Source of the DNA: Mycolicibacterium holsaticum DSM 44478 = JCM 12374
GTDB lineage: Bacteria; Actinomycetota; Actinomycetes; Mycobacteriales; Mycobacteriaceae
NCBI RefSeq assembly: GCF_019645835.1
Contig: NZ_CP080998.1
Span: 1,674,001-1,738,000, forward strand
DNA: 64,000 nucleotides
Direction of reading: 5' to 3'
Part shown: positions 1 through 64,000 of the stretch, piece after piece
How positions within the stretch are numbered: position 1 is the stretch's first letter
Layout: each line of letters opens with the position of its first letter
Translations under genes and position numbers: made by a program
Notes under the pieces: generated by a model
What the model was told of the DNA's origin: nothing
Databases searched by the model: none
What the model saw: only the letters and a program-made list of their open reading frames with translations

Positions 1-3
1 CGA

Positions 4-29
4 CCGGACGAGTTAGTGAACTCATCCGG
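4..29 (-). terminator. Hairpin at the 3' end of the DUF35 gene
   Basis: An 11-bp stem (4-14 paired with 19-29, one mismatch) around a 4-nt AGTG loop overlaps the stop codon of the minus-strand DUF35 gene. There is no T-run, so at best it is a mycobacterial-type hairpin terminator lacking a U-tract. Confidence 0.4.
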
Positions 30-468
30 CTGCCTCGGACAATCTGAACTGCGGAAGCGTGATTGACCCTCGCTCCTCGTACACGACCTCGACCCGCATG
101 CCACAGGACACGGCGGTGCCTTCGGGAACATCGATGAGGTTCGTCAGGATTCGCAGCCCGGGTTGTTCATCAAGCTCGACGAGTACGACGACATAGGGCA
201 GGGCGTTCAGAAAGCCGGAGTGCAGTGGACGATCGACCACCGCATACGAATAGATCACACCTTGGCCGGACATCTCCGTCAGCTCGAAATTCCGCTCCTG
301 GCAGCGCTGACAACATACTTCGGGCGGGTACTGGAGGGTGTGGCACGAGCTGCACCGTTGGAGTACGAGCCGTTGTTCCGCAGCCGCGTTCCAGTAAAAG
401 CCGCTGATGTCGTCTGGGGCCGGCGCCGGCCGAAGATCGGCAGACGGGTTGGCCTCCATCTGGGTCAC
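22..468 (-). CDS. Zn-ribbon/OB-fold DUF35 protein
   Basis: The product (148 aa) has a rubredoxin-like zinc ribbon with Cys39, Cys42, Cys53 and Cys56, followed by an OB-fold half (about residues 63-140). This is the DUF35 layout found as a partner of thiolase or lipid-transfer-protein subunits, for example ChsH2 with Ltp2 in steroid side-chain cleavage. Such proteins bind acyl-CoA and help a partner aldolase or thiolase. No obvious partner lies beside it here; it may be beyond the left edge. The GTG start at 468 was chosen because GGGAGGAG lies 4 nt upstream; a longer frame to 513 lacks a ribosome site. A promoter of the shared TTGACT-N17 type sits at 496-524. Confidence 0.85.
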   Translation of the reverse strand: MTQMEANPSADLRPAPAPDDISGFYWNAAAEQRLVLQRCSSCHTLQYPPEVCCQRCQERNFELTEMSGQGVIYSYAVVDRPLHSGFLNALPYVVVLVELDEQPGLRILTNLIDVPEGTAVSCGMRVEVVYEERGSITLPQFRLSEAAG

Positions 469-495
469 AGAACTCCTCCCTGGGTTGCGGCTTCC

Positions 496-524
496 ACTTA
501 ACCTAAAAAACACGACAGAGTCAA
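496..524 (-). promoter_or_regulatory. Promoter a: TTGACT-N17-TTAAGT
   Basis: On the minus strand TTGACT (524-519) and TTAAGT (501-496) are separated by exactly 17 nt, and the spacer begins with GTCGT two bases in. The predicted start point (about 489) lies some 20 nt before the DUF35 GTG. Four other promoters in the window share this layout. Confidence 0.65.
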
Positions 525-551
525 CTATTTATTTGCGGCTCGGGGGTCTAG

Positions 552-1694
552 TCAGAGCACGCGAACTTGACCCTCTAGAGCCGGAACCGTATCGGGCAGC
601 TGGTATGTCGAGATGCCGTTGCGGAACATCACGTTCTCGCGGGCGTGCTCGGGCAGATGCTTGACCAGCCAGCGCGGGTCGTCGAAGGTCCAGTGCGGGT
701 AGTCCGAGCTGTACAGCAGGATCTTGTCGCACTCCATCCATTCCAAGACCCGAATCAGTTCAGTCTTATCCTCGGGGTAATCCAGGGGTTGTGTGGTGAA
801 CTTGATGTGGTCCTTCACGTATTCAGAGGGTTTGCGTTTGATGTCGAGCCAGGACCTTCGCGCCTCGTAGATGGCGTCCATCCGCCACATCAGCGGCAGG
901 ATCCAGGTAAAGGCGTGTTCGATGAAGACGACGCGCAGCTTCGGAAAGCGATCGAACACCCCGTCGAAGATCAGACTCATCACCTGATTGGCGGCAAGTA
1001 GTGAGTAGGTGACCATGAAGTCGTGGTTGTAGCTGGGAAGACCGACCGGTGGCATCGGAAGTTCCTCGTGGTGGCCACGGCCCAGGTGGCAGCTGACCGT
1101 GATGTCGTGTTTGGTTGCCGCGGCCCAGATCGAATCGTATTTTGGATGTCCCCAGGACGGCCGAGGCTCGGCGTTGATGAGAACCTGTGCCATATAGGGG
1201 TGGCCGGCCCAGCGCTCGATCTCGCGAATGCACTCTTCCGGCTCCTCGATCGCGACGCAGATCGACCCGCGCCACCGCTGATGCCAGTTGTTGTGGCTAT
1301 CCAGCCAGTGGTTGGCTTGCCAGGTGTTGTGGGCCGAACAGATCGCGGCGGTTGCCTCGGTCAGCCGGCAACTGCCGTGGATCGGTTCGAGTATCGCGAT
1401 GTCGGCGCCGGCCTCCAGGATCAATTGTTTGAAGGCAAGATCGGGGTCGCTGCCGGCGAACTCTCCGTCGGCCGGAAATGTGTCCACCCGCATTGCGCGG
1501 GCGTGGGCATAGTCTGGAGCGTCGTAGTAGATCTGCTCGCCGACGGGTCGGCTGAGAAAGTACTTGCTACGCCACGGTTCCGGGATGTATTCCGTGAGCT
1601 CCCCGCTCCTGGGAACAGGATGCACGTCGGAGTCGACACAACGGACGGCAATGCGTTCAGCGGGTGCTCTGCGCTCAGTGTCGGTTGCAGCCAT
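552..1694 (-). CDS. Amidohydrolase-2 family metal-dependent hydrolase
   Basis: The 380-aa protein belongs to the amidohydrolase_2 (ACMSD-like) TIM-barrel family. Metal and catalytic motifs are visible in order: DSDVHP near the N-terminus, SCHLGRG in the middle, FIEHAF, and a late SSDYPHW with the conserved Asp. Family members decarboxylate or hydrolyse ring-fission and cyclic intermediates; the substrate is unknown. The ATG at 1694 is preceded by GAGGAGAG with a 4-nt gap, favouring it over an upstream in-frame codon at 1736. It lies downstream of the ferredoxin gene on the same strand, probably in one transcript. A more distant relative sits at 44451. Confidence 0.85.
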   Translation of the reverse strand: MAATDTERRAPAERIAVRCVDSDVHPVPRSGELTEYIPEPWRSKYFLSRPVGEQIYYDAPDYAHARAMRVDTFPADGEFAGSDPDLAFKQLILEAGADIAILEPIHGSCRLTEATAAICSAHNTWQANHWLDSHNNWHQRWRGSICVAIEEPEECIREIERWAGHPYMAQVLINAEPRPSWGHPKYDSIWAAATKHDITVSCHLGRGHHEELPMPPVGLPSYNHDFMVTYSLLAANQVMSLIFDGVFDRFPKLRVVFIEHAFTWILPLMWRMDAIYEARRSWLDIKRKPSEYVKDHIKFTTQPLDYPEDKTELIRVLEWMECDKILLYSSDYPHWTFDDPRWLVKHLPEHARENVMFRNGISTYQLPDTVPALEGQVRVL

Positions 1695-1752
1695 CGGACT
1701 CTCCTCGAAGCTCGAAACCCCTCGCAGTGAGCGCATTTCGCAGATCAGCGCT

Positions 1753-1995
1753 CTACTGCATTGCCTGTTCGCGATCAGACTGCTTCGCCGAGTCCGTCGA
1801 GGCCTCCTCGAGAATGATCGCCTGTTCCGGACATGACTGCGCAGCTTCGCGTATCCGCTCTTCTTGATCCGTCGGTACCACGTCGGTGACGGCCGAAGAG
1901 CTACCGTCCACTTCGCTGAGCTCGAACATGTCGGGTGCGATCATGGCGCACAGCGTGTGTCCCTGGCAGCGAGTTGGATCCACCTTCACCTTCAC
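1753..1995 (-). CDS. Small 3Fe-4S-type ferredoxin
   Basis: The 80-aa protein has Cys10, Cys16 and Cys55 (CP motif), with His13 in the place where a 4Fe-4S ferredoxin would have a second Cys (CxxHxxC...CP). This is the type that supplies electrons to mycobacterial P450s, and four P450 genes lie in the window, so that role is likely. The GTG start at 1995 has GAGGAGAA 5 nt upstream. Its promoter (2078-2106) is one of the shared TTGACT-N17-TTAGCT set. It faces the aldehyde dehydrogenase across a short divergent region. An acidic, low-complexity tail follows residue 62. Confidence 0.9.
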   Translation of the reverse strand: MKVKVDPTRCQGHTLCAMIAPDMFELSEVDGSSSAVTDVVPTDQEERIREAAQSCPEQAIILEEASTDSAKQSDREQAMQ

Positions 1996-2077
1996 GAATC
2001 TTCTCCTCAGAGCCCTCGGCCGTAGCTGCGTTCCGCCCAACGGCGAGCACTCGCCGATTCGGGTTGCCGTCTGGATC

Positions 2078-2106
2078 AGCTAACCCCAGACAGACGACCT
2101 AGTCAA
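2078..2106 (-). promoter_or_regulatory. Promoter b: TTGACT-N17-TTAGCT, with TAGTCAACTA palindrome
   Basis: On the minus strand TTGACT (2106-2101) is followed after 17 nt by TTAGCT (2083-2078), driving the ferredoxin gene. The -35 box is embedded in the palindrome TAGTCAACTA (2100-2109). The divergent aldehyde dehydrogenase gene lies about 80 nt to the right, so one site could control both directions. Confidence 0.65.
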
Positions 2107-2186
2107 CTATATATGTGTTATGGTCGCGTCCCTATCGGAGCGGGGTCGCTTCCGCGCCCTGCGCGACACTATTGCGGGAGGCGATG

Positions 2187-3683
2187 ATGCCAGCTCAGCA
2201 CGCCGTGAGCACCGGGACGGCCACTTCCCCGAGGCCGACAGCCGACCGGCGACTGCTCATCGACGGTCGATTGGTCGGAGCGGAGAACGGGCTGACATTT
2301 CCCTCGGTCAATCCCGCGAACGGTCAGGTCGTAGGGTATGCGCCCGATGCATCTGTGGCGGAGGCGGAAGGCGCCGTCGCGGCCGCTCGGCGGGCGTTCG
2401 ACCACACTGAGTGGTCGAGTGACATCGGGCTGCGCGTCCGTTGCCTCGATCAGCTGTACAAGGCCTTGTTGGAGCACAGCGAAGAGCTCAGGGAATTGAC
2501 CATCGCCGAAGTCGGTGCCACCCGGATGCTGACCGAAGGGCCACAGCTCGACAATCCGATCAAGGTGGTCGGTTACTACGCCGACCTGCTCAAGCAATAC
2601 TCGTTCGCAGAAGACCTCGGCACGGTCGAGAGCCGGGGACAGCGGCATCACCGTTGGGTGGAAAAGGAAGCAGTCGGGGTCGTTGCGGCGATCATCGCCT
2701 ACAACTACCCCAACCAACTCGCGTTGGCTAAGCTTGCTCCCGCGCTTGCGGCGGGTTGCACAGTCGTCCTCAAGGCTGCGCCGGACACGCCGCTCGTCAC
2801 GTTGGCCATCGGTGAGCTGATCGCCGAGCGCACCGAGATACCCGCCGGGGTCGTAAACGTCCTCAGTGGCGCCGATCCGCATGTCGGCGCCGTGCTGACG
2901 ACGAGTCCGGACGTCGATGCCGTGACTTTCACCGGTTCCACCGCGACCGGACGCCGGATCATGGCAGCCGGCAGTGAGACGCTCAAGAAGGTGTTCCTCG
3001 AGCTCGGCGGGAAGTCGGCGATGATCGTGCTCGACGACGCGGACTTCACCAGCGCCGCCATGATGGCCACCTTCATGATTACCTCGCATGCCGGACAAGG
3101 GTGTGCGCTGATGAGCCGAATACTGGTGCCGCATAACACTATAGACGAATTCGTCGAACTACTGACACAGAACTTCGCCATGGTCTCTTTTGGTGACCCG
3201 TCGGATCCCAACAACTACATGGGTCCACTGATCAGTGAGCGCCAGCGCGACAAGGTCGACAGTATGGTGCGGCGCGCCGTGTCGGCGGGAGCGAAGCTGG
3301 TTACCGGGGGGAACAAGGTTGATCCCGGGTTCTTCTATGAGCCCACGCTGTTGACGGATGTAGATCCAGACAGCGAGGTTGCCCAAGAGGAGGTCTTCGG
3401 ACCGGTGCTTGTGGTCATGGGCTATGACGACGACGACGATGCGGTAAGGATTGCGAACAACTCCATCTACGGGTTGTCCGGCGGCGTGTTCGGCAGCCAT
3501 GATCGTGCGGTCGCCGTGGCGCGCCGGATTCGTACCGGGACGTTGAGCATCAACGGCGGAGACTACTCGGGCCCCGATTGTCCGTTCGGCGGTTACAAAC
3601 AGTCCGGCATCGGCCGCGAAATGGGCGTCGCAGGGCTCGAGGAGTTCTTGGAGCGCAAGACTTTTGCGGTGGCGGTTCAGTGA
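2187..3683 (+). CDS. NAD(P)-dependent aldehyde dehydrogenase
   Basis: The 498-aa protein is a complete aldehyde dehydrogenase. Cofactor loop GSTATG, catalytic Glu272 in LELGGKS, nucleophile Cys306 in GQGC and the late EEVFGPV motif are all present. It should oxidise an aldehyde to an acid, which the CoA-transferase or ligase downstream could activate. The second of two adjacent ATGs (2187) is preferred because GGGAGG lies 5 nt before it; ATG 2184 is only 2 nt from it. Its stop overlaps the CoA-transferase start (GTGA). A degenerate paralogue lies at 17027. Confidence 0.93.
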   Translation: MPAQHAVSTGTATSPRPTADRRLLIDGRLVGAENGLTFPSVNPANGQVVGYAPDASVAEAEGAVAAARRAFDHTEWSSDIGLRVRCLDQLYKALLEHSEELRELTIAEVGATRMLTEGPQLDNPIKVVGYYADLLKQYSFAEDLGTVESRGQRHHRWVEKEAVGVVAAIIAYNYPNQLALAKLAPALAAGCTVVLKAAPDTPLVTLAIGELIAERTEIPAGVVNVLSGADPHVGAVLTTSPDVDAVTFTGSTATGRRIMAAGSETLKKVFLELGGKSAMIVLDDADFTSAAMMATFMITSHAGQGCALMSRILVPHNTIDEFVELLTQNFAMVSFGDPSDPNNYMGPLISERQRDKVDSMVRRAVSAGAKLVTGGNKVDPGFFYEPTLLTDVDPDSEVAQEEVFGPVLVVMGYDDDDDAVRIANNSIYGLSGGVFGSHDRAVAVARRIRTGTLSINGGDYSGPDCPFGGYKQSGIGREMGVAGLEEFLERKTFAVAVQ

Positions 3684-4885
3684 AGCCGCTCGACGGCATC
3701 CGTGTCCTCGAAGTAGCGATGTACGGCTTCGTGCCTGCGGCGGGCGCGGTGTTGGCCGAATGGGGTGCCGAGGTGACCAAGGTAGAGCACGCGGTAACGG
3801 GTGACCCTCAGCGTGGCCTGCGTCAGATCGGCGCGTTGGTAGTCGAGGGTGAGCCCAATCCCAATGTCGATAACGCCAACCGGGGCAAAAGGAGCATCGG
3901 ACTTGACATGTCGATCCCGGAGGGTCGCGAGGTGCTCCACGGCCTCGTGAGGCGTTCGGATGTCTTTCTGACGAGCTTTCTCCCGGAGGCGCGTACGAAG
4001 TTCGGGATGGATGTGAGCGATATCCGCGCGATCAACCCGACGATCATCTATGCTAGGGGGAGTGCGTTCGGCCCTCGGGGGCCGGAGGCCGACAGGGGCG
4101 GGTACGACATGACGGCGTTCTGGTGCCGCGCGGGTGCCGCCGCCACGATCACACCGCCGGAGATCGACGGCATGATCAGCCTGCCGGGCCCTGCATACGG
4201 CGACACGATCTCCGGTACCAACCTTGCGGGGGGAGTCGCGGCGGCGCTGCTCAATCGGGAGCGAACGGGCGAACCGTCGGTGATCGACGTTTCCCTGCTG
4301 GGCAGTGGAGTCTGGGCGATGGGCCACACGATTTCGCTCACTAACCACCTGAACCAGCGGCTCGTCGCGCAACCCGCGAACGCCAACAGGTCGCCGAACA
4401 ATCCCTTGGTCGGGCTGTATCCGACTGCCGACAACCGATACATCTCGTTCGTGATGATGCAGCCGACGAAATTCTGGGCCGACGTGTGCCGACACATGGA
4501 CTTGCCCGGGCTCGCAGACGACCCGAGATTCGGCACCACTGAATCGATAGCCGCCAATGCGCAGGAGGCCGCGCAAATTCTGGCTGAGGCGATGGCGACC
4601 CGAACGCTGGTCGAGTGGTCCGTGCGGTTCTCGACCCTGACCGGGCCGTGGGCGCCGGTACAGGACACGCTCCAGGTCGCGCAGGACGTCCAGGTACGGG
4701 CCAACGAATACCTCGTGCAGTCCGGCGATCTGGAGTTGGTGGCCAACCCGGTCCAGTTCGATATGACAGCCCCGAATGCCGGACCCGCGCCGAAATTCGC
4801 CGAGCAGACCGACGAGATCCTCGAAGAACTGGGGTTGGGCTGGGACCAAATCATCGAGCTGAAGACATTGGGCGCCGTCACCTGA
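3680..4885 (+). CDS. CaiB/BaiF family (class III) CoA-transferase
   Basis: The 401-aa protein has the family III fold signature: an N-terminal LDGIRVLEV start, the NRGKRSIGLD motif, and the catalytic Asp143 in GGYD. It would move CoA between acyl groups, and the position directly after an aldehyde dehydrogenase suggests that it activates the acid just formed. The GTG at 3680 overlaps the upstream stop by four bases (GTGA), indicating translational coupling. A perfect 9-bp hairpin (4902-4931) follows. It is one of two class III CoA-transferases in the window (the other starts at 47795). Confidence 0.9.
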   Translation: MKPLDGIRVLEVAMYGFVPAAGAVLAEWGAEVTKVEHAVTGDPQRGLRQIGALVVEGEPNPNVDNANRGKRSIGLDMSIPEGREVLHGLVRRSDVFLTSFLPEARTKFGMDVSDIRAINPTIIYARGSAFGPRGPEADRGGYDMTAFWCRAGAAATITPPEIDGMISLPGPAYGDTISGTNLAGGVAAALLNRERTGEPSVIDVSLLGSGVWAMGHTISLTNHLNQRLVAQPANANRSPNNPLVGLYPTADNRYISFVMMQPTKFWADVCRHMDLPGLADDPRFGTTESIAANAQEAAQILAEAMATRTLVEWSVRFSTLTGPWAPVQDTLQVAQDVQVRANEYLVQSGDLELVANPVQFDMTAPNAGPAPKFAEQTDEILEELGLGWDQIIELKTLGAVT

Positions 4886-4901
4886 CGACTCGAACTTGAA
4901 G

Positions 4902-4931
4902 GTTTGTGAGAGCGATAAACTGCTCACAAAC
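4902..4931 (+). terminator. Hairpin after the ALDH/CoA-transferase pair
   Basis: A perfect 9-bp stem (4902-4910 with 4923-4931) encloses a 12-nt loop, 16 nt after the CoA-transferase stop. No T-run follows. It separates the ALDH pair from the mce promoter at 4938-4966. Confidence 0.5.
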
Positions 4932-4937
4932 AAATAG

Positions 4938-4966
4938 TTGACTCGGTCGTCTATCTGAGGTTAGCT
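4938..4966 (+). promoter_or_regulatory. Promoter c of the mce operon: TTGACT-N17-TTAGCT
   Basis: TTGACT (4938-4943), a 17-nt spacer and TTAGCT (4961-4966) match promoter b at both boxes and in the spacer core GGTCGTCT. The predicted start point is near 4973, about 55 nt before the mceA ATG. The box is preceded by AAATAG, as in promoters a and d. Confidence 0.7.
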
Positions 4967-5028
4967 AACCGCGGAACCGATAGCCGGTGGCCTACAAACT
5001 CTCGATGCCGCGGGAGGGAGAAGCGTCA

Positions 5029-6222
5029 ATGCCGCATCCTGTCGCGCGCCCAATAGCAGGCTTGGCTACCGTCGCGGCGCTGGTGGGTATCGCGGTGTTG
5101 GTTGCGCATTTGTTCAGGGGTGGGTTCACCGAAGCTGTACCGGTGACGGTGTTTTCGCCCCGTGCGGGGCTGATGATGTATCCCGACGCCAAAGTGCAGA
5201 TGCGTGGTATCCAGGTGGGCAGGGTCGACTCCATCGAGTCGTTGCCTTCGGGAAGGGCTGCGATACACCTCGCGATCGAGCCCAGCCAACTGGACATGAT
5301 CCCGTCGGATGTCGAGGTCAACATCGCCTCGACAACCGTGTTCGGCGCGAAGTTTGTGGAGTTCGTTCCGCCGGCCGGACCTTGGTCGCAAAGCCTCAAA
5401 GCAGGTCAGACACTCGATGTCGGAGATGTCACGGTTGAAATCAACACGATCTTTCAGCAGCTGTCGTCGGTGCTGTCGAAGATCGACCCGGCCAAGCTCA
5501 ATGAGACGCTTGGAGCGATTTCATCGGCCGTGAACGGACGCGGTGAACGCTTCGGCAGAACTGTCGAAGACTTCGGCGCCTTTCTCGCCGAGGTGAACCG
5601 GAGTCAATCCAACCTGGAACGGGATATCGCCGTTGCGCCGGAGGTGCTGGCAGCCTACGCCGACGGCGCCGGAAAAATTACCGATATCCTGGAGAACGCA
5701 ACGCATTTGAGTCAGGCTATCGTCGAGGAAGAGCGTGACCTCGACGCCTTTCTGGTGAGCATGACCGGTCTCGCTGACGTCGCAAGCGATGTACTCGGCG
5801 ACAACCGACAGGCGCTCACCGACGTGATGCGTCTGCTGGTCCCCACGACAGATCTCACCAACCGGTACAACGAAGCCCTCACGTGTTCCTTGCAAGGATT
5901 GCTGCCGTTGGCCAACTCCATACCCGAGTCCGTGCCCGGGGTCACGATTTCGACCGCATTCACCCTCGGCGTCGAACGGTACCGATACCCGGCGGATCTG
6001 CCCAAGGTGGCGGCGACCGGTGGGCCGCGTTGTGCGGACGTCGGCATGCCCAATCTGCCGTTCGGATCGAGGCCGCCGTTCGTGGTCGCCGATGTCGGCA
6101 CCAATCCCTGGAAGTATGGAAACCAAGGTCTGCTGTTGAATGCGGACGGCCTCAAGCAATTCCTCTTCGGACCCATCGAGGGGCCGCCGCGAAACTCGGC
6201 GCAGATCGGACAACCGGGGTGA
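5029..6222 (+). CDS. mceA: MCE family protein, first position (MceA-like)
   Basis: The 397-aa protein has an N-terminal membrane anchor (about residues 8-28), one MlaD/MCE domain (about 35-110) and a long helical region, the layout of mycobacterial Mce proteins. These form a periplasm-spanning lipid-import assembly. The ATG at 5029 is preceded by GGGAGGGAGAA; upstream in-frame starts at 4987 and 5005 lack a suitable site. It is first of six consecutive mce genes and ends in a GTGA overlap with the next. Two yrbE permease genes normally precede mceA; here the upstream gene is a CoA-transferase and no permease is present in the window. Confidence 0.9.
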   Translation: MPHPVARPIAGLATVAALVGIAVLVAHLFRGGFTEAVPVTVFSPRAGLMMYPDAKVQMRGIQVGRVDSIESLPSGRAAIHLAIEPSQLDMIPSDVEVNIASTTVFGAKFVEFVPPAGPWSQSLKAGQTLDVGDVTVEINTIFQQLSSVLSKIDPAKLNETLGAISSAVNGRGERFGRTVEDFGAFLAEVNRSQSNLERDIAVAPEVLAAYADGAGKITDILENATHLSQAIVEEERDLDAFLVSMTGLADVASDVLGDNRQALTDVMRLLVPTTDLTNRYNEALTCSLQGLLPLANSIPESVPGVTISTAFTLGVERYRYPADLPKVAATGGPRCADVGMPNLPFGSRPPFVVADVGTNPWKYGNQGLLLNADGLKQFLFGPIEGPPRNSAQIGQPG

Positions 6223-7244
6223 GCGGCCACGGTCGTACTGTCGCCAAGTTCGCCATCTTCACCGTGGTGATGGTGGTGCTCACCGCCGGAATCTTCGTGA
6301 CCTTCAGCGAGCAACGAATCAGTGCTGTGACAACTTTCTCGGCCGTCTTCACCGACGCGTCTGAGCTCGCTGCCGGCGATAGCGTCCGGGTGGCCGGTAT
6401 CCGGGTCGGCACGGTTCGGGACGTGTCTCTGCAGTCGGACAAGACGGTGGTGGTGACGTTCGACGTGGATCGCGGCGTTGCGTTGACCACCGCCACGAAG
6501 GTGGCGGTTCGGTACCTCAATCTCGTCGGTGACCGGTTCCTAGCCCTCGTCGACGGACCCGGTTCCACCCGGCTTCTGCCAGCGGGGTCACGGATCCCAT
6601 CCGATCTCACGACGCCCGCGCTCGACCTCGACCTTCTGCTAGGGGGGTTGAAACCCGTTGTCCAAGGTCTCAATCCGCAGGATGTGAACGCCTTGACGGG
6701 CTCCCTGCTCCGCATTCTGCAGGGCCAGGAAGGCACGGTGGAATCGATCTTCGCGCATACGTCGTCGTTCACCAATGCCTTGGCCGATAACGGTCAGGTG
6801 GTCGAGCAGTTGATCGTGAACCTGCGGTCACTTCTGACCGTCCTGACGAAGGAAGGCGACAAATTCTCCGCCACGATCGCTCGCCTGGACGAACTGGTCG
6901 GCGAGCTGTCCGCCGAGCGTGACCTCATCGGTTCGGCGATCGACTCGATCGCGGACGGAACGGCATCGTTAACCGATCTACTGAGCGATGCGCGTACGCC
7001 GTTGAACGGTACGGTCGACCAACTCGCCCGACTGGCACCGCTGCTCGACAAGGACTTGCCGTTCCTGGAAGCAGCGCTGAAAAAGGCGCCAGGAAACTAC
7101 CGCAAGTTGGTTCGTATCGCGTCTTACGGCAGCTTCATCCAGTTCTACATGTGCGGCATGACGGTTCGGGTCAGTGATCTTCAGGGGCGCACCGCGGTAT
7201 TTCCGTGGTTCAAGCAACAGACGGGGAGGTGTGCGGAGGAATAA
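6219..7244 (+). CDS. mceB: MCE family protein, second position (MceB-like)
   Basis: The 341-aa protein has one N-terminal transmembrane helix (about residues 9-27), an MCE domain containing the GDSVRVAGIRVG motif, and a helical C-terminal half, close to the usual MceB length. It should be a subunit of the same cell-envelope lipid transporter as its neighbours. The GTG at 6219 overlaps the mceA stop (GTGA), and the stop overlaps the mceC ATG (TAATG). Two Cys residues sit near the C-terminus (MCGM and GRCAEE). Confidence 0.9.
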   Translation: MSGHGRTVAKFAIFTVVMVVLTAGIFVTFSEQRISAVTTFSAVFTDASELAAGDSVRVAGIRVGTVRDVSLQSDKTVVVTFDVDRGVALTTATKVAVRYLNLVGDRFLALVDGPGSTRLLPAGSRIPSDLTTPALDLDLLLGGLKPVVQGLNPQDVNALTGSLLRILQGQEGTVESIFAHTSSFTNALADNGQVVEQLIVNLRSLLTVLTKEGDKFSATIARLDELVGELSAERDLIGSAIDSIADGTASLTDLLSDARTPLNGTVDQLARLAPLLDKDLPFLEAALKKAPGNYRKLVRIASYGSFIQFYMCGMTVRVSDLQGRTAVFPWFKQQTGRCAEE

Positions 7245-8350
7245 TGCTCAAATACCGCGGATCACACTTGCCCAGGGCGGGCGTCATCGGAGTCGTTGTC
7301 ATCATCTTGACGATCGCGGTCGGGCTGCAACCCGAGCGGTTGCTGTCGTGGGCGACCGACGTCAGATATCACGCGTTGTTCGCCGAAGCTGGTGGACTCG
7401 CCCCCGGCAACGATGTGAGCGTATCGGGCACCAAGGTGGGTTTGGTGCAGGATATCTCGTTGCAGCGCGGCAAGGCGCTCGTGACCTTCACTGTCGACGG
7501 AAGGGTGCCCCTGGGCTCCCAGACCACGGCGCATATTCGAACCGGCTCCCTCCTTGGTAAGCGGAAGCTGACGCTGGAGTCCGATGGTCAGGAGGCACTT
7601 CGGCCGCTGTCTACGATTCCGCTGTCGCAAACGTCGTCTCCTTACTCGTTGACCGACGCGGTGGGGGAGCTCACCACCAATGTCGCGGGTACTGACACGC
7701 AGATGCTGAACCAGTCCTTGGACATGTTGTCCACCACGATCGATCAAGTCGCGCCCCAACTCGGCCCGACGTTCGATGGGTTGAGCCGCCTTTCCCAATC
7801 GCTGAACAATCGCAACGGATTGCTGGGCGATCTCCTCAAGGGTGCTAGTGACGTGAGCGGGGTTCTTTCCGAACAAAGCCGGCGGATCAACGCGCTCATC
7901 CTCAATGCCAACGACCTGCTTGAGGTGTTCAACGACCGCCGACACGCGATCATCGAGCTTCTGGCCAATGTTTCCGCTGTGGCCAAACAGCTGACCGGCA
8001 TGGTGCACGACAATGAGCGCGAATTGGCTCCCGCTCTGGAAAAACTCAATGCAGTTGCCGCGATGCTGGAGAAGAACCGCGATGACATCGGCGCTGCATT
8101 GGCCGGGCTGGCGAAATTCTCGATCACTCAGGGCGAGATCGTGGCAAGCGGAAGCATCTACAACGCGTTCGTTCCGAACATGTCGATGCCGCCGATGCTG
8201 CAACCCTTCCTGGACTACGCCTTCGGATTCCGCAGGGGCGTGAACGCCGGCCAGCCGCCGGACAATGTGGGCCCGCGGGCTGAATTCCCTTTCCCTGTCA
8301 ACGGTATCCCCGAAATCCCCCTCACCGCGATCCCCGGGGGGCAGCCGTGA
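7244..8350 (+). CDS. mceC: MCE family protein, third position (MceC-like)
   Basis: The 368-aa protein starts with a basic stretch and a membrane helix (about residues 12-30), followed by an MCE domain (GNDVSVSGTKVG) and long heptad-like helices. It is clearly shorter than typical mycobacterial MceC proteins (about 500 aa), largely because the usual extended Pro-rich tail is reduced to a few residues (PRAEFPFPV onward). ATG 7244 overlaps the previous stop and has GGAGGA 3 nt upstream. It ends in a GTGA overlap with mceD. Confidence 0.88.
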   Translation: MLKYRGSHLPRAGVIGVVVIILTIAVGLQPERLLSWATDVRYHALFAEAGGLAPGNDVSVSGTKVGLVQDISLQRGKALVTFTVDGRVPLGSQTTAHIRTGSLLGKRKLTLESDGQEALRPLSTIPLSQTSSPYSLTDAVGELTTNVAGTDTQMLNQSLDMLSTTIDQVAPQLGPTFDGLSRLSQSLNNRNGLLGDLLKGASDVSGVLSEQSRRINALILNANDLLEVFNDRRHAIIELLANVSAVAKQLTGMVHDNERELAPALEKLNAVAAMLEKNRDDIGAALAGLAKFSITQGEIVASGSIYNAFVPNMSMPPMLQPFLDYAFGFRRGVNAGQPPDNVGPRAEFPFPVNGIPEIPLTAIPGGQP

Positions 8351-9747
8351 ACCGCCGCGGGCCAGCCGGGATCATCGCGGTGAGCCTGATAGGAATGCTG
8401 ATCGCTGCCGGCGTCGTCGTGGTTCGGCAGTTGTTTTACGGCCCCAAGTCGATCACGGCGATCTTCAGCACTGCCTCCGGGATCTATCCCGGTGATGATG
8501 TGCGTGTCGTGGGGATCAAGGTCGGCCGCATCGAGTCCATTCAGCCGCAGGGACAACACACCAAGTTGGTCATGGCCGTTGACCGTGACGTCCCGGTGCC
8601 GATGGACGCCCACGCCATCATCGTCGCCCCCAACCTCGTCGCCGCCCGCTATGTCCAACTCACGCCCGCGTATGAGGACACGGGGCCGACGATGAGCGAC
8701 GGCGCCGAGATCCCCGTTGACCGCACCGCCGTGCCGGTGGAGTGGGGTGAGGTGAAGACGCAACTCATGCGATTGGCAACGGAACTTGGCCCTTCAGGGG
8801 ATGTCTCGAGCACTTCGGTAGGTCGATTCATCGACAGTGCCGCGACCGCAATGGGGGGCAACGGTGACAAGCTACGACGAACCCTGGCTGAGCTGGCCGG
8901 GGTGGGGCGCATCCTCGCGGAGGGCAGCGGCGACATCGTCTCCACGATCAAGAACCTGCAGATTTTCGTCAGCGCACTGCGTGACAGCGGCGAGCAGATC
9001 GTGCTTTTTCAGGATCGGTTGGCCACGCTGTCGAGCCTGCTGAACGACAACAGATCAGCGCTGGACGCGGCGCTGACGGATCTGTCCGATGCCATCGCAG
9101 ATGTCCAGCGATTCGTGGCGGGCAGCCGCAACCAGACCTCCGAGCAGATCCAGCGGCTGGCCGGCATCACGCAGAATCTCGTCGACCACCGCTTGAGCGT
9201 CGAGAACATCCTCCACGTGGCACCCAACGGAATCGCCAACGGATACAACATCTACAACCCGGACACCGGTGCCGTCTCGGGCGCATTCGTGATCAACAAC
9301 TTCTCGAGTCCCGTTCACTTCATCTGCTCTGCAATCAGTGCCGTCGAGAACATCACCAGCCCGGAAACCGCGAAGCTATGCGCGCAATACCTTGGACCGG
9401 CGCTGCGACAGCTCAACTTCAACGGGGTGCCGATGCCGATAAACCCGTACCTGCGGAAGTCGGCGAGCCCGGAGAACCTCATCTACACCGATCCTGCCCT
9501 GGCACCGGGCGACGGGAAGCCTGATCCCGGACCGCAGGAGATGCCGCCGGTGGTGTCGGCCTTCACCGGGGCAGGTGATGTGGAGCCTCCGCCCGGATAC
9601 GGGCTGCCTCTCGCAGTGGCACCAGGACCCGCGGCTCCAGATCATCTGCCGGCCGCCCCCTCGCCCGCGTTGTTCCCCGGCGCACCGGTGCCGCCGTCGC
9701 CCGGGCTGCCGCAAATGCTGCTTCCGGCAGAAGGACAATCCCGGTGA
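8347..9747 (+). CDS. mceD: MCE family protein, fourth position (MceD-like)
   Basis: The 466-aa protein has an N-terminal helix (about residues 7-25), an MCE domain (GDDVRVVGIKVG), a helical region, and a Pro/Ala/Gly-rich C-terminal tail from about residue 385, as in many Mce proteins of this position. GTG 8347 overlaps the mceC stop. The gene ends in another GTGA overlap with the lipoprotein gene. Confidence 0.9.
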   Translation: MNRRGPAGIIAVSLIGMLIAAGVVVVRQLFYGPKSITAIFSTASGIYPGDDVRVVGIKVGRIESIQPQGQHTKLVMAVDRDVPVPMDAHAIIVAPNLVAARYVQLTPAYEDTGPTMSDGAEIPVDRTAVPVEWGEVKTQLMRLATELGPSGDVSSTSVGRFIDSAATAMGGNGDKLRRTLAELAGVGRILAEGSGDIVSTIKNLQIFVSALRDSGEQIVLFQDRLATLSSLLNDNRSALDAALTDLSDAIADVQRFVAGSRNQTSEQIQRLAGITQNLVDHRLSVENILHVAPNGIANGYNIYNPDTGAVSGAFVINNFSSPVHFICSAISAVENITSPETAKLCAQYLGPALRQLNFNGVPMPINPYLRKSASPENLIYTDPALAPGDGKPDPGPQEMPPVVSAFTGAGDVEPPPGYGLPLAVAPGPAAPDHLPAAPSPALFPGAPVPPSPGLPQMLLPAEGQSR

Positions 9748-11030
9748 ACGGTCCGAAAGCGCTTGTGCGGCTGTTCACCGCAATCGGTACCGCGATCACC
9801 GTCGCGGGATGCGCCTTCCAGGGCTGGAATTCGGTCCCGCTGCCCGGTGCGGTCGGGCGCGGATCTGATGCCGCCATCTACCATGTGCAGATCGCCGACG
9901 TCGGTACACTGGAGTCCAATTCGCCGGTGATGGTCGACGATGTCATCGTCGGCAGTGTCGGCAAGATGACGGTTCGTGAATGGCGTGCCGAGGTGGAGAT
10001 CTCAGTCAAGCCCGACGTCAGCGTGCCGGGCAATGCGGTCGCCACCGTGGGACAAACCAGCCTGCTCGGATCCATGCACCTGGCGCTCAACCCGCCGATC
10101 GGACAACCGCCGGTGGGCCGCCTCGAACCGGGCGCGACGATCCCGCTGAACAGGTCGGCAGCGTATCCCTCCACCGAGCAGACACTGGCCGCGTTGTCGG
10201 CTGTCGTCAACGGGGGCGGATTGGGTCAGATCGGCGATATCATCCACAATTTCAACGCGGCCATGAGCGGTCGTGAAGGCGCCATCCGAGACCTGCTGAC
10301 CCAAGTCGACATGTTCGTCCTCACGCTGGACAGGCAGCGCGATGCCCTTATCGCATCGATACGCGAACTGGATCGATTCGCCGGTGAACTCGTTGAGCAG
10401 AGTGACGTCATCGAACTGGCGCTGCAACGCATTCCAGCAGCACTCGACGTCCTGATCCGCGAACGGCCGAACTTCACGACAGCATTGGACCGACTACGGG
10501 TGTTGAGCGACACCGCGACTACCCTCGTCGTCGACACCAAGGACGAAATCGTCACCAATCTGCACAATCTCGAACCGACCGTCCGAGCGGTTGCCGATGT
10601 CGGTGGGAGCCTGGCCCAAGCTCTCGGATACGTGACGACGTTCCCCTATACCCAAAACCTTATCGATCGTGCCATCCGTGGCGACTTCATGAATCTGTAC
10701 GCCGTGATCGACCTCACGGTGCCGCGGCTCAAGCGGACCCTTTTCCTGGGCACGCGCTGGGGTGAGGAGGGCTCGAAAGTCATTCCTGCACCAGGAGATC
10801 CGGAATGGATGCAGTACTCGTACTCACCGCTCGAACTGGGCATCAGTGGAACGGTCGGGGACGAAGCGACTCCGCGAGTGCCGCCGGAAGGAGCACGGTC
10901 GCCGGTCACAGGGCCGGTGTTGCCGGTCGCGCCGCGTGAGAAATCGCTACCGCTGGTCCATACGAGCCCGCAGATCTTCGCCGGTCCGTACCCAACCGCC
11001 GGGACACCGATGCCAGGGAGCGAGGGCTGA
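9744..11030 (+). CDS. mceE: MCE family lipoprotein (MceE-like)
   Basis: The 428-aa protein has a signal peptide ending in a lipobox (TVAGC, Cys23), the mark of the MceE position, so it should be lipid-anchored. The MCE domain follows (NSPVMVDDVIVG), then a helical region and a Pro-rich end. GTG 9744 overlaps mceD. Its stop overlaps the mceF ATG (TGATG). Presence of the lipoprotein at position five supports reading this as a complete A-F series even though the permeases are missing. Confidence 0.92.
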   Translation: MNGPKALVRLFTAIGTAITVAGCAFQGWNSVPLPGAVGRGSDAAIYHVQIADVGTLESNSPVMVDDVIVGSVGKMTVREWRAEVEISVKPDVSVPGNAVATVGQTSLLGSMHLALNPPIGQPPVGRLEPGATIPLNRSAAYPSTEQTLAALSAVVNGGGLGQIGDIIHNFNAAMSGREGAIRDLLTQVDMFVLTLDRQRDALIASIRELDRFAGELVEQSDVIELALQRIPAALDVLIRERPNFTTALDRLRVLSDTATTLVVDTKDEIVTNLHNLEPTVRAVADVGGSLAQALGYVTTFPYTQNLIDRAIRGDFMNLYAVIDLTVPRLKRTLFLGTRWGEEGSKVIPAPGDPEWMQYSYSPLELGISGTVGDEATPRVPPEGARSPVTGPVLPVAPREKSLPLVHTSPQIFAGPYPTAGTPMPGSEG

Positions 11031-12559
11031 TGCTGACGCGCTTCGTCCGGACTCAGTTGATCATCTTCGTGATTGCATCGGTTGTCGGTGTCACGGTCAT
11101 GGTCGTCAAGTACATGCAAGTTCCGACCCTGCTGGGTATCGGGCGAATTATCGTGACGATGGAGTTGCCTGCCTCCGGCGGCCTCTACCGGTTCAGCAAT
11201 GTGACATACAGGGGTTCGCAGATCGGCAAGGTCACCGACCTTCGACTCACCCGCACCGGCGCTGAAGCCACGCTGTCCTTGGACACCTCGCCGAGAATTC
11301 CCGAGGATCTCCAGGCTGCGGTGCGTAACGTCTCCGCTGTCGGCGAACAGTATGTGGACTTGCGACCCAATACCGATTCGGGACCGTATCTCCAGGACGG
11401 ATCCGTGATCCCGGTGCGACGCACCAACCTTCCGCAGCCGATCGGTCCGGTGCTGAACCGGGTCGAGAGCCTGGTGGACAGCATCCCGGAAGCCAAGCTC
11501 GGTGAGCTGCTCGACGAGTCGTTCAAGGCCTTCAACGGCAGCGGTTACGACTTCGGCTCACTTGTGGATTCGTTCTCCATTCTCGCCGGAGACCTCAAAG
11601 CGGTTGCCGGCCAGACTCGTACGCTGATCGATGACAGCGTTCCCTTGCTGGATGTGCAGGCGCAGTCGGCAGATTCGATGCGCTCGTGGATACGGAATCT
11701 TGCCGGCGTAACCGGTCAGCTACGCGAGAACGACCCGCAGATACGAACAATCCTGAACTCAGGACCCGGTCTCGCGCACGAGGTCTCGGCGCTGCTGACC
11801 GCGGTGCAGCCGACCCTGCCGATATTGCTGGCCAACCTGGCGACGATCGGTCAGATTCTGGTGACGTACAACCCGTCTCTCGAGCAGCTGCTCGTTCTGC
11901 TGCCACCACATATCGCCGCCACCCAGTCGCAGGGCGCCGCGAACAACGCCACCGGGATCGCCCAGGGCGACTTCGCGCTCACCATGGGAGATCCCACGCC
12001 ATGCACCGTGGGTTACCTGCCTCCCTCGGCTTGGCGTTCACCCAGCGATACCTCCGACGCCGACACCCCGGACGGCCTGTACTGCAAGCTGCCCCAAGAC
12101 TCACCGATCGCCGTACGCGGAGCCCGCAACTACCCGTGTATGGAGCACCCGGGAAAGCGGGCGCCAACGGTGGAAATCTGCAACAGCGACAAGCCTTTCA
12201 TGCCGCTCGCAATGCGGCAACACGCCCTCGGGCCGTACCCGATCGATCCCAGTTTGGTCGCGCAAGGCATCCCTCCCGACGACCGGATCGACGTCGACGA
12301 CCGAATTCATGCCCCGGTGGCGGGAACGCCGATGCCGCCGGCGGCACCCCCACCGTCCGGCGCCGAAGCCGTCGGTGGCGCTACCCCGGTTACGCCGAGT
12401 GCGGTCGGGCAAAGCCCATCAGGCCGAGACGAGGTTACCGTCGCGACGTATGACCCGTGGACCGGGCGCTATCTCGGCGCCGATCACCGGGTGTACGAAC
12501 AGGGGGGCCTAGCGCCCGACTCCCTGCCCAAGTCGTGGAAGGAGCTGATGCCGACATGA
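11030..12559 (+). CDS. mceF: MCE family protein, sixth position (MceF-like)
   Basis: The 509-aa protein has an N-terminal membrane helix (about residues 9-26), an MCE domain with NVTYRGSQIG, helical repeats, and a long extracytoplasmic tail with several Cys (CTVGY, YCKLP, YPCME, EICNS) and a Pro/Ala-rich stretch near residue 430. Length fits MceF. Its stop overlaps the start of the acyl-CoA ligase gene (ATGA). No mam (mce-associated membrane) genes follow. Confidence 0.9.
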   Translation: MLTRFVRTQLIIFVIASVVGVTVMVVKYMQVPTLLGIGRIIVTMELPASGGLYRFSNVTYRGSQIGKVTDLRLTRTGAEATLSLDTSPRIPEDLQAAVRNVSAVGEQYVDLRPNTDSGPYLQDGSVIPVRRTNLPQPIGPVLNRVESLVDSIPEAKLGELLDESFKAFNGSGYDFGSLVDSFSILAGDLKAVAGQTRTLIDDSVPLLDVQAQSADSMRSWIRNLAGVTGQLRENDPQIRTILNSGPGLAHEVSALLTAVQPTLPILLANLATIGQILVTYNPSLEQLLVLLPPHIAATQSQGAANNATGIAQGDFALTMGDPTPCTVGYLPPSAWRSPSDTSDADTPDGLYCKLPQDSPIAVRGARNYPCMEHPGKRAPTVEICNSDKPFMPLAMRQHALGPYPIDPSLVAQGIPPDDRIDVDDRIHAPVAGTPMPPAAPPPSGAEAVGGATPVTPSAVGQSPSGRDEVTVATYDPWTGRYLGADHRVYEQGGLAPDSLPKSWKELMPT

Positions 12560-14133
12560 GTCCGGACCGCGATTCTCATCGAGAGACGGTGCGGATGTCA
12601 CCGGACTGGCATGCGGCCCGTACTCCGGAGGTGCCTGCGATCGTCATGGGGCACAGCGGTGAAACGGTGACTTACGGGCAGCTGGAAGAGCGGTCGAGAC
12701 GGTTTGCGGCCGGTCTGCGTGACCGGGGCCTCCAGGTCGGCGACCACGTGGCCCTGCTGATGGGCAACGAACGCGCATTCCTCGAGGTGGCGTGGGCGGC
12801 GCAGCGCGCCGGCCTGTACTACACCGCGATCAACAGCCATCTGCGCTCCGGCGAGGTGCAGTATGTGCTGGACGACTGTCACGCCGCCGCGCTGGTGTCC
12901 AGTGCCGAGTTGACCGCGGTGGTGGCGGGACTCGACGTGTCGAGGATTCCGGTGCGGGTTTCGGTTCGTGGTGATCTCCCTGGCTTCGAGCGCTACGACG
13001 ATATCCTCGCCGCGGTCCCTTCCGGCCCGATCGAAGGGGAGTGTGAAGGCCGCGAGATGCTGTACTCGTCCGGCACGACAGGCTTCCCGAAGGGGATACG
13101 TAAACCGCTACCCGGCGATGTGTTCGGGGATCCGGCATCGGTGCCCGCACAGATCGCCCTTGGCATGACCGAAGGCGGCGGTACCGGCACGGTCTACTTG
13201 TGCCCGGCTCCGTTGTATCACTCCGCTCCGCTCGTCGGCTCCATGTCCTGGCATCGCGTCGGCGCGACGGTGGTATTGATGGAGAAGTTCGATCCTAGAA
13301 AGTGCCTCGAGCTCATCGAGAGGTACCGGATTACCGACGCGCAGTTCGTCCCGACGATGTTCATCCGCATGCTTCGACTACCAGACGCGGTCCGCATGAG
13401 TTACGACGTGTCCAGCCTGCGCCGGGTGCTGCACACCGGCGCGCCTTGCCCGGTCACGGTCAAACGACAGATGCTCGATTGGTGGGGCGCGATCATCGAC
13501 GAGTATTACTCGGGCACCGAGGATCTCGGCGCGACGTACATCTCGGCGCAGGAGTGGCTGAACCATCCAGGCTCGGTGGGTCGACCCATCGACGAATGCC
13601 ACATCGTCGGTCCGGACGGCGAGGAGCTAGGCCCTCGAGACGTGGGGGTGGTCTACTTCGCAGGCGGCAGGCCGTTCGAGTATCACAATGACAGCCTCAA
13701 GACTGAGTCAGTGGTCAACGCCAAGGGCTGGCGAACCTTGGGTGATATGGGCTTCCTCGATGAGGAGGGGTTTCTGTACCTGACGGACCGCCAGGCGCAC
13801 ATGATCATCTCCGGCGGCGTCAACATCTACCCGCAAGAGGCCGAGAATGTGCTTGCCGGTCACCCGGCAGTGGCAGACGTCGCCGTCATCGGTGTACCCG
13901 ACGAGGAGATGGGTGAGGCGGTGGTAGCGCTTGTCGATGTGACCGACAGTTCGCGACGGGGGCCGGCATTGGAGTCGGAGCTCATCGAGTATTGCCGCTC
14001 GGCCCTGGCTACCTACAAGTGCCCTCGGGCCGTCGACTTCGTCGATGACCTGCCGCGTGACCCCAACGGCAAGCTCTACAAAAGGCTGTTGCGCGACAAG
14101 TATTGGGCAGGCCACACGTCACGCGTGATCTGA
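12556..14133 (+). CDS. Acyl-CoA synthetase (FadD-type AMP-forming ligase)
   Basis: The 525-aa protein is an ANL-superfamily ligase: the P-loop-like YSSGTTGFPKG lies near residue 170, followed by the YYSGTE motif, the LGDMG segment, and a C-terminal domain ending in DPNGKLYKR with the catalytic Lys. It activates a carboxylic acid to its CoA thioester at the expense of ATP. ATG 12556 overlaps the mceF stop, so it is translationally coupled to the transporter genes and probably activates what they import. In the mce1 locus the fadD gene instead lies upstream of yrbE. Confidence 0.92.
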   Translation: MSPDRDSHRETVRMSPDWHAARTPEVPAIVMGHSGETVTYGQLEERSRRFAAGLRDRGLQVGDHVALLMGNERAFLEVAWAAQRAGLYYTAINSHLRSGEVQYVLDDCHAAALVSSAELTAVVAGLDVSRIPVRVSVRGDLPGFERYDDILAAVPSGPIEGECEGREMLYSSGTTGFPKGIRKPLPGDVFGDPASVPAQIALGMTEGGGTGTVYLCPAPLYHSAPLVGSMSWHRVGATVVLMEKFDPRKCLELIERYRITDAQFVPTMFIRMLRLPDAVRMSYDVSSLRRVLHTGAPCPVTVKRQMLDWWGAIIDEYYSGTEDLGATYISAQEWLNHPGSVGRPIDECHIVGPDGEELGPRDVGVVYFAGGRPFEYHNDSLKTESVVNAKGWRTLGDMGFLDEEGFLYLTDRQAHMIISGGVNIYPQEAENVLAGHPAVADVAVIGVPDEEMGEAVVALVDVTDSSRRGPALESELIEYCRSALATYKCPRAVDFVDDLPRDPNGKLYKRLLRDKYWAGHTSRVI

Positions 14134-14142
14134 TCCGCGTGT

Positions 14143-15507
14143 TCAGGTTATCCGGGCTTCGCCTTTGAACTCGGTGATGGGACGGGCCAGCCCTTGTTCC
14201 TCACAGATGCGCTGCAACCGGTCGAGCGTGTCGTCCAGCCCCGCACCCACTCTTGGCGCGGGCGTGAATGTCGCAGGTAACTTCCGCATTCCCTGGATTA
14301 CGCCGATAGTCTCGTAATGGACTGTGTGCTCGGGGTCGCAACGGTAGTCGGGCATCCGTTCCAGCACACCGGCGAGCATCGACTTGAAAACGACCCGTGC
14401 GAGGTTAGACCCGATGCACCGGTGCGCGCCGAGACCGAACGCGAAGTGGCGGTTCTGCTTGCGATCCAGGATGATTCGGTCCGGCTGCTCGAACAGGATG
14501 GGATCGCGGTTGGCAAATGCCCAGGAGATGTAGACGCGGTCGCCCTCCTTGAAGTCGACACCCATCAACTCGATATCGGTGTCCATGGTGCGACCGTCGC
14601 CGGGCGCCGGTGTGTAGAACCGAAGGAATTCTTCGGTAGCGCCGTCCAACAACGCGTCGCGATCGCGTATGAGTCTGGCGCGCTCGGACGGATTCTCTGA
14701 AAGCCATTCCAGTGAATGCGCAGTCAAGGCTGTCGTGGTGTCGAAGCCGCCGCCGATCAGCAGGTTCAATACTCCCAACAGTTCCATGTCGGGCGGTACC
14801 TCGCCATCGATCCGGGTTCGGGCCAGCGCCTCGATGAGGCCGGGCCGGGGATTCTCGCGGATCTCGGCCAGGTTGTTGATCAGGTCCATCCCCATTGCCA
14901 CGTACTTTTCCATGACACGTGGACGATCCGGCGAATCGGGCTTCGTGTACACGAACGCGTGCACGGGTTCGCTGTACAGGGCCCACTTCTGAATCGGGAT
15001 ACCCACCATGGCAAGCGTGATCACGGCGGGCACCACGTTCGCGAGGTCATCCACGAAGTCAATCTCGCCACCCTCGATCTTCTCGTCCAGGCACGCGCGC
15101 ACAACCTCGTCGATGAACGGCAGCCATCGTTTCACGGCCGCCGGCGACAGGTAGGGATTGATGACGGTGCGGTAGGTACGGTGTTCGTCACCGTCCATTT
15201 CGAGAAAGCCGCCACGGACGCCTGCCGCTTCGTCCGGCGTCGGAATTGAGATGCCCTTGTATCCGCGTCTCGTGCCGTCGATGTCATGCTCGTTGACGAT
15301 GTGGGGGCAACGCGCGAGTTCGAATACCGCATCACTGCCGCCCGCTACCCAATAGCCGCCGTAGGTATCGTTCCATGCGACCGGGCACTTTTCGTGCATC
15401 GTCTGGGCGATTTCCCGAAACCGCTCCCGGAATTCGGGGCTGTGCCGGTCGAACTCGATCCGCGGCTGTTTGCGAGTGTCTTCTCGCGCAACATCTTCCA
15501 GTGTCAC
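14143..15507 (-). CDS. Cytochrome P450
   Basis: The 454-aa P450 has the I-helix motif GGGFDTTTAL, the ExxR region and the heme-binding FGLGAHRCIG with Cys364. It hydroxylates or otherwise oxidises a small hydrophobic molecule using electrons from a ferredoxin, perhaps the one at 1753. The GTG at 15507 has AAGGAG 6 nt upstream; a nearer ATG inside that spacer is out of frame. It is transcribed after the acyl-CoA dehydrogenase at 15554 with a 46-nt gap and converges on the acyl-CoA ligase gene 9 nt away. It carries a C-terminal extension past the heme domain (about residues 420-454). Confidence 0.93.
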   Translation of the reverse strand: MTLEDVAREDTRKQPRIEFDRHSPEFRERFREIAQTMHEKCPVAWNDTYGGYWVAGGSDAVFELARCPHIVNEHDIDGTRRGYKGISIPTPDEAAGVRGGFLEMDGDEHRTYRTVINPYLSPAAVKRWLPFIDEVVRACLDEKIEGGEIDFVDDLANVVPAVITLAMVGIPIQKWALYSEPVHAFVYTKPDSPDRPRVMEKYVAMGMDLINNLAEIRENPRPGLIEALARTRIDGEVPPDMELLGVLNLLIGGGFDTTTALTAHSLEWLSENPSERARLIRDRDALLDGATEEFLRFYTPAPGDGRTMDTDIELMGVDFKEGDRVYISWAFANRDPILFEQPDRIILDRKQNRHFAFGLGAHRCIGSNLARVVFKSMLAGVLERMPDYRCDPEHTVHYETIGVIQGMRKLPATFTPAPRVGAGLDDTLDRLQRICEEQGLARPITEFKGEARIT

Positions 15508-15553
15508 AGCATGCTCCTTGGGTTCCCGTGTCTTCGTCAATGGCTGATGTCGA

Positions 15554-16855
15554 TCAGGCGTTCCCGATCTCGAGTTCTAGGTATTCGGCCAACTTTTTAC
15601 GGGCGGCGTCGAGCTTGGCCGGAATCCATTCGCTGGGCCACATACCTTCGCTAGGGGCGTGGTCGCGCAGGACTTGGCGTGCGACGGTTGTCTTGTGCAC
15701 CTCGGTTGGGCCGTCGACCAGTCCCATAGCGGCCGCACCATGGATCATCCTGAACAGCGGCATCTCATTGCTGACACCGAGCGCACCGTGGACTTGCATT
15801 GCGCGCCAGGCGATGTCGTGCAGCACGCCTGGCATGGTTGCCTTCACCGCGGCGATGTCCTTTCGGACCTTCTTGTAGTCGTTGTACTCGTCGATTTCCC
15901 AGGCCGTGTAGAGCACGAATAGGCGGAACTGCATCAGCTGGGCATACGAGTCGGCGATGAACCCTTGGACGAACTGCTTGTCGGACAGTTGTGTTCCCGC
16001 GGTCTCCCGGCTGAGCGCGCGCTCGCACATCATGTCGAGTGCCTGACGCGCCAGCCCGATAGTCCGCATGGCGTGGTGAATTCGTCCACCGCCGAGACGC
16101 GTTTGGGCGATCGCAAAGGCTTGTCCCTCGCCCCCGAGCAATGCTTCGGGCGGTACCCGGACGTTGTCGTAGTGGATTAGGGCGTGCGAGCCCTCGTTCA
16201 CGGGCTCACCGTAGAGGCCGACGTTGCGTTTCATCCTCACTCCAGGAGTGTCGGTGGGGACGAGGAACATCGACATACCTTGATACGGACTGACGTCCGG
16301 ATTCGTCACCACCATGACGATGAGGAACGATGAGGTCTTGGCATTGGAGGAGAAGTACTTCCAGCCGTTGATCACCCAGTCCTGCCCGTCGAGCTGTGCC
16401 TCCGTCCGGAAGCGAGTGGGATCCGCGCCGGCCTGGGGCTCGGTCATCGAGTAGCTCGAGAACATCTCCCCGTCCAGCAGGGGCTGCAGATAACGTTGCT
16501 TCTGATCTTCGGTGCCGTAGTGCGCGATGATCTCGGCGTTCCCGGTGTCAGGTGCTTGGCACCCAAACACGATGGGGGCCCACAAGGAGCGACCGAGGAT
16601 TTCGTTCAGCAAGGCCAGCTTGAGTTGGCCGTACCCTTGCCCGCCCAGTTCGGGACCGAGGTGGGTTGCCCACAGCCCTTTGCTTCGTACCTGTGCCTTG
16701 AGAGGGTCGATCGCCTTGCGCCGGGCGTCAGTGAGTGGGACGAATTCTTCGCCGGGCCACACCAGGTCCAGCGGCTCCACTTCGTCACGAACGAAGTCAT
16801 CTGCCCAATCCAACAGGTCCTGGTATTCGGGGTCTGTCCTGAAGTCCCACGCCAT
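15554..16855 (-). CDS. Acyl-CoA dehydrogenase (ACAD11/LvaC-like)
   Basis: The 433-aa flavoprotein begins MAWDFRTDPEYQ and is a clear paralogue of the dehydrogenase at 60667 (same length, long identical runs including GPELGGQGYGQLKL-like and ISCHAL-like segments). Motifs for FAD/acyl-CoA binding (MTEPQAGADP, INGWKYFSS) are intact. This subgroup includes enzymes that act with a kinase-fold partner on 4-hydroxyacyl-CoA. Unlike the 60667 copy, no kinase gene is adjacent. AGGAGG precedes the ATG at 16855 by 5 nt. The promoter lies at 16970-16998, leaving a leader of about 105 nt. Confidence 0.9.
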   Translation of the reverse strand: MAWDFRTDPEYQDLLDWADDFVRDEVEPLDLVWPGEEFVPLTDARRKAIDPLKAQVRSKGLWATHLGPELGGQGYGQLKLALLNEILGRSLWAPIVFGCQAPDTGNAEIIAHYGTEDQKQRYLQPLLDGEMFSSYSMTEPQAGADPTRFRTEAQLDGQDWVINGWKYFSSNAKTSSFLIVMVVTNPDVSPYQGMSMFLVPTDTPGVRMKRNVGLYGEPVNEGSHALIHYDNVRVPPEALLGGEGQAFAIAQTRLGGGRIHHAMRTIGLARQALDMMCERALSRETAGTQLSDKQFVQGFIADSYAQLMQFRLFVLYTAWEIDEYNDYKKVRKDIAAVKATMPGVLHDIAWRAMQVHGALGVSNEMPLFRMIHGAAAMGLVDGPTEVHKTTVARQVLRDHAPSEGMWPSEWIPAKLDAARKKLAEYLELEIGNA

Positions 16856-16969
16856 GCCGCCTCCTGCGCACAATCGCCGATTTCTTGTCAGTCGATTAGT
16901 CAGCGTGATCGTGGCTCTTGGTCTGCCGATCAGAGCACGGCCATGCGATGGATCACTGACACTTCGACA

Positions 16970-16998
16970 AGTAAATAGGGTATAACAGACCTAGTCAA
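16970..16998 (-). promoter_or_regulatory. Promoter d: TTGACT-N17-TTTACT, with TAGTCAACTA palindrome
   Basis: On the minus strand TTGACT (16998-16993) and TTTACT (16975-16970) are 17 nt apart, serving the acyl-CoA dehydrogenase gene. The palindrome TAGTCAACTA (16992-17001) again covers the -35 box. For the divergent gene at 17027 a possible -10 box TATAAC lies at 16981-16986. Confidence 0.55.
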
Positions 16999-17026
16999 CT
17001 ATTTTGAGCTTTGCCCGGGAGGTACC

Positions 17027-18571
17027 GTGCCACGTCGGGCAGCGACCGTGCGCGCACACGATCGGGTGGCGGCGGACCTCTGCGGCCGTTCCGCTCGCCG
17101 CATCGACCGACGCATGCTCGCTGACGGGGTGCTGTCGGAAGCGGTTAGCAGACAACGATTCCCATCCGTCAATCCAGCGACCGGTGAGATCTTGGGCTTC
17201 GCGCCCGACTGCAGCATCGATGACGCCAAGCATGCCGTCGCGGCGGCACGGCGCGCTTTCGAATCGACGGCGTGGTCAACGGACATCGCATTTCGCATCC
17301 GGTGTCTCGGCCAGTTGCACGCTGCGCTTGTCGAGCACCGGGAGGAACTTCGGCAGTTGACCGTCGCGGAGACGGGCGCCACCTGGCGGCTGACCGAAGG
17401 CCCATACCTTGATGCGCCGATAGAGGCGGTCGGTCAGTACGCCGATTCACTGGCGTCGTATCCGATGACGTTGCGTCTCGACGATGATCTGAGCGACGGG
17501 CGGCGGGAGCGGCATTGGGTCGAGAAGAAGCCCGTTGGTGTGGTCGCGATAGTTATCGGGACCAGTCACCCGACGCGTATGGCGCTCGCCGCGCTGGGTC
17601 CGGCGCTCGCGGCGGGTTGTACGGTCGTGCTCAAGGGAGCACCCGAAACCGCATTGATCACGCTTGCGCTCGGCGAGTTGATCGCCACCTGCACCGATCT
17701 ACCGGCCGGCGTCGTCAACGTACTGAGTTCGTTGGATTCATCTGTCGACAGCGCGCTCGCGAGTCATAAAGAGGTCGACTCGATTGCCTTCACCGGTTCG
17801 ATCGCGGCGGGGCATCGAATCATGGCTGCGGCGAGCGGGACCGTCAAGCGGATTTCGATGAAGCCGGAACGGAAGTCGACCGCGATCATTCTCGGCGATG
17901 CCGACTTCTCCGCCTGCGCCGGTCAAATCGCGCTGATGGCTACGTCCCACGCCGGACAAGGGTCTGCCCCCGTATCTCGGGTCCTGGTGCCCAGGAAGCA
18001 GAGTGACACTGTGGTGGCCGAAGTGCGAAAGCAGCTGGCCGCGGTGCGCTACGGCGACCCTTCGGACGCCCGCACGTGGATGGGACCGTTGCTCAGTGAC
18101 AAGCGACGCGATGAGGTCGACGAGATGGTGAAGCGGGCGATCGCGGCCGGCGCGACGCTGGTCACCGGCGGCAGGACGATACGGCCCGGCTACTTCTACG
18201 AACCCACGCTGCTCACCGGCGTCGACCCGGAAAGCGAGGCGACGGCAGGGAAAGTCGCCGGTCCGGTGCTCGTGGTGGTTCCCTTCGACGACGACCGGGA
18301 TGCAGTTCAGATCGCCAACCGTTCGGCGTGTGGTCCTTCCGGAGTGGTGTTCGGGTCCCATGAGCGTGCAGTCGCCGTGGCGCGTGGGGTGCGAACCGGA
18401 CGGATGAGCATCAACGGCGGCAACTACTTCGGTCCCGACAGCCGTTTTGGTTGCGCGGAGGAGCACTACGTCTCGGCACTGGATGGCCTTATCGCGCTCG
18501 AGGAGTACCTCGAGCGCAAGACGTTCGCTGCCATCGTGCCGAAGGAGCGTCGCCGTGTCGTCGAGCTTTGA
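17027..18571 (+). CDS. Aldehyde dehydrogenase-like protein lacking catalytic residues
   Basis: The 514-aa protein aligns end to end with the aldehyde dehydrogenase at 2187 and has no frameshift or internal stop, but the catalytic residues are replaced. The nucleophile motif GQGC has become GQGS (Ser313), LELGGKS has become MKPERKS (Lys279 where the general base Glu should be), EEVFGPV has become GKVAGPV, and CPFGGYKQSG has become SRFGCAEEHY. The Rossmann region (GSIAAG) is partly kept. It should not work as a dehydrogenase. It may be a scaffold or regulator, have another activity, or be an early pseudogene. GTG 17027 has GGAGG 4 nt upstream, and the next gene overlaps it. Confidence 0.88.
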   Translation: MPRRAATVRAHDRVAADLCGRSARRIDRRMLADGVLSEAVSRQRFPSVNPATGEILGFAPDCSIDDAKHAVAAARRAFESTAWSTDIAFRIRCLGQLHAALVEHREELRQLTVAETGATWRLTEGPYLDAPIEAVGQYADSLASYPMTLRLDDDLSDGRRERHWVEKKPVGVVAIVIGTSHPTRMALAALGPALAAGCTVVLKGAPETALITLALGELIATCTDLPAGVVNVLSSLDSSVDSALASHKEVDSIAFTGSIAAGHRIMAAASGTVKRISMKPERKSTAIILGDADFSACAGQIALMATSHAGQGSAPVSRVLVPRKQSDTVVAEVRKQLAAVRYGDPSDARTWMGPLLSDKRRDEVDEMVKRAIAAGATLVTGGRTIRPGYFYEPTLLTGVDPESEATAGKVAGPVLVVVPFDDDRDAVQIANRSACGPSGVVFGSHERAVAVARGVRTGRMSINGGNYFGPDSRFGCAEEHYVSALDGLIALEEYLERKTFAAIVPKERRRVVEL

Positions 18572-18974
18572 GGAACGGGTCCAGATCGCCAAGGATTTCC
18601 TCGACAGCATCGGGAATTTGGATTTCGACCGCGTCGAGCGCCATCTGGCCCCAGATGCCGTGATGGTGTTGCCGTTCGTCGAGGAAGTGCCGCCAACACG
18701 CGGAAGCGCCGCGATCGCCGATCAGTTGCGTGATTCGGTGCCGGCGATGTTCGATCGGATGAATTTCACCTATGACGAGTGGTACGACGTGCGCGACGCC
18801 GAATGGCTGATAGCGGAATACCACAGCGAATCTCCGCAGAGAAATACCGGAAGCGTCTACCGGAACGCCTACATCACCGTCTTTCGCTTCGAGGGAAACA
18901 AGATCGCCCTGTACAAGGAGTATCTGAACCCCCTGAAGTTCGTCGGCTTCACCGAGCCGGTTCACGGAAGTTAG
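18555..18974 (+). CDS. NTF2-like (SnoaL-type) protein
   Basis: The 139-aa protein has the cone-shaped NTF2 fold pattern: an N-terminal helix (ERVQIAKDFLDSIG), a strand-rich core, and a C-terminal Lys-Glu-Tyr-Leu end typical of SnoaL-like isomerases or dehydratases. Family members catalyse isomerisation, hydration or cyclisation, or simply bind ligands. The GTG at 18555 has AAGGAG 7 nt upstream and overlaps the 3' end of the dead aldehyde dehydrogenase by 17 nt, so translation is coupled. This coupling gives that ORF a reason to remain open. Confidence 0.78.
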   Translation: MSSSFEERVQIAKDFLDSIGNLDFDRVERHLAPDAVMVLPFVEEVPPTRGSAAIADQLRDSVPAMFDRMNFTYDEWYDVRDAEWLIAEYHSESPQRNTGSVYRNAYITVFRFEGNKIALYKEYLNPLKFVGFTEPVHGS

Positions 18975-19040
18975 CCCTTGGCCGGCGCGTCGCCGAGTCG
19001 CAGCTCTTGCTTCGGCGATAACGACATCGGTATGGTCTCG

Positions 19041-19060
19041 GATTAGGCAATCGACTAATC
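19041..19060 (+). promoter_or_regulatory. Palindromic operator, copy 1 (GATTAG-N8-CTAATC)
   Basis: A 20-bp inverted repeat with 16 symmetric positions, 43 nt before the P450 start at 19104. Related copies, in the same orientation relative to the downstream gene, lie at 24207-24226 and 30537-30556. Size and symmetry fit a TetR-family operator. Confidence 0.6.
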
Positions 19061-19103
19061 ATCCGAGTTCAGTTGACGTCTGCACCGCGAGAAGGAGATC
19101 GAT

Positions 19104-20297
19104 GTGACGGTTGCGAGCCCGAGCGATGTCTATTACGACCCTTTTGATCCCGGCATTGACGCCGATCCCTACCCCGTCTATCGGCGGTTGAGGGAGGAGG
19201 CACCGCTGTACTACAACGAACGCCACGATTTCTTCGCTGTAAGCCGCGCGGATGACGTCGAGCGGGTGCTCACCGATCACAAGACCTTCATCTCAGGCCG
19301 CGGCTCGATCCTCGACTTCATCCGCGCGAATCTGGAGATGCCGCCGAGCATGTTCATCTTCCAAGACCCACCCGTCCACACCAGGTACCGCAAGGTCTTG
19401 CACGGTGTGTTCACACCGCGCCGGGTCGCTGAACTCGAAGACAAGGTCCGAGATTTCTGTGCACGGAGCTTGGATGCCGTTGTGGGCAGTGGAAAGTTCG
19501 ATTTCATGGCGGATCTGGGCGCTCAGGTTCCGATGCGCACGATCGGAATGCTGCTCGGCATTCCCGAGACCGATCAGGACACCCATCGGCAGTGGACGGA
19601 TGCCAGCCTGCGGGCCGAGCCGGGTGAACATCTGAAGCCGCAGGAGGGCTTCGCCGACGGCTCGAACTATGCCGAATACATCGACTGGCGCGCCGAGCAT
19701 CCCTCGGACGATCTGATGACCGATCTGCTCAATGCGCAACTAGAAGAGGAAGACGGGTCGTTCCGCCGGTTGACTCGTGAGGAAGTCCTCACGTACACAA
19801 CGCTTCTCTCGAGCGCCGGCGCCGAAACGACCGGCCACCTGATCGGCTGGACCGGTAAGACGCTGGCTGATCACCCTGCTCAACGTCGCCAGCTCGTCGA
19901 GGATCCGTCGTTGATTCCCAGGGCCATCGAGGAGGTGCTGCGCCTGGAAACACCCGCACATCAGTTCGCCCGGTACGTCACCACCGATGTCGATTTCTAC
20001 GGGCAGACTGTGCCCGAAGGTAGCGTCATGCTGTATCTCATCGGCTCCGCCAACCACGACGAGCGGCGATTCCCGGATGGTGACCGCTTCGACATCCATC
20101 GCGAGAACGTCAAGCACCTGTCGTTCAGCCTCGGTGCGCACTACTGCCTGGGATCCGCGCTGGCGCGCCTGGAAGGCCGGATTGCGCTGGAAGAGATTCT
20201 GAAGCGTTTTCCTGTCTGGGAGATCGACGTCGACAACGCCCGGATGGCATCCTCGCCGGCGTTGCGTGGCTGGGATTCGCTACCGGCCTTCATCTGA
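19104..20297 (+). CDS. Cytochrome P450 (paralogue of 33112)
   Basis: The 397-aa P450 has the I-helix SSAGAETTGH, an ExxR-region and the heme ligand Cys348 in GAHYCLG. It shares its opening (DPYPVYRRLREEAPLYYN) and much of its length with the P450 at 33112, so they form a subfamily of paralogues. The GTG at 19104 has AAGGAG 6 nt upstream. The palindromic operator at 19041-19060 lies just upstream. The DapB-like oxidoreductase follows after 24 nt and is probably co-transcribed. Confidence 0.93.
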   Translation: MTVASPSDVYYDPFDPGIDADPYPVYRRLREEAPLYYNERHDFFAVSRADDVERVLTDHKTFISGRGSILDFIRANLEMPPSMFIFQDPPVHTRYRKVLHGVFTPRRVAELEDKVRDFCARSLDAVVGSGKFDFMADLGAQVPMRTIGMLLGIPETDQDTHRQWTDASLRAEPGEHLKPQEGFADGSNYAEYIDWRAEHPSDDLMTDLLNAQLEEEDGSFRRLTREEVLTYTTLLSSAGAETTGHLIGWTGKTLADHPAQRRQLVEDPSLIPRAIEEVLRLETPAHQFARYVTTDVDFYGQTVPEGSVMLYLIGSANHDERRFPDGDRFDIHRENVKHLSFSLGAHYCLGSALARLEGRIALEEILKRFPVWEIDVDNARMASSPALRGWDSLPAFI

Positions 20298-20321
20298 ACA
20301 CACTGAATTGCACGAGGTGCC

Positions 20322-21353
20322 ATGACTATTCGCGTTGTCCAGTGGACCACGGGCGAGGTGGGTCAGGCCGCGGTGCGAGCGGTCGTGGCTCAACCGGAAC
20401 TGGAACTGGTCGGGTGTTACGCGTGGAGTCCGGAGAAGGCCGGCAAGGACGCGGGTGAACTGTGTGGCCTGCGGCCGCTGGGTGTCACCGCCACCGCCGA
20501 TATCGATGCGATCGTCGAGTTGAAACCCGACGTCGTGTTGTACATGCCGATGCTGCCGAACATCGACGAGATGGTTCGCCTCCTCGTCGCCGGCATCAAT
20601 GTGGTCTCGACAGCGGGGTTTGTCACCGGACACTCGTTCGGTGACGCCGCCATGCGGCGCTTGCACGACGCTGCGCTGCGAGGTGGCGTGTCGCTGTACG
20701 GCAGCGGCCTCAATCCCGGTTTGGCCAGTGTGGTTGCGCTGGTGTCCGCGGCTGCGTGCCGGGAGATCGACCGGATCTCCATCCATGAAGCGGTCGACTG
20801 CACAGCTTACGAGTCCCCGGGGACATGGCTGGCACTCGGTTTCGGCTCGCCACCGGATACGCCGGGGTTGACTGACATGATGCGGCAACGGATTGCGGCG
20901 TTCGTCGATGCAATCGAGATGATGGCCGCGGCGTTGCATGTCGAACTTGACGAAGTGCGGTTCGTTCCGGAGCTCGGTGTGGCAACCAAGCACCTTGACC
21001 TTGGTTACATGGAGATCGCCAAGGGGACAGTCTGTGGGATGAAGGCGATATTCCAGGGCATGAAAGACGGTCGGCCGCTTCTGGAGATGGGCCTGCTCTG
21101 GCGTCTCGGGGATGCGATGGAGCCCGATTGGCCGATCGAGCACGGCTATGTGATGGAGATATCCGGAGTGCCGAACATCCGGGTCCGCTATGAGCCCCTC
21201 TTCGGCGGCGCCGCGGAGGAGTATGTCGCCGCCCCGACCGCCAATCCTGCGGTAAACGCGATCCCGGCCGTCGTCGCGGCGCGCCCAGGCGTGGTTGCCG
21301 CCGCTGAACTGCCACTGATCACCGCGACTTCGGTTCGCGGAAGTAAGGGATGA
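20322..21353 (+). CDS. DapB-like NAD(P)H-dependent oxidoreductase
   Basis: The 343-aa protein begins with a nucleotide-binding motif variant (VVQWTTGEVGQAAV) and has the two-domain layout of dihydrodipicolinate-reductase-like dehydrogenases, a group that includes 2,4-diaminopentanoate dehydrogenase. Mycobacterial copies are uncharacterised and often sit next to P450 and lipid-catabolism genes, as here. GAGGTG precedes the ATG. The last 35 nt overlap the convergent LLM oxidoreductase gene. Confidence 0.8.
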   Translation: MTIRVVQWTTGEVGQAAVRAVVAQPELELVGCYAWSPEKAGKDAGELCGLRPLGVTATADIDAIVELKPDVVLYMPMLPNIDEMVRLLVAGINVVSTAGFVTGHSFGDAAMRRLHDAALRGGVSLYGSGLNPGLASVVALVSAAACREIDRISIHEAVDCTAYESPGTWLALGFGSPPDTPGLTDMMRQRIAAFVDAIEMMAAALHVELDEVRFVPELGVATKHLDLGYMEIAKGTVCGMKAIFQGMKDGRPLLEMGLLWRLGDAMEPDWPIEHGYVMEISGVPNIRVRYEPLFGGAAEEYVAAPTANPAVNAIPAVVAARPGVVAAAELPLITATSVRGSKG

Positions 21354-22362
21354 CCTCCCGAGCGAACAGCTCCATTCCGGCGTGGATGTCACGTGGTCGC
21401 ATGCCCGGCAGCGCCATGCCCGCGACCAGATGCGTTAGCCGCGCACCCGAGCGGTACTTCTCGATCTTCTCGATGACGTCCTGCGGGCTGCCCACCAGCA
21501 TGTCTCCTCCGAAGAAATCCATCGACTGTCTGCGCACGATCTCTTCGACGGAAGGCAATGCCGGCGAATCGCCGGTCGATGCGCCGTTGGCCTCCGCGTT
21601 CCATTGAAGGTAGCCGGCAGTCATGTAACGCAAGGGTTCAGCCGCGATCTCCCAAGCCTGCTGCCTCGTGGGCGCGACATAGGTCGGCAAGGTGGCGGCC
21701 ACGTGGAAGTCGGCCGGATCGCGGCCGTTCGCGCGCAGTGCATCGTCGTAGACAGCCGCCGATCCCGGCCCGCCGCTGAGGAAGTGCATGCCCATGTTGG
21801 CGGCGCGTTGGATCGCCTTCGGTGCGGTTCCGCCGATCCAGATCGGTGGGTGCGGCTTCTGCAACGCAGGTGGAGAGATCCGGATATCGTTCAGCCTGTT
21901 GTACTTTCCGTCGACCGTGACGTTCTCGCCTGAGAGGAGCCGCCGGAGGAGGGGCAGACTTTCCTGCATGCGGCTGGCCCGCTCGCGAGCCGGAATTCCC
22001 TGATCGTCGAATTCCCCGGGCCGATAGCCCAGGCCGACACCAAGGTCGAAACGGCCACCGGAGATGATGTCCAGGGTTGCGGTATCTTCGGCGACCCGGA
22101 CCGGGTTGTGCAGTGGCAACAGCAACAAGAACGTGCCGATGCGGATGCGCTCGGTGCGAGTGGCGATGGCGGCGCCGATCGGAAACAGTGACGGAGAGTA
22201 GCCGTCGTCGATGAAATGGTGCTCGGTCAGCCACGCTTCATCGAAGCCCAACTGTTCGGACTCCACGATGAGGTCGAGTTGAGAGCGGTAGAACTCGGTC
22301 CACGGCATCCGCGCCGAAGCCGGATTCCTGAACGGCCACAGAAGGCCGAACCGAAGCGTCAT
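21319..22362 (-). CDS. LLM-class flavin-dependent oxidoreductase
   Basis: The 347-aa protein has the luciferase-like TIM-barrel signature: FGLLWPF start, AWLTEHHF, RIGTFLLLLPLHNP, and GGRFDLGVGLGYRP. Members use FMN or F420 to oxidise or reduce small organic substrates; the cofactor cannot be told here. Its ATG overlaps the stop of the TetR gene at 22359 (ATGA). It appears to be the last gene of a monooxygenase-TetR-LLM operon and converges on the DapB-like gene with a 35-nt 3' overlap. Confidence 0.88.
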   Translation of the reverse strand: MTLRFGLLWPFRNPASARMPWTEFYRSQLDLIVESEQLGFDEAWLTEHHFIDDGYSPSLFPIGAAIATRTERIRIGTFLLLLPLHNPVRVAEDTATLDIISGGRFDLGVGLGYRPGEFDDQGIPARERASRMQESLPLLRRLLSGENVTVDGKYNRLNDIRISPPALQKPHPPIWIGGTAPKAIQRAANMGMHFLSGGPGSAAVYDDALRANGRDPADFHVAATLPTYVAPTRQQAWEIAAEPLRYMTAGYLQWNAEANGASTGDSPALPSVEEIVRRQSMDFFGGDMLVGSPQDVIEKIEKYRSGARLTHLVAGMALPGMRPRDIHAGMELFAREVIPYFREPKSR

Positions 22363-22970
22363 CGGCGGCTTCGGCGACGCCGGACGCGTCGCCTCCCCTC
22401 AAGCCGGCCGATGAGCCGCTCGACGACCCGGATCGCCTGCTCGTGACCGAGATCAAGGCCGTACGAACGCTCTTCACCCATGAACCTGCCGACGCCGTCC
22501 AGGAACAGCATCACCGCCTCGGCAGGCCACTGCTCGGTGTCGACGTCGTACTTGGCCAATACGTCTGTCAAACCGTCGAATTGGACCCGGCGGAACCGCA
22601 CCGAGAAGTCCTTCATCTCGTCCTTGACCGCCTGGCGGTGGTTTCCGAGGGCGAGGAACTCGAGGTTCAGCGTGGTGTTGGACTGATCGCGGATCAAGTC
22701 CCACAACGCCCACAGCGGCTGATCGGAGGCCAGCGCTTCGGCCTGGCGGCCGAGCATCCGGGCCGCACTCCGCCGGAAAACCTCGACGAAAAGGTTGTCC
22801 ATCGGACCGAAGTAGTAGTACACGAGGCCCGGATTGACCTCGGCCTCGGCGGCCACCCGGCGCGATGTCACCGCGGCGTAACCCTCGGCGAGCATGAGCC
22901 GTTCGACAGCATCGAGCAGTGCCGTCCGCGCGTCGGGCTCGTCTGCTCCGGTGGGCCGTTTCGGTGGCAT
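22359..22970 (-). CDS. TetR family transcriptional regulator
   Basis: The 203-aa protein has an N-terminal TetR helix-turn-helix (AVERLMLAEGYAAVTSRRVA, then PGLVYYYF) and an alpha-helical ligand domain; the tail is very Arg-rich. The ATG at 22970 is chosen because the codons upstream, to a possible start at 23003 that overlaps the preceding stop, have unusually low third-position GC. It lies in an operon with the HsaA-like gene, whose promoter carries the operator at 24207-24226, so it is the best candidate to bind that palindrome and control itself. Confidence 0.82.
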   Translation of the reverse strand: MPPKRPTGADEPDARTALLDAVERLMLAEGYAAVTSRRVAAEAEVNPGLVYYYFGPMDNLFVEVFRRSAARMLGRQAEALASDQPLWALWDLIRDQSNTTLNLEFLALGNHRQAVKDEMKDFSVRFRRVQFDGLTDVLAKYDVDTEQWPAEAVMLFLDGVGRFMGEERSYGLDLGHEQAIRVVERLIGRLEGRRRVRRRRSRR

Positions 22971-22999
22971 TCGAGCAACGTAACCCACCGCGCGAACGA

Positions 23000-24193
23000 T
23001 CATGTCATCCGCGCGCCGGGGTCGCCCGGCGCGAGACCCATCCCGAGCAGCCACCGGGCGTGCCGGTCCATCAACACGTCGTACTCCCCGTGCACGGCGT
23101 GGGTGGAGATCATCGCGATGTCCTGCGACATCCGGCGCAGGATGTTGTCGGATCGGTACCCGCTGGACCCGTTTCCGTCGACGAGTTCTCGCAGAGCGTC
23201 CCGGGCCGTTCGCAGAATCGTAACGCCGTGCAGTCCGTTCATCGCCTCCTGCTCGAGCGTCTGTGGGAGTCCGCCGCGAGCGACTTCGAGGGCGCCCTCA
23301 ATGGCGGCGTCGCGGACCAGATGCATGATCTGCGCGGTCTGGAACGCGTTAACCCAGCGAATCCGCGCCATGGGCCGCTCGATGCGCGGCGGACTGTTGA
23401 CCCCCGACGCCGTCCCCATCTTCTCCCGCGACATCTCGACCGCAGCGTCGAGTGCGCCGACGTAGAGCGACGAGATCGCGGTGGTCATCACCGAGAAGGG
23501 AAGTCGCATGGACTCCTCTTCGTGAAAGGTGCCCTCGTGGTCGGTCGCCGACATCATCTTGCCGAACGGCAGCGCCCAGGTGTCCGGGATGACGACGTCC
23601 TTCGCGACGATCGTGACGCTGCCAGTCGCCGCCATGGCTGCCACGTCCCAGTCGTCGATGAGTTCGAGCTGATCGCGTGGCACGATCACCCAGGACATGT
23701 CGTTGTCGACGATGACCGGTACCAGGGCGTGGGAGGCGTGCAGGATGCCAGTGGCATAGCCCCAGCGTCCGTTCACTCGCAGCGTTCCGTCGACCCGTTC
23801 GGCGGTGCCGGGGGAGGAGAGGATCGCCGCGCACCGCACCGAGGACCGGTCGGCGAACAACTCCTCCTGGACTTCGCGCGGATAGCGGCACAGGAACCAG
23901 TTGTGGAAGTTGTAGAAACCGGTGACCCACGCCGTGGAGATGTCCGCGGTGGCAATGAGTTCGACTACCTTGTTGAGTTCGTGCGGTCCCAGGCCGCAAC
24001 CACCCCACAGTTTCGGAACCACCACCGAGAAGAGGCCGGCGGCCTCCATGTCCTCGACGAGTTGGTCGTCCAGGCAGCGGTTGATCTCCATCTGATGCGC
24101 GAGGTCGCGGATTCGCGGGACGAACTCTCGTGCCGCGTCCACCACCGCCGTGCCCGAGGCCCCGGGGGTCGAGACCCGTTCCGTCACCGTCAT
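23000..24193 (-). CDS. Flavin-dependent monooxygenase, HsaA/acyl-CoA dehydrogenase-2 fold
   Basis: The 397-aa protein has the acyl-CoA dehydrogenase fold but lacks the usual CoA-site motifs. Instead it resembles group D flavin monooxygenases such as HsaA and DszC: a PRIRDLAHQMEINR start, VPKLWGGCGLGP, and a C-terminal SQDIAMISTHAVHGEYDVLMD stretch. HsaA hydroxylates the phenolic ring in steroid degradation and needs a flavin reductase; the substrate here is unknown. GAGGGGG lies 6 nt before the ATG. A palindromic operator sits 14 nt upstream. The divergent gene is an SDR. Confidence 0.82.
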   Translation of the reverse strand: MTVTERVSTPGASGTAVVDAAREFVPRIRDLAHQMEINRCLDDQLVEDMEAAGLFSVVVPKLWGGCGLGPHELNKVVELIATADISTAWVTGFYNFHNWFLCRYPREVQEELFADRSSVRCAAILSSPGTAERVDGTLRVNGRWGYATGILHASHALVPVIVDNDMSWVIVPRDQLELIDDWDVAAMAATGSVTIVAKDVVIPDTWALPFGKMMSATDHEGTFHEEESMRLPFSVMTTAISSLYVGALDAAVEMSREKMGTASGVNSPPRIERPMARIRWVNAFQTAQIMHLVRDAAIEGALEVARGGLPQTLEQEAMNGLHGVTILRTARDALRELVDGNGSSGYRSDNILRRMSQDIAMISTHAVHGEYDVLMDRHARWLLGMGLAPGDPGARMT

Positions 24194-24206
24194 AACATCC
24201 CCCTCG

Positions 24207-24226
24207 GGTTAGTCGAACGCCTAATC
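24207..24226 (-). promoter_or_regulatory. Palindromic operator, copy 2 (TTAG-N8-CTAA)
   Basis: Read on the minus strand it is GATTAGGCGTTCGACTAACC, three mismatches from copy 1. It lies 14 nt before the HsaA-like start and 57 nt from the divergent SDR start, so it could repress both. Confidence 0.6.
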
Positions 24227-24282
24227 TGGACACTACCGAGATAGTCGCACTCAGGGCAAGCGGACTTCGAACGGAGATGTGA

Positions 24283-25158
24283 ATGGCAACGCTGACAGGC
24301 AAAGTCGCGGTCGTAACGGGTGGCAGCCGGGGTATCGGCAAGGGCGTCGCCGTAGCGCTCGGCGCGCAAGGCGCCACCGTCTACGTGACGGGACGCACCG
24401 TCGCGACGGGTACGCACGAGCTACCCGGCACGGTGGGTGAGACCGCGGCCGAAGTTGACCGACGGGGAGGCCGGGGAGTGGCTGTCCAGGTCGATCACGC
24501 CGACGATGACCAAGTCGCCGCGTTGTTCGACCGGGTGGCTCGGCAACAGGGCCGCCTCGACATCCTCGTCAACAATGCTTTCGCCCTGCCCGAAGATCTC
24601 ACCGACGGAAAGCCGTTCTGGGAGAAGCCGTTGAGTCAGTGGGGAATGGTCGACGTCGGGGTTCGCTCAAACTATGTCGCGGCCTGGCATGCGGCCCGGA
24701 TCATGGTGCCGGCGCGCGCGGGGCTCATCGTCGCGATCTCCGGATACACCGGCGTGGCCTACACCTATGGCGTCCTTTTCGGGATGTGCAAGACGGCGGT
24801 CGACCGCATGGCACGCGACATGGCCGTAGAACTCGAGCCACATAACGTCGCCTCGCTCTCGCTCTGGCAGGCGCTCACGTACACCGAACGCGCGAAACGG
24901 AACCTGGCAGCGAACCCGGCGATGAAGGAGGCCGCGGTGACCAACCCGCTAGGGGGTTGTTCGCCGGAGTTTCCCGGCCGGGTCATTGCCGCGTTGGCCA
25001 GCGACGACGACGTGATGAAACGCTCTGGGGGCACGTTCATCAGCGCCGAACTCGCTGCCGAATACGGCGTCACGGATGTGGATGGCAAATTGGTCTCATC
25101 GATGCGGTCCGAACGGGGATCGCCTATCTGGCAGCCAGTTTCGGCGGGAAGGTGCTGA
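24283..25158 (+). CDS. SDR family protein with Phe in place of the catalytic Tyr
   Basis: The 291-aa protein resembles DHRS1-type SDRs: TGGSRGIGKG cofactor motif, NNAF in place of NNAG, and Ser153. Thirteen residues after Ser153, where the catalytic Tyr belongs, the sequence is FGMCK (Phe166, Lys170); a nearby Tyr162 is four residues early. A Tyr-to-Phe change normally abolishes reduction chemistry, so the reaction may be different or the protein may bind only. It diverges from the HsaA-like gene across the operator at 24207-24226 and converges on another SDR. Confidence 0.82.
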   Translation: MATLTGKVAVVTGGSRGIGKGVAVALGAQGATVYVTGRTVATGTHELPGTVGETAAEVDRRGGRGVAVQVDHADDDQVAALFDRVARQQGRLDILVNNAFALPEDLTDGKPFWEKPLSQWGMVDVGVRSNYVAAWHAARIMVPARAGLIVAISGYTGVAYTYGVLFGMCKTAVDRMARDMAVELEPHNVASLSLWQALTYTERAKRNLAANPAMKEAAVTNPLGGCSPEFPGRVIAALASDDDVMKRSGGTFISAELAAEYGVTDVDGKLVSSMRSERGSPIWQPVSAGRC

Positions 25159-25196
25159 GCGTGCCGCCGTTCTCTATGGCGGTGACGGTGAATCAG

Positions 25197-25967
25197 TCAT
25201 CGCAATACCGTGCCGCCGTCGATGTTGATCGTCTGCCCGTTCACCCAGGCGCCTTCGGCGGACATCAAGAACGCGACCATCGCCGCGATGTCGTCGACCT
25301 TCCCGACTCGGGTGCTACGCATCCGTTTGAGAGCGGCCACTTCAAGCTGGGGCCACTGCGGCGCCGAGCGAATCACTGCTGTCGCTGTCAGCCCGGGTGC
25401 GATTGCGTTGCAACGAAGTCCGTCGCGTCCCCACCGCGAAGCGACATGGCGCGTTAACGCGCAGACGCCTGCTTTCGCGGTGGCGTAAGCGGGTCGAGTG
25501 GGTTCGCCCTCGAACGCCGCGGCCGAGGCCATGTTGACGACTGCTCCGCCGCCTCGCGCAAGGAGATGGGGAATGCTGTGTTTGAGTGCCAGCAGATAGC
25601 CGCGAAGCGTTACTGTCATCGTCCGCTCCCAGACGGCGAGGTCGATGTCGAGGACATCAGTGTCGCCGGGCAGAAGGCTCATATCCGATCCGACGTTGAA
25701 CAGCAGATCCAGCCCTCCGAATTGGGCGACTGTGGTGTTGACGAGCTCAGCGACAGACTCGGGTTCGGCCAGATCGAAGTGCACCGGCGTGGCAACATCA
25801 CCGGCCGCGGTGATGTCCTGGGCAGTCGTCGTCGCACCGTCGAGGTTGACGTCGCCGACCACCACCGAACACCCTTCGGCCGCAAGGCGTCTGGCGCACG
25901 CAGCGCCGATACCGGTCGCACCTCCGGCGACAACGGCGATTTTGCCGTCAAGCCCGGCAAGGCTCAT
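25197..25967 (-). CDS. SDR family oxidoreductase
   Basis: The 256-aa classical SDR has GGATGIGAA for NAD(P) binding, Ser in NMASAAAF, and an intact YATAK catalytic motif, ending in the usual NIDGG. It should interconvert an alcohol and a ketone. Its ATG overlaps the stop of the TetR gene at 25964 (ATGA), so the regulator and this enzyme form a coupled pair. Confidence 0.9.
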   Translation of the reverse strand: MSLAGLDGKIAVVAGGATGIGAACARRLAAEGCSVVVGDVNLDGATTTAQDITAAGDVATPVHFDLAEPESVAELVNTTVAQFGGLDLLFNVGSDMSLLPGDTDVLDIDLAVWERTMTVTLRGYLLALKHSIPHLLARGGGAVVNMASAAAFEGEPTRPAYATAKAGVCALTRHVASRWGRDGLRCNAIAPGLTATAVIRSAPQWPQLEVAALKRMRSTRVGKVDDIAAMVAFLMSAEGAWVNGQTINIDGGTVLR

Positions 25968-26764
25968 TCTCGTTCACCGTCGCTCTGGTTCAATCTTTCG
26001 CGGACCCGCTCCAGGTCACCTAGCGCATCGGCAATCGTCTTCCTCAGCTGCTGGTTCTCCGCGTCGACGGCCCGTCGCTGCTGATCATGGGGCAGGATGC
26101 CGTGCAGGAACAACCCAACGCAATAACGCGTGTGCCGGTCGACCTGCTCATCGCTCAACAACACACCCCGAGCGCTCGCGTTGGCGGGACCGCCGGGAAC
26201 GAGATCGATGAATGCTTCGGCAGCCAAGGCGGCATCCTGAGCCGAGATCCCGTCCGGGCCGAGCCGTCGCCGGAACAGGTCAGCGAGATAAGCCAGGGTG
26301 GGTTCGGTGCCCCGCTGCACATTGAAGGCGCCGATCTCGGGCATGTGTCCCGAGACGGCGTTGGTTAGGCGCAGCAGGCGCAGGCCGCCGGGCCGCAGCA
26401 CGTTGGTGACCAGGATCCGTCCGATCGCAAGGAGGGTGTCCTCGATGTCGTCGGTCTCGGCAGCCTGCAGCTGCTCCACGGGGACGATCCACTCCTCGAT
26501 CGCCCTGGTGAGGGCAGCTTTGAACAAAGCTGTCTTGTCGCCGTACCGGGCGTAGACCGTGCGCTTGGCCATTCCGGCCGCAGCGGTGATCGCGTCGATA
26601 CTGGTGCGCTCGAACCCGTTCTCCAGGAACAGATCCAGCGCGGTATCGAGCAGCTGCTCATTGCTCAACGTCGGTCGACCTGGGCGGCGCTTCCGCGCGC
26701 CGGTTTCCGGGGCGCTATCCCGTCCGTCGGCGCGGGAACTTTCGATCACGATTCGATCTTCCAT
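25964..26764 (-). CDS. TetR family regulator with C-terminal coiled coil
   Basis: The 266-aa protein is long for a TetR regulator. A basic linker (GARKRRPGRPT) precedes the helix-turn-helix (SIDAITAAAGMAKRTVYARYG). After the ligand-binding domain, about 30 residues at the C-terminus (from DAENQQLRKTI) form a probable coiled coil. It probably controls its coupled SDR and perhaps the divergent LLM gene at 26928; an incomplete inverted repeat at 26817-26853 is a possible operator. Confidence 0.85.
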   Translation of the reverse strand: MEDRIVIESSRADGRDSAPETGARKRRPGRPTLSNEQLLDTALDLFLENGFERTSIDAITAAAGMAKRTVYARYGDKTALFKAALTRAIEEWIVPVEQLQAAETDDIEDTLLAIGRILVTNVLRPGGLRLLRLTNAVSGHMPEIGAFNVQRGTEPTLAYLADLFRRRLGPDGISAQDAALAAEAFIDLVPGGPANASARGVLLSDEQVDRHTRYCVGLFLHGILPHDQQRRAVDAENQQLRKTIADALGDLERVRERLNQSDGERE

Positions 26765-26816
26765 GGGAGGTCTTCCTGCGCTACAACCGGCTGGTGATTA
26801 AAACCGACATCGGTGA

Positions 26817-26871
26817 CTTTTTAGCATAAATCCCGCAAAACGTCGACTAAAAGAAACGGATGAGGTAACAA
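26817..26871 (+). promoter_or_regulatory. Candidate promoter and inverted repeat before the LLM gene
   Basis: CTTTTTAG (26817-26824) and CTAAAAG (26847-26853) form an imperfect inverted repeat with a 22-nt spacer. On the plus strand TCGACT (26843-26848) and TAACAA (26866-26871) are 17 nt apart, a plausible promoter for the gene at 26928. The -35 box overlaps the right half of the repeat. Confidence 0.4.
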
Positions 26872-26927
26872 TTGGTACCAGCCAAACTGTCGGCGGGCGG
26901 CCGCCACGAACGAACTGGAGAGAGACC

Positions 26928-27986
26928 ATGAAGGTCGGCATGCATCTGGGTTATCAGAACCTCCACGGCGTCCCCGACGTCGAGAGCTTCATGAAGGAGT
27001 CGAAGCTCGGCGTGGAAGCTGAAGCCATGGGCTTCGACTACGTCGGCCCCGTCGAGCACCACTTCACCGACTACGGGGCCTGCCCTGATCCCTTCCAACT
27101 GCTCTCTTGGGTGGCCGCCAAGACCAAGACGATCAATTTGGTCACCGCCGCAGTCATCCTGCCTTGGAACAACCCGCTGCGCGTCGTGGAACAGGCGATC
27201 GAACTCGATATCCTGTCCGAAGGCCGCCTGATTCTGGGCTTTGGCCGAGGCGCCGCGCGCCGTGAATTCCGTTCCTTCGGGGTAGAACTCGCCGACTCCC
27301 GCGAGATGTTCGACGAGGCAGCGGTCATCATCATGGAGGGCGTTGAGACCGGAATCGTCGAAGCCGACACCAAGTGGTATCAGATCCCTCGCACCGAGAT
27401 CCGCCCTCGCCCCTTCAAGTCCTTCAAAGACCGGACCATCATGGTGACGATGTCACCAAGTTCGGTAGACGTCGCAGCCAGATTCGGGCTCAAGGCGCTA
27501 CGCTTCTCCCAGGGAGACTGGCGCAATGCCATTCCCGAAATCACCCAGTACCGGGCCAATTTCAAGGCGTTGCACAACAAGACTGCGCCGCCGTTCATCA
27601 TCTCCGACTTCGTCTGCTGCTTCAACGATAAGCAGCGAGTCGCCGACTACACCGACAACTACTTCGCCAAGATGTTCTCCACCGTCGCCAACCACTACGA
27701 GTTCATGAGCGATCACTTCAAGGATCTGCCGTCGTACGCGGCCTGGACCGCCATGGGGCAGGCGGCTGCAGAAGCCGGCGGACCGGAGAAGGCCTATCGC
27801 GACTACATCTCGGGAAACATGATCGGCACGCCCGAGGAACTCGTCGAGCATCACCGCGTCCGCAAAGAGATGGTCGGCGACTACGAGATGCTCGCCAACT
27901 TCAGTTGGGGCGGGATGCCATACGAGCTGGTCTACGAGCAGCTCAAGCTGTTCGCCGACAAAGTTCTGCCTGACTTGAAGGGCTGA
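26928..27986 (+). CDS. LLM-class flavin-dependent oxidoreductase (monooxygenase-like)
   Basis: The 352-aa protein has the bacterial luciferase-like fold: MKVGMHLGYQN start, DYVGPVEHHF, TAAVILPWNNPLR, and RLILGFGRGAARREF. This looks like the FMN-using monooxygenase side of the family rather than the F420 dehydrogenases, but that is inference. GAGAGAG precedes the ATG. It is followed after 29 nt by a nitroreductase-fold gene that could reduce flavin for it. Confidence 0.87.
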   Translation: MKVGMHLGYQNLHGVPDVESFMKESKLGVEAEAMGFDYVGPVEHHFTDYGACPDPFQLLSWVAAKTKTINLVTAAVILPWNNPLRVVEQAIELDILSEGRLILGFGRGAARREFRSFGVELADSREMFDEAAVIIMEGVETGIVEADTKWYQIPRTEIRPRPFKSFKDRTIMVTMSPSSVDVAARFGLKALRFSQGDWRNAIPEITQYRANFKALHNKTAPPFIISDFVCCFNDKQRVADYTDNYFAKMFSTVANHYEFMSDHFKDLPSYAAWTAMGQAAAEAGGPEKAYRDYISGNMIGTPEELVEHHRVRKEMVGDYEMLANFSWGGMPYELVYEQLKLFADKVLPDLKG

Positions 27987-28015
27987 GTTCGCAGTGGTCT
28001 GTCGGACCGACTGCG

Positions 28016-28654
28016 GTGAAACTGAATCTTTCTGTCGATGAGGTGCTCTCGACGACCAGGGGGGTGGGGCAGCGACTCGACGTGACGCGGCCGGTGTCGC
28101 GTGCGGTGCTTGAAGAGTGCCTCGAGTTCGCGCTGCAGGCACCCAACGGCGCGAACCGCAACGAGTGGCGCTGGATCATCGTCGACGACAGAGCCATGGT
28201 AGCCAAGGTGGCAGCGGAATACCGAGCCGCGATGGATTTTTACCAGCAAGGCCAAGTCGGCAAGCCGGCATTGACCGATGGGGTGCCGGAAGGCGACAAG
28301 ATCACGGCATCGGCTTTCGCCCTCGCCGACAAACTGCATCAGATGCCGGCGATCCTCATACCCCTGATGCCTGGCCGGCCGGAGGGCAGGACCGTTGTCG
28401 AGCAGTCTCCGATGTGGGGTTCGATCCTTCAGGCGGTCTGGAGTTTCCTGCTCGCCCTGCGTGAGCGCGGTCTTGGCTCGGCGTGGACCACAGTCTCCTC
28501 GCGGCGGGAGCCTGAAATCGCCCAGATACTCGGCATTCCCCACGATCGCTACACACAAGTGGGAATGTTTCCGATCGCCTACACGATCGGCACCGACTTC
28601 AAGAAGGGCTATCGCAAGCCAATCTCGGAAGTCCTGACCTACAACAGTTTCTGA
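28016..28654 (+). CDS. Nitroreductase family protein
   Basis: The 212-aa protein has the FMN-dependent nitroreductase pattern: an N-terminal helix with STTRGVGQRLD, the APNGANRNEWRW phosphate-binding segment and the GLGSAWTT segment near residue 160. Members reduce nitro groups, quinones or flavins, or catalyse aromatising reactions. The start at GTG 28016 has only a weak ribosome site. It lies directly after the LLM gene and ends at a hairpin shared with the convergent SDR. Confidence 0.82.
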   Translation: MKLNLSVDEVLSTTRGVGQRLDVTRPVSRAVLEECLEFALQAPNGANRNEWRWIIVDDRAMVAKVAAEYRAAMDFYQQGQVGKPALTDGVPEGDKITASAFALADKLHQMPAILIPLMPGRPEGRTVVEQSPMWGSILQAVWSFLLALRERGLGSAWTTVSSRREPEIAQILGIPHDRYTQVGMFPIAYTIGTDFKKGYRKPISEVLTYNSF

Positions 28655-28657
28655 ACA

Positions 28658-28681
28658 GCGCGGACCGCGATCGGTCTGCGC
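28658..28681. terminator. Hairpin between convergent genes
   Basis: A 10-bp stem (28658-28667 with 28672-28681, one G-U type pair) around the loop CGAT lies 4 nt after the nitroreductase stop and 10 nt before the convergent SDR stop. It could end transcription from both sides. No T-run. Confidence 0.45.
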
Positions 28682-28690
28682 CCCGCCCGA

Positions 28691-29584
28691 TTACTGCCCG
28701 GGACCGTTGGGCCATTTGATCAGAGTGCCCGCATCGATCGGAATACTGGTTCCGGTCATGTGTTTCGACTCATCCGACGCCAGGAAGAGCACCAGCTCGG
28801 CGACGTCTTCGGGTTCGATCCACGCGGTGGGCAGGGCGTGATAGAACTCCGAGGCGGGTTGGAAGTCGGCTCTGCTGACGGGACCTTCCAGGTCAGGGCG
28901 AAAGACCTGGTAGATGCCATCGTTGTTCATCAGATGGGTGTTGCAGTTGGTCGGATGCACGACATTGACTCGGATTCCAGTCGGCGCCAGATGTAGTGCC
29001 ATCTGCTGGGTATAGCCGACCAACGCCTGCTTCGACCAGCTGTACCCGGCGCCGCCAGGCCCCATGATGACGCGAGGATCGGCGGTCACGCTGAAGCTGC
29101 CTGGGAGCAGCGCCGCCGTGGACCCGGTGATGACGATCGACGCCCCAGTGCCCGCGGGCAAAAGGTACGGTACTGATACCGCCAACGTGTTCATCACGCC
29201 GATGAGATCGACGTCGACGGCATCTTGGAAGTCCAGCGGCTGGGGGTCACCCATGGCCATCGGAAGGATGCCGGCATTGGCCATAACCGTGGTGAGTTGG
29301 CCGAGCTGGGCCAATCCGTCCGCCAGTGCGTCGGCGAGTTGCTCGCGTTGACGAACGTCGGCCTTGGCCGTCACGCAGGCCCGACCCTCCTTTTCGACGA
29401 GGCGTTTTGTCTCCCCGAGGTCATCCCAGCTGGCCATGGGGTAGGGGTTCGACTCGATGTCCTCGCAGATATCGATCGCGATGATGTCGGCACCTTCGCG
29501 GGCCTGTAACACCGCGTGTGCACGGCCCTGGCCGCGGCCGGCGCCGGTGATGAACGAGACCTTCCCCGCCATGCGTCCTGCCAT
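28691..29584 (-). CDS. Mycofactocin-type SDR family oxidoreductase
   Basis: The 297-aa SDR belongs to the mycofactocin-coupled subfamily: MAGKVSFITGAGRGQGRAHA start, IIAIDIC motif, an insertion after the first strand, the YSWSK catalytic motif, and the HPTNCNTHLMNN segment seen in its relatives at 32242 and 54416. Such enzymes hold NAD(H) without release and pass electrons to mycofactocin. ATG 29584 has GGAGGA 3 nt upstream, ruling out a longer frame. It is the second gene of a two-SDR transcript from promoter e. Confidence 0.88.
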   Translation of the reverse strand: MAGRMAGKVSFITGAGRGQGRAHAVLQAREGADIIAIDICEDIESNPYPMASWDDLGETKRLVEKEGRACVTAKADVRQREQLADALADGLAQLGQLTTVMANAGILPMAMGDPQPLDFQDAVDVDLIGVMNTLAVSVPYLLPAGTGASIVITGSTAALLPGSFSVTADPRVIMGPGGAGYSWSKQALVGYTQQMALHLAPTGIRVNVVHPTNCNTHLMNNDGIYQVFRPDLEGPVSRADFQPASEFYHALPTAWIEPEDVAELVLFLASDESKHMTGTSIPIDAGTLIKWPNGPGQ

Positions 29585-29609
29585 GAATCCTCCTGTGCGG
29601 TGGGAAACT

Positions 29610-30374
29610 TCAGAGTGTACGGAACAGGCCGCCGTCGACAAGCACCTGCGCACCGTTGATATACCCGGCGGCATCGCTGGCCAGGAACACGCATAGGCCG
29701 ACCAAATCCTGTGGCACGCCAATTCGCTTCATGGGGTTGATCGCAGCCGCGGCGGCCTGGCCCTCGGCGCCCCACGCCTTCGACATATCGGTGTCGAATG
29801 CACCGGGCATCACAAGATTGGCGCGCACCTTCGGCGCCCATGCTCCGGCCAGCGCCAGCGTCAGCGCGTTCAACCCCGCCTTCGCCATGGCATACGGAAG
29901 GTCGGCTGCGTCGGGACGCAGGGTCCCCGCAGATGTCACGTTGATGATCGATCCACCATCGGCCTCTGCCATTCGGGTGCCGAAGAGAGCCGATAGGCGG
30001 AACGGTCCACGGGCGTTGACGGCCTGAACCTTGTCGTAGAGCTCTTGGGTCACCGTCGTCAGATTGTCGTAAACCGGCGACATCCCTGCGTTGTTCACCA
30101 GTACGTCGCAGCGACCAAACGTCTCGTAGACCGTCTCGAACAGGGCATCCGCGTCCTCCCACCGTCCGACGTGGCAGGCGAACGGTAGCGCACGTCGGTT
30201 GGTACTGGCCTCGATCTCCTTGGCAGTCAGTCGGCAATTCTCCAGCTTGCGACTTGCGATGACGACTTCTGCACCTGCCTCCGCGAAGCCTTGGGCGACG
30301 GCACGTCCGATTCCGGTGCTACCGCCGGTGATCACCACGACCTTGCCCGTCAGATCCAGCAATTCAGTCAACAT
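29610..30374 (-). CDS. SDR family oxidoreductase
   Basis: The 254-aa classical SDR has TGGSTGIGRAV, NNAGMSP, Ser in NVTSAGT and the intact YAMAK motif, ending in VDGG. It should act on an alcohol/ketone pair. It leads a two-SDR transcript (25 nt to the next gene). Its promoter at 30469-30497 is one of the shared TTGACT-N17-TTAGCT set, with a leader of about 90 nt. Confidence 0.9.
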   Translation of the reverse strand: MLTELLDLTGKVVVITGGSTGIGRAVAQGFAEAGAEVVIASRKLENCRLTAKEIEASTNRRALPFACHVGRWEDADALFETVYETFGRCDVLVNNAGMSPVYDNLTTVTQELYDKVQAVNARGPFRLSALFGTRMAEADGGSIINVTSAGTLRPDAADLPYAMAKAGLNALTLALAGAWAPKVRANLVMPGAFDTDMSKAWGAEGQAAAAAINPMKRIGVPQDLVGLCVFLASDAAGYINGAQVLVDGGLFRTL

Positions 30375-30468
30375 CTACTTGGCTCATCGGTTCTTCGCTC
30401 CGGTTCCGCAGAGACGCGAGTATTGGTGTGGCACTGGCGAGTAATTAAGTCGCCTAGATCCCGCTGCT

Positions 30469-30497
30469 AGCTAAGCGTAGATGTACGACTGAGTCAA
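30469..30497 (-). promoter_or_regulatory. Promoter e: TTGACT-N17-TTAGCT
   Basis: On the minus strand TTGACT (30497-30492), a 17-nt spacer containing GTCGT and TTAGCT (30474-30469) reproduce promoters b and c exactly at both boxes. It serves the SDR pair at 28691-30374. Confidence 0.7.
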
Positions 30498-30536
30498 CTG
30501 TTCTTTGCAAGCCAGCGCGTTTCCAGTACCTTTGCA

Positions 30537-30556
30537 GCTTAGGCATTTGACTAAAT
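30537..30556 (+). promoter_or_regulatory. Palindromic operator, copy 3 (TTAG-N8-CTAA)
   Basis: GCTTAGGCATTTGACTAAAT has five mismatches to copy 1 at 19041 and keeps the TTAGGC and GACTAA half-sites. It ends 10 nt before the start of the gene of unknown function at 30567. Confidence 0.55.
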
Positions 30557-30566
30557 AGGAGACGCC

Positions 30567-31115
30567 GTGACGTTCGTCGAACAAGATTCCGCCTCAGAGC
30601 GGTATCGGCTCGATGTGATGGCTACCAGAATCGCAGACACCGTGAACTGCGCCGGTGGCTGGATCTTCGACCGCGCCATGGATGGGTGGGACATAACAGT
30701 GTTCGTCGCCTTCGACCACAACGATGCCCGGCCGCTAGAGATCCTCGGTGCGAAGGTAGCCGATCTGGCCCGCGTAGCCGACCGGCCGGAGCGATCACCA
30801 GAGGCGTTAAGCGTGGCCGCGGATCTCTATGCGACGGATGGGAGGGTGCGGTACGCCGTGCGCAAGGCTTTTAGGCGACGCACTCCGGAGATCACCTTGT
30901 GGGGGAACCAAACTCCGCCGGAGCTGAAGCGTGGGGCGGTCGTCGTGCAGCATCAACTTACGAATGCGGCAAGAGCTTTCAAGGCCCACGCCCTGGCGGC
31001 CGCCGGCATTCACAGCGGCTCGGTGGATCCGGTGGAAACCCTCAGCAGGGCGCGGCGCAATTCGCGGGTGGCACAGGACAGCTTCGATGACCGACATCTC
31101 GTGAGGCTGGTATGA
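30567..31115 (+). CDS. Conserved protein of unknown function (paralogue of 58172)
   Basis: I do not recognise a characterised family. The 182-aa protein has a conserved core shared with the product at 58172: YRLDVMA, AGGW-(I/V)-(F/Y)-DR-(A/V)-M-x-GWD-(I/V)-TV near residues 28-46, ARPLEILGAK, a helix-rich centre, and (E/V)ITLWG followed by ARAFKAHAL. It looks soluble and alpha/beta. AGGAG precedes GTG 30567. The palindrome at 30537-30556 suggests control together with the P450 and HsaA-like genes. Convergent with the phosphotransferase gene. Confidence 0.75.
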   Translation: MTFVEQDSASERYRLDVMATRIADTVNCAGGWIFDRAMDGWDITVFVAFDHNDARPLEILGAKVADLARVADRPERSPEALSVAADLYATDGRVRYAVRKAFRRRTPEITLWGNQTPPELKRGAVVVQHQLTNAARAFKAHALAAAGIHSGSVDPVETLSRARRNSRVAQDSFDDRHLVRLV

Positions 31116-31159
31116 AACGCTGCGCAACACGGAGACCCTGGTGGGCTGAGTTGCGGAAC

Positions 31160-32230
31160 TTAGGCGATGGCGTCGATGGCCGCGCGGGTGTCCAGTTCGA
31201 CGAACGCCGCCGCATACCGTTGCGCCAGCGCGAGGCAGATGTCGGCGTCCTGCCAAGCATCCCCGCCCGACAGCGTCGCCATCCAGATCGCCAGCCCATG
31301 TGCGACGGATGCCCGGTAGCGCAGCCAGATCTCTTCGGCCGCAGGCAGTTCCGCCGACGGCAGCGTCAGCGCATTGCGGTACTCCTCGAGCAGGCCGCGC
31401 TCGCCGCCTCTGCGGTCCTCGATCGTCAACGCTCCCTGCAGGAAGTAGCCGACGTCGAGTGACCAGTTGCCGCGCCGCGCCATCTGCCAGTCCAGGAATC
31501 CGACCTCGTCATCGGGCAGCACGTAGGTGTTGCCGATGTGCGGATCGCCGTGCAGCAGAGTCTGTGGCGCGCTGGTCAGGGTCCCGATGTAGCGCGCCCA
31601 GATGTCGACGAACAGTTCGGTTCCGCTCAGCGCGGGGATCTCGGCGGGAACGCTGTCGCCCAACCGCTCATGGGCGATGTGCAACGGCGCGTGCTCGAGC
31701 CCTTCGAACGCGACGAACGGCTCGAGCCAGCCCAGTGCCGGTTCGGTCGCCAAGCGCTCACCCCAGAACCGGCTGTGCATGCGCGCCAGTCCGCGCACTC
31801 CGCTGGCCACCTGCTCGACCGTCATCGGCCGCGTGGAGTCGCGAGGGTCGGCGCCGCGGGCGACGACGTCCTCCATGATCATCAGGAAGTTCCTGACGTC
31901 CTCGTCGATGAGCGCCGCGTAGACCGCCGGGTGATCCAGCGGCAACGCGACACCCGACATGAACAGCCGCGGCTCGTGATACAGCCCACTGGTCAGCGCC
32001 ACCAGGTCGGCGTGTTCGGGGTCGACGGCCTTGGCGAACACCGTCGCAGGCCCGCTGCCCGCTGAATACGTCAACGCCAACCGGGCACGCCGATTGGTGC
32101 CGTCGTCGCGAAGCGCCACCCTCACCGTGTCGACAACGACCCCCGGATGATCACGCGCGAGTGCCGCCGTCATCCATTCCGGGCCGATGTCTTCCCATTC
32201 CCGCGGCAGCGAAAGCTCCGCGACAGCCAT
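31160..32230 (-). CDS. Aminoglycoside-phosphotransferase-fold kinase
   Basis: The 356-aa protein has the APH kinase core: an N-lobe with FAKAVD, the catalytic loop LLHGDPHIGNTY and the metal-binding FLDWQ. Real substrates of chromosomal APH-fold proteins in mycobacteria are usually metabolites, not antibiotics. It is last in an operon with a mycofactocin SDR (11 nt away) and a P450, so a hydroxylated or acyl intermediate is the likely substrate (inference). Only about 19% of the sequence is alignable by eye with the APH at 59642 (motif level). Confidence 0.82.
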   Translation of the reverse strand: MAVAELSLPREWEDIGPEWMTAALARDHPGVVVDTVRVALRDDGTNRRARLALTYSAGSGPATVFAKAVDPEHADLVALTSGLYHEPRLFMSGVALPLDHPAVYAALIDEDVRNFLMIMEDVVARGADPRDSTRPMTVEQVASGVRGLARMHSRFWGERLATEPALGWLEPFVAFEGLEHAPLHIAHERLGDSVPAEIPALSGTELFVDIWARYIGTLTSAPQTLLHGDPHIGNTYVLPDDEVGFLDWQMARRGNWSLDVGYFLQGALTIEDRRGGERGLLEEYRNALTLPSAELPAAEEIWLRYRASVAHGLAIWMATLSGGDAWQDADICLALAQRYAAAFVELDTRAAIDAIA

Positions 32231-32241
32231 GTGTGCGGCTC

Positions 32242-33081
32242 CTACTTCAGGCAGCTGCCGCCGTCGACCGGCAGCGTGACACCGGTGACGAAGCGCGCCT
32301 CATCCGATGCCAGGAACAGCACCGCGTTGGCGATGTCCTCCGGCTCGACCCAGCCGATCGGCAGCGTGTGCATCATCTGGCCGACGACCTTCATATCCTC
32401 GGGGCCCGGGTTCTCCAGGTCGGGCCGGAACAGCCTCATGGTGCCGTCGTTCATGAACAGCGGCGTGTTGACGTTGGTGGGATGCACCGAGTTGACGCGG
32501 ATGTTCTGGGCACCGAGTTCGACGGCGAACGTCCGCATCAGGCCCACCACACCGTGTTTGGCGGCGACGTAGTGACCCGTGTGTGGGTAGGCCTTCAGGC
32601 CACCGACCGAGCTGGTGAGGATGATCGAACCGCCGCGGCCGCCCTCGAGGATGTGCGGCACACCCGCCTTGACGGTTTTCCACACTCCGCCGAGGTTGAT
32701 GTCGATCATCGCCGTCCAGTCTGTTTCGCTGGTCTTGTCCAGCGTCTGGCCGCCGTTTCCGATGCCGGCATTGGCCACGATGATGTCCAGCCGGCCCAGT
32801 TGCTCAACACCGGTGTCGACCGCCGCCTTGAGCGCGTCGTAGTCGCGGACGTCGACCTCGGCCGTGTAGATGCGGCGGTTGTAACCCTTGACCAGATCGG
32901 CGGTTTCGGCGAGGTCCTCGGGGGTGGAGGCGTCGATCAAGTCGACGGTGTCGATCTTCTTGCAGATGTCCACCGCGATGATGTCGGCGCCCTCCTGGGC
33001 CAGCCGCACCGCATGGGCGCGGCCCTGACCGCGCGCCGCGCCGGTGATGAAAGCGACCTTGCCCTCAACACGTCCCGTCAT
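32242..33081 (-). CDS. Mycofactocin-coupled SDR (carveol dehydrogenase-like)
   Basis: The 279-aa SDR has TGAARGQGRAHA, the IIAVDIC motif with the subfamily insertion, NAGIGNGG, SSVGGLKAYPHTGHYVAAKHG containing the catalytic YVAAK, and HPTNVNTPLF. It is closely similar to the SDR at 54416. Family members such as carveol dehydrogenase oxidise alcohols with non-exchangeable NAD linked to mycofactocin. GAGGTAA lies before the ATG. It follows the P450 by 30 nt, suggesting oxidation of the alcohol that the P450 forms. Confidence 0.93.
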   Translation of the reverse strand: MTGRVEGKVAFITGAARGQGRAHAVRLAQEGADIIAVDICKKIDTVDLIDASTPEDLAETADLVKGYNRRIYTAEVDVRDYDALKAAVDTGVEQLGRLDIIVANAGIGNGGQTLDKTSETDWTAMIDINLGGVWKTVKAGVPHILEGGRGGSIILTSSVGGLKAYPHTGHYVAAKHGVVGLMRTFAVELGAQNIRVNSVHPTNVNTPLFMNDGTMRLFRPDLENPGPEDMKVVGQMMHTLPIGWVEPEDIANAVLFLASDEARFVTGVTLPVDGGSCLK

Positions 33082-33111
33082 CGGTTACCTCAATTCGTTG
33101 TCGTTGCAATG

Positions 33112-34323
33112 TCAGGAAACAAAGGTGGGCATGGACTCCCAGCCCCGGACCGCGGTGGTCTGAGACGGACGCGCGTTCGGCCAGTCGACCTCCCACGTCG
33201 GGAACCTCTTGAGAATCTCCTCGAGCGCGATCTTGCCCTCCAGTCGCGCCAGCGCGTTGCCCATGCAGAAGTGCGTGCCCGCACCGAACGTCATGTGCGA
33301 ACGCTGTTCCCGGTGAATATCGAAGACGTCGCCGTCGGGCGGGAAGCGGCGATGGTCGCGGTTGGCCGATCCGACGAGCATCAGCATCGCCGAACCCTCG
33401 GGCACCGTCTGACCGTAATACTGGACGTCTCGGGTGACGTAGCGGGCGATCTGCAGCGCGGGGGGTTCCCAACGCAGGATCTCTTCGACCGCCTGGGGGA
33501 TCAGGCTGGGATCGGCGACCAACTCGGCACGCTGATCCGGGTAATCGGCGAGTGTCTTTCCCGCCCAACCGATCAGACGCGTCGTCGTCTCGCTGCCAGC
33601 GGTGGCGATGACCGTCAGGTACATCAGCAGCTCTTCGCGGCGCAACTTGCGCCGTGTCCCGGTTTCGTCCTCGAACTCCGCGTTGAGCAGGTCGGTCATG
33701 ATGTCGTCGGAAGGATGGTCGGTGCGGTAGTCGATGAACTCGGCGAACACCTCACCGGTGGCCATCAGGTCGACGTTGTCGCTCTGCAACGTCGCTTCAC
33801 CGTGGTCGGTCACGCGACGCTGGTCTTCTTCCGGAATGCCAAGCAGCATACCGATAACCCGCATCGGCATCTGCTCGCCGAGATCGTTGACGAAGTCAAA
33901 TCGGTCCGTGCCCGCCAGCGGATCCAGACAGCGGGCGGTGAACTCACGGATCTGCGGTTCCAACGCGAGCACCTTGCGCGGGGTGAACACCCGCGACAGC
34001 AGGTTTCGGTGGATGTTGTGGATCGGCGGGTCCTCGAAAATCAGTGTGCCGGGCGGGATCTCCATCCCCGACTTGATGATCTCGAGCAGCGCCCCGCGAC
34101 CGGAGATGAAGGTCTCGTGATCGATGACCGCCTTGTTGACGTCTTCGAAACGGCTCAACGCGTAGAAGTCGTGTTTGTCGTTGTAGTACAGCGGGGCCTC
34201 TTCGCGGAGGCGGGCGAACACCGGGTAGGGGTTCATGTTGAGGTCGATGTTGTACGGGTCGTAATACAACTCGGCTTCCGTCCCGACGTTTCGCACGTCG
34301 GGGTTGTCAGCACTGATCGTCAC
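33112..34323 (-). CDS. Cytochrome P450 (paralogue of 19104)
   Basis: The 403-aa P450 has the I-helix TAGSETTTRL and heme ligand Cys353 in GTHFCMG. The N-terminal DPYPV-x-(A/R)RLREEAPLYYN block and the C-terminal ALARLEGKIALEEILKRFP block are shared with the P450 at 19104. The start is GTG 34323, with a purine-rich AGAGG some distance upstream. It leads a P450-SDR-kinase transcript. A divergently placed tesB-type gene does not share its promoter, since both run on the minus strand. Confidence 0.93.
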   Translation of the reverse strand: MTISADNPDVRNVGTEAELYYDPYNIDLNMNPYPVFARLREEAPLYYNDKHDFYALSRFEDVNKAVIDHETFISGRGALLEIIKSGMEIPPGTLIFEDPPIHNIHRNLLSRVFTPRKVLALEPQIREFTARCLDPLAGTDRFDFVNDLGEQMPMRVIGMLLGIPEEDQRRVTDHGEATLQSDNVDLMATGEVFAEFIDYRTDHPSDDIMTDLLNAEFEDETGTRRKLRREELLMYLTVIATAGSETTTRLIGWAGKTLADYPDQRAELVADPSLIPQAVEEILRWEPPALQIARYVTRDVQYYGQTVPEGSAMLMLVGSANRDHRRFPPDGDVFDIHREQRSHMTFGAGTHFCMGNALARLEGKIALEEILKRFPTWEVDWPNARPSQTTAVRGWESMPTFVS

Positions 34324-34434
34324 GGGTTCGCCTCTCGCTGGACCAGGATCGCGTAAGACATCGGCCTTGATTTTGTCTCACAACTTTGGCATTCGCGGTC
34401 CGCGGGTGTCAACCAGACAATCGTTTTGAGCAAT

Positions 34435-35283
34435 TTATACTCTCCGCTTAGTAGAACGTCCTTCTCGGCGATGGGCCGAGAAGCGCAGCAGCGCTTCCTG
34501 GGCGTACGAGGCGACCAGGAGGCCGTCGCGGGTCAGCACGTCACCGCGCCCGAAGCTGCGGCCGTGCGCCAGCACCGGGCTGTGCTGCCTGAGCAGCAGC
34601 CAGTCGTCGGTGCCGAAGGGCCGGTGAAACCACAGCGTGTGAGAGGTGACCGCGGACGTGAAGTCCGTACCGTTGCCGCGCTGGCCGACGCCCTCCATGG
34701 GGCGCAGCGCGGTACCGATGAGGGTCAGGTCTGTGGCATATGCCGTCAGCGCCGGCGCGAGGTCGGCGTCCACCTCGGGGGTGCGCATCCAGAACTCGAA
34801 CGTCGGCGGACCGGTCGCCGTGGTGTTCAGATCGACCGTCGCACGTGTCTGCCAGGGGATCAGGTCAAGGCGCAGGTCGTGCTCAGAACCCAGCAGCGGC
34901 GGCACCGGTTCGACGTCCTGATGCTCGAAGCCGGTCTCGTTGGCGTGCATGCAGATCGACGACGTCGCCACCACACCGTGTCCCTGGGTGGCCGTGATCG
35001 TCAGCGCGGCGAAGGAGCGGCCCTCATGGTGGCGGGTGGCCACAAACGTGATCGGCTCGGCGGCTTGGCCCTGGGTGGTGAACACGGCGTGTTGGGACTT
35101 GATCGGCTTGTCCGGATAGGTCAACGATGCGATCCGCAGGAACTGCGCGAGCAGCTGACCACCAAACACCCGGTGATAGTTCAATTGCTGATTGCGACCC
35201 TGATATTCGACTTCGCCGCCCTCGGATGCGGTCTTCGCGGTGAGATCGAGACAGGCGAGCAGATCTCGCCAGGAATCGGGCAC
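34435..35283 (-). CDS. tesB: Acyl-CoA thioesterase II
   Basis: The 282-aa protein is a double-hotdog TesB thioesterase: an N-terminal hotdog with VFGGQLLAQ, GRSFAALTITATQG, and a C-terminal hotdog with the conserved ATDLTLI and SHTLWFHRPF (the Asp-Ser/Thr-Gln triad region). It releases free acid and CoA from acyl-CoA. Start GTG 35283. Two palindromes (35314-35346) lie directly upstream between it and the TetR gene, so it is very probably repressed by that regulator. Confidence 0.92.
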   Translation of the reverse strand: MPDSWRDLLACLDLTAKTASEGGEVEYQGRNQQLNYHRVFGGQLLAQFLRIASLTYPDKPIKSQHAVFTTQGQAAEPITFVATRHHEGRSFAALTITATQGHGVVATSSICMHANETGFEHQDVEPVPPLLGSEHDLRLDLIPWQTRATVDLNTTATGPPTFEFWMRTPEVDADLAPALTAYATDLTLIGTALRPMEGVGQRGNGTDFTSAVTSHTLWFHRPFGTDDWLLLRQHSPVLAHGRSFGRGDVLTRDGLLVASYAQEALLRFSAHRREGRSTKRRV

Positions 35284-35313
35284 TCGCCCAGTGTAAGTCA
35301 GGCTCTCAACGGT

Positions 35314-35346
35314 CGAGAACGTAGTTCTCGAGAGAACGTCATTCTC
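35314..35346. promoter_or_regulatory. Tandem GAGAAC/GTTCTC operators upstream of tesB
   Basis: Two sites lie side by side: CGAGAACGTAGTTCTCG (35314-35330, perfect) and GAGAACGTCATTCTC (35332-35346, one mismatch). Their centres are 17 nt apart. They fill the gap between the TetR stop and the tesB start. Confidence 0.7.
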
Positions 35347-35348
35347 GG

Positions 35349-36005
35349 CTAGGACGCGGCGAACCCGTTGGCGCAGAAGTCCCAGACTTCGTCCGCGGTG
35401 ATGGGTTTGGCGGCGCCGACGTCATCGGTCTCACCGCTGTTCTGCGCGACGAACATCACGGTCTGCATGGTCATCGCGGCCATCCGCTTCGGGTTGACGC
35501 CCTCGCGCAGTTGGCCGGCGGCGCTGGCCTCTTCCATCAGCTCGGTGAGCAGCGCCAGCAGGGGAGCGTGGGCGATCTTGACCTCGGACGGATGGGAGAC
35601 CAAAAGACGCGGCGCGAAGTCGGTGAACAACGGGCGTTTCGCGGTCGGATCGGGCCGCGAGGACTCGAACAAGAGCTGGATTGCGACCTTCAGGCGTTCG
35701 ATCGGCTCGTCCTCGGTCGTGGTGGCCGCGCGGATCTGGTCCGCCGATCGGCTCAGCGCGTCTTCGAACAACGCGAGCAACAGCTCATGCTTGCCGTCGA
35801 ACTGCAGATAGAAGCTTCGCAGGGACTGACGCGAGCGATCGACGACTTCTTGCACCGTGAAGTCGGTGCTGCCCTTTTCGATGATGATCGCCTGTGCGGC
35901 GTCCAGGAAGCGCTGCACGCGTTGCGCGGCCCGAAGCTTCGCCGTTTTAATCGATCGCTCGACCGCGCGCTGTTTCCAGGCTGGTTCCTCGCTGGGGCTG
36001 GTCAC
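35349..36005 (-). CDS. TetR family regulator (candidate repressor of the GAGAAT regulon)
   Basis: The 218-aa protein has a basic N-terminus (KQRAVERSIKTAKLRAAQRVQ), a helix-turn-helix (TVQEVVDRSRQSLRSFYLQF) and a helical effector domain. GTG 36005 is preferred; the frame continues upstream to 36098 but with low third-position GC and no ribosome site. It is flanked by GAGAAN-N3-NTTCTC palindromes on both sides (35314-35346 and 36126-36144), which makes it the likely binder of these sites. The likely effector is an acyl-CoA or related lipid, by analogy with FadR-like TetR proteins. Confidence 0.82.
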   Translation of the reverse strand: MTSPSEEPAWKQRAVERSIKTAKLRAAQRVQRFLDAAQAIIIEKGSTDFTVQEVVDRSRQSLRSFYLQFDGKHELLLALFEDALSRSADQIRAATTTEDEPIERLKVAIQLLFESSRPDPTAKRPLFTDFAPRLLVSHPSEVKIAHAPLLALLTELMEEASAAGQLREGVNPKRMAAMTMQTVMFVAQNSGETDDVGAAKPITADEVWDFCANGFAAS

Positions 36006-36125
36006 CGGCGACTCAGATGCGTGCCGATTCGAGAGAACATGAACTGACTGTACCGGAGAACGCCTTGCCATTGCGGTCCTGAACCCCCTCGCGGCCAACG
36101 TGTCAGAGATTGTAACTTTCTCACG

Positions 36126-36144
36126 ATGAGAATAGTATTCTCAT
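36126..36144. promoter_or_regulatory. Perfect 19-bp palindrome ATGAGAAT-AGT-ATTCTCAT
   Basis: Perfect 8-bp arms around AGT lie 50 nt before the acyl-CoA dehydrogenase start at 36195 and upstream of the divergent TetR gene. This is the best copy of the GAGAAN-N3-NTTCTC motif in the window. Confidence 0.75.
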
Positions 36145-36194
36145 TTTGTACATAACAGTAGGCCTTACCAAAAATTTGATCCAGCGGGAGTGCT

Positions 36195-37382
36195 GTGCAG
36201 CTCACCTTCGATGCTGAGGTCGAGGCGTTCCGCGCGGAGTTCAACGCCTTTCTCGATGAGAATCTTCCGTCGGATGCCGAGGCGCTCGCGCGTTCGTATT
36301 CCAGCAGCGACGTCCCCGCATGGGCGCGCGACTGGCAACGCCTCATGTTCGACAACGGCTGGTTGCTGCCCGGCTACCCGCCCGAGTTCGGCGGCCGCAA
36401 CGCCACCCTGTTGCAGCAGTACGTGCATCAGCAGGAACTGGCGCGCCGACGGGTCTATCTGACCTTCAACCCGCAGGGCGTCGGGATCATCTCCGCATCG
36501 CTGATCTCGTTCGGCACGCCTGAACAACAGCGCCGCTGGGCGGTGCCGATCCTGCGCGCCGAGATCACGGCCTCGCTGGGGATGAGCGAACCCGGCGCCG
36601 GATCCGATCTCGCCTCGCTGCGCACGCGGGCCGCGTTCGTATCGGATGCCGACGGCGGTCATTTCGTGGTCAACGGGCAGAAGGTCTGGACATCGGGCGC
36701 CCACGACGCGGACGTGTTGCTGACCTTCGTGCGCACCGATCCCGATGCGCCCAAACACAAGGGCATCAGCGTGCTGTTGATCCCGACCGATCTGCCGGGC
36801 GTGGTGCGACGGCCGTTCGCATCGGTGTGCGACCAGAACGACCTGGACTTCAACGAGGTCTTCTTCAACGACGTGCGGGTGCCCGCCGAGAACCTGGTCG
36901 GACCTCTCAACGAGGGATGGCGGGTGGCCAGCGGTTCGCTCGGACACGAACGGAACATGTTGTGGCTCAGCTACGCCGACCGGCTGGCTGAGCTCGTCGA
37001 GGATTTCCGGCCCGCCTCGGTTGTCGACCGGGACCGGTTCGCGACGCTGGTGATGGACAACCAGGCGCTTCGCCTGCTCGGCTCGGTGGCGCTGGCACGA
37101 GCGGCCCGCGGCGAGGAAGACGTGTCCGCGCTGTCGGTGCTCAAGCTGATGGGCTCGGAGGCCTCGCAGCTGGCCACCGAGTGTGCGTTGAACGCAACGG
37201 GCGTCGACGGTCTGGCTCACCCGACGATGTCGGGCTCGTACAGCGCACAGCACCTCGACGCGTACCGGTGCGGCTGGTTCGAGCGCTATGTCCGGTCGTT
37301 CGGCGGCACCATCGCCGGCGGAACGTCTGAAATCCAACGCAACATCATCGCCCAGCGGGTGCTGGGCCTGCCCCGAAACTGA
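36195..37382 (+). CDS. Acyl-CoA dehydrogenase
   Basis: The 395-aa flavoprotein has the family order: an N-terminal helical domain, MSEPGAGSDLASL, the beta-domain VNGQKVWTSGAHDADVLL, and the C-terminal FGGTIAGGTSEIQRNIIAQRVLG. It introduces a double bond next to the thioester. GTG 36195 has GGGAG 4 nt upstream. An enoyl-CoA hydratase gene follows after 9 nt, giving two consecutive beta-oxidation steps, both behind the palindrome at 36126-36144. Confidence 0.93.
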   Translation: MQLTFDAEVEAFRAEFNAFLDENLPSDAEALARSYSSSDVPAWARDWQRLMFDNGWLLPGYPPEFGGRNATLLQQYVHQQELARRRVYLTFNPQGVGIISASLISFGTPEQQRRWAVPILRAEITASLGMSEPGAGSDLASLRTRAAFVSDADGGHFVVNGQKVWTSGAHDADVLLTFVRTDPDAPKHKGISVLLIPTDLPGVVRRPFASVCDQNDLDFNEVFFNDVRVPAENLVGPLNEGWRVASGSLGHERNMLWLSYADRLAELVEDFRPASVVDRDRFATLVMDNQALRLLGSVALARAARGEEDVSALSVLKLMGSEASQLATECALNATGVDGLAHPTMSGSYSAQHLDAYRCGWFERYVRSFGGTIAGGTSEIQRNIIAQRVLGLPRN

Positions 37383-37391
37383 AGGATGACA

Positions 37392-38174
37392 ATGTATATC
37401 GACTACGAGGTCACCGACCGCATCGCGACCATCACGCTGAACCGGCCCGAGGCGGCCAACGCCCAGAACCCCGAGCTGCTCGACGAACTCGACGCGGCAT
37501 GGACCCGGGCCGCAGAGGACAACGAGGTCTCGGTGATCGTCTTGCGGGCCAACGGTAAGCACTTCTCGGCCGGCCACGATCTGCGCGGCGGCGGGCCGGT
37601 GCCCGACAAGATCACCCTGGAGTTCATCATCCAGCACGAGGCCAAGCGCTACCTCGAGTACACGCTGCGGTGGCGTAACGTGCCCAAGCCGTCGATCGCA
37701 GCGGTGCAGGGCAGGTGCATCTCCGGCGGGCTGCTGCTGTGCTGGCCGTGCGATCTGATCATTGCCGCCGACGACGCGCAGTTCTCTGATCCCGTCGTGC
37801 TGATGGGCATCGGTGGCGTCGAATACCACGGCCACACGTGGGAGTTAGGGCCCCGCAAGGCCAAGGAGATCCTGTTCACCGGCCGGGCGATGACCGCGGA
37901 GGAAGTCGCCGCCACCGGCATGGTCAACCGCGTCGTGCCGCGCGACGAACTCGATGCCGAGACCAGGGCGCTGGCCGAGCAGATCGCCAAGATGCCGCCG
38001 TTTGCGCTGCGCCAGGCCAAACGCGCGGTCAACCAGACACTGGATGTGCAGGGCTTCTACGCGGCGATCCAGTCGGTGTTCGACATCCATCAGACCGGCC
38101 ATGGCAATGCGCTGAGCGTCAGCGGCTGGCCGGTGCTGGTCAACCTCGACGAGATGAAGGCCAACATCAAATAA
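37392..38174 (+). CDS. Enoyl-CoA hydratase/isomerase family protein
   Basis: The 260-aa crotonase-fold protein has the oxyanion-hole segments HFSAGHD and GRCISGGLLLCWPCD. At the usual catalytic Glu region it reads VLMGIGGVEYHGH, so the reaction may be a variant. The second ATG (37392) is used because GAAGG lies 6 nt upstream; the first ATG (37386) touches it. It follows the acyl-CoA dehydrogenase directly. Convergent with 38373; two inverted repeat elements lie between. Confidence 0.88.
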   Translation: MYIDYEVTDRIATITLNRPEAANAQNPELLDELDAAWTRAAEDNEVSVIVLRANGKHFSAGHDLRGGGPVPDKITLEFIIQHEAKRYLEYTLRWRNVPKPSIAAVQGRCISGGLLLCWPCDLIIAADDAQFSDPVVLMGIGGVEYHGHTWELGPRKAKEILFTGRAMTAEEVAATGMVNRVVPRDELDAETRALAEQIAKMPPFALRQAKRAVNQTLDVQGFYAAIQSVFDIHQTGHGNALSVSGWPVLVNLDEMKANIK

Positions 38175-38180
38175 CTTCCC

Positions 38181-38242
38181 CGCGAGCGTGCGTGTCTGTG
38201 GTCGACACGCCGTGGAAAGTCGAGAGTTTACGCACGCTCGCC
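38181..38242 (+). repeat. Small palindromic intergenic element, copy 1
   Basis: About 62 bp bounded by perfect 11-bp inverted ends GCGAGCGTGCG (38182-38192) and CGCACGCTCGC (38231-38241). An inverted relative lies at 38291-38353. Both sit between convergent genes. Confidence 0.65.
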
Positions 38243-38290
38243 GAAGCGGTCGGCACTTTCTGCCGGGCTCGCACCTGTACTCGCGGCGGC

Positions 38291-38353
38291 CGTGAGCGTG
38301 CGCGAAGTCGTGCAAAATTGCGGCGTGTCGCCCGCAGACACGCACGCTCGCGG
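38291..38353 (-). repeat. Small palindromic intergenic element, copy 2 (inverted)
   Basis: Reverse-complemented, this copy matches copy 1 over the left part (GCGAGCGTGCGTGTCTG, then CGACACGCCG) and at the right end. The terminal repeats (38292-38302 and 38341-38351) have one mismatch. Together the two copies make a larger inverted structure in the 198-bp gap, which otherwise holds nothing. Confidence 0.65.
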
Positions 38354-38372
38354 TAAAGGGGGAGGGGGCGCG

Positions 38373-39209
38373 CTACAGGTTCGCCAGGCGGGGCACCGAG
38401 CCGCGGGCGCGCAGACCGGCGCCCGCCTTGCGGGTGAGTTCCTTTGTGTTACCGAGTAATCCGTCGAGCACCATAGCTCGCTTCACGTGCCGATGCAGGT
38501 CGTGCTCGGCGGTGAAGCCGATACCGCCGAGCACCTGCTGGCAGTGCCTGGCCGCGGTCAGCGCAGCCTTGCCCGCAGCGGCCTTGGCCAGCATCGCGGT
38601 CAGGTCGGGACTTTCGGTCCCGGGCAGGATCAGCGTCGCCTCGGCGCCTTCGATGGCCACCAGCGTCTCGGCCAGCCGGTGCCGGACCGCCTGAAACGAC
38701 GAGATCGGCCTGCCGAACTGGACGCGATCCTGTGCATGCTGGCGCGCCAGTGTCAGCATCGCCCTGGCCGAGCCGACCAGCCACCAGCCCACCGCCCGGC
38801 GCGCCTCACCCATCCGCATCAGCTCGCCGTCGGGAACCGGGCGAAGTGGCAGCCCACCGAGTGTGGCATCGCCGGCCCCGTGTTTGTTTCCCGTCGCTTC
38901 GCTCGCCCCGTGGCGTTCCCACACCACCCAGCCGCCGCCGGCGTACGGCATGGGCGGGGTTCCACCAGGCAAGCCGCCGATGGTCTCCAGCAACACGTCG
39001 TTGAGAACCGAAGCGTGCGAACCTGTCTCGCCGAGCAGCCGGAACACCAGCGGGATCGCCTGATCGGGCACCTCGGAGAGCATGTCGGCCCAACCCAGTT
39101 CGGCCAGCGCCGCGTCGAGATCGGCACCGCTCGTGGACAGCATCGTCTTGCGCAGCGCGTCTTCGAGCAGGTCCAGAGATTCCGGTTCGGTAGTCGCGGG
39201 CATGGTCAC
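38373..39209 (-). CDS. Acyl-CoA dehydrogenase-like short subunit (beta type)
   Basis: The 278-aa protein aligns only with the C-terminal part of acyl-CoA dehydrogenases (HAQDRVQFGRPISSFQAVRHRLAE, then QVLGGIGFTAEHDLHRHVKRA). The N-terminal and central flavin/substrate segments are short or degenerate and the usual catalytic base is not evident. Such short subunits pair with a full-length partner in the alpha2-beta2 enzymes of mycobacterial steroid degradation (the FadE28-FadE29 type). Its ATG overlaps the stop of the full-length gene at 39206 (ATGA), consistent with a heteromer. Confidence 0.83.
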   Translation of the reverse strand: MTMPATTEPESLDLLEDALRKTMLSTSGADLDAALAELGWADMLSEVPDQAIPLVFRLLGETGSHASVLNDVLLETIGGLPGGTPPMPYAGGGWVVWERHGASEATGNKHGAGDATLGGLPLRPVPDGELMRMGEARRAVGWWLVGSARAMLTLARQHAQDRVQFGRPISSFQAVRHRLAETLVAIEGAEATLILPGTESPDLTAMLAKAAAGKAALTAARHCQQVLGGIGFTAEHDLHRHVKRAMVLDGLLGNTKELTRKAGAGLRARGSVPRLANL

Positions 39210-40330
39210 TCCTTCCCGAGATCCAGCAGGCGGCGGGCGATGATGTTGCGCTGCACCTCGGCGGTTCCGCCGTAGATGGTGGCCGCCCGCGAGTACAGGA
39301 ATTCGGTCCGCCAGGTGTTGTCGTCGAGTTCGATGACGCCGGGCAGCAGATCGCGCACGGTGTCGTAGAGCTGCTGTTCGGCGCCGGCCAGCAACACCTT
39401 GTCGATCGAGGTTTCCGCACCGAGCTTGTGCCCGTCGGCCAGCCGGTGCTGTGTGACGCGTGAGCGGCAGCGCAAGGTGTGCAGCGCCAGATAGGTGTCA
39501 CCCAGATCCGAATCCACCGATTGGCCAAGGCGTTTCACCTCGCCGATCAGTGCGTCGAAACGTGAGTACAGGTAGGCGATGCGCTGCCAGAAGCAGGTGG
39601 AACGTTCGTAGGGGAGCAGGTCCATGGCCAACCGCCAGCCGTCGCCTGGGTTGCCGAGCATCCGGTCCGCGGGCACTTCGACATCGTCGAAATACACCTC
39701 GCAGAACTCGTCGACGTCGTGCATGGTGCGCAGCGGCCGAACCGTGACTCCCGGGGTGTCCAGGTCGACGAAGAACGCGGTGATGGCCTCGTGGTTGGGC
39801 GTTTCCGGTCCGCCGGTGCGGGTGAGCAGCACACACCGGGTGGCGTACTGGGCGAAGCTGGTCCACACCTTCTGGCCGTTGATGATCCACTTGTCACCGT
39901 CTTGCACGGCGCGGGTGGTCAGCGACGCAAGGTCGCTGCCGGAGCCGGGTTCGGAGAAGCCCTGGCACCACGACTCCTGGCCGGATAGCAGCCTGGGCAC
40001 CATCTCGGCGGCCAGTTCGGGGCGCGCGTAATCGATCATGGTCGGCGTGAGCACTTCGAGCATCGAATACGGTCCGGGATGGTCGATTCCGCGCCCGACG
40101 ATCTCCTCGCCGACGATCGCGCGCAGGATCTCCGGGCCGCCGAGCCCGCCTGCCGACTCCGGCCATCCGTAGCGCATCCAACCGGCGTCGTACAGGGCCT
40201 TGAGCACCCGCAGGTGCTGGACCTGGTGGTCGTCCAGAGAATCGTGGCCTGCCCGAGGCGTCAGGTCATTGGCGTCGAGCCACTCCCGAAGCGCCGTGCG
40301 GAACGCGGCGGGTTCGAAGAGGTCTGTCAT
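39206..40330 (-). CDS. Acyl-CoA dehydrogenase (alpha subunit)
   Basis: The 374-aa protein is full-length: FSEPGSGSDLASL, INGQKVWTSFAQYA and a C-terminal TIYGGTAEVQRNIIARRLL. ATG 40330 overlaps the stop of the NTF2-like gene (ATGA), and its stop overlaps the short-subunit gene. The pair should form one dehydrogenase acting on a bulky acyl-CoA (inference from the heteromer type). Confidence 0.9.
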   Translation of the reverse strand: MTDLFEPAAFRTALREWLDANDLTPRAGHDSLDDHQVQHLRVLKALYDAGWMRYGWPESAGGLGGPEILRAIVGEEIVGRGIDHPGPYSMLEVLTPTMIDYARPELAAEMVPRLLSGQESWCQGFSEPGSGSDLASLTTRAVQDGDKWIINGQKVWTSFAQYATRCVLLTRTGGPETPNHEAITAFFVDLDTPGVTVRPLRTMHDVDEFCEVYFDDVEVPADRMLGNPGDGWRLAMDLLPYERSTCFWQRIAYLYSRFDALIGEVKRLGQSVDSDLGDTYLALHTLRCRSRVTQHRLADGHKLGAETSIDKVLLAGAEQQLYDTVRDLLPGVIELDDNTWRTEFLYSRAATIYGGTAEVQRNIIARRLLDLGKE

Positions 40331-40776
40331 CCAGCTTCCGGCCTTCCGATCGCGTGCGGTCGGCCGGAGTCGTGTTCGCCGCTGCGCCGGATGAACGTCA
40401 TGGCACGCGTTTTCAGCCGCCAGCCGTCCTCGGTGCGGATATAGGTGTCGTTGTAGTACCCGATGCGCATGTCGTGTTTGGAGTGTTCGATGAAGCACAG
40501 CGGCTGGGTGCCGGTCGCCTTGTCGGCGTCGTCCTCGTCCAGATGCACCAGCGACGTGCCGGTCATGAACAGGCCCTTGGGCGCGGCATCGACGAGTTCG
40601 GGGAAACGGGCCAGCGTGTAGGTGGAACCAAATGCGCTGTAGGTGCCGTCCGGGGTGAACACCGAGACGAGGCCGTCGATGTCACCCTGGGTGATCGTGA
40701 CGGCATACTTGGCGAGCAACTGCTGAATCTCGACCAGGTCTTCGGTCCGCGTCGGCCTACTGGTTGGCGATGTCAT
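40327..40776 (-). CDS. NTF2-like (SnoaL-type) protein
   Basis: The 149-aa protein has the SnoaL-like pattern: helix EIQQLLAKYAVTITQGDIDGLVSVF, FTPDGTYS, a beta core and a C-terminal edge (DTYIRTEDGWRLKTRAMTF). Family members dehydrate, isomerise or act as small dioxygenase subunits. Because the operon also encodes a Rieske oxygenase alpha subunit, a role as its small subunit is conceivable, though the sequence lacks clear support. Its first 20 nt overlap the 3' end of the amidohydrolase gene. Confidence 0.78.
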   Translation of the reverse strand: MTSPTSRPTRTEDLVEIQQLLAKYAVTITQGDIDGLVSVFTPDGTYSAFGSTYTLARFPELVDAAPKGLFMTGTSLVHLDEDDADKATGTQPLCFIEHSKHDMRIGYYNDTYIRTEDGWRLKTRAMTFIRRSGEHDSGRPHAIGRPEAG

Positions 40777-41980
40777 TTCGGAATACCTTCCCGTCCTTCA
40801 TGACGAAGTTGACGTTCCGGGTGACGGTGATGTCACTCAGTGGATCTGATGGCACTGCGATGATGTCGGCGAGGTAGCCCTCCGCGAGGCGACCCAGGTT
40901 CGGCTTGTTGATCAAGTCGGCGGCGACGACGGTGGCCGCGCGCAGCACCGCGGCGGCGGGCATGCCCCATTCGACGAGCGTGACGAGTTCGTCGGCGTTC
41001 TTGCCGTGCGGGATGGCAGGCGCATCGGTGCCGACGGCGATCTTGACCCCGGCATCGTGGGCCGCCTTGATCGACGTCCGGGCCTTGGGGAACATCTCGG
41101 CGGCCTTGTCCTGCAACTCTTTCGGTGCCCGCGACACATCCATCGCTTCGGCGAGCCTGCGGGTCGAGACCAGGAAGCGGTCGTTGTCGACGAGCATCTG
41201 GATGGCTTCGTCGTCCATCAGGAAGCCGTGCTCGATACAGTCGATACCGCACGCGACGGCGTGTTTGACCGCTTCGGCACCGTGCGTGTGCGCGGCGACG
41301 CGCAGCCCGCGGCGGTGTGCCTCGTCGACGATCGCGCGCAGTTCCTCGTCCGAATAGTGTTGCGCGCCTGCCTCTCCGGTCAACGACATCACCCCGCCCG
41401 AGCAGCACACCTTGATCAGCTGTGCGCCGTGCTTGATCTGGTAGCGCACCGCTTTACGGATCTCGTCGACCCCGTTGGCGATGCCTTCCTCGATCGTGAG
41501 CTCGAGCACGCCGGGCATGAACGCCGCGAACATCGTCGGGTCGAGATGTCCACCGGTGGGGGTGATCGCGTGGCCGGCGGGGATCACCCTGGGCCCCTCG
41601 ATCCACCCGGCGTCGATCGCCTTGCCCAGTGCGACGTCGAGCAGGTAACCGCCGGTCTTCACGAACAACCCGAGGTTGCGCACCGTCGTGAAGCCCGCGC
41701 GCAGGGTGCGTCGGGCATTGCCGACCGCTCGCAGCACCCGGGTGGCCGGGTCGTCCTGCACTTGGGACAGACCGGGGGTCTCGCCCCGGCCACCCATGAG
41801 CAGGTTGACCTCCATGTCCATCAGGCCGGGCAGCAGAATGGCGTCGCCGAGATCGATGACCTCGCCGTCTGCCGAGCCGCCAACCCCCACTATCCGGCCG
41901 TCCTCGACCCGGACGATTCCGGGCCGGACGATCTCGCCGGCGTCGACGTCGAGCAGGCCTGCTGCTTTGAGGGTCAGCAA
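40757..41980 (-). CDS. Amidohydrolase (imidazolonepropionase-like group) with altered first metal motif
   Basis: The 407-aa protein is an amidohydrolase barrel with the late ligands present: Lys in LIKVCCSGG, AAHTHG, CIEHG and Asp in GTDAPA. The first strand, normally HxH, reads MDMEVNL, so both His are replaced by Glu and Asn. A mononuclear or altered metal site is likely. The frame opens at TTG 41980, two bases after the preceding stop; no better start is near. It belongs to the Rieske operon. Confidence 0.82.
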   Translation of the reverse strand: MLTLKAAGLLDVDAGEIVRPGIVRVEDGRIVGVGGSADGEVIDLGDAILLPGLMDMEVNLLMGGRGETPGLSQVQDDPATRVLRAVGNARRTLRAGFTTVRNLGLFVKTGGYLLDVALGKAIDAGWIEGPRVIPAGHAITPTGGHLDPTMFAAFMPGVLELTIEEGIANGVDEIRKAVRYQIKHGAQLIKVCCSGGVMSLTGEAGAQHYSDEELRAIVDEAHRRGLRVAAHTHGAEAVKHAVACGIDCIEHGFLMDDEAIQMLVDNDRFLVSTRRLAEAMDVSRAPKELQDKAAEMFPKARTSIKAAHDAGVKIAVGTDAPAIPHGKNADELVTLVEWGMPAAAVLRAATVVAADLINKPNLGRLAEGYLADIIAVPSDPLSDITVTRNVNFVMKDGKVFRNDIANQ

Positions 41981-41981
41981 C

Positions 41982-42311
41982 CTAGACCACCGGCTCCCTG
42001 ATGCAGGTGATGTACGTGGCGCCGCTGTCGAGCACGCGTGGCTGTTTCCACACCTCGATCGGGAACGACACGTTGACCAGTGACTGCATCATGTGAATGA
42101 GGGCCTTTGCGTCGTCGGGCATTCCGTCCAAGGGGAACCTGGCGTCGCAGTATTCCATGACGGCCTCCAGACGGGGGAACGCGGCGTCGTAGAACTCCTG
42201 CAGCTCCTCCATCGTCGAGGCCAGCCGCTTTTGGTACCGGTCCTCCTCGTTGGGCAGGCACCAGTCGGTGAACCGCTCGAGATCGGAGAATTCCTCTGGC
42301 AACTTAGGCAT
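41982..42311 (-). CDS. Small protein of unknown function next to the Rieske oxygenase
   Basis: I do not recognise this 109-aa protein. It is acidic and mainly helical, with MPKLPEEFSDLERFTDWCLP at the start, a conserved-looking helix (ASTMEELQEFYDAAFPRLEAVM) and a beta-like end. The ATG at 42311 overlaps the Rieske stop by 8 nt, and AAGG lies about 10 nt before it, so it is tightly coupled. It could be a small partner subunit or chaperone of the oxygenase; this is a context inference only. Confidence 0.7.
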   Translation of the reverse strand: MPKLPEEFSDLERFTDWCLPNEEDRYQKRLASTMEELQEFYDAAFPRLEAVMEYCDARFPLDGMPDDAKALIHMMQSLVNVSFPIEVWKQPRVLDSGATYITCIREPVV

Positions 42312-43647
42312 TGATCGCATCCTTCTGACCGGTCGACGACGTGGCTTTCCCATTGCCCGAGCCGTCGGTGAGACCCTTTTCCTTCTTGTAGGCGTTCACG
42401 TGATCCCACGCCGTCTTGTGCAGGTGACGTAGGAGGACTTCCTGGTCGCACAACAGGAAATCCTTGACCACCCCGGTGTTGATCATCGTCTGGGTGGCCT
42501 CCAGAGTGTTGGCGTCCTGGAACGCGTACTCCTTGAACGTCACCGCCGCGAGTTCATGAGCAAGCCGCTCACGGGTGTTGGTCGCTGGCACGAAGTACAG
42601 CGTGCACTCGAAGATGTGCTTGTCGACGTCGGTGGGCCAGTAGTGGTAGGTGAGGTACCAGCCCGGCGCCCAGAGCAGCAGCGTGAAGTTCGGGAAGAAC
42701 TCGAATGAGTCCTGACCCCAGGAGTGGTGGCGCGAGGGGTTGACCGCCGGCGGCAACTCGTCGGGCAGGATGCCCTTGATCTTGGGCCGGTCCCACGGGC
42801 CGAACAGCCCGCTGTGCAGCACGCGTTCGATGGGCTTGACCATGCTGGGATCCTTGGGCGGGCTCATCCCGCCCCACGACGAGATCATCGAGTGCCTGCC
42901 CTTGATGTCGTAGTGCAGCGCCTCGAAGCCGAAGCTGGCGAGCTTTTCGGCTTCCTCCTTGACCGCCTGCTTCATGTGCAGGATCGGTGCGTGGTAGAAC
43001 TCGACGAACGCGTCGATGAACAGCTTCCAGTTCGCGTTGACCTCGGCCCGGTAGGAATAGGTTTCGGTCATCTCGTGGAAGGGATAGCCCTCCAGGCCCT
43101 TTGCCAAGTCACCGAGGTAGTCGGTCAGCGGTCCGGCGTCGTCGTCGAAATTGATGAAGATGAAGCCTTCCCACACTTCGCAGCGCACCGGCACCAACCC
43201 GTAGTCGGCCTTGTCGACGTCGAAGAACTCGCCCTCCTGTTGGATGAAGGTGAGGTCTCCCTGGAGGTTGTAGCGCCACGCGTGGTACTTGCAGGTGAAC
43301 TGGCGGCAGGTGCCCGACACCTCCTGGCCGGGATAGTCGTTCCACACCAGCTTGTTTCCGCGGTGCCGGCAGATGTTGTGGAAGGCCCGCACCACGTTGT
43401 CGGTGCCCTTGACGATGATCACCGACGTGCCTTTGCCCGCAGACGGCATCTCCTTGGTGAAGTAGCTGCCCTTCTTGGGCAGCCGTTCCACCCGGCCCAC
43501 GTTCAGCCAGCACTTCCTGAAGATCGCCTGCTGTTCGAGCTTCCAATGCTCGGGATCGATCGAGTCGGTGTAATCCACTGGGGCGGTGCCGAGTTCGGGC
43601 CAGTGTTCGGTCCAGCTGCCTTCAGCGGGTTTGGGGAAAAATGACAT
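42304..43647 (-). CDS. Rieske non-heme iron oxygenase, alpha subunit
   Basis: The 447-aa protein has the Rieske 2Fe-2S ligands Cys93-x-His95 and Cys119-x2-His122, and a C-terminal catalytic domain with the mononuclear iron motif EFYHAPILH. It hydroxylates or demethylates a substrate using a reductase and ferredoxin; no reductase gene is nearby. It follows the CMD gene by 5 nt. The long C-terminal tail is Ser/Gly/Lys-rich. Confidence 0.93.
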   Translation of the reverse strand: MSFFPKPAEGSWTEHWPELGTAPVDYTDSIDPEHWKLEQQAIFRKCWLNVGRVERLPKKGSYFTKEMPSAGKGTSVIIVKGTDNVVRAFHNICRHRGNKLVWNDYPGQEVSGTCRQFTCKYHAWRYNLQGDLTFIQQEGEFFDVDKADYGLVPVRCEVWEGFIFINFDDDAGPLTDYLGDLAKGLEGYPFHEMTETYSYRAEVNANWKLFIDAFVEFYHAPILHMKQAVKEEAEKLASFGFEALHYDIKGRHSMISSWGGMSPPKDPSMVKPIERVLHSGLFGPWDRPKIKGILPDELPPAVNPSRHHSWGQDSFEFFPNFTLLLWAPGWYLTYHYWPTDVDKHIFECTLYFVPATNTRERLAHELAAVTFKEYAFQDANTLEATQTMINTGVVKDFLLCDQEVLLRHLHKTAWDHVNAYKKEKGLTDGSGNGKATSSTGQKDAINA

Positions 43648-43652
43648 GGTGT

Positions 43653-44192
43653 CTACCTCTCTGCGTGCGTTTCGGAGTCGGGTTCTACGCCGAAAGTGTT
43701 GATCGCCATGGCAAGTGCGCCATAGCAGCCGATGGTGAAGACGAGATCCATACGCTGACGCTCGTCGAGGTGCTCGGACAGCGTGGTCCAGGTGGCATCG
43801 GAGATCTCCGAGGTGTCCTCGAGTTCGTCGACCGCGCGCAGCACGGCACGGTCGAGTTCGTCGGTGGCCTCACCGCGCTGGATTCCGGCGATGACGTCGT
43901 CGGTCAAGCCGGCATCGCGGCCCATGCGCACGTGGTGGCGCCACTCGTACTCACAGTGGCGCCGGTGGGCCACCCGCAACACCGCCAGTTCGCGCAACCG
44001 TGCCGGCAGCGTGGAGGAGTACAGCAGGTGGTTGTTGAAGCGCAGAAACGCCCGCGTCAGCTTGGGATGACGGACCAGCGTGCCCAGCAGGTTGCCCGTT
44101 TTCTCCGGGTTGCGCAGTTCAGCGGGGATGCTGGACAGGGCATGCTCGACCGCGTCGTCCCACTGGTCGGCGGGTAGCGGCAGAACGCGCAC
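43653..44192 (-). CDS. Carboxymuconolactone decarboxylase family protein
   Basis: The 179-aa protein has the AhpD/CMD helical fold: RELAVLRVAHRRHCEYEWRHHVRMG, with a single Cys where AhpD peroxidases have CxxC, then a C-terminal CYGALAMAINTFG. This points away from peroxidase function and toward a decarboxylase-like or other role. GTG 44192 is chosen because GAGGAAG lies 6 nt upstream. Longer frames overlap the palindrome at 44214-44228. First gene of the seven-gene Rieske operon. Confidence 0.85.
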   Translation of the reverse strand: MRVLPLPADQWDDAVEHALSSIPAELRNPEKTGNLLGTLVRHPKLTRAFLRFNNHLLYSSTLPARLRELAVLRVAHRRHCEYEWRHHVRMGRDAGLTDDVIAGIQRGEATDELDRAVLRAVDELEDTSEISDATWTTLSEHLDERQRMDLVFTIGCYGALAMAINTFGVEPDSETHAER

Positions 44193-44213
44193 CGATAACT
44201 TCCTCTCACTCAC

Positions 44214-44228
44214 GAGAATCATATTCTC
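44214..44228. promoter_or_regulatory. GAGAAT-CAT-ATTCTC palindrome before the Rieske operon
   Basis: Perfect 6-bp arms around CAT, 21 nt before the CMD start. It matches the motif around the TetR gene at 35349. Confidence 0.7.
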
Positions 44229-44371
44229 ATATTTGGCTAACAGATTTCCATCTTTACCGCCGATGGTCAATCCCGAAGGCCAGACGCGCCGGTCACAGCG
44301 GTAACCGATGGTTGCGCAACGGTGCTGCCAGGGGACCCCGCAACGGCTTCGGACATTGATTCTCGCGTTGT

Positions 44372-44386
44372 GAGAAGCTAGTTTTC
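44372..44386. promoter_or_regulatory. Degenerate GAGAAG-CTA-GTTTTC site before the amidohydrolase
   Basis: Same layout as the site at 44214 with weaker arms (two mismatched pairs). It lies about 65 nt before the amidohydrolase ATG at 44451. Nearby TTCTC and GAGAA half-sites (44360-44364 and 44372-44376) may add to it. Confidence 0.45.
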
Positions 44387-44450
44387 GTCAGTAGAGAACC
44401 TGACCGATCTAAGGTGGGTGTCAGTGACGACCCCGACGAAGGGAACGGGC

Positions 44451-45746
44451 ATGCATAAGGACGAGATGATCTTGGTGAGCGTGGATGATCACATCGTCGA
44501 GCCGCCGGATATGTTCAAAAATCATCTGCCTAAGAAGTATTTGGATGAGGCGCCGCGGTTGGTGCATAACGCTGATGGGTCAGATACCTGGCAGTTTCGT
44601 GATGTGGTGATCCCGAATGTGGCGTTGAACGCGGTGGCGGGCCGGCCCAAGGAGGAGTACGGGCTTGAGCCGCAGGGGCTCGATGAGATCCGGCCGGGGT
44701 GTTGGCAGGTCGATGAGCGGGTCAAGGATATGAACGCCGGCGGGATTTTGGGGTCGATGTGTTTTCCGTCGTTTCCCGGGTTCGCCGGGCGGCTGTTTGC
44801 CACCGAGGATCACGAGTTCTCGTTGGCGTTGGTGCAGGCCTATAACGATTGGCATGTCGAGGAGTGGTGCGGGGCCTATCCGGCGCGGTTCATTCCGATG
44901 ACGTTGCCGGTGATCTGGGATCCGGTGGCGTGTGCGGCGGAGATTCGGCGTAACGCCGCGCGCGGGGTGCATTCGTTGACGTTCACCGAGAATCCCGCGG
45001 CGATGGGTTATCCGAGCTTTCATGATTTCGAGCATTGGAAGCCGATGTGGGATGCCCTGGTCGACACCGACACCGTGCTCAATGTGCACATCGGGTCCTC
45101 GGGGCGGTTGGCGATCACCGCCCCGGATGCCCCGATGGATGTGATGATCACCTTGCAGCCGATGAACATCGTGCAGGCCGCCGCCGATCTGTTGTGGTCA
45201 CGTCCGATCAAGGAGTACCCCGGCCTCAAGATCGCGTTGAGTGAGGGTGGTACGGGCTGGATCCCCTATTTTTTGGAGCGGGTGGATCGCACCTATGAGA
45301 TGCACTCGACCTGGACCGGTCAAGACTTCGGCGGCAAACTGCCCTCGGAGGTGTTCCGTGAGCACTTCTTGACCTGCTTTATCGCCGATCCGGTCGGGGT
45401 GGCCACCCGCGAGCTCATCGGGGTGGACAACATCTGCTGGGAAGCCGACTACCCGCACTCAGACTCGATGTGGCCCGGCGCCCCTGAACAACTCCACGAG
45501 GTCCTCACCGCCAACCAGGTCCCCGACGACCAGATCAACAAGATGACCTACCAAAACGCCATGCGCTGGTATCACTGGGACCCCTTCACCCACATCGGCA
45601 AAGACCAAGCCACCGTCGGCGCCCTGCGCAAAGCCGCCGAGGGCCATGACGTCTCCATCCAAGCCCTCTCCAAAAAAGAAAAAACCGGTGCGTCGTTCTC
45701 GGATTTCGCGGCGAGCGCCAAGCGGGTGAGCGGCAACACGGACTGA
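44451..45746 (+). CDS. Amidohydrolase-2 family protein
   Basis: The 431-aa protein is of the amidohydrolase_2 type: SVDDHIVEPPDMF at the start, NVHIGSSG, LSEGGTGWIP (Glu where many relatives have His) and EADYPHSDSMWP at the metal-binding end. Substrate unknown. ATG 44451 has AAGGGA 6 nt upstream; GTGs at 44418 and 44424 are alternatives. Third-position bases are mostly G/T in the first two-thirds and mostly C/A after about 45300, unlike its neighbours. A perfect hairpin follows at 45771-45804. Confidence 0.87.
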   Translation: MHKDEMILVSVDDHIVEPPDMFKNHLPKKYLDEAPRLVHNADGSDTWQFRDVVIPNVALNAVAGRPKEEYGLEPQGLDEIRPGCWQVDERVKDMNAGGILGSMCFPSFPGFAGRLFATEDHEFSLALVQAYNDWHVEEWCGAYPARFIPMTLPVIWDPVACAAEIRRNAARGVHSLTFTENPAAMGYPSFHDFEHWKPMWDALVDTDTVLNVHIGSSGRLAITAPDAPMDVMITLQPMNIVQAAADLLWSRPIKEYPGLKIALSEGGTGWIPYFLERVDRTYEMHSTWTGQDFGGKLPSEVFREHFLTCFIADPVGVATRELIGVDNICWEADYPHSDSMWPGAPEQLHEVLTANQVPDDQINKMTYQNAMRWYHWDPFTHIGKDQATVGALRKAAEGHDVSIQALSKKEKTGASFSDFAASAKRVSGNTD

Positions 45747-45770
45747 GCGGGTTTACTGGGCTGACAGTGT

Positions 45771-45804
45771 CGCCGGTGCGAAACGTACGTTGATCGCACC
45801 GGCG
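45771..45804 (+). terminator. Perfect 11-bp hairpin after the amidohydrolase
   Basis: CGCCGGTGCGA (45771-45781) pairs perfectly with 45794-45804 around a 12-nt loop. It starts 25 nt after the stop codon and ends 38 nt before the next operon. It may be a terminator lacking a T-run or a cis-regulatory hairpin. Confidence 0.5.
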
Positions 45805-45842
45805 CAGGTTGCTGTGCCGACGATGTAGTTGAGGAGTGAGCA

Positions 45843-47021
45843 GTGTCGAACGGGATGAGTTTCGAGCTGACCGAGGATCAGCAGCTGATCCGCAAGGCCG
45901 TCGCCGAACTGGCGGGCAAGTTCGACGATCACTACTGGATGCAGAAGGACCAGGCTCACGAGTTCCCGCAGGAGTTCTACGACGCCATCGCCAAGGGCGG
46001 CTGGCTCGGCATGACCATCCCCGAGGAGTACGGCGGGCACGGCCTGGGCATCACCGAGGCCACCCTGCTGCTCGAAGAGGTCGCCCGCTCCGGCGCCGCG
46101 ATGAACGGGGCCAGCGCCATCCATCTGTCGATCTTCGGGATGCAACCCGTCGTCAAGCACGGTTCAGACGAGCTGAAGGCCGCGACGCTGCCCCGCATCG
46201 TCAACGGCGATCTGCACGTCTGCTTCGGGGTTACCGAACCGGGCGCGGGCCTGGACACCTCGCGCATCACCACGTTCGCCAAACGGGAAGGTGACCACTA
46301 CCGCGTCAACGGCCGAAAAGTCTGGATCTCCAAGGCTTTGGAGTCCGAGAAGATCCTGCTGCTGACCCGAACCACTCCTTATGGCGAGGTCACCAAGAAG
46401 ACCGACGGCATGACGCTGTTCCTCACCGATCTGGACCGCGACCGCGTCGACATCCGGCCGATCAACAAGATGGGCCGAAATGCGGTGAGCTCCAACGAAG
46501 TGTTCATCGACGACCTCATCGTTCCGGTCGAGCACCGCGTCGGTGAGGAGGGCAAGGGCTTCAAGTACATCCTGGACGGATTGAACCCGGAACGGATGCT
46601 GATCGCCGCCGAGGCGCTCGGCATAGGCAGGGTGGCCCTGGAGAAGGCCGTGAAGTACGGCAACGAACGAGTGGTGTTCAACCGGCCCATCGGCATGAAC
46701 CAGGGGCTGCAGTTCCCGCTCGCCGATTCGCTGGCCCGACTCGACGCGGCCGAGCTGGTGCTGCGCAAGGCAACATGGCTGTATGACAACGGCAAACCCT
46801 GTGGGCGCGAAGCAAATACGGCCAAGTACCTGTGTGCTGACGCCGGATTCGACGCCGCCGACCGCGCGCTGCAGCTCCACGGCGGGATGGGGTATTCCGA
46901 GGAGTACAACGTGTCGCGGTACTTCCGCGAGTCACGGCTGATGAAGATCGCCCCGGTCAGTCAGGAGATGATCCTGAACTTCCTCGGCGAACACGTGCTG
47001 GGACTTCCCCGTAGTTATTAA
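45843..47021 (+). CDS. Acyl-CoA dehydrogenase
   Basis: The 392-aa protein has a complete family layout: VTEPGAGLDTSRIT, VNGRKVWISKALE, and QLHGGMGYSEEYNVSRYFRESRLMKIAPVSQEMILNFLGEHVLG at the end. It begins the eight-gene plus-strand operon ending at 53455. GTG 45843 has AGGAG 7 nt upstream. The SDR gene follows after 15 nt. Confidence 0.92.
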   Translation: MSNGMSFELTEDQQLIRKAVAELAGKFDDHYWMQKDQAHEFPQEFYDAIAKGGWLGMTIPEEYGGHGLGITEATLLLEEVARSGAAMNGASAIHLSIFGMQPVVKHGSDELKAATLPRIVNGDLHVCFGVTEPGAGLDTSRITTFAKREGDHYRVNGRKVWISKALESEKILLLTRTTPYGEVTKKTDGMTLFLTDLDRDRVDIRPINKMGRNAVSSNEVFIDDLIVPVEHRVGEEGKGFKYILDGLNPERMLIAAEALGIGRVALEKAVKYGNERVVFNRPIGMNQGLQFPLADSLARLDAAELVLRKATWLYDNGKPCGREANTAKYLCADAGFDAADRALQLHGGMGYSEEYNVSRYFRESRLMKIAPVSQEMILNFLGEHVLGLPRSY

Positions 47022-47036
47022 AAGGAAGCGCTATTG

Positions 47037-47795
47037 ATGACGAACTATTTCGACCTCACCGGGCGTTCGGCCCTTGTCACCGGCGCCGCGGGTGGAATCG
47101 GCTCTGCGGTCGCTGAGGCGCTGGCTGATGCGGGCGCGGCAGTGCTGGTCACTGACGTCGACAAGGACGCAGCGGCCGCTGTCGCCGAACGTATTTCGGG
47201 CGCAGGTGGCAGGGCCGAATCCGCTGCTCTGGACGTGTCGGACCGCGACGCCGCCGACGCCGCGGCAGCACAGGCCGCGGCGCTGACCGGTGACGAGCTG
47301 CACATTGTGATCAACAACGCGGGTGTCACCAAGCCGGCGATGTTCGCAAAGACCACTCAGGAGTCGTTTCGGCTGCTCTTCGACATCCATGTGATGGGGG
47401 CGTTCAACGTCACCCAGGCCGCGCTGCCGCACATCCCGACCGACGGCACCGGCCGGATCGTCAACGTCACCTCGGCCGCCGGCCTCACCGGTACGCTCGG
47501 CCAGGTCAACTACTCGGCGGCCAAGGCGGGCATCATCGGGTTCACCAAATCCCTTGCCCGCGAACTGGCCACCAAGAGCATCACGGTCAACGCGCTGGCG
47601 CCGCTTGCGGCGACGCCGATGACCGAAACCATCCGCACCAACGAGAAGTTCTCGGCCAACATGATGAACCGCATCCCGATGAAGCGGTGGGCCGAACCGT
47701 CCGAGGTGGCCGGCGCATTCGTGTTCATGGCGTCCGACGCGGCGTCCTACATCACCGGACAGGTCCTGCCGGTCGACGGTGGAATGGTGATGTAG
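47037..47795 (+). CDS. SDR family oxidoreductase (3-hydroxyacyl-CoA dehydrogenase-like)
   Basis: The 252-aa classical SDR has TGAAGGIGSAV, NNAGVTK, Ser in NVTSAAG and intact YSAAK; FabG-like overall. In an operon with a hydratase and a thiolase it would oxidise the 3-hydroxyacyl-CoA. ATG 47037 has AAAGGAAG 8 nt upstream; TTG 47034 is possible. Its TAG stop overlaps the next GTG by one base. Confidence 0.88.
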   Translation: MTNYFDLTGRSALVTGAAGGIGSAVAEALADAGAAVLVTDVDKDAAAAVAERISGAGGRAESAALDVSDRDAADAAAAQAAALTGDELHIVINNAGVTKPAMFAKTTQESFRLLFDIHVMGAFNVTQAALPHIPTDGTGRIVNVTSAAGLTGTLGQVNYSAAKAGIIGFTKSLARELATKSITVNALAPLAATPMTETIRTNEKFSANMMNRIPMKRWAEPSEVAGAFVFMASDAASYITGQVLPVDGGMVM

Positions 47796-49009
47796 TGACG
47801 TCACAACCGCAGGCACCGCTGTCGGGCATCACGGTCGTCGCGCTCGAGCAGGCGGTGTCGGCTCCGATGTGCACCAGGACGCTGGCCGACTTCGGTGCTC
47901 GCGTCATCAAGGTGGAAAACCCCAACGGCGGTGACTTCGCCCGTCATTACGACGATGTGGTGAACGGCCTCGCGGCGCACTTTGTCTGGTGCAACCGCAA
48001 CAAGGAGTCGGTGACCGTCGACCTGAAAACCACTGAGGGCCTGGATATTCTGCATCGGCTGCTCGACAACGCCGATGTGCTGGTGTCCAACCTTGCGCCG
48101 GGCTCCACCGGGCGGCTCGGCATCACCCCCGCAGAGATGGAAGCGCGGCATCCCAACGTCATCGCCGTCGAGATCGACGGATACGGCCCGGGCGGACCGC
48201 TGTCACACAAGCGCGCCTACGACCTGCTGATCCAAGCCGAATCGGGTACCTGTGCGGTGACCGGCCACGCCGGTGCGCCGGCCAAACCCGGGCCGCCGGT
48301 CGCCGACGTCTCGACCGGGCTGCACGCCGCGCTCTCGATCCTGGCGATGCTGTATTCGCGAGACACCGGCCGGCGATCGGGCGGCACCAGCGTCGCGGTG
48401 AGCCTGTTCGACACCATGACGGACGTGATGGGGTATCCGCTCACCTACACACAGCACTCCGGTGTCGACCAGGTGCCGTTGGGGATGGGTTCGCCGGCGG
48501 TGGCGCCATACGGGGCGTATGCCACGTCCGACAACCAGACGGTAGTGCTCGGCACGACGAACGACCGCGAATGGCAACGGTTCGCTCGGGAAATCCTGCA
48601 GCGCAACGACTTGGCCGAGGATGAGCGCTTCCAAACCAACGCCGGCCGGGTCGCCAACCGGGCTGTGCTCGACGAGGCCGTCGCCGCCTGGTGCGCACAG
48701 CGTGACCTCGCCGACGTGCAGAAGATCGCCGACGCCGCGGGCATCGGCAACTCGCGCTACAACCTGCCCAGCGAGGTGGTGGTCCATCCGCAGTTGACCG
48801 CACGCAACCGGTGGCGCGACGTCGACACCCCCGCGGGCCCGATCCAGGCGTTGCTGCCACCCTCGGTCATCGCCGGATTCGAGCAACCGATGGGTGCGGT
48901 GCCCGGGCTGGGCGAACACACCGATTCCGTGCTCGCCGAACTCGGCATCGACGACGACGAGATCGCCGTGTTGCGCCAGCGCGGCGTGATCGGCCCGGCG
49001 TACCGCTGA
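47795..49009 (+). CDS. CaiB/BaiF family (class III) CoA-transferase
   Basis: The 404-aa protein has LSGITVVALEQ, RVIKVENPNGGDFAR, CNRNKESVTVDLK and the catalytic Asp143 (KRAYD). It probably loads CoA onto the pathway acid, recycling CoA from a product. GTG 47795 and the downstream TGATG overlap bind it into the operon. The second class III CoA-transferase of the window. Confidence 0.92.
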   Translation: MTSQPQAPLSGITVVALEQAVSAPMCTRTLADFGARVIKVENPNGGDFARHYDDVVNGLAAHFVWCNRNKESVTVDLKTTEGLDILHRLLDNADVLVSNLAPGSTGRLGITPAEMEARHPNVIAVEIDGYGPGGPLSHKRAYDLLIQAESGTCAVTGHAGAPAKPGPPVADVSTGLHAALSILAMLYSRDTGRRSGGTSVAVSLFDTMTDVMGYPLTYTQHSGVDQVPLGMGSPAVAPYGAYATSDNQTVVLGTTNDREWQRFAREILQRNDLAEDERFQTNAGRVANRAVLDEAVAAWCAQRDLADVQKIADAAGIGNSRYNLPSEVVVHPQLTARNRWRDVDTPAGPIQALLPPSVIAGFEQPMGAVPGLGEHTDSVLAELGIDDDEIAVLRQRGVIGPAYR

Positions 49010-49809
49010 TGGCCAGTGCCGCCGAGCCCGTGCTGCGCTCGACAGACACCGACGGCGTTCGCACGTTGACGCTGAACAGGCCGTCCCGCAAGAACGCGAT
49101 CAACCCGCAGTTGTGGGAAGAGTTGGCCGACGCGCTACGCGTCGCCGCGCGAGACACCGAACTTCGGGCATTGGTCATCACCGGAGCCGGCGGCGCCTTC
49201 TGCTCGGGGGCCGACATCTCGACCCCCGAGGACATCCACCCACGGCACAAGCTGCGCCGCCTCACCGAGGTGGCCCTGGCCCTGCACGAACTGACCGTGC
49301 CCACCATCGCGAAGGTAACCGGGGTCGCCGTGGGCGCCGGCTGGAATCTGGCGTTGGGCTGTGACTTCGTCGTCGCCACCCCCGAATCACGGTTCTGCCA
49401 GATCTTCGCCGACCGGGGCCTGTCGGTCGACCTCGGCGGATCGTGGCTGCTGCCCCGGCTGGTCGGACTGCAGCAGGCCAAGCGGCTGGTGCTGCTGGCC
49501 GAGCCGATCGACGCCGAGGAGGCGCGGTCCATGGGCCTGGTGACCTGGGTCAAGACCGCTGAGGAGATCGACGCGTTCGTCACGGCACTGGCCGGGCGGC
49601 TCGCCGCGGGACCCCCGGTCGCCCTGGCACAGAGCAAGGCGCTGCTCAACGACGGCGCCAATGTGACACTGCGTGAGGCGTTGGCCAACGAGGCGCGGGC
49701 ACAGCCCGGTAACTTCGCCACCGAAGACTCAACAGAGGCGTACGCGGCGTTCGCCGCGAAGCGAGCGGCGACGTTCACCGGTCGGTGGGCGGTGCCAAGA
49801 TCGGAGTGA
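49009..49809 (+). CDS. Enoyl-CoA hydratase/isomerase
   Basis: The 266-aa crotonase-fold protein has LNRPSRKNAIN, the oxyanion-hole segments GAFCSGAD and GVAVGAGWNLALGCD, and FADRGLSVDLGGSWLLPRL, with Asp where the second catalytic residue of isomerase-type members is found. Hydratase or double-bond isomerase. It overlaps the CoA-transferase stop (TGATG) and precedes the thiolase by 3 nt. Confidence 0.9.
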   Translation: MASAAEPVLRSTDTDGVRTLTLNRPSRKNAINPQLWEELADALRVAARDTELRALVITGAGGAFCSGADISTPEDIHPRHKLRRLTEVALALHELTVPTIAKVTGVAVGAGWNLALGCDFVVATPESRFCQIFADRGLSVDLGGSWLLPRLVGLQQAKRLVLLAEPIDAEEARSMGLVTWVKTAEEIDAFVTALAGRLAAGPPVALAQSKALLNDGANVTLREALANEARAQPGNFATEDSTEAYAAFAAKRAATFTGRWAVPRSE

Positions 49810-49812
49810 CAA

Positions 49813-50958
49813 ATGCGTGAAACCGTGATCGTCGAGGCGGTTCGCACCCCCGTCGGTAAACGCAACGGCGGATTATCTGAGATACACGCGGCAGATCTCT
49901 CCGCGATCGTGCTCAACGCGCTGGTGGAGCGGGCCGGAATCGACCCCGACATCATCGACGACGTGGTGTGGGGCTGCGTGTCGCAGGTCGGTGACCAGTC
50001 CAGCAACATCGGGCGGTACGCCGTGCTGGCCGCCGGGTGGCCGGAGCGGATTCCCGGCACGACGGTCAACCGCGCCTGCGGGTCCAGCCAGCAGGCGCTG
50101 GACTTCGCGGTGCACGCGGTGATGTCGGGCCAGCAGGATGTGGTGGTCGCCGGCGGTGTCGAGGTGATGAGCCGGGTGCCGCTGGGCGCCGCACGGGCCA
50201 CCGGTACGCCGTACGGCCCGAAGGTCCTTGACCGCTACAAAGACTTCTCGTTCAACCAGGGCATCTCGGCCGAGATGATCGCGCAGAAGTGGGGTTTGTC
50301 GCGGACCCGCCTCGACGAGTACTCGGTGCGCTCACACGAACTGGCCGCGGCCGCGCAGGACGCCGGCGCGTTCGAGGCGCAGATCATGCCGGTGTTCACC
50401 GGCGGTGAGCCCGTGGTGGCCGACGAGGGCGTGCGGCGGGGCAGCACCGTGGAGAAGCTGGCCGCGCTCAAGCCGGCGTTTCAGGACGACGGCGTCATCC
50501 ACGCGGGCAACTCCTCGCAGATCTCCGACGGTGCAGCGGCGCTGCTGGTGATGACGGCCGAGAATGCCATCGCGCTGGGATTGCGGCCCATCGCGCGTTA
50601 CCGGGCCGGTGCGGTCACCGGTGCGGACCCGGTGCTGATGCTGACGGGACCGATCCCGGCCACCGAGCACGTGCTGCACAAAGCCGGCGTCGCGCTCGAA
50701 GAGGTCGGTGTGTTCGAGGTGAACGAGGCGTTCGCCCCGGTGCCGCTGGCCTGGCTCGCCGAGACCGGCGCCGACGAAGACAAGCTCAACCCGCTGGGCG
50801 GGGCGATCGCCCTCGGCCACCCGTTGGGCGCCTCGGGCGCGGTGCTCATGACCCGCATGATCAACCACATGCGCGACAACGGGATTCGCTTCGGGTTGCA
50901 AACCATGTGCGAAGGCGGCGGCACGGCCAACGCCACGTTGGTAGAACTCATCGCATAG
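49813..50958 (+). CDS. Acetyl-CoA acetyltransferase (thiolase)
   Basis: The 381-aa thiolase has the acyl-binding Cys89 in NRACGSS, NEAFA, the His of GHPLGASGA, and the second Cys in CEGGGTANA. It cleaves a 3-ketoacyl-CoA. Together with the hydratase and SDR it completes a beta-oxidation round. Its last codons are duplicated just downstream (50961-50984). Confidence 0.95.
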   Translation: MRETVIVEAVRTPVGKRNGGLSEIHAADLSAIVLNALVERAGIDPDIIDDVVWGCVSQVGDQSSNIGRYAVLAAGWPERIPGTTVNRACGSSQQALDFAVHAVMSGQQDVVVAGGVEVMSRVPLGAARATGTPYGPKVLDRYKDFSFNQGISAEMIAQKWGLSRTRLDEYSVRSHELAAAAQDAGAFEAQIMPVFTGGEPVVADEGVRRGSTVEKLAALKPAFQDDGVIHAGNSSQISDGAAALLVMTAENAIALGLRPIARYRAGAVTGADPVLMLTGPIPATEHVLHKAGVALEEVGVFEVNEAFAPVPLAWLAETGADEDKLNPLGGAIALGHPLGASGAVLMTRMINHMRDNGIRFGLQTMCEGGGTANATLVELIA

Positions 50959-50984
50959 CGATGCTGGTAGAGCTCATCGCTTAG
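50935..50984 (+). repeat. Tandem near-copy of the thiolase 3' end
   Basis: The last 24 nt of the thiolase (50935-50958) are repeated with a few changes at 50961-50984, again coding (from an ATG) for Met-Leu-Val-Glu-Leu-Ile-Ala and a stop. This is a short local duplication with no likely function of its own. Confidence 0.7.
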
Positions 50985-51006
50985 GAAGGACGCTGAGGAT
51001 TTCACT

Positions 51007-52155
51007 GTGCGTAGAGACCTGTTCACCGAGGACCACGAGGCATTCCGCGAACTGGCGCGCGACTTCGTCGAGAAGGAAGTAGTTCCGCACTATCCGGAGT
51101 GGGAAACGGGTGGCCGGATGCCCCGCCACGTCTTCAAGCAGATGGGGGCGCTGGGCATGCTGGGGATGGCGATCCCCGAGGAGTACGGCGGCGGCGGCGC
51201 ACCCGACTACCGCTACAACGTGGTGCTGCAGGAGGAGGCGGCTCGCGCGCTGGTCACCCTTTCGACAGTGCGCACCCAATTGGAAGTGATCCTGCCGTAC
51301 TTCCTGCACTACGCGAACACCGAGCAGCGCGAGCGGTGGTTCCCGGGTTTGGCCTCCGGTGAGCTACTGACGGCCGTCGCGATGACCGAACCGGGCACCG
51401 GATCGGATTTGGCGGGCATGCGCACCACCGCGGTGCGCGACGGTGATGATTGGATCCTCAACGGCGCCAAGACATTCATCACCGGCGGCATGCAGGCCGA
51501 CCTGGTGATCGTGGTGGCGCGCACGTCGACCGACCCGGACAACCGGCGCAAGGGGTTGACGTTGTTCGTCGTCGAGGACGGCATGGCAGGGTTCACCCGC
51601 GGCCGTGAACTGGAGAAGATGGGCTGCAAGGTCCAAGACACCGCGGAACTGTCCTTCGTCGACGTGCGGGTGCCGGGCGCCAACGTGTTGGGGGAGTTGG
51701 ACGAAGCGTTCGGCTACCTCGGCCACAACCTGCCGCAGGAGCGGCTGACGGTAGCCGTCGGATCGGTGTGCCAAGCGCGCTCGGCGATCGCCGCGGCCAT
51801 CGACTACACCAAGAGCCGCAAGGCGTTCGGCACTCCCGTCGCCTCCTTCCAGAACACGAAGTTCGAACTGGCCGCGTGTTCCACGGAGGTCGAGGCCGGC
51901 CAGGCGATGCTGGACCGCGCGGTGCGCCTGCACGTCGAAGGCGAACTGTCGGCCGCAGACGCCGCACGGGTGAAACTGTTCTGCACCGAGATGCAGGCCC
52001 GTGTCGTGGACCGCTGCCTTCAGCTGTTCGGCGGATACGGCTACATGATGGAGTACCCGATCGCCCGGCTCTACACCGACGCGCGGGTCGCCCGCATCTA
52101 CGCGGGCACCAGCGAGGTGATGAAGGTGATCATCGCCAAATCGCTTGGGCTATAA
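51007..52155 (+). CDS. Acyl-CoA dehydrogenase
   Basis: The 382-aa protein is a full-length medium/short-chain type: MTEPGTGSDLAGM, LNGAKTFITGGMQADL, QERLTVAVGSVCQARSA and a C-terminal QLFGGYGYMMEYPIARLYTDARVARIYAGTSEVMK with the usual catalytic Glu position in the IYAGTSE region. GTG 51007 has GAGGA 7 nt upstream. Second dehydrogenase in this operon, so two chain-shortening or ring-opening steps are likely. Confidence 0.94.
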   Translation: MRRDLFTEDHEAFRELARDFVEKEVVPHYPEWETGGRMPRHVFKQMGALGMLGMAIPEEYGGGGAPDYRYNVVLQEEAARALVTLSTVRTQLEVILPYFLHYANTEQRERWFPGLASGELLTAVAMTEPGTGSDLAGMRTTAVRDGDDWILNGAKTFITGGMQADLVIVVARTSTDPDNRRKGLTLFVVEDGMAGFTRGRELEKMGCKVQDTAELSFVDVRVPGANVLGELDEAFGYLGHNLPQERLTVAVGSVCQARSAIAAAIDYTKSRKAFGTPVASFQNTKFELAACSTEVEAGQAMLDRAVRLHVEGELSAADAARVKLFCTEMQARVVDRCLQLFGGYGYMMEYPIARLYTDARVARIYAGTSEVMKVIIAKSLGL

Positions 52156-52187
52156 CATCGTCGACATCGCGGCCGAACGGAGCGAAC

Positions 52188-52571
52188 GTGGATCAGCCGA
52201 CCTTCGAAAAGGGGGCCAGGATACGTGCCGAGGTGCTCGGCGCCGACTACGTCGCCAACGCCACCCGCAACGCCGACGACTTCGACAGGCCGCTGCAGGA
52301 ACTGGTCACCGAGTACTGCTGGGGAGCGGTGTGGGGCCGCGATGAGTTGCCGCTTCAGACACGCAGCCTGCTCAACCTGGCGATGCTCGCGGTGCTCAAC
52401 CGACCTCAGGAGTTGCGGACCCACATCCGCGGTGCGCTGAACAACGGGGTGACGCGCGAGGAAATCCGCGAAGTATTCCTGCAGGCTGCCGTCTACGCCG
52501 GCGTACCTGCCGCCGTCGACGCCTTCCGGCAGGCGCGCGAGGTGTTCACCGAGTTGGAGAATAAGACATGA
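52188..52571 (+). CDS. 4-carboxymuconolactone decarboxylase-like protein
   Basis: The 127-aa protein matches PcaC length and layout: KGARIRAEVLGADYV, a conserved Glu-Tyr-Cys-Trp-Gly start to the second helix, LNLAMLAVLNRPQELRTHIRGALNNGVTREEIREVFLQ. PcaC decarboxylates a protocatechuate-derived lactone; the pathway here differs, so the substrate is open. GTG 52188 follows GGAG. ATGA overlap with the next gene. Confidence 0.87.
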   Translation: MDQPTFEKGARIRAEVLGADYVANATRNADDFDRPLQELVTEYCWGAVWGRDELPLQTRSLLNLAMLAVLNRPQELRTHIRGALNNGVTREEIREVFLQAAVYAGVPAAVDAFRQAREVFTELENKT

Positions 52572-53455
52572 GGCTGGGTCTGATCGGGCTGGGCCACATG
52601 GGTTTCCCGATGGCGCGCCGCCTGCTCGAGGCCGGCCACACCGTCACCGTGTACGACACCTGCGAGGAGGCGGTGAACGCCGCGGCCGACCTCGGCGCCC
52701 AACCGGCCACGGCGCCGCGCGAGGTCGCCGATGTCGCTGACACGGTGCTGGCCAGCCTGCCGTCCGCGCAGGCGTGTCTCGAGGTCGTCGACGGCGCCCA
52801 CGGCGTCGCGCAGGGAACCCGGATAGCACGATTCGTCGACCTGTCCACCGTCGGTAGCGAGGCGTCACGCGCCGTGCACCGGGTTTTACGCACGCGGGGC
52901 ATCGCGGCGTTGGACAGTCCGGTCAGCGGCGGGGTAGCCGGGGCGCAGAACGGCACATTGACGCTCATGGTCTCTGGGCCGCACGCCGAGTTCGATTCGC
53001 TCAAACCGCTTTTCGACACTCTGGGTCGCGCGATCTACGTCGGTGACAAGCCAGGTTCTGCGCAGACCATGAAGTTGCTGAACAACCTCGTGGCGGCAAC
53101 CGCTCTGGCGGTGACGTCAGAGGTCGTCGCCATGGGCGTCAAGGCCGGCCTGGACCCGCAGGTGATCGTCGATGTGCTCAACGCCGGCTCCGGCGGCACC
53201 CATGCCAGCCGCGACAAGTTTCCCCGCTCGATCCTGCCGCGCACCTTCGACTACGGTTTCGCGACCGGTTTGATGGTCAAGGACGTTCGGCTCTACCTCG
53301 AGGAGGCAGCGCGCCTTGAAGCTGTCGGTGTGATCGCGGCGGCCGTCGCCGAGCAGTGGGAGACGACCCTGCGCGAAGAGGGTGCCGACTCCGACTTCAC
53401 CTCGGTGATCAAACCGATCGAGGCCGCCGCCGGCGTGGTCGTCGACGGCCGGTGA
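52568..53455 (+). CDS. 3-hydroxyisobutyrate dehydrogenase-like NAD-binding protein
   Basis: The 295-aa beta-hydroxyacid dehydrogenase has the N-terminal Rossmann GLGHMGFPMA, the substrate motif LDSPVSGGVAGAQNG, and the catalytic Lys in NNLVAATALA (GSAQTMKLLNN). It would oxidise a 3-hydroxy acid with NAD(P). Its ATG overlaps the PcaC-like stop. Last gene of the operon. Confidence 0.9.
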   Translation: MRLGLIGLGHMGFPMARRLLEAGHTVTVYDTCEEAVNAAADLGAQPATAPREVADVADTVLASLPSAQACLEVVDGAHGVAQGTRIARFVDLSTVGSEASRAVHRVLRTRGIAALDSPVSGGVAGAQNGTLTLMVSGPHAEFDSLKPLFDTLGRAIYVGDKPGSAQTMKLLNNLVAATALAVTSEVVAMGVKAGLDPQVIVDVLNAGSGGTHASRDKFPRSILPRTFDYGFATGLMVKDVRLYLEEAARLEAVGVIAAAVAEQWETTLREEGADSDFTSVIKPIEAAAGVVVDGR

Positions 53456-53476
53456 CCACCGCGCGGTCCGACCGCA

Positions 53477-54397
53477 TCAGGGCAGTTGGGGTTTGACCTC
53501 TTCGATGATCCACTGTGCGTAGTCCAGGTACTCGTCGACGCCGCTGACCGGCGGCAGCGGCACCGCGCTGACCGTCACTCCCTGCTCGGCGAGATGACCC
53601 ATCCGGTCCGCGATCTCCGCTGCGCTCATGCCGGGGCTGGCGTTCGGGTCGTCTTGGGCGGTATGCCCCTCACCGACGCGGTTGGTGCCCAGGCCGTGCA
53701 CCACGTCGAAGGGTCGGCCGTCATAGCCCTCTTGGGATTTGATGAAGTCGACACGTTCGGCGATCTTCTCCGGCGGGGTGAGAAAGGACCACCAGCCCGA
53801 CGCGTACTTCGCTGCGCGACGCATCGCCGCGTCGGCGTCACCGCCGATCCAGATGGGCAGGTGCGGCTTTTGGACGGGCTTCGGCTCGAATGCGACGTCG
53901 TCGAACGACACGTACTTGCCGGTGAACCTCGGGGAATCACTGGTCCAAAGTTCGACGATGGCGGCGAGGTACTCGTCGGCGATGCGGCCGCGGTCCCGGA
54001 ATGGCACGCCCAACAACTCGAACTCGCGCTCGAGCCAGCCGACCCCGAACGTCACCATCATCCTGCCGCTGCTCATCCAGTCCGCGGTCGCCAGCGCCTT
54101 GGCGAGCACGATCGGGTGCTGCAACGGCAGCACGGTGATACAGGAATTGAGCTGTATCCGCTCGGTCGCCCCGGCGAGATAAGCCTGCGCGACCGTGGAC
54201 TGCAGGTAGTGCGGCCCCGACAGCGGCACGTGTTCGTTGGGGATCACGAAATGCTCAGGCACCGCGATCATGTCGTAGCCCCACTGGTCGGCACACTTGG
54301 CCATCCGGGTCTGGTCTGCGCCGGTCACCGACGCTTCCCACGGCTGCATCATCGCCGGGAGCCTCAGCATGTGAGGCAGGTTGAAGACAAGCTTCAC
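53477..54397 (-). CDS. LLM-class F420-dependent oxidoreductase
   Basis: The 306-aa protein has the TIM-barrel signature MIAVPEHFV, RIQLNSCITVLPLQHPI, VTFGVGWLEREFELLGV and KPHLPIWIGGDAD, in the range of mycobacterial F420-dependent enzymes. GTG 54397 with GAGGAA a little far upstream. It follows the mycofactocin SDR by 18 nt and is probably co-transcribed. Confidence 0.88.
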   Translation of the reverse strand: MKLVFNLPHMLRLPAMMQPWEASVTGADQTRMAKCADQWGYDMIAVPEHFVIPNEHVPLSGPHYLQSTVAQAYLAGATERIQLNSCITVLPLQHPIVLAKALATADWMSSGRMMVTFGVGWLEREFELLGVPFRDRGRIADEYLAAIVELWTSDSPRFTGKYVSFDDVAFEPKPVQKPHLPIWIGGDADAAMRRAAKYASGWWSFLTPPEKIAERVDFIKSQEGYDGRPFDVVHGLGTNRVGEGHTAQDDPNASPGMSAAEIADRMGHLAEQGVTVSAVPLPPVSGVDEYLDYAQWIIEEVKPQLP

Positions 54398-54415
54398 GGG
54401 CCAGATTCCTCGCCG

Positions 54416-55255
54416 CTACTTGAGCATGCTGCCGGCGTCGACGGTGACGGGAAGACCGGTGATGTACCGGGATTCGTCGGAGGCCAGGAACAGCACCGCG
54501 TTGCTCACATCACTTGGCTCGACCCAGCCGACGGGAAGCACGTGCATGAACTGCGCGGCGACGGCAAGATCGTCGACGCCGGGGTCCTCCAGGTCCGGAC
54601 GGAACAGCTTCATCGTTCCTTCGTTCATGAACAGCGGTGTGTTGACGTTGGTGGGGCAGACCGCGTTGACCCGCACCGAATGCTGGCCGAGTTCGACGGC
54701 GAAGGTCCGCATCAGCCCGATGACGCCGTGCTTGGCGGCGATGTAGTGACCGGTGTGCGGATACGGTTTGAGACCGCCCACCGAGCTCGTCAGGATGATC
54801 GAGCCGCCGCGCCCGCCGGAAAGAATATGGGGAACAGCGGCTTTGACGCTCTTCCAGACGCCGGACAGGTTGACGTCGATCATGTCGCGCCAGTCGTCTT
54901 CACTGGTCTTGTCAAGTGTCTGGCCACCGTTGCCGATTCCGGCGTTGGCCACGACGATGTCCAACCGGCCCAGCTGCTCGACCCCGCTGTCCACCACCTT
55001 CTTCAGCGCGTTGTAGTCGCGGACGTCGACTTCGGCGGTGATGATGCGGCGGTCCAGGTTCTTGACCAGATCGGCGGTCTCCGCGAGGTCATCCGGTGTC
55101 GCCGAAGGTATGTCGCTGTTGCTGCTGAGCTGCTTGCACACGTCGACGGCGATGATGTCGGCGCCTTCCTCGGCCAGGCGCATCGCGTGGCTGCGGCCCT
55201 GCCCGCGCGCCGCTCCGGTGATGAACGCAACCTTGCCCGCAACGCGTCCGCCCAT
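54416..55255 (-). CDS. Mycofactocin-coupled SDR (paralogue of 32242)
   Basis: The 279-aa protein has TGAARGQGRSHA, IIAVDVC, NAGIGNGG, the catalytic YIAAK and CPTNVNTPLF. It is very similar to the SDR at 32242 through most of its length. ATG 55255 has GAGGAGG 4 nt upstream. A TCGATCGA palindrome upstream (55313-55326) links it to the TetR gene at 55417. Confidence 0.93.
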   Translation of the reverse strand: MGGRVAGKVAFITGAARGQGRSHAMRLAEEGADIIAVDVCKQLSSNSDIPSATPDDLAETADLVKNLDRRIITAEVDVRDYNALKKVVDSGVEQLGRLDIVVANAGIGNGGQTLDKTSEDDWRDMIDVNLSGVWKSVKAAVPHILSGGRGGSIILTSSVGGLKPYPHTGHYIAAKHGVIGLMRTFAVELGQHSVRVNAVCPTNVNTPLFMNEGTMKLFRPDLEDPGVDDLAVAAQFMHVLPVGWVEPSDVSNAVLFLASDESRYITGLPVTVDAGSMLK

Positions 55256-55312
55256 GTGTCCTCCTCGATTCCACCCCCGAAGGAAGGCCGGGAGCGCAGC
55301 TATATCGGAAAT

Positions 55313-55326
55313 TTGTCGATCGATCA
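55313..55326. promoter_or_regulatory. TTGTCGATCGATCA operator upstream of the SDR
   Basis: Core palindrome TCGATCGA (55316-55323) with partly symmetric flanks, 58 nt before the SDR start. A better copy lies at 56101-56118 near the same TetR gene. Confidence 0.5.
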
Positions 55327-55416
55327 GGAACCCTGTCACCGATCCGCTCTGGTTGTCAACCGGTTGCGCCAGGTAGTCAGTTCCCGGGCGGCTGCGGCCG
55401 AACCGGGGTCGCGTCG

Positions 55417-56028
55417 CTAGCCGTGGGTTGGCGCGGCCGACTTCGTTGCGGGCAATGCCTCGGCGAGAAAGTCCAACTGGCGTTCCATGAACGTGCGTAG
55501 CTCGTCGTGGCCGAGGTCGACACCGACAGCGCTCTCGTTGCACAGGCTGCGCGCGGTCTGTGCGATGAGCATGGAGATCGCCACGGGCGGGTACGCCTGC
55601 AGATCCACGCCCCTGGACCGCAACGCGACGGCGACCGCCGCGGTCTCGATGTCACGTACCCGCTCCGCATAAGCTTTGAGCTCTTTACGAATAGCCTTAC
55701 GGTGGTTGGCCATCGCCATGAATTCGGTGTTCAGGCCGGTCAGCCGCAGGTCGCTGTTCATCGCCCACAGAGTGCGTAGTGGGTCGGAGTCGGTGAGTGC
55801 GGCGCGCATGCGTTGCAACGATGCTTCTGCACCCGCGCGCAGCACTTCGACGTAGAGGTCGTCCATCGTCGGGAAGTAGTAGTAGACCAGCGCTTGTTTG
55901 ACACCGGCCGCCGCGGCGACACGCCGCGAGGTCGCCGCGGCATAGCCTTCGTCGCGCATGATCTGTGCGGTCGCCTCGATCAGGCGTTGCCGCGCACCGG
56001 TGTCGGCGGTCTTGGTCTTGGTTGGCAT
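55417..56028 (-). CDS. TetR family regulator
   Basis: The 203-aa protein has a clear helix-turn-helix (AATSRRVAAAAGVKQALVYYYF) and a helical effector domain with RKAIRKELKAY. It lies between a P450 (divergent) and an SDR (downstream, same strand), with TCGATCGA palindromes on both sides, so it likely represses both and itself. Confidence 0.88.
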   Translation of the reverse strand: MPTKTKTADTGARQRLIEATAQIMRDEGYAAATSRRVAAAAGVKQALVYYYFPTMDDLYVEVLRAGAEASLQRMRAALTDSDPLRTLWAMNSDLRLTGLNTEFMAMANHRKAIRKELKAYAERVRDIETAAVAVALRSRGVDLQAYPPVAISMLIAQTARSLCNESAVGVDLGHDELRTFMERQLDFLAEALPATKSAAPTHG

Positions 56029-56100
56029 TCAGCGGACCTCTACCGAAGGATTGCTTGACCGGCCATTACACCACGTGGTACGCATAGCGCATCCTAACAT

Positions 56101-56118
56101 TTTTATCGATCGATCAAA
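56101..56118. promoter_or_regulatory. 18-bp palindrome TTTTATCGAT-CGATCAAA
   Basis: Symmetric at all but one base pair. It sits in the 118-nt divergent gap between the TetR start (56028) and the P450 start (56147). Confidence 0.65.
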
Positions 56119-56146
56119 TGCGGTGCGACGCCGAAAGGACCGGTCC

Positions 56147-57451
56147 GTGACAGATTTCGCATCCGTCGACTACTTCTCCGACCAGGCGATAAGTCAGGAT
56201 CCTTACGACTACTGGGATTACCTGCGCGGGCAGGGCCCGGTATTTCGTGAACCCAACTACGGTGTGGTCGCCGTTACGGGCTATCAGGAAGTGCTGGCGG
56301 CGTTCAAGGACCATGATTCGTTTTCGGCGGTGAACGCGATCGGCGGGCCGTTTCCCCCGCTGCCCTTCGAGCCGCGCGGCGACGACATCACCGAACAGAT
56401 CGAGGCGCATCGCCATCTGTTCCCGATCCACGAGCACATGGTCGTGATGGATCCTCCCGCCCACACGCGGGCCCGCTCCCTGCTGACCAAGCTGCTGACC
56501 CCGAAGCGGCTGAAGGAGAACGAGGAGTTCATGTGGCGGCTGGTCGACAGCCAGATCGACCAGCTCGTCGACCCATCCGCAGCGCAAGGGCGATGCGAGT
56601 TCCTCGCTGAGTACGCGAAGCCCTTCGCCACCTCGGCGATCATCGACCTACTCGGTGTGCCCGAACAGGATCGGCCCGAGTTCCTTGCCGCGCTCGGCGT
56701 CGAGGAGCGCTACGGCACCCGGGTGGGGGCGCTCGACGGCGCGCCGGTGGGACGCGACCCGCTGCAGTATCTGGACGACAAGTTCGCCGGTTACCTCGCC
56801 GACCGACGCCGTGAACCCCGCGACGACGTGCTGTCCGCGATGGCGACCGCCACCTACCCCGACGGTTCGACACCGGAGTTGATCGAGGTGGTCAAGCCGG
56901 CGACCTTCCTGTTCGCGGCCGGTCAGGAGACGGTCACCAAGCTGCTCAGCGCTGCGGTACAGACCCTGGCGGAACGCCCCGAGTACCAACAGATACTGCG
57001 GGAGGATCCAAAACGTATTCCGACGTTCATCGAAGAGGCGCTGCGGATGCACGCCCCGACGAAGGTCGACTTCCGGCTGGTCCGCAAGACCACCACGTTG
57101 GGCGATGTGCACCTGCCTGCCGGCACGATCGTGATGCTGTGCCTGGGCGCGGCCAACCGCGACCCGCGCAAGTTTGAGGACCCCCATGAGTTTCGCCCCG
57201 ACCGCAAGAACGTGCGCGAGCACATCTCGTTCGGCCGGGGGATCCACTCCTGTGCCGGGGCACCGCTGGCCCGCGTCGAGGGGCAGATCACCGTGCAACG
57301 GCTCCTCGACCGCATGGACGACATCAGGATCGATGAAGCCAACCACGGGCCCGCGGGCGCCCGGAGCTACGCCTACGAGCCGACGTTTCTGCTGCGCGGC
57401 CTGACCCAACTGCACATCGAGTTCACGCCGAAGCGCGCGGACGCGCATTGA
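56147..57451 (+). CDS. Cytochrome P450
   Basis: The 434-aa P450 has the I-helix FAAGQETVTKL and heme ligand Cys369 in GIHSCAGAPLAR. It differs from the 19104/33112 pair and from 14143. GTG 56147 has AAAGGA 8 nt upstream. The promoter region holds the palindrome 56101-56118, so it is likely under the divergent TetR. A perfect 7-bp hairpin ends the gene. Confidence 0.93.
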   Translation: MTDFASVDYFSDQAISQDPYDYWDYLRGQGPVFREPNYGVVAVTGYQEVLAAFKDHDSFSAVNAIGGPFPPLPFEPRGDDITEQIEAHRHLFPIHEHMVVMDPPAHTRARSLLTKLLTPKRLKENEEFMWRLVDSQIDQLVDPSAAQGRCEFLAEYAKPFATSAIIDLLGVPEQDRPEFLAALGVEERYGTRVGALDGAPVGRDPLQYLDDKFAGYLADRRREPRDDVLSAMATATYPDGSTPELIEVVKPATFLFAAGQETVTKLLSAAVQTLAERPEYQQILREDPKRIPTFIEEALRMHAPTKVDFRLVRKTTTLGDVHLPAGTIVMLCLGAANRDPRKFEDPHEFRPDRKNVREHISFGRGIHSCAGAPLARVEGQITVQRLLDRMDDIRIDEANHGPAGARSYAYEPTFLLRGLTQLHIEFTPKRADAH

Positions 57452-57471
57452 CGGGCACTGTGACGCCCGTC
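57450..57471 (+). terminator. Hairpin after the P450
   Basis: GACGGGC (57450-57456) pairs perfectly with 57465-57471 around an 8-nt loop; TTTT follows at 57479-57482. The stem overlaps the stop codon. Confidence 0.5.
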
Positions 57472-57515
57472 CAGAGCCTTTTCCGCTGAGACCCTTGTCA
57501 CAGGCGGCAAACCTA

Positions 57516-57535
57516 CCTACTGTGTGTTCACTAGG
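57516..57535. promoter_or_regulatory. CCTAnTG-N6-CAnTAGG palindrome before a TetR gene
   Basis: A 20-bp inverted repeat (CCTACTG / CACTAGG arms, 6 of 7 pairs) ends 22 nt before the TetR GTG at 57558. It is probably an autoregulatory operator. Confidence 0.6.
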
Positions 57536-57557
57536 TTGGTTGAACCGAAGGGTGTCC

Positions 57558-58175
57558 GTGACGTCGGAGTCAGGCTCGAGGCCGTACGAGACGCTGCTTG
57601 CCAAGGGCGAGGACCGTCGGCACCGGATCCTCACCGTGGCCGAGCGCCTGCTGGCGCGCAACGGCTGGCGCAATACCTCGTTGGCGCAGATCGCGAAGGA
57701 GGCGGGGGTCACCCCGGCCGGGCTCCTGCACCACTTCGAATCGAAGGAACAGCTGCTCAACGCCGTGCTCGACGCGCGCGACGCCGACGACGCCATCCAC
57801 GCCGACTACCGGTCGGGCGATCTCGTCAACGAGCTCAGCCGTGTGCCGGAGCGGTTCGACCGGGCGCCCGAACTCATCGGCACGTTCACGGTGCTGCTGG
57901 TGGAGAACATCGCCCCCGACGCGCCGCTGCACGACCGCCTGCACAAGCGCTACCGCGACGCCATCGACATCATCACCGAGATCATCAAGCGTGGTCAGCG
58001 CGACGGCGTGTACCGCACAGACGTCGAAGCGGTCAACAAGGCCGTGGAAATTCTCGCCTTCATCAACGGAATGGAGACCTCATGGTTGCTCGATCGATCA
58101 ATACCGCTGAGCGAGGTATTCAAGGAGTACGCGGAGTCATTGGCCCGCGACCTGGCGCCCAGGGGGCCGAAATGA
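57558..58175 (+). CDS. TetR family regulator
   Basis: The 205-aa protein has the helix-turn-helix TSLAQIAKEAGVTPAGLLHHF and a helical C-terminal domain. GTG 57558 has GAAGG 6 nt upstream; a longer frame to 57495 lacks support. It is coupled by ATGA overlap to the unknown-function gene at 58172, so it may control that gene. Confidence 0.87.
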   Translation: MTSESGSRPYETLLAKGEDRRHRILTVAERLLARNGWRNTSLAQIAKEAGVTPAGLLHHFESKEQLLNAVLDARDADDAIHADYRSGDLVNELSRVPERFDRAPELIGTFTVLLVENIAPDAPLHDRLHKRYRDAIDIITEIIKRGQRDGVYRTDVEAVNKAVEILAFINGMETSWLLDRSIPLSEVFKEYAESLARDLAPRGPK

Positions 58176-58669
58176 GGTACCGGCTCGACGTCGTCGCCCC
58201 AACCGTCCTCGACGCGGTGAGGTCTGCAGGAGGCTGGGTGTACGACCGGGTGATGGCCGGCTGGGATGTCACCGTCCTGATCGCCCATCCCGGTGACGTC
58301 CGACCGCTGGACATTCTCGGCGCCGAGACCCTCGATCTGGATTCGGTGCTCGACGCATGGGAGGCGCGGCCCCATCCGCAGACCGTCGCCGTCGCCGCGG
58401 AACTGTTCGAACGCGATCCGCGGGTGCTGGCCCATGTCCGTACCGCACTCGACCAGAGCGCGACCGAAGTGACGCTGTGGGGAGAGCGGCTGCCTGCCGA
58501 ACTGGACAGCAGCGTCGATTCCGTCCAGCACCGGTTGAGCGCGGCCGCGCGGGCGTTCAAGGCCAAGGCGCTCTCGGCGGCCGACGACCCGGGGGATGTC
58601 GGACACACCGAGACGTTCCGCAGCGGCATGATGGCCTCGGTGGCATCGGATTTGATCCCGGCCAGCTGA
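58172..58669 (+). CDS. Conserved protein of unknown function (paralogue of 30567)
   Basis: The 165-aa protein is homologous to the product of 30567: YRLDVVAPTVLDAVRSAGGWVYDRVMAGWDVTV, VRPLDILGAE, EVTLWGERLP and ARAFKAKALSA. No known domain is recognised. The core Gly-Gly-Trp and Gly-Trp-Asp motifs are identical. It overlaps the TetR stop (ATGA). Pairing with a regulator at one locus and with P450-linked operators at the other suggests a shared role in the catabolic regulons. Confidence 0.75.
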   Translation: MRYRLDVVAPTVLDAVRSAGGWVYDRVMAGWDVTVLIAHPGDVRPLDILGAETLDLDSVLDAWEARPHPQTVAVAAELFERDPRVLAHVRTALDQSATEVTLWGERLPAELDSSVDSVQHRLSAAARAFKAKALSAADDPGDVGHTETFRSGMMASVASDLIPAS

Positions 58670-58682
58670 ACTTCGGCTCTGC

Positions 58683-59645
58683 TCAGGTCAGGTCGATGAG
58701 CACTTTGCCGATCGCCCGGCCGTCAGCGACATGGCGCAGCGCCTGCACGGTTTCCTCCAGCGGATAGACGGCGCCCACGTGGGGGCGGACGCGACCGCTG
58801 ACGAGATGGTCGCGTAGTTCGGCTTCGTTGCGGTCGAATTCGTCGGGCGGCACGTCCTGGAAGTGAAAACCGAGTACGTGTACGCCCTTGACCAACACCA
58901 GGTTCAGCGGAATCCGCGGGATCACGCCTGAGGCGTACCCGATCGTCACGAACCGTCCGCCGCGGCGCAGCGAGCGCAAGGCCGGTTCGGCGAGCTCACC
59001 GCCGACCGGGTCCAGGACCGCGTCGGCTCCGCGGGGCAGCGCCTCGCGCAGGGCATCGCGCAGCTTTCCCGACCGGTGGTTGACCGCATGCGCGGCGCCG
59101 TAAGAGCATGCCGCGGCGAGCTTTTCGTCAGAGGAGGCGACTGCGGTGACCGATGCGCCGAGCACCACGCCCAGTTGTACGGCGGCCAGTCCAACACCGC
59201 CGCCTGCCCCGAGGACGACGACCTCGTCGCCTGCCTGCACGCGCGCCATCGATCTCAGGGTGTGATAGGCGGTGCGGTATGCCACCCCGAACGCGGCGGC
59301 GGCGCGATCGTCGACGGCGTCGGGCGTGCGGGCCAGGCTCGCGGCGGGCACGACGACTTCTTCGGCGAATGCACCGTACATGCCCGCGCCGGTGACCCGA
59401 TCACCGACGCTGAAACCCTCCGCGCCGGTTTGTACGACGACGCCGGCGAACTCGCTGCCGGGTATGAACGGCGGTGGCACGCTGACCTGATATTGGTTGG
59501 CGATCAGCAGTACATCGGGAAAGTTGACCGCCGCCGCGTTGACGCGGACCGTGACCTGGCCCGCGTCCACCGCAGGCGTGGGTCGCTGTTCGATCCGGAT
59601 CACTTCAGGCGCCCCGTAGTCGGGGCACACGGCGGCCCGCATCAT
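58683..59645 (-). CDS. Zinc-free MDR / NADPH:quinone oxidoreductase-like protein
   Basis: The 320-aa medium-chain dehydrogenase has an N-terminal GroES-like domain (NFPDVLLIANQYQ, PGSEFAGVV) without the zinc-ligand pattern, and a Rossmann domain (GAGGGVGLAAVQLG). This is the quinone oxidoreductase or enoyl reductase side of the family. The ATG overlaps the kinase stop (ATGA), so it is third in the dehydrogenase-kinase-MDR operon. Confidence 0.88.
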   Translation of the reverse strand: MMRAAVCPDYGAPEVIRIEQRPTPAVDAGQVTVRVNAAAVNFPDVLLIANQYQVSVPPPFIPGSEFAGVVVQTGAEGFSVGDRVTGAGMYGAFAEEVVVPAASLARTPDAVDDRAAAAFGVAYRTAYHTLRSMARVQAGDEVVVLGAGGGVGLAAVQLGVVLGASVTAVASSDEKLAAACSYGAAHAVNHRSGKLRDALREALPRGADAVLDPVGGELAEPALRSLRRGGRFVTIGYASGVIPRIPLNLVLVKGVHVLGFHFQDVPPDEFDRNEAELRDHLVSGRVRPHVGAVYPLEETVQALRHVADGRAIGKVLIDLT

Positions 59646-60670
59646 GTGTAGTCGGTGGATTCGGCCAGTTCGGCTGCCGAGCGCATCAACTCGACGATGA
59701 CGGGCCCGTAGGCGAGCAGCTTCGGGTCCTCACCGGCGCGCTGGAAACCCTGTTCCAGCACGATCGCCAGCTTCCATTTGGCCAGCACCACGTAGTAGTC
59801 GAGGTCGTCGACCTGGCGGCCGGACAGCTTGGCGTAGTGTTCGACAACCTGTGCGCGAGAAGGCATGCCGCGCATGTCGACGTAGCTCATTTCGGATTCC
59901 GATGGGGCGTCGGTGTTTTCCGGCCAACTTTGCACCATCCACGCCAGATCCAGTTTGGGGTCGCCGACCGTTCCCATTTCCCAGTCCACGATCGCGGCGA
60001 GCTGCGCGGGCGCGCCGTGTCGATACATCACGTTCGCGAACTGATAGTCGCCGTGCATCAGGCCGGGACGGTAGTCCAGGGGGCGGTGTGTTCGCAGCCA
60101 TTCGGTCGCGACCTCGATGCCGTCGATATCACGGCCCTTGATCCGATCGAAAAAGGCGGTCCAGCGGTCGACTTGGCGTTCATGGAAACCGTCGGGGCGC
60201 CCCAGGTCGGCCAGCCCCTTGCTCTGCCAATCGACCTTGGACAGCAGCGCGATGCCTTCGGCGAGCTGGTAGGCCAGCCCGGCGCGGGCCTCCCGGTCGT
60301 CGTCGAACGGCTGCGGCCATCGTCGGTCGTCGAGTTCCATCGGGGACCAGCCGTCGACGTAGCCCATGAGATAGAACGGCCTGCCCAACACCTTCGCATC
60401 GGTGCACACCCCGACCGCCGTGGTGTGCGGCACCTCCGTGCCGTCGAGCGCCTCGATGATCCGCCACTCGCGAAGGATGCCTTTGTCGCGGTCCGGGGGA
60501 GCCCCCGCCGGGGGCATGCGCAGGACGCAGCGTTCGTCGCCGCGTCGCAACTCGTAGATCACGTTCTGGGTGCCCCCGGAGAGCAGGCGCGTCTGCAGCG
60601 GTTCACCCTTGCCGGGCAGCCCAGCGCCGTCCATCCACTCGGCAAGCCGCGCGACGTCGACGTCGCTCAC
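59642..60670 (-). CDS. APH-fold kinase of the LvaA/ACAD10-11 type
   Basis: The 342-aa protein has an APH core: SGGTQNVIYEL, CVLRMPP, LMHGDYQFANVMY (catalytic Asp) and VDWEMG. Its N-terminal SGGxxN and length match the kinase domain fused in mammalian ACAD10/ACAD11 and LvaA of the Pseudomonas levulinate pathway, which phosphorylate 4-hydroxyacyl-CoA. The neighbouring dehydrogenase is of the matching type. Start GTG 60670 overlaps the dehydrogenase stop (GTGA). Confidence 0.85.
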   Translation of the reverse strand: MSDVDVARLAEWMDGAGLPGKGEPLQTRLLSGGTQNVIYELRRGDERCVLRMPPAGAPPDRDKGILREWRIIEALDGTEVPHTTAVGVCTDAKVLGRPFYLMGYVDGWSPMELDDRRWPQPFDDDREARAGLAYQLAEGIALLSKVDWQSKGLADLGRPDGFHERQVDRWTAFFDRIKGRDIDGIEVATEWLRTHRPLDYRPGLMHGDYQFANVMYRHGAPAQLAAIVDWEMGTVGDPKLDLAWMVQSWPENTDAPSESEMSYVDMRGMPSRAQVVEHYAKLSGRQVDDLDYYVVLAKWKLAIVLEQGFQRAGEDPKLLAYGPVIVELMRSAAELAESTDYT

Positions 60671-61968
60671 AGATTGCCCACCTCATGCTCGAGGTAACCG
60701 GCGAATTTCGCCCGCGCGGCCTCGCGCTTGCGCGGGATCCATTCCGATGGCCACATGTCGTCGGTCGGCTGGTAATCGCGCAGCACCTGCTTGGCGACCG
60801 TAGCCTTGTGAACCTCGGTAGGGCCGTCAGCCAGTCCCATGACGGCAGCGCCGGTGACCATACCCATGAACGGCATTTCGTTGGTGACGCCGAGCGCGCC
60901 GTGTACTTGCATTGCCCGCCAGGCGATGTCGTGCAGTACCGAAGGCATGATCACCTTGACGGTGGCGATGTCCTTGCGCACCTTCTTGTAGTCGTTGTAC
61001 TTGTCGATCTCCCATGCGGTGTAGAGCACCATCAGCCGGAACTGCAGCAGTTGGGCATAGGAGTCGGCGATGTAGCCCTGCACGAACTGTTTGTCCGACA
61101 GGCGGCTGCCCTGGGTTTCGCGGCTCAGCGCACGCTCGCACATCATGTCCAGCGCCTTACGCGACAGTCCGATGGTCCGCATCGCGTGATGGATACGCCC
61201 GCCGCCCAGCCGGGTCTGTGCGATGACGAATGCCTGACCCTCACCGCCGAGCAACGCGTCGGCGGGCACGCGGACGTTGTCGTAGTGGATCAGGGCATGA
61301 GATCCTTCGCCTTCGGCCTCGCCGTGCAGCCCGACGTTGCGGACAATGTTCACGCCAGGGGTGTCGGTCGGCACGAGGAACATCGACATGCCCTGGTACG
61401 GGCTGACGTCGGGGTTGGTCACCACCATGACGATCAGAAACGATGCCGTCCTGGCGTTGGAGGAGAAGAACTTCTGGCCGTTGATGACCCAATCGTCGCC
61501 GTCGCGCACAGCGCGGGTCTTGAACAGGGTGGGGTCCGCGCCGGCGTGCGGTTCGGTCATCGAATAACAGGAGAACAACTCACCGGTGAGCAGCGGGCGC
61601 AGGTAGCGCTCCTTTTGCGCCTCGGTGCCGTAGTGCGCGAGGATCTCGGCGTTGCCGGTGTCGGGCGCCTGACAGCCGAAGATGATCGGCGCCCATTGCG
61701 AGCGGCCGAGAATCTCGTTGAGCAGTGCCAGCTTCAGCTGCCCGTAACCCTGCCCGCCCAGTTCGGCGCCCAGATGGGTGGCCCACAATCCGCGGCGACG
61801 CACCTCGTCCTTGAGTGGTTCGATTACCTTGCGGCGCTCGGCATCCAGCGGTACGTACTCCTGGTCCGGAAACGCCAGGTCCAGTGGTTCGACCTCCTCG
61901 CGGACGAACTCGTCGGCCCAATCCAGCACCTTCTGGTATTCGGGATCAGTCTCGAAATCCCACGCCAT
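60667..61968 (-). CDS. Acyl-CoA dehydrogenase (ACAD11/LvaC-like)
   Basis: The 433-aa protein starts MAWDFETDPEYQ and is a near twin of the one at 15554. Motifs MTEPHAGADP, INGQKFFSSNA and QVHGALGVTNEMP are intact. In the LvaC/ACAD11 system such a dehydrogenase acts on the phosphorylated 4-hydroxyacyl-CoA to give an enoyl-CoA. First of a three-gene overlapping operon. A TetR gene (62005) lies 36 nt upstream on the same strand. Confidence 0.93.
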   Translation of the reverse strand: MAWDFETDPEYQKVLDWADEFVREEVEPLDLAFPDQEYVPLDAERRKVIEPLKDEVRRRGLWATHLGAELGGQGYGQLKLALLNEILGRSQWAPIIFGCQAPDTGNAEILAHYGTEAQKERYLRPLLTGELFSCYSMTEPHAGADPTLFKTRAVRDGDDWVINGQKFFSSNARTASFLIVMVVTNPDVSPYQGMSMFLVPTDTPGVNIVRNVGLHGEAEGEGSHALIHYDNVRVPADALLGGEGQAFVIAQTRLGGGRIHHAMRTIGLSRKALDMMCERALSRETQGSRLSDKQFVQGYIADSYAQLLQFRLMVLYTAWEIDKYNDYKKVRKDIATVKVIMPSVLHDIAWRAMQVHGALGVTNEMPFMGMVTGAAVMGLADGPTEVHKATVAKQVLRDYQPTDDMWPSEWIPRKREAARAKFAGYLEHEVGNL

Positions 61969-62004
61969 GGTGGTCTCCCTTCGGTTTACGGTGAACGACT
62001 TTCG

Positions 62005-62661
62005 TCATCGGCCGGGTCTTGTGTTGAATCCGTTGATCAGCGCCGCGATGTCGGCGGCGACGACTTCGGCGAATGGCTTCTGGCCGAAAGTTCCTGCGGC
62101 CCAGTGCCGGACGCCCTCGCTAACATGCATTCGGGCGAGGTGCGAAAGGTGAGCGACGTCGACGTGCGCGGCCAGCTTGCCGTCGCGCTGGGCCTGGGTG
62201 AACAACTCACCGAACATGTCGGCGTCCGTATCGTCGGTCCGCTCGCCGGCCAGGATGCGGTGCTGCTGGCGGTAGCCCTCCAGGATCGTCTCGACGATGA
62301 GGTCGCGCGGATTGCGCACCATCGACCGTTCCAGGCTGCGCAGCGCCTCACCGATCACCGACTCCACGTCGTAGTCGGTACGCAGCAGCGACCGGACTTT
62401 CTGCTGGGCGGCGCGGGTGGACAGCAGGCCGACCTCGAAGAGGATGTCCTCTTTGGCCGGAAAGTAGAAGTAGAACAACGCCCTGGACACGCCTGCGGCC
62501 CGGCAGATGTCGGCCACCGTGGTCTTCGCATAGCCGTTGGTGCGCCACAACGCCATCGCCGCCTGCACCAACGCCCGTTTCGTCTCGTGTGACCGCGCGC
62601 GCTGAAACGACGCCCGTCGTTGCCCGCCGTCGGCGACTGCAGTCGACACACGTTTGGGCAT
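62005..62661 (-). CDS. TetR family regulator
   Basis: The 218-aa protein has KRALVQAAMALWRTNGYAKTTVADICRAAGVSRALFYFYF and a helical effector domain. ATG 62661 starts it; the frame extends upstream without coding character. It precedes the dehydrogenase-kinase-MDR operon on the same strand and probably regulates it; an AGTTAGAC/GTCAACT inverted repeat lies upstream (62697-62717). Confidence 0.85.
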   Translation of the reverse strand: MPKRVSTAVADGGQRRASFQRARSHETKRALVQAAMALWRTNGYAKTTVADICRAAGVSRALFYFYFPAKEDILFEVGLLSTRAAQQKVRSLLRTDYDVESVIGEALRSLERSMVRNPRDLIVETILEGYRQQHRILAGERTDDTDADMFGELFTQAQRDGKLAAHVDVAHLSHLARMHVSEGVRHWAAGTFGQKPFAEVVAADIAALINGFNTRPGR

Positions 62662-62696
62662 CAGCGCAGTGTAGCCGCAGGTGAACGCGACGTAAA

Positions 62697-62717
62697 CAGT
62701 TGACGTCTGTCTAACTA
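62697..62717. promoter_or_regulatory. Candidate operator upstream of the TetR gene
   Basis: On the minus strand AGTTAGAC-AGAC-GTCAACT forms an imperfect inverted repeat about 36 nt before the TetR ATG. The halves match except for one bulged base. Confidence 0.45.
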
Positions 62718-62728
62718 TGTCGGGGCGG

Positions 62729-63688
62729 TCAGGAGAGTTCGGAGACCAGCGACGCGACGAATTCCTGGGTGCGTCGCCGCGAGGTTCGGCGCTGGTCGGC
62801 GTCGGCGCCGAGCGGCACCACCCTGGCGGCCAGATCGGTAACCCCCGCATCGCGGTAGCGGCGCAGCCGCGCCAGGATCGTGGCTTCATCGCCTGCCGCC
62901 ATGGTGTCGCCCACGTCCTCGGCGTCGCCGTGCTCGAGTAACCGGACGTAGTTGGGGGAGAAGTCCGCATGCCCGAGTACCTCGCCGGCGTAGGCGCGGG
63001 CAGCGTCGATATCGCGCGCGGCGCACAGCGCGACGGGCACACCGGCGACGACGCGTATCCCACTGCGTCCGGCCGACTTCGCCGCCTCGGTGATGCGCGG
63101 GACGACGTAGTCGCCGATGGCGCGTTCGTCGGCCATCCACAGGATCGTCCCGCCGGTGTGCTGCCCGGCTGTCCGCAGCATCGCCGGCCCGAGCGCCGCC
63201 ACCAGCACCGGCACCTCGTACGCGTCGGTGACGTCCACCGGACTGTTCACCCGGTAGGTGTCGTTGACCACGGCGACCTCGCCCGGCCCGGCGAAGGCCG
63301 CCCCCAACACCTCGAGGTAGTCGCGCACCACCCGCGCGGGCCGCTCGTAGTCCAGCCCGAGTTGATCGGCGATGATCCAGTGATGTGACGGGCCGACACC
63401 GAGCGTGAACCGACCGGCGCATGCGACCTGGGTGGTCAGTGCCTGCTGCGCCATGATGAGCGGGTGGCGGGTCTGGATGGGCACCACCGCAGTGCCGATC
63501 TCGATCCGTTCGGTGACCGCGCCCAGCAGCGCGACGGCTGTCAGCGCATCGAGGTAGCCGGGTACCTGCGGGATCCAAAACGACGCGAAACCGTCGCTCT
63601 CCGCGGCTTTCCCATCATCGAGCAGGCCGCTCAACCGATCGGCGCGCGTCCGCTCCTTGTCCGAGCCGATCATCAAGCCGATTCTCAT
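62729..63688 (-). CDS. LLM-class F420-dependent oxidoreductase
   Basis: The 319-aa protein has MRIGLMIGSDKE, FASFWIPQVPGYLDAL, RIEIGTAVVPIQTRHPLIMAQQ and GRFTLGVGPSHH, typical of mycobacterial F420-dependent LLM enzymes. ATG 63688 has GGGAG 5 nt upstream; GTG 63694 is too close to it. It follows the partial gene at 63698 on the same strand. Confidence 0.9.
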   Translation of the reverse strand: MRIGLMIGSDKERTRADRLSGLLDDGKAAESDGFASFWIPQVPGYLDALTAVALLGAVTERIEIGTAVVPIQTRHPLIMAQQALTTQVACAGRFTLGVGPSHHWIIADQLGLDYERPARVVRDYLEVLGAAFAGPGEVAVVNDTYRVNSPVDVTDAYEVPVLVAALGPAMLRTAGQHTGGTILWMADERAIGDYVVPRITEAAKSAGRSGIRVVAGVPVALCAARDIDAARAYAGEVLGHADFSPNYVRLLEHGDAEDVGDTMAAGDEATILARLRRYRDAGVTDLAARVVPLGADADQRRTSRRRTQEFVASLVSELS

Positions 63689-63697
63689 TCCCACTCC

Positions 63698-64000
63698 CTA
63701 GGGCAGATAGCGGTCCCACTCGTACGGGACGACCGGATGAAACGGTGCGGCAAACAGCGGTTCGATATTCCCTTCGCTCCACCGCTTCTCCAGCGCGGGC
63801 CGCAGCCGTTTCGCGGCGCGCTCCGGGTCGTCGTCCAGAAAGCAGTACGAAGTCGTCTGGCCTGCAGGGGCACTGGCGAGGTTCGCGCTGACCGAATGCG
63901 AGGCCGCCGACCAGACACCGGCCACCCCGTCGATGTCGACCAGCGGCTCCGCTGTCGGGGCGTCGGTTTCGACAAGCAGATACACCCCGCGCACCGGCCA
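63698..64000 (-). CDS. Unrecognised protein, partial at the window edge
   Basis: I see about 100 residues, ending PFHPVVPYEWDRYLP, with a segment GQTTSYCFLDDDPERAAKRLRPALEKRW. The frame is open to the right edge; a GTG at 63994 could be the start or the gene may begin outside the window. It has alternating short strands and helices and no recognisable family. It lies upstream of the LLM gene (9 nt) and is likely co-transcribed. Confidence 0.65.
   Translation of the reverse strand, partial: WPVRGVYLLVETDAPTAEPLVDIDGVAGVWSAASHSVSANLASAPAGQTTSYCFLDDDPERAAKRLRPALEKRWSEGNIEPLFAAPFHPVVPYEWDRYLP

Follow-up and report, generated by a model that had tools for sequence, protein, structure and literature searches.

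Five conserved sites in an mce-linked gene cluster as probable operators of a local double GntR/FadR-type regulator

Five sites in the 64-kb window (the whole stretch of DNA analysed here) combine TTGACT with a second box after a 17-nt gap, each before a different gene set, which raises the question of whether they represent a promoter type or the binding sites of one regulator. We consider it likely that a dedicated regulator of the double GntR/FadR type, encoded locally, uses them as operators; it would act as an autoregulated repressor of an mce/P450/thiolase cluster for lipid breakdown.

The five sites and the extent of the shared element

Coordinates and strands first assigned to the sites were exact (Table 1); all have TTGACT and the 17-nt gap, with second boxes TTAAGT, TTAGCT, TTAGCT, TTTACT and TTAGCT at sites 1 to 5, and the genes named as served (DUF35, ferredoxin, mce, acyl-CoA dehydrogenase, SDR pair) were likewise confirmed. 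The sites are real, and chance occurrence is excluded. Dinucleotide shuffles predict 0.04 matches to the five-site pattern in the window, which holds 5 (0 of 100 shuffles reached that number), a figure that flatters the sites because the pattern was shaped on them; in the whole 5.62-Mb genome, TTGACTNNGTC-N12-TTNRNT matches 5 times, at the five sites themselves, with 0 control matches. A crude gene caller missed genes, among them thiolase and DUF35 genes that tblastn recovered. A KstR2-type string and a longer KstR-type string gave 0 matches in the window, and the bare AAC-N2-GTT core 11, as expected for a short string.

Table 1. Putative control sites and cluster genes, in window positions
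Feature	Position	Strand	Remarks
Site 1, putative operator/promoter	496..530	-	upstream of DUF35 gene
Site 2, putative operator/promoter	2078..2112	-	upstream of ferredoxin and amidohydrolase; matrix score 51.6
Site 3, putative operator/promoter	4932..4966	+	upstream of mce genes; matrix score 53.2
Site 4, putative operator, core only, TGTTATAC subtype	16970..17004	-	upstream of acyl-CoA dehydrogenase and P450
Site 5, putative operator/promoter	30469..30503	-	upstream of SDR pair
DUF35/ChsH2-type OB-fold protein	22..468	-	starts at GTG, 27 nt past site 1; Shine-Dalgarno present
Amidohydrolase	552..1736	-	
Ferredoxin	1753..1995	-	
First mce gene (MlaD/Mce4_CUP1)	5029..6222	+	
Acyl-CoA dehydrogenase	15554..16855	-	
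SDR, pair member one	29610..30374	-	
SDR, pair member two (ORF)	28691-29722	-	

The sequence shared by the sites exceeds the length of a promoter. Its constant part, AAATAGTTGACTmGGTC (operator core, AAATAGTTGACT), is mostly followed by a gtCTrTCTgcGGTTAGCT half (downstream half, GGTTAGCT), together a 35-base element. The motif as first described was correct in the constancy of TTGACT and understated in extent, AAA before and GGTC after being nearly as constant; the palindrome reported with it (TAGTTGACTA/TAGTCAACTA) is complete in two sites and, on reading the sequence, imperfect, holding at 8 of 10 positions. Two distinct sets, both of 37 sites, enter the counts that follow: sites that the matrix scores above 16, and core sites with no more than one mismatch. 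The matrix was built from 28 sites, leaving out a match in a Deinococcales MAG (L024, G152). Conservation in the matrix-scored set lies mostly in columns -3 to 31, of which -3 to 0 played no part in selecting the sites; beyond -4 no column carries more than about 0.4 bits. Since the best matrix scores in ten 94-kb Markov simulations were 20.3 and 14.1 in two and at most 8 in the other eight, isolated sites scoring below about 25 are counted only with support from a second genome.

A TTnnnT exactly 17 nt downstream is present in 25 of the 37 core sites and absent from 12, of which 4 keep TT and miss the last base only. Because TTGACT retains its AAAT and GGTC flanks where the second box is absent, it would appear to be mainly operator. 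Site 4 belongs to a separate subtype in which TGTTATAC follows GGTC. No TTnnnT is present in the counterparts of site 4 in IS-1590, OTB74 and M. tusciae, and its TTTACT is therefore probably no real second box.

Distribution of the motif and of the double GntR gene

Scanning one genome per species (84,980 species) gave 16 motif matches in 14 stretches, 15 of them in six named Mycobacterium/Mycolicibacterium genomes and Nocardia miyunensis; the Deinococcales MAG match sits on a 3.1-kb contig with a single called ORF and no match to the cluster described here. Far from recurring at hundreds of unrelated promoters, the motif at up to two mismatches was found in exactly three of 148 genus genomes (this one, G000, with G018 and G102), with 11 matches, the reversed control giving 3 matches in two genomes. 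Single matches in the 148-genome draw (G009, G075, G088, G102, G108) look like chance judging by their flanks, G102 excepted. The core alone, at up to two mismatches, matched 52 times in 10 genomes against 5 for its reversed control. At up to one mismatch, 34 of 37 core matches lie on stretches bearing orthologs of the cluster genes, and the other three, on contigs 34 and 46 of M. pinniadriaticum, precede a P450 and an aldehyde dehydrogenase with 78% and 84% relatives on the M. nebraskense cluster contig.

Sites recur before the corresponding genes: before DUF35 in M. nebraskense, M. pinniadriaticum, IS-1590, OTB74, M. tusciae and G102; before ferredoxin in M. nebraskense, pala, IS-1590, OTB74, M. 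tusciae and, weakly, G102; before mce genes in IS-1590 and M. pinniadriaticum; and before the SDR pair in M. pinniadriaticum, IS-1590, OTB74, M. tusciae and M. nebraskense (49765). Like site 4, sites of the TGTTATAC subtype precede acyl-CoA dehydrogenase in IS-1590 and M. tusciae, and in OTB74 one precedes P450, the acyl-CoA dehydrogenase being absent from the region read.

The regulator candidate is encoded just left of the window, at G000:C1:1671285-1672898 (window positions -2715..-1102), two genes after the DUF35 gene served by site 1, in a same-strand run that leaves the window as DUF35, thiolase and then the double GntR gene. This first operon extends on the same strand to about -7.3 kb; the regulator and part of the operon are outside the window. 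The 537-residue chain contains GntR winged helices and FCD domains, two of each: PF00392 and PF07729 each matched two stretches above the Pfam curated cut-offs in all four copies scanned (11 full-length copies are known), and the profile scan of the protein gave no TetR match. Its N and C halves are 28% identical, and 10 of 11 copies retain SRxTLREALRILE in both winged helices.

The double GntR protein is full length in all nine motif genomes searched, the eight others at 67-87% to the copy here. Genome searches scored the best candidates per genome (21 for TetR, 9 for double GntR, 3 in a further search). Among the 148 genus genomes, with the best 9 candidates per genome scored, the protein occurs in G000, G018 and G102, plus a contig-edge fragment in G005; ignoring kinship, the hypergeometric p for its co-occurrence with the motif is about 8e-6 (3e-4 when G000 is left out). 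G005 is a tenth genome, selected through the protein and not through the motif. In it an SDR ORF and then the double GntR fragment lie downstream of a perfect core site, whereas no site was found there at the stricter thresholds (full motif at up to two mismatches; matrix scan). In Nocardia the sole strong site lies 37 nt before the double GntR ORF, and in 10 of 10 genomes the gene is downstream of a same-strand site. Because the gene is inherited with the cluster, co-occurrence alone does not separate it from other cluster genes.

Genome comparison shows a motif confined to the cluster, conserved at corresponding promoters and present where the double GntR gene is present. The sequence-only reading, in which one regulator controls the whole left block by binding over the -35 box, fared well in these respects, since the motif tracks one regulator gene; its promoter component is weakened by the core sites that have no second box.

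A fused regulator and its putative operator

We file the protein as a variant within the FadR (FCD) subfamily of the GntR family, since it carries two units in 537 residues against a single unit of about 240-260. Each half, like NanR, PdhR, LldR and GlcC, pairs a GntR winged helix with FCD, whereas NanR, LldR and PdhR have one unit, with chains or models 239-263 long. According to PMC4494728, GntR motifs contain GT..AC boxes, separated in some FadR-type groups by 2 nt, and additional boxes at 7-12 nt from the centre. The putative operator here would fit this description with its GT-nn-AC box and a further GT box; it is asymmetric where FadR-subfamily operators are palindromes or direct repeats. 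In AGTTGACT, 36-37 of 37 sites place GT and AC at a distance of 2 nt, which was partly a selection criterion; against a GntR assignment, the base before the gap (GTTGAC here) departs from the A/C of the published FadR-type consensus.

We infer binding, sign of control and ligand as follows. The double GntR protein would bind the core through the GntR-type GT-TG-AC box and additional GT boxes; lying over the promoter of every operon, that of its own gene among them, it would block RNA polymerase. Release would follow when the FCD domains bind a pathway intermediate, either a carboxylate or an acyl-CoA, and mce import, acyl-CoA dehydrogenase, ferredoxin/P450, DUF35-thiolase and SDR functions would be derepressed jointly. 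Repression is favoured over activation on one basis, the overlap of the site with the promoter. FadR-type regulators positioned over a promoter are usually repressors. A version of the same explanation, sharing its odds and improbable in itself, makes the protein mainly an activator that aids RNA polymerase at a poor -10 (TTAGCT): the -10-like box is indeed unusual (TTAnnT, T first in 34 and second in 36 of the 37 matrix-scored sites), which fits a promoter needing help, yet the site overlaps -35, spacer and -10 instead of lying upstream.

The closest functional likeness is to Mce3R of Mycobacterium tuberculosis, described in PMC11667970 as an autoregulated double TetR-family repressor of an mce-containing lipid regulon with 25-bp asymmetric operators. 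Two DNA-binding domains per chain and an mce cluster are common to both, a likeness in working with no sequence kinship claimed; Mce3R consists of two TetR units and the present protein of two GntR-FCD units. At about even chances, the double GntR protein may be a built-in pseudo-dimer whose non-identical winged helices read an asymmetric operator (boxes GT 2-3, AC 6-7, GT 11-12 and GT 25-26), arising by fusion of two adjacent genes as an independent GntR counterpart of Mce3R and likewise governing an mce cluster for lipid catabolism. Consecutive GntR-FCD genes in G067 (245 and 256 aa) and on Mycobacterium branderi plasmid NZ_AP022607 (annotated FCD and GntR, beside CoA-transferase, F420-type, amidohydrolase and ligase genes) match the double protein collinearly (32-34% identity) but encode two separate proteins; such pairs are a possible precursor of the fused form. 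The 13 kb examined in G067 held no operator-matrix match. We found no published description of the double GntR regulator or its operator in open-licence PMC text. A loose promoter resemblance gives way to a delimited regulon that has a precise putative operator and a named candidate as its regulator. The findings also suggest that in mycobacteria double regulators, fused into one chain and reading asymmetric operators, may have arisen repeatedly (TetR in Mce3R, GntR here) for mce-linked lipid pathways.

Alternative regulators and promoter explanations

The TetR encoded within the cluster at 22359-23054, rejected as first choice, is retained as the main rival: the operators would be its own, with the symmetric 25-bp AnATAGnnGACnnnGTCnnCTATnT a TetR-type operator, which we regard as unlikely. 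The strongest dyad in the motif, GAC-N3-GTC (centre 9), is centred between GAC and GTC and is not the GntR box. Of the 8 other motif genomes, 6 have an ortholog of this TetR at 74-86%, which makes 7 of 9 when the present one is counted, and among the 148 genus genomes matches above 50% were confined to G000 and G018 (best 21 candidates per genome). A site lies in the intergenic DNA that separates the TetR operon from a divergent SDR pair in two genomes, M. nebraskense (49765) and M. pinniadriaticum (C53:26491), and for this reason we weighed the TetR up and the double GntR protein down. The ortholog is nevertheless absent from G102 (best 43%), which has sites; Nocardia has a site but only a 52% homolog, on another contig, and that site precedes the double GntR gene; and the searches of the present genome detected no site ahead of the TetR operon.

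It is very unlikely that the sites are simply strong promoters of one type (TTGACT-17-TTAnnT), recognised by a sigma factor, whether housekeeping or alternative, with no dedicated operator. TTGACT is a classic -35, and the sigma-70 class pairs a -35 TTGACW with TANNNT about 17 nt downstream. The exact 17-nt spacing where TTnnnT is present, with TT surviving in 4 of the 12 other core sites, and start codons at least 27 nt past the sites in this genome would suit a promoter. However, the second box is TTAnnT where present, with T instead of A at its second position, and is missing elsewhere; the near-invariant AAAT and GGTC flanks are outside sigma requirements; and all five genome matches to the promoter-like pattern fall inside one cluster.

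A general promoter class was rejected on that confinement and on the rarity of the motif among the 148 genus genomes. Two further TetR genes were set aside as first choice, at 35349-36098 (in the regions read, 3 of 9 genomes have it at near full length) and at 25964-26764 (7 of 9 genomes, the present one included, give a match with E no worse than 1e-30, but the identity in Nocardia is 40%). By eye, a different-looking dyad precedes the gene at 25964-26764.

Confinement and conservation of the motif

All five sites that the sequence-only reading described as sharing one promoter architecture were found as described, and they account for every one of the 5 matches to TTGACTNNGTC-N12-TTNRNT, a pattern modelled on these same sites, in the 5.62-Mb genome of M. 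holsaticum. The search of this genome and its relatives which that reading proposed places all M. holsaticum matches at sites 1-5, and finds the pattern in 7 of 148 genomes drawn from the genus (5 matches each in M. holsaticum and genome G018, 1 in each of five others). A second pattern, TAGTTGACTNNGTCGT-N10-TTAGCT with up to 3 mismatches, for which site 4 is too divergent, has 4 matches in M. holsaticum, all inside the window. With up to 2 mismatches the motif occurs in exactly M. holsaticum, G018 and G102 among the 148 genomes, a control giving 3 matches in 2 other genomes. When 84,980 species, each represented by a single genome, were scanned for AGTTGACTNNGTCG-N10-GTTAGNT, 16 matches were obtained in 14 stretches: M. 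pinniadriaticum (5), M. nebraskense (3), M. palauense (2), Mycobacterium sp. IS-1590 (2), and one each in M. tusciae, Mycobacterium sp. OTB74, Nocardia miyunensis and a Deinococcales MAG.

When these eight genomes, M. holsaticum and G102 were searched together, sites in most mycobacteria grouped within tens of kilobases; M. pinniadriaticum has them on three contigs, and Nocardia and the MAG have one each. ORFs called in the site regions of relatives were compared with the M. holsaticum cluster, and sites recur before the same genes (see table), even in M. pinniadriaticum, where the cluster is scattered over several contigs and the sites travel with the genes. Conservation in the 37 sites that score above 16 with the matrix covers most columns between -3 and 31; outside -4 and 31 no column exceeds about 0.4 bits. 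This profile looks like that of a selected element, not of a recent duplication.

Coordinates of sites and genes (negative positions lie left of the window), with the genomes that carry a site before the same gene
Feature	Position	Genomes or remarks
Site 1, DUF35	496	M. holsaticum, M. nebraskense, M. pinniadriaticum, G102, IS-1590, OTB74, M. tusciae
Site 2, ferredoxin	2078	M. holsaticum, M. nebraskense, M. palauense, IS-1590, OTB74, M. tusciae; weak in G102
Site 3, mce	4932	M. holsaticum, M. pinniadriaticum, IS-1590
Site 4, acyl-CoA dehydrogenase and P450	16970	M. holsaticum, IS-1590, M. tusciae; P450 alone in OTB74
Site 5, SDR pair	30469	M. holsaticum, M. pinniadriaticum, IS-1590, OTB74, M. 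tusciae, M. nebraskense
Weak sixth site	-4787..-4771 (G000:C1:1669213-1669229)	2 mismatches to core
Double GntR gene	-2715..-1102	
Double GntR copies, G102	C1:3647565-3649178; 3675954-3677474	one cluster, 71% identical
Double GntR copies, M. palauense (G149)	C2:63483-65090; 72969-74486	one cluster, 66% identical
Perfect core site, G005	C384:2164-2180	
Tandem core sites, M. pinniadriaticum	G148:C34:45550-45595	29 bp apart, before P450, without TTAGCT half
TetR genes	22359-23054; 25964-26764; 35349-36098; 55417-56028	
Adjacent GntR-FCD-type pair	G067:C36:400458-401996	
Adjacent GntR-FCD-type pair	5965-7596 of stretch L200	M. branderi plasmid NZ_AP022607

A constant core and an apparently variable promoter register

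The core, AAATAGTTGACTmGGTC, is nearly invariant, and a second half, CTrTCTgcGGTTAGCT, is common. Searched alone in ten genomes with up to 2 mismatches, the core gives 52 matches versus 5 for the reversed pattern. Of its 37 matches with at most 1 mismatch, 34 lie on stretches carrying orthologs of M. holsaticum cluster genes; the remaining three, all in M. pinniadriaticum, are the tandem pair 5' of a P450 gene on contig 34 and one site 5' of an aldehyde dehydrogenase gene on contig 46, and close relatives of that P450 (78%) and aldehyde dehydrogenase (84%) are found on the M. nebraskense cluster contig. The weak sixth site of M. holsaticum lies just 5' of a 135-aa gene, whose ortholog directly follows a core site in M. 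pinniadriaticum and G102; in M. nebraskense the core site precedes another gene upstream of this ortholog. Beside a gene start near 30567, another TTGACT (30547-30552, + strand) is followed immediately by AAATAG (TTTGACTAAATAGG), and is a broken-up look-alike of the core.

The promoter proposed earlier, TTGACT with a box at 17 nt, stands in part: TTnnnT occurs at that distance 3' of TTGACT in 25 of the 37 core sites and is absent from 12. Four of these 12 keep the TT and lack the last T, and four, as well as site 4, have TATAC 8 nt after TTGACT instead; the register of the promoter thus seems to shift around a fixed core. With the second box often absent, the register apparently variable and the core constant, TTGACT is better read as an operator first. 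Only 27 nt, with a good Shine-Dalgarno sequence, separate the end of site 1 from a GTG; a promoter would therefore fit only over the site itself, which favours predicted repression by occlusion.

The double GntR protein as proposed reader of the sites

Just left of the window lies a gene for a 537-residue protein that combines two GntR domains with two FCD domains (double GntR), an arrangement repeated in all three orthologs scanned. Full-length copies are present in all 9 of the motif genomes examined for it (M. holsaticum, G102 and the seven scan genomes other than the MAG), the eight others being 67-87% identical to the M. holsaticum protein; G102 and M. palauense each have two full-length copies. 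In the 148-genome draw it occurs in M. holsaticum, G018 and G102; G005 has a fragment of it at the edge of a contig, and G067 a distant match. Among the best three candidates scored per genome in 397 genomes of the order it appears only in M. holsaticum and G102. G005 was at first an apparent exception, having 0 matches in the genus motif scan at up to 2 mismatches and none above the matrix threshold; searching with the core, though, revealed a perfect site there, with an SDR ORF and then the double GntR fragment behind it on that strand. Within the 40 kb of Nocardia that were read, four M. holsaticum cluster genes are matched at 60% or more (double GntR, amidohydrolase and the SDR pair), and the sole strong site lies 37 nt 5' of the double GntR ORF.

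In 10 of 10 genomes a site precedes the double GntR gene in the same orientation. DUF35 and thiolase genes lie between the two in M. holsaticum, IS-1590, M. tusciae, OTB74, M. nebraskense, M. pinniadriaticum and G102; for one M. palauense copy out of two the intervening genes are ferredoxin, P450, DUF35 and thiolase, in G005 it is an SDR gene, and in Nocardia the double GntR gene follows its site directly. The comparisons thus establish the motif, its confinement and conservation, and the fact that it co-occurs with the double GntR gene; we infer that the protein binds the motif, represses the genes behind it including its own, and responds to a ligand.

The sequence SRxTLREALRILE is kept in both winged helices in 10 of the 11 copies aligned; the exception, the second copy of G102, carries a single change in each helix. 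According to PMC4494728, GntR operators match GT..AC boxes; the gap is 2 nt in some FadR-type groups, and many groups have additional boxes at 7-12 nt from the centre. The core contains AGTTGACT, in which 2 nt separate GT from AC, and, 7 nt from the AGTTGACT centre, a GGTC box. The main rival reader is a TetR, which could also like the strongest dyad of the motif, GAC-N3-GTC. Of 9 motif genomes, 7 (M. holsaticum included) have the TetR encoded at 22359-23054 or an ortholog of it, and M. nebraskense and M. pinniadriaticum carry a site in the DNA that separates this TetR operon from the SDR pair; however, G102 and Nocardia carry sites with no close ortholog of this TetR. In M. holsaticum no motif lies 5' of its operon. 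The stretch 26765-26927, which separates the TetR gene at 25964-26764 from a divergent luciferase-type gene, holds another kind of dyad, TTTTAG ... CTAAAA, which may be the operator of that second TetR itself.

Predicted cluster function and possible origin of the double GntR

The cluster encodes a DUF35/ChsH2-type protein, a lipid-transfer-type thiolase, acyl-CoA dehydrogenases, a FadD-type ligase, a CaiB-type CoA-transferase, aldehyde dehydrogenases, P450s with ferredoxin, F420/luciferase-type enzymes, SDRs and mce proteins. These families point to a pathway that imports a hydrophobic acid, perhaps steroid- or terpenoid-like, and degrades it in a CoA-dependent way.

In G067 and on an M. branderi plasmid, a pair of neighbouring, unfused GntR-FCD-type genes together spans the length of the double GntR collinearly. 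The 13 kb surrounding the G067 pair contained no operator-like site; the M. branderi pair adjoins CoA-transferase, F420-type, amidohydrolase and ligase genes. The simplest origin of the double GntR would be the fusion of two such genes, and these two pairs may represent an unfused precursor. The closest working analogue of the double GntR is Mce3R, described in PMC11667970 as a double repressor of TetR type whose operator is non-palindromic.
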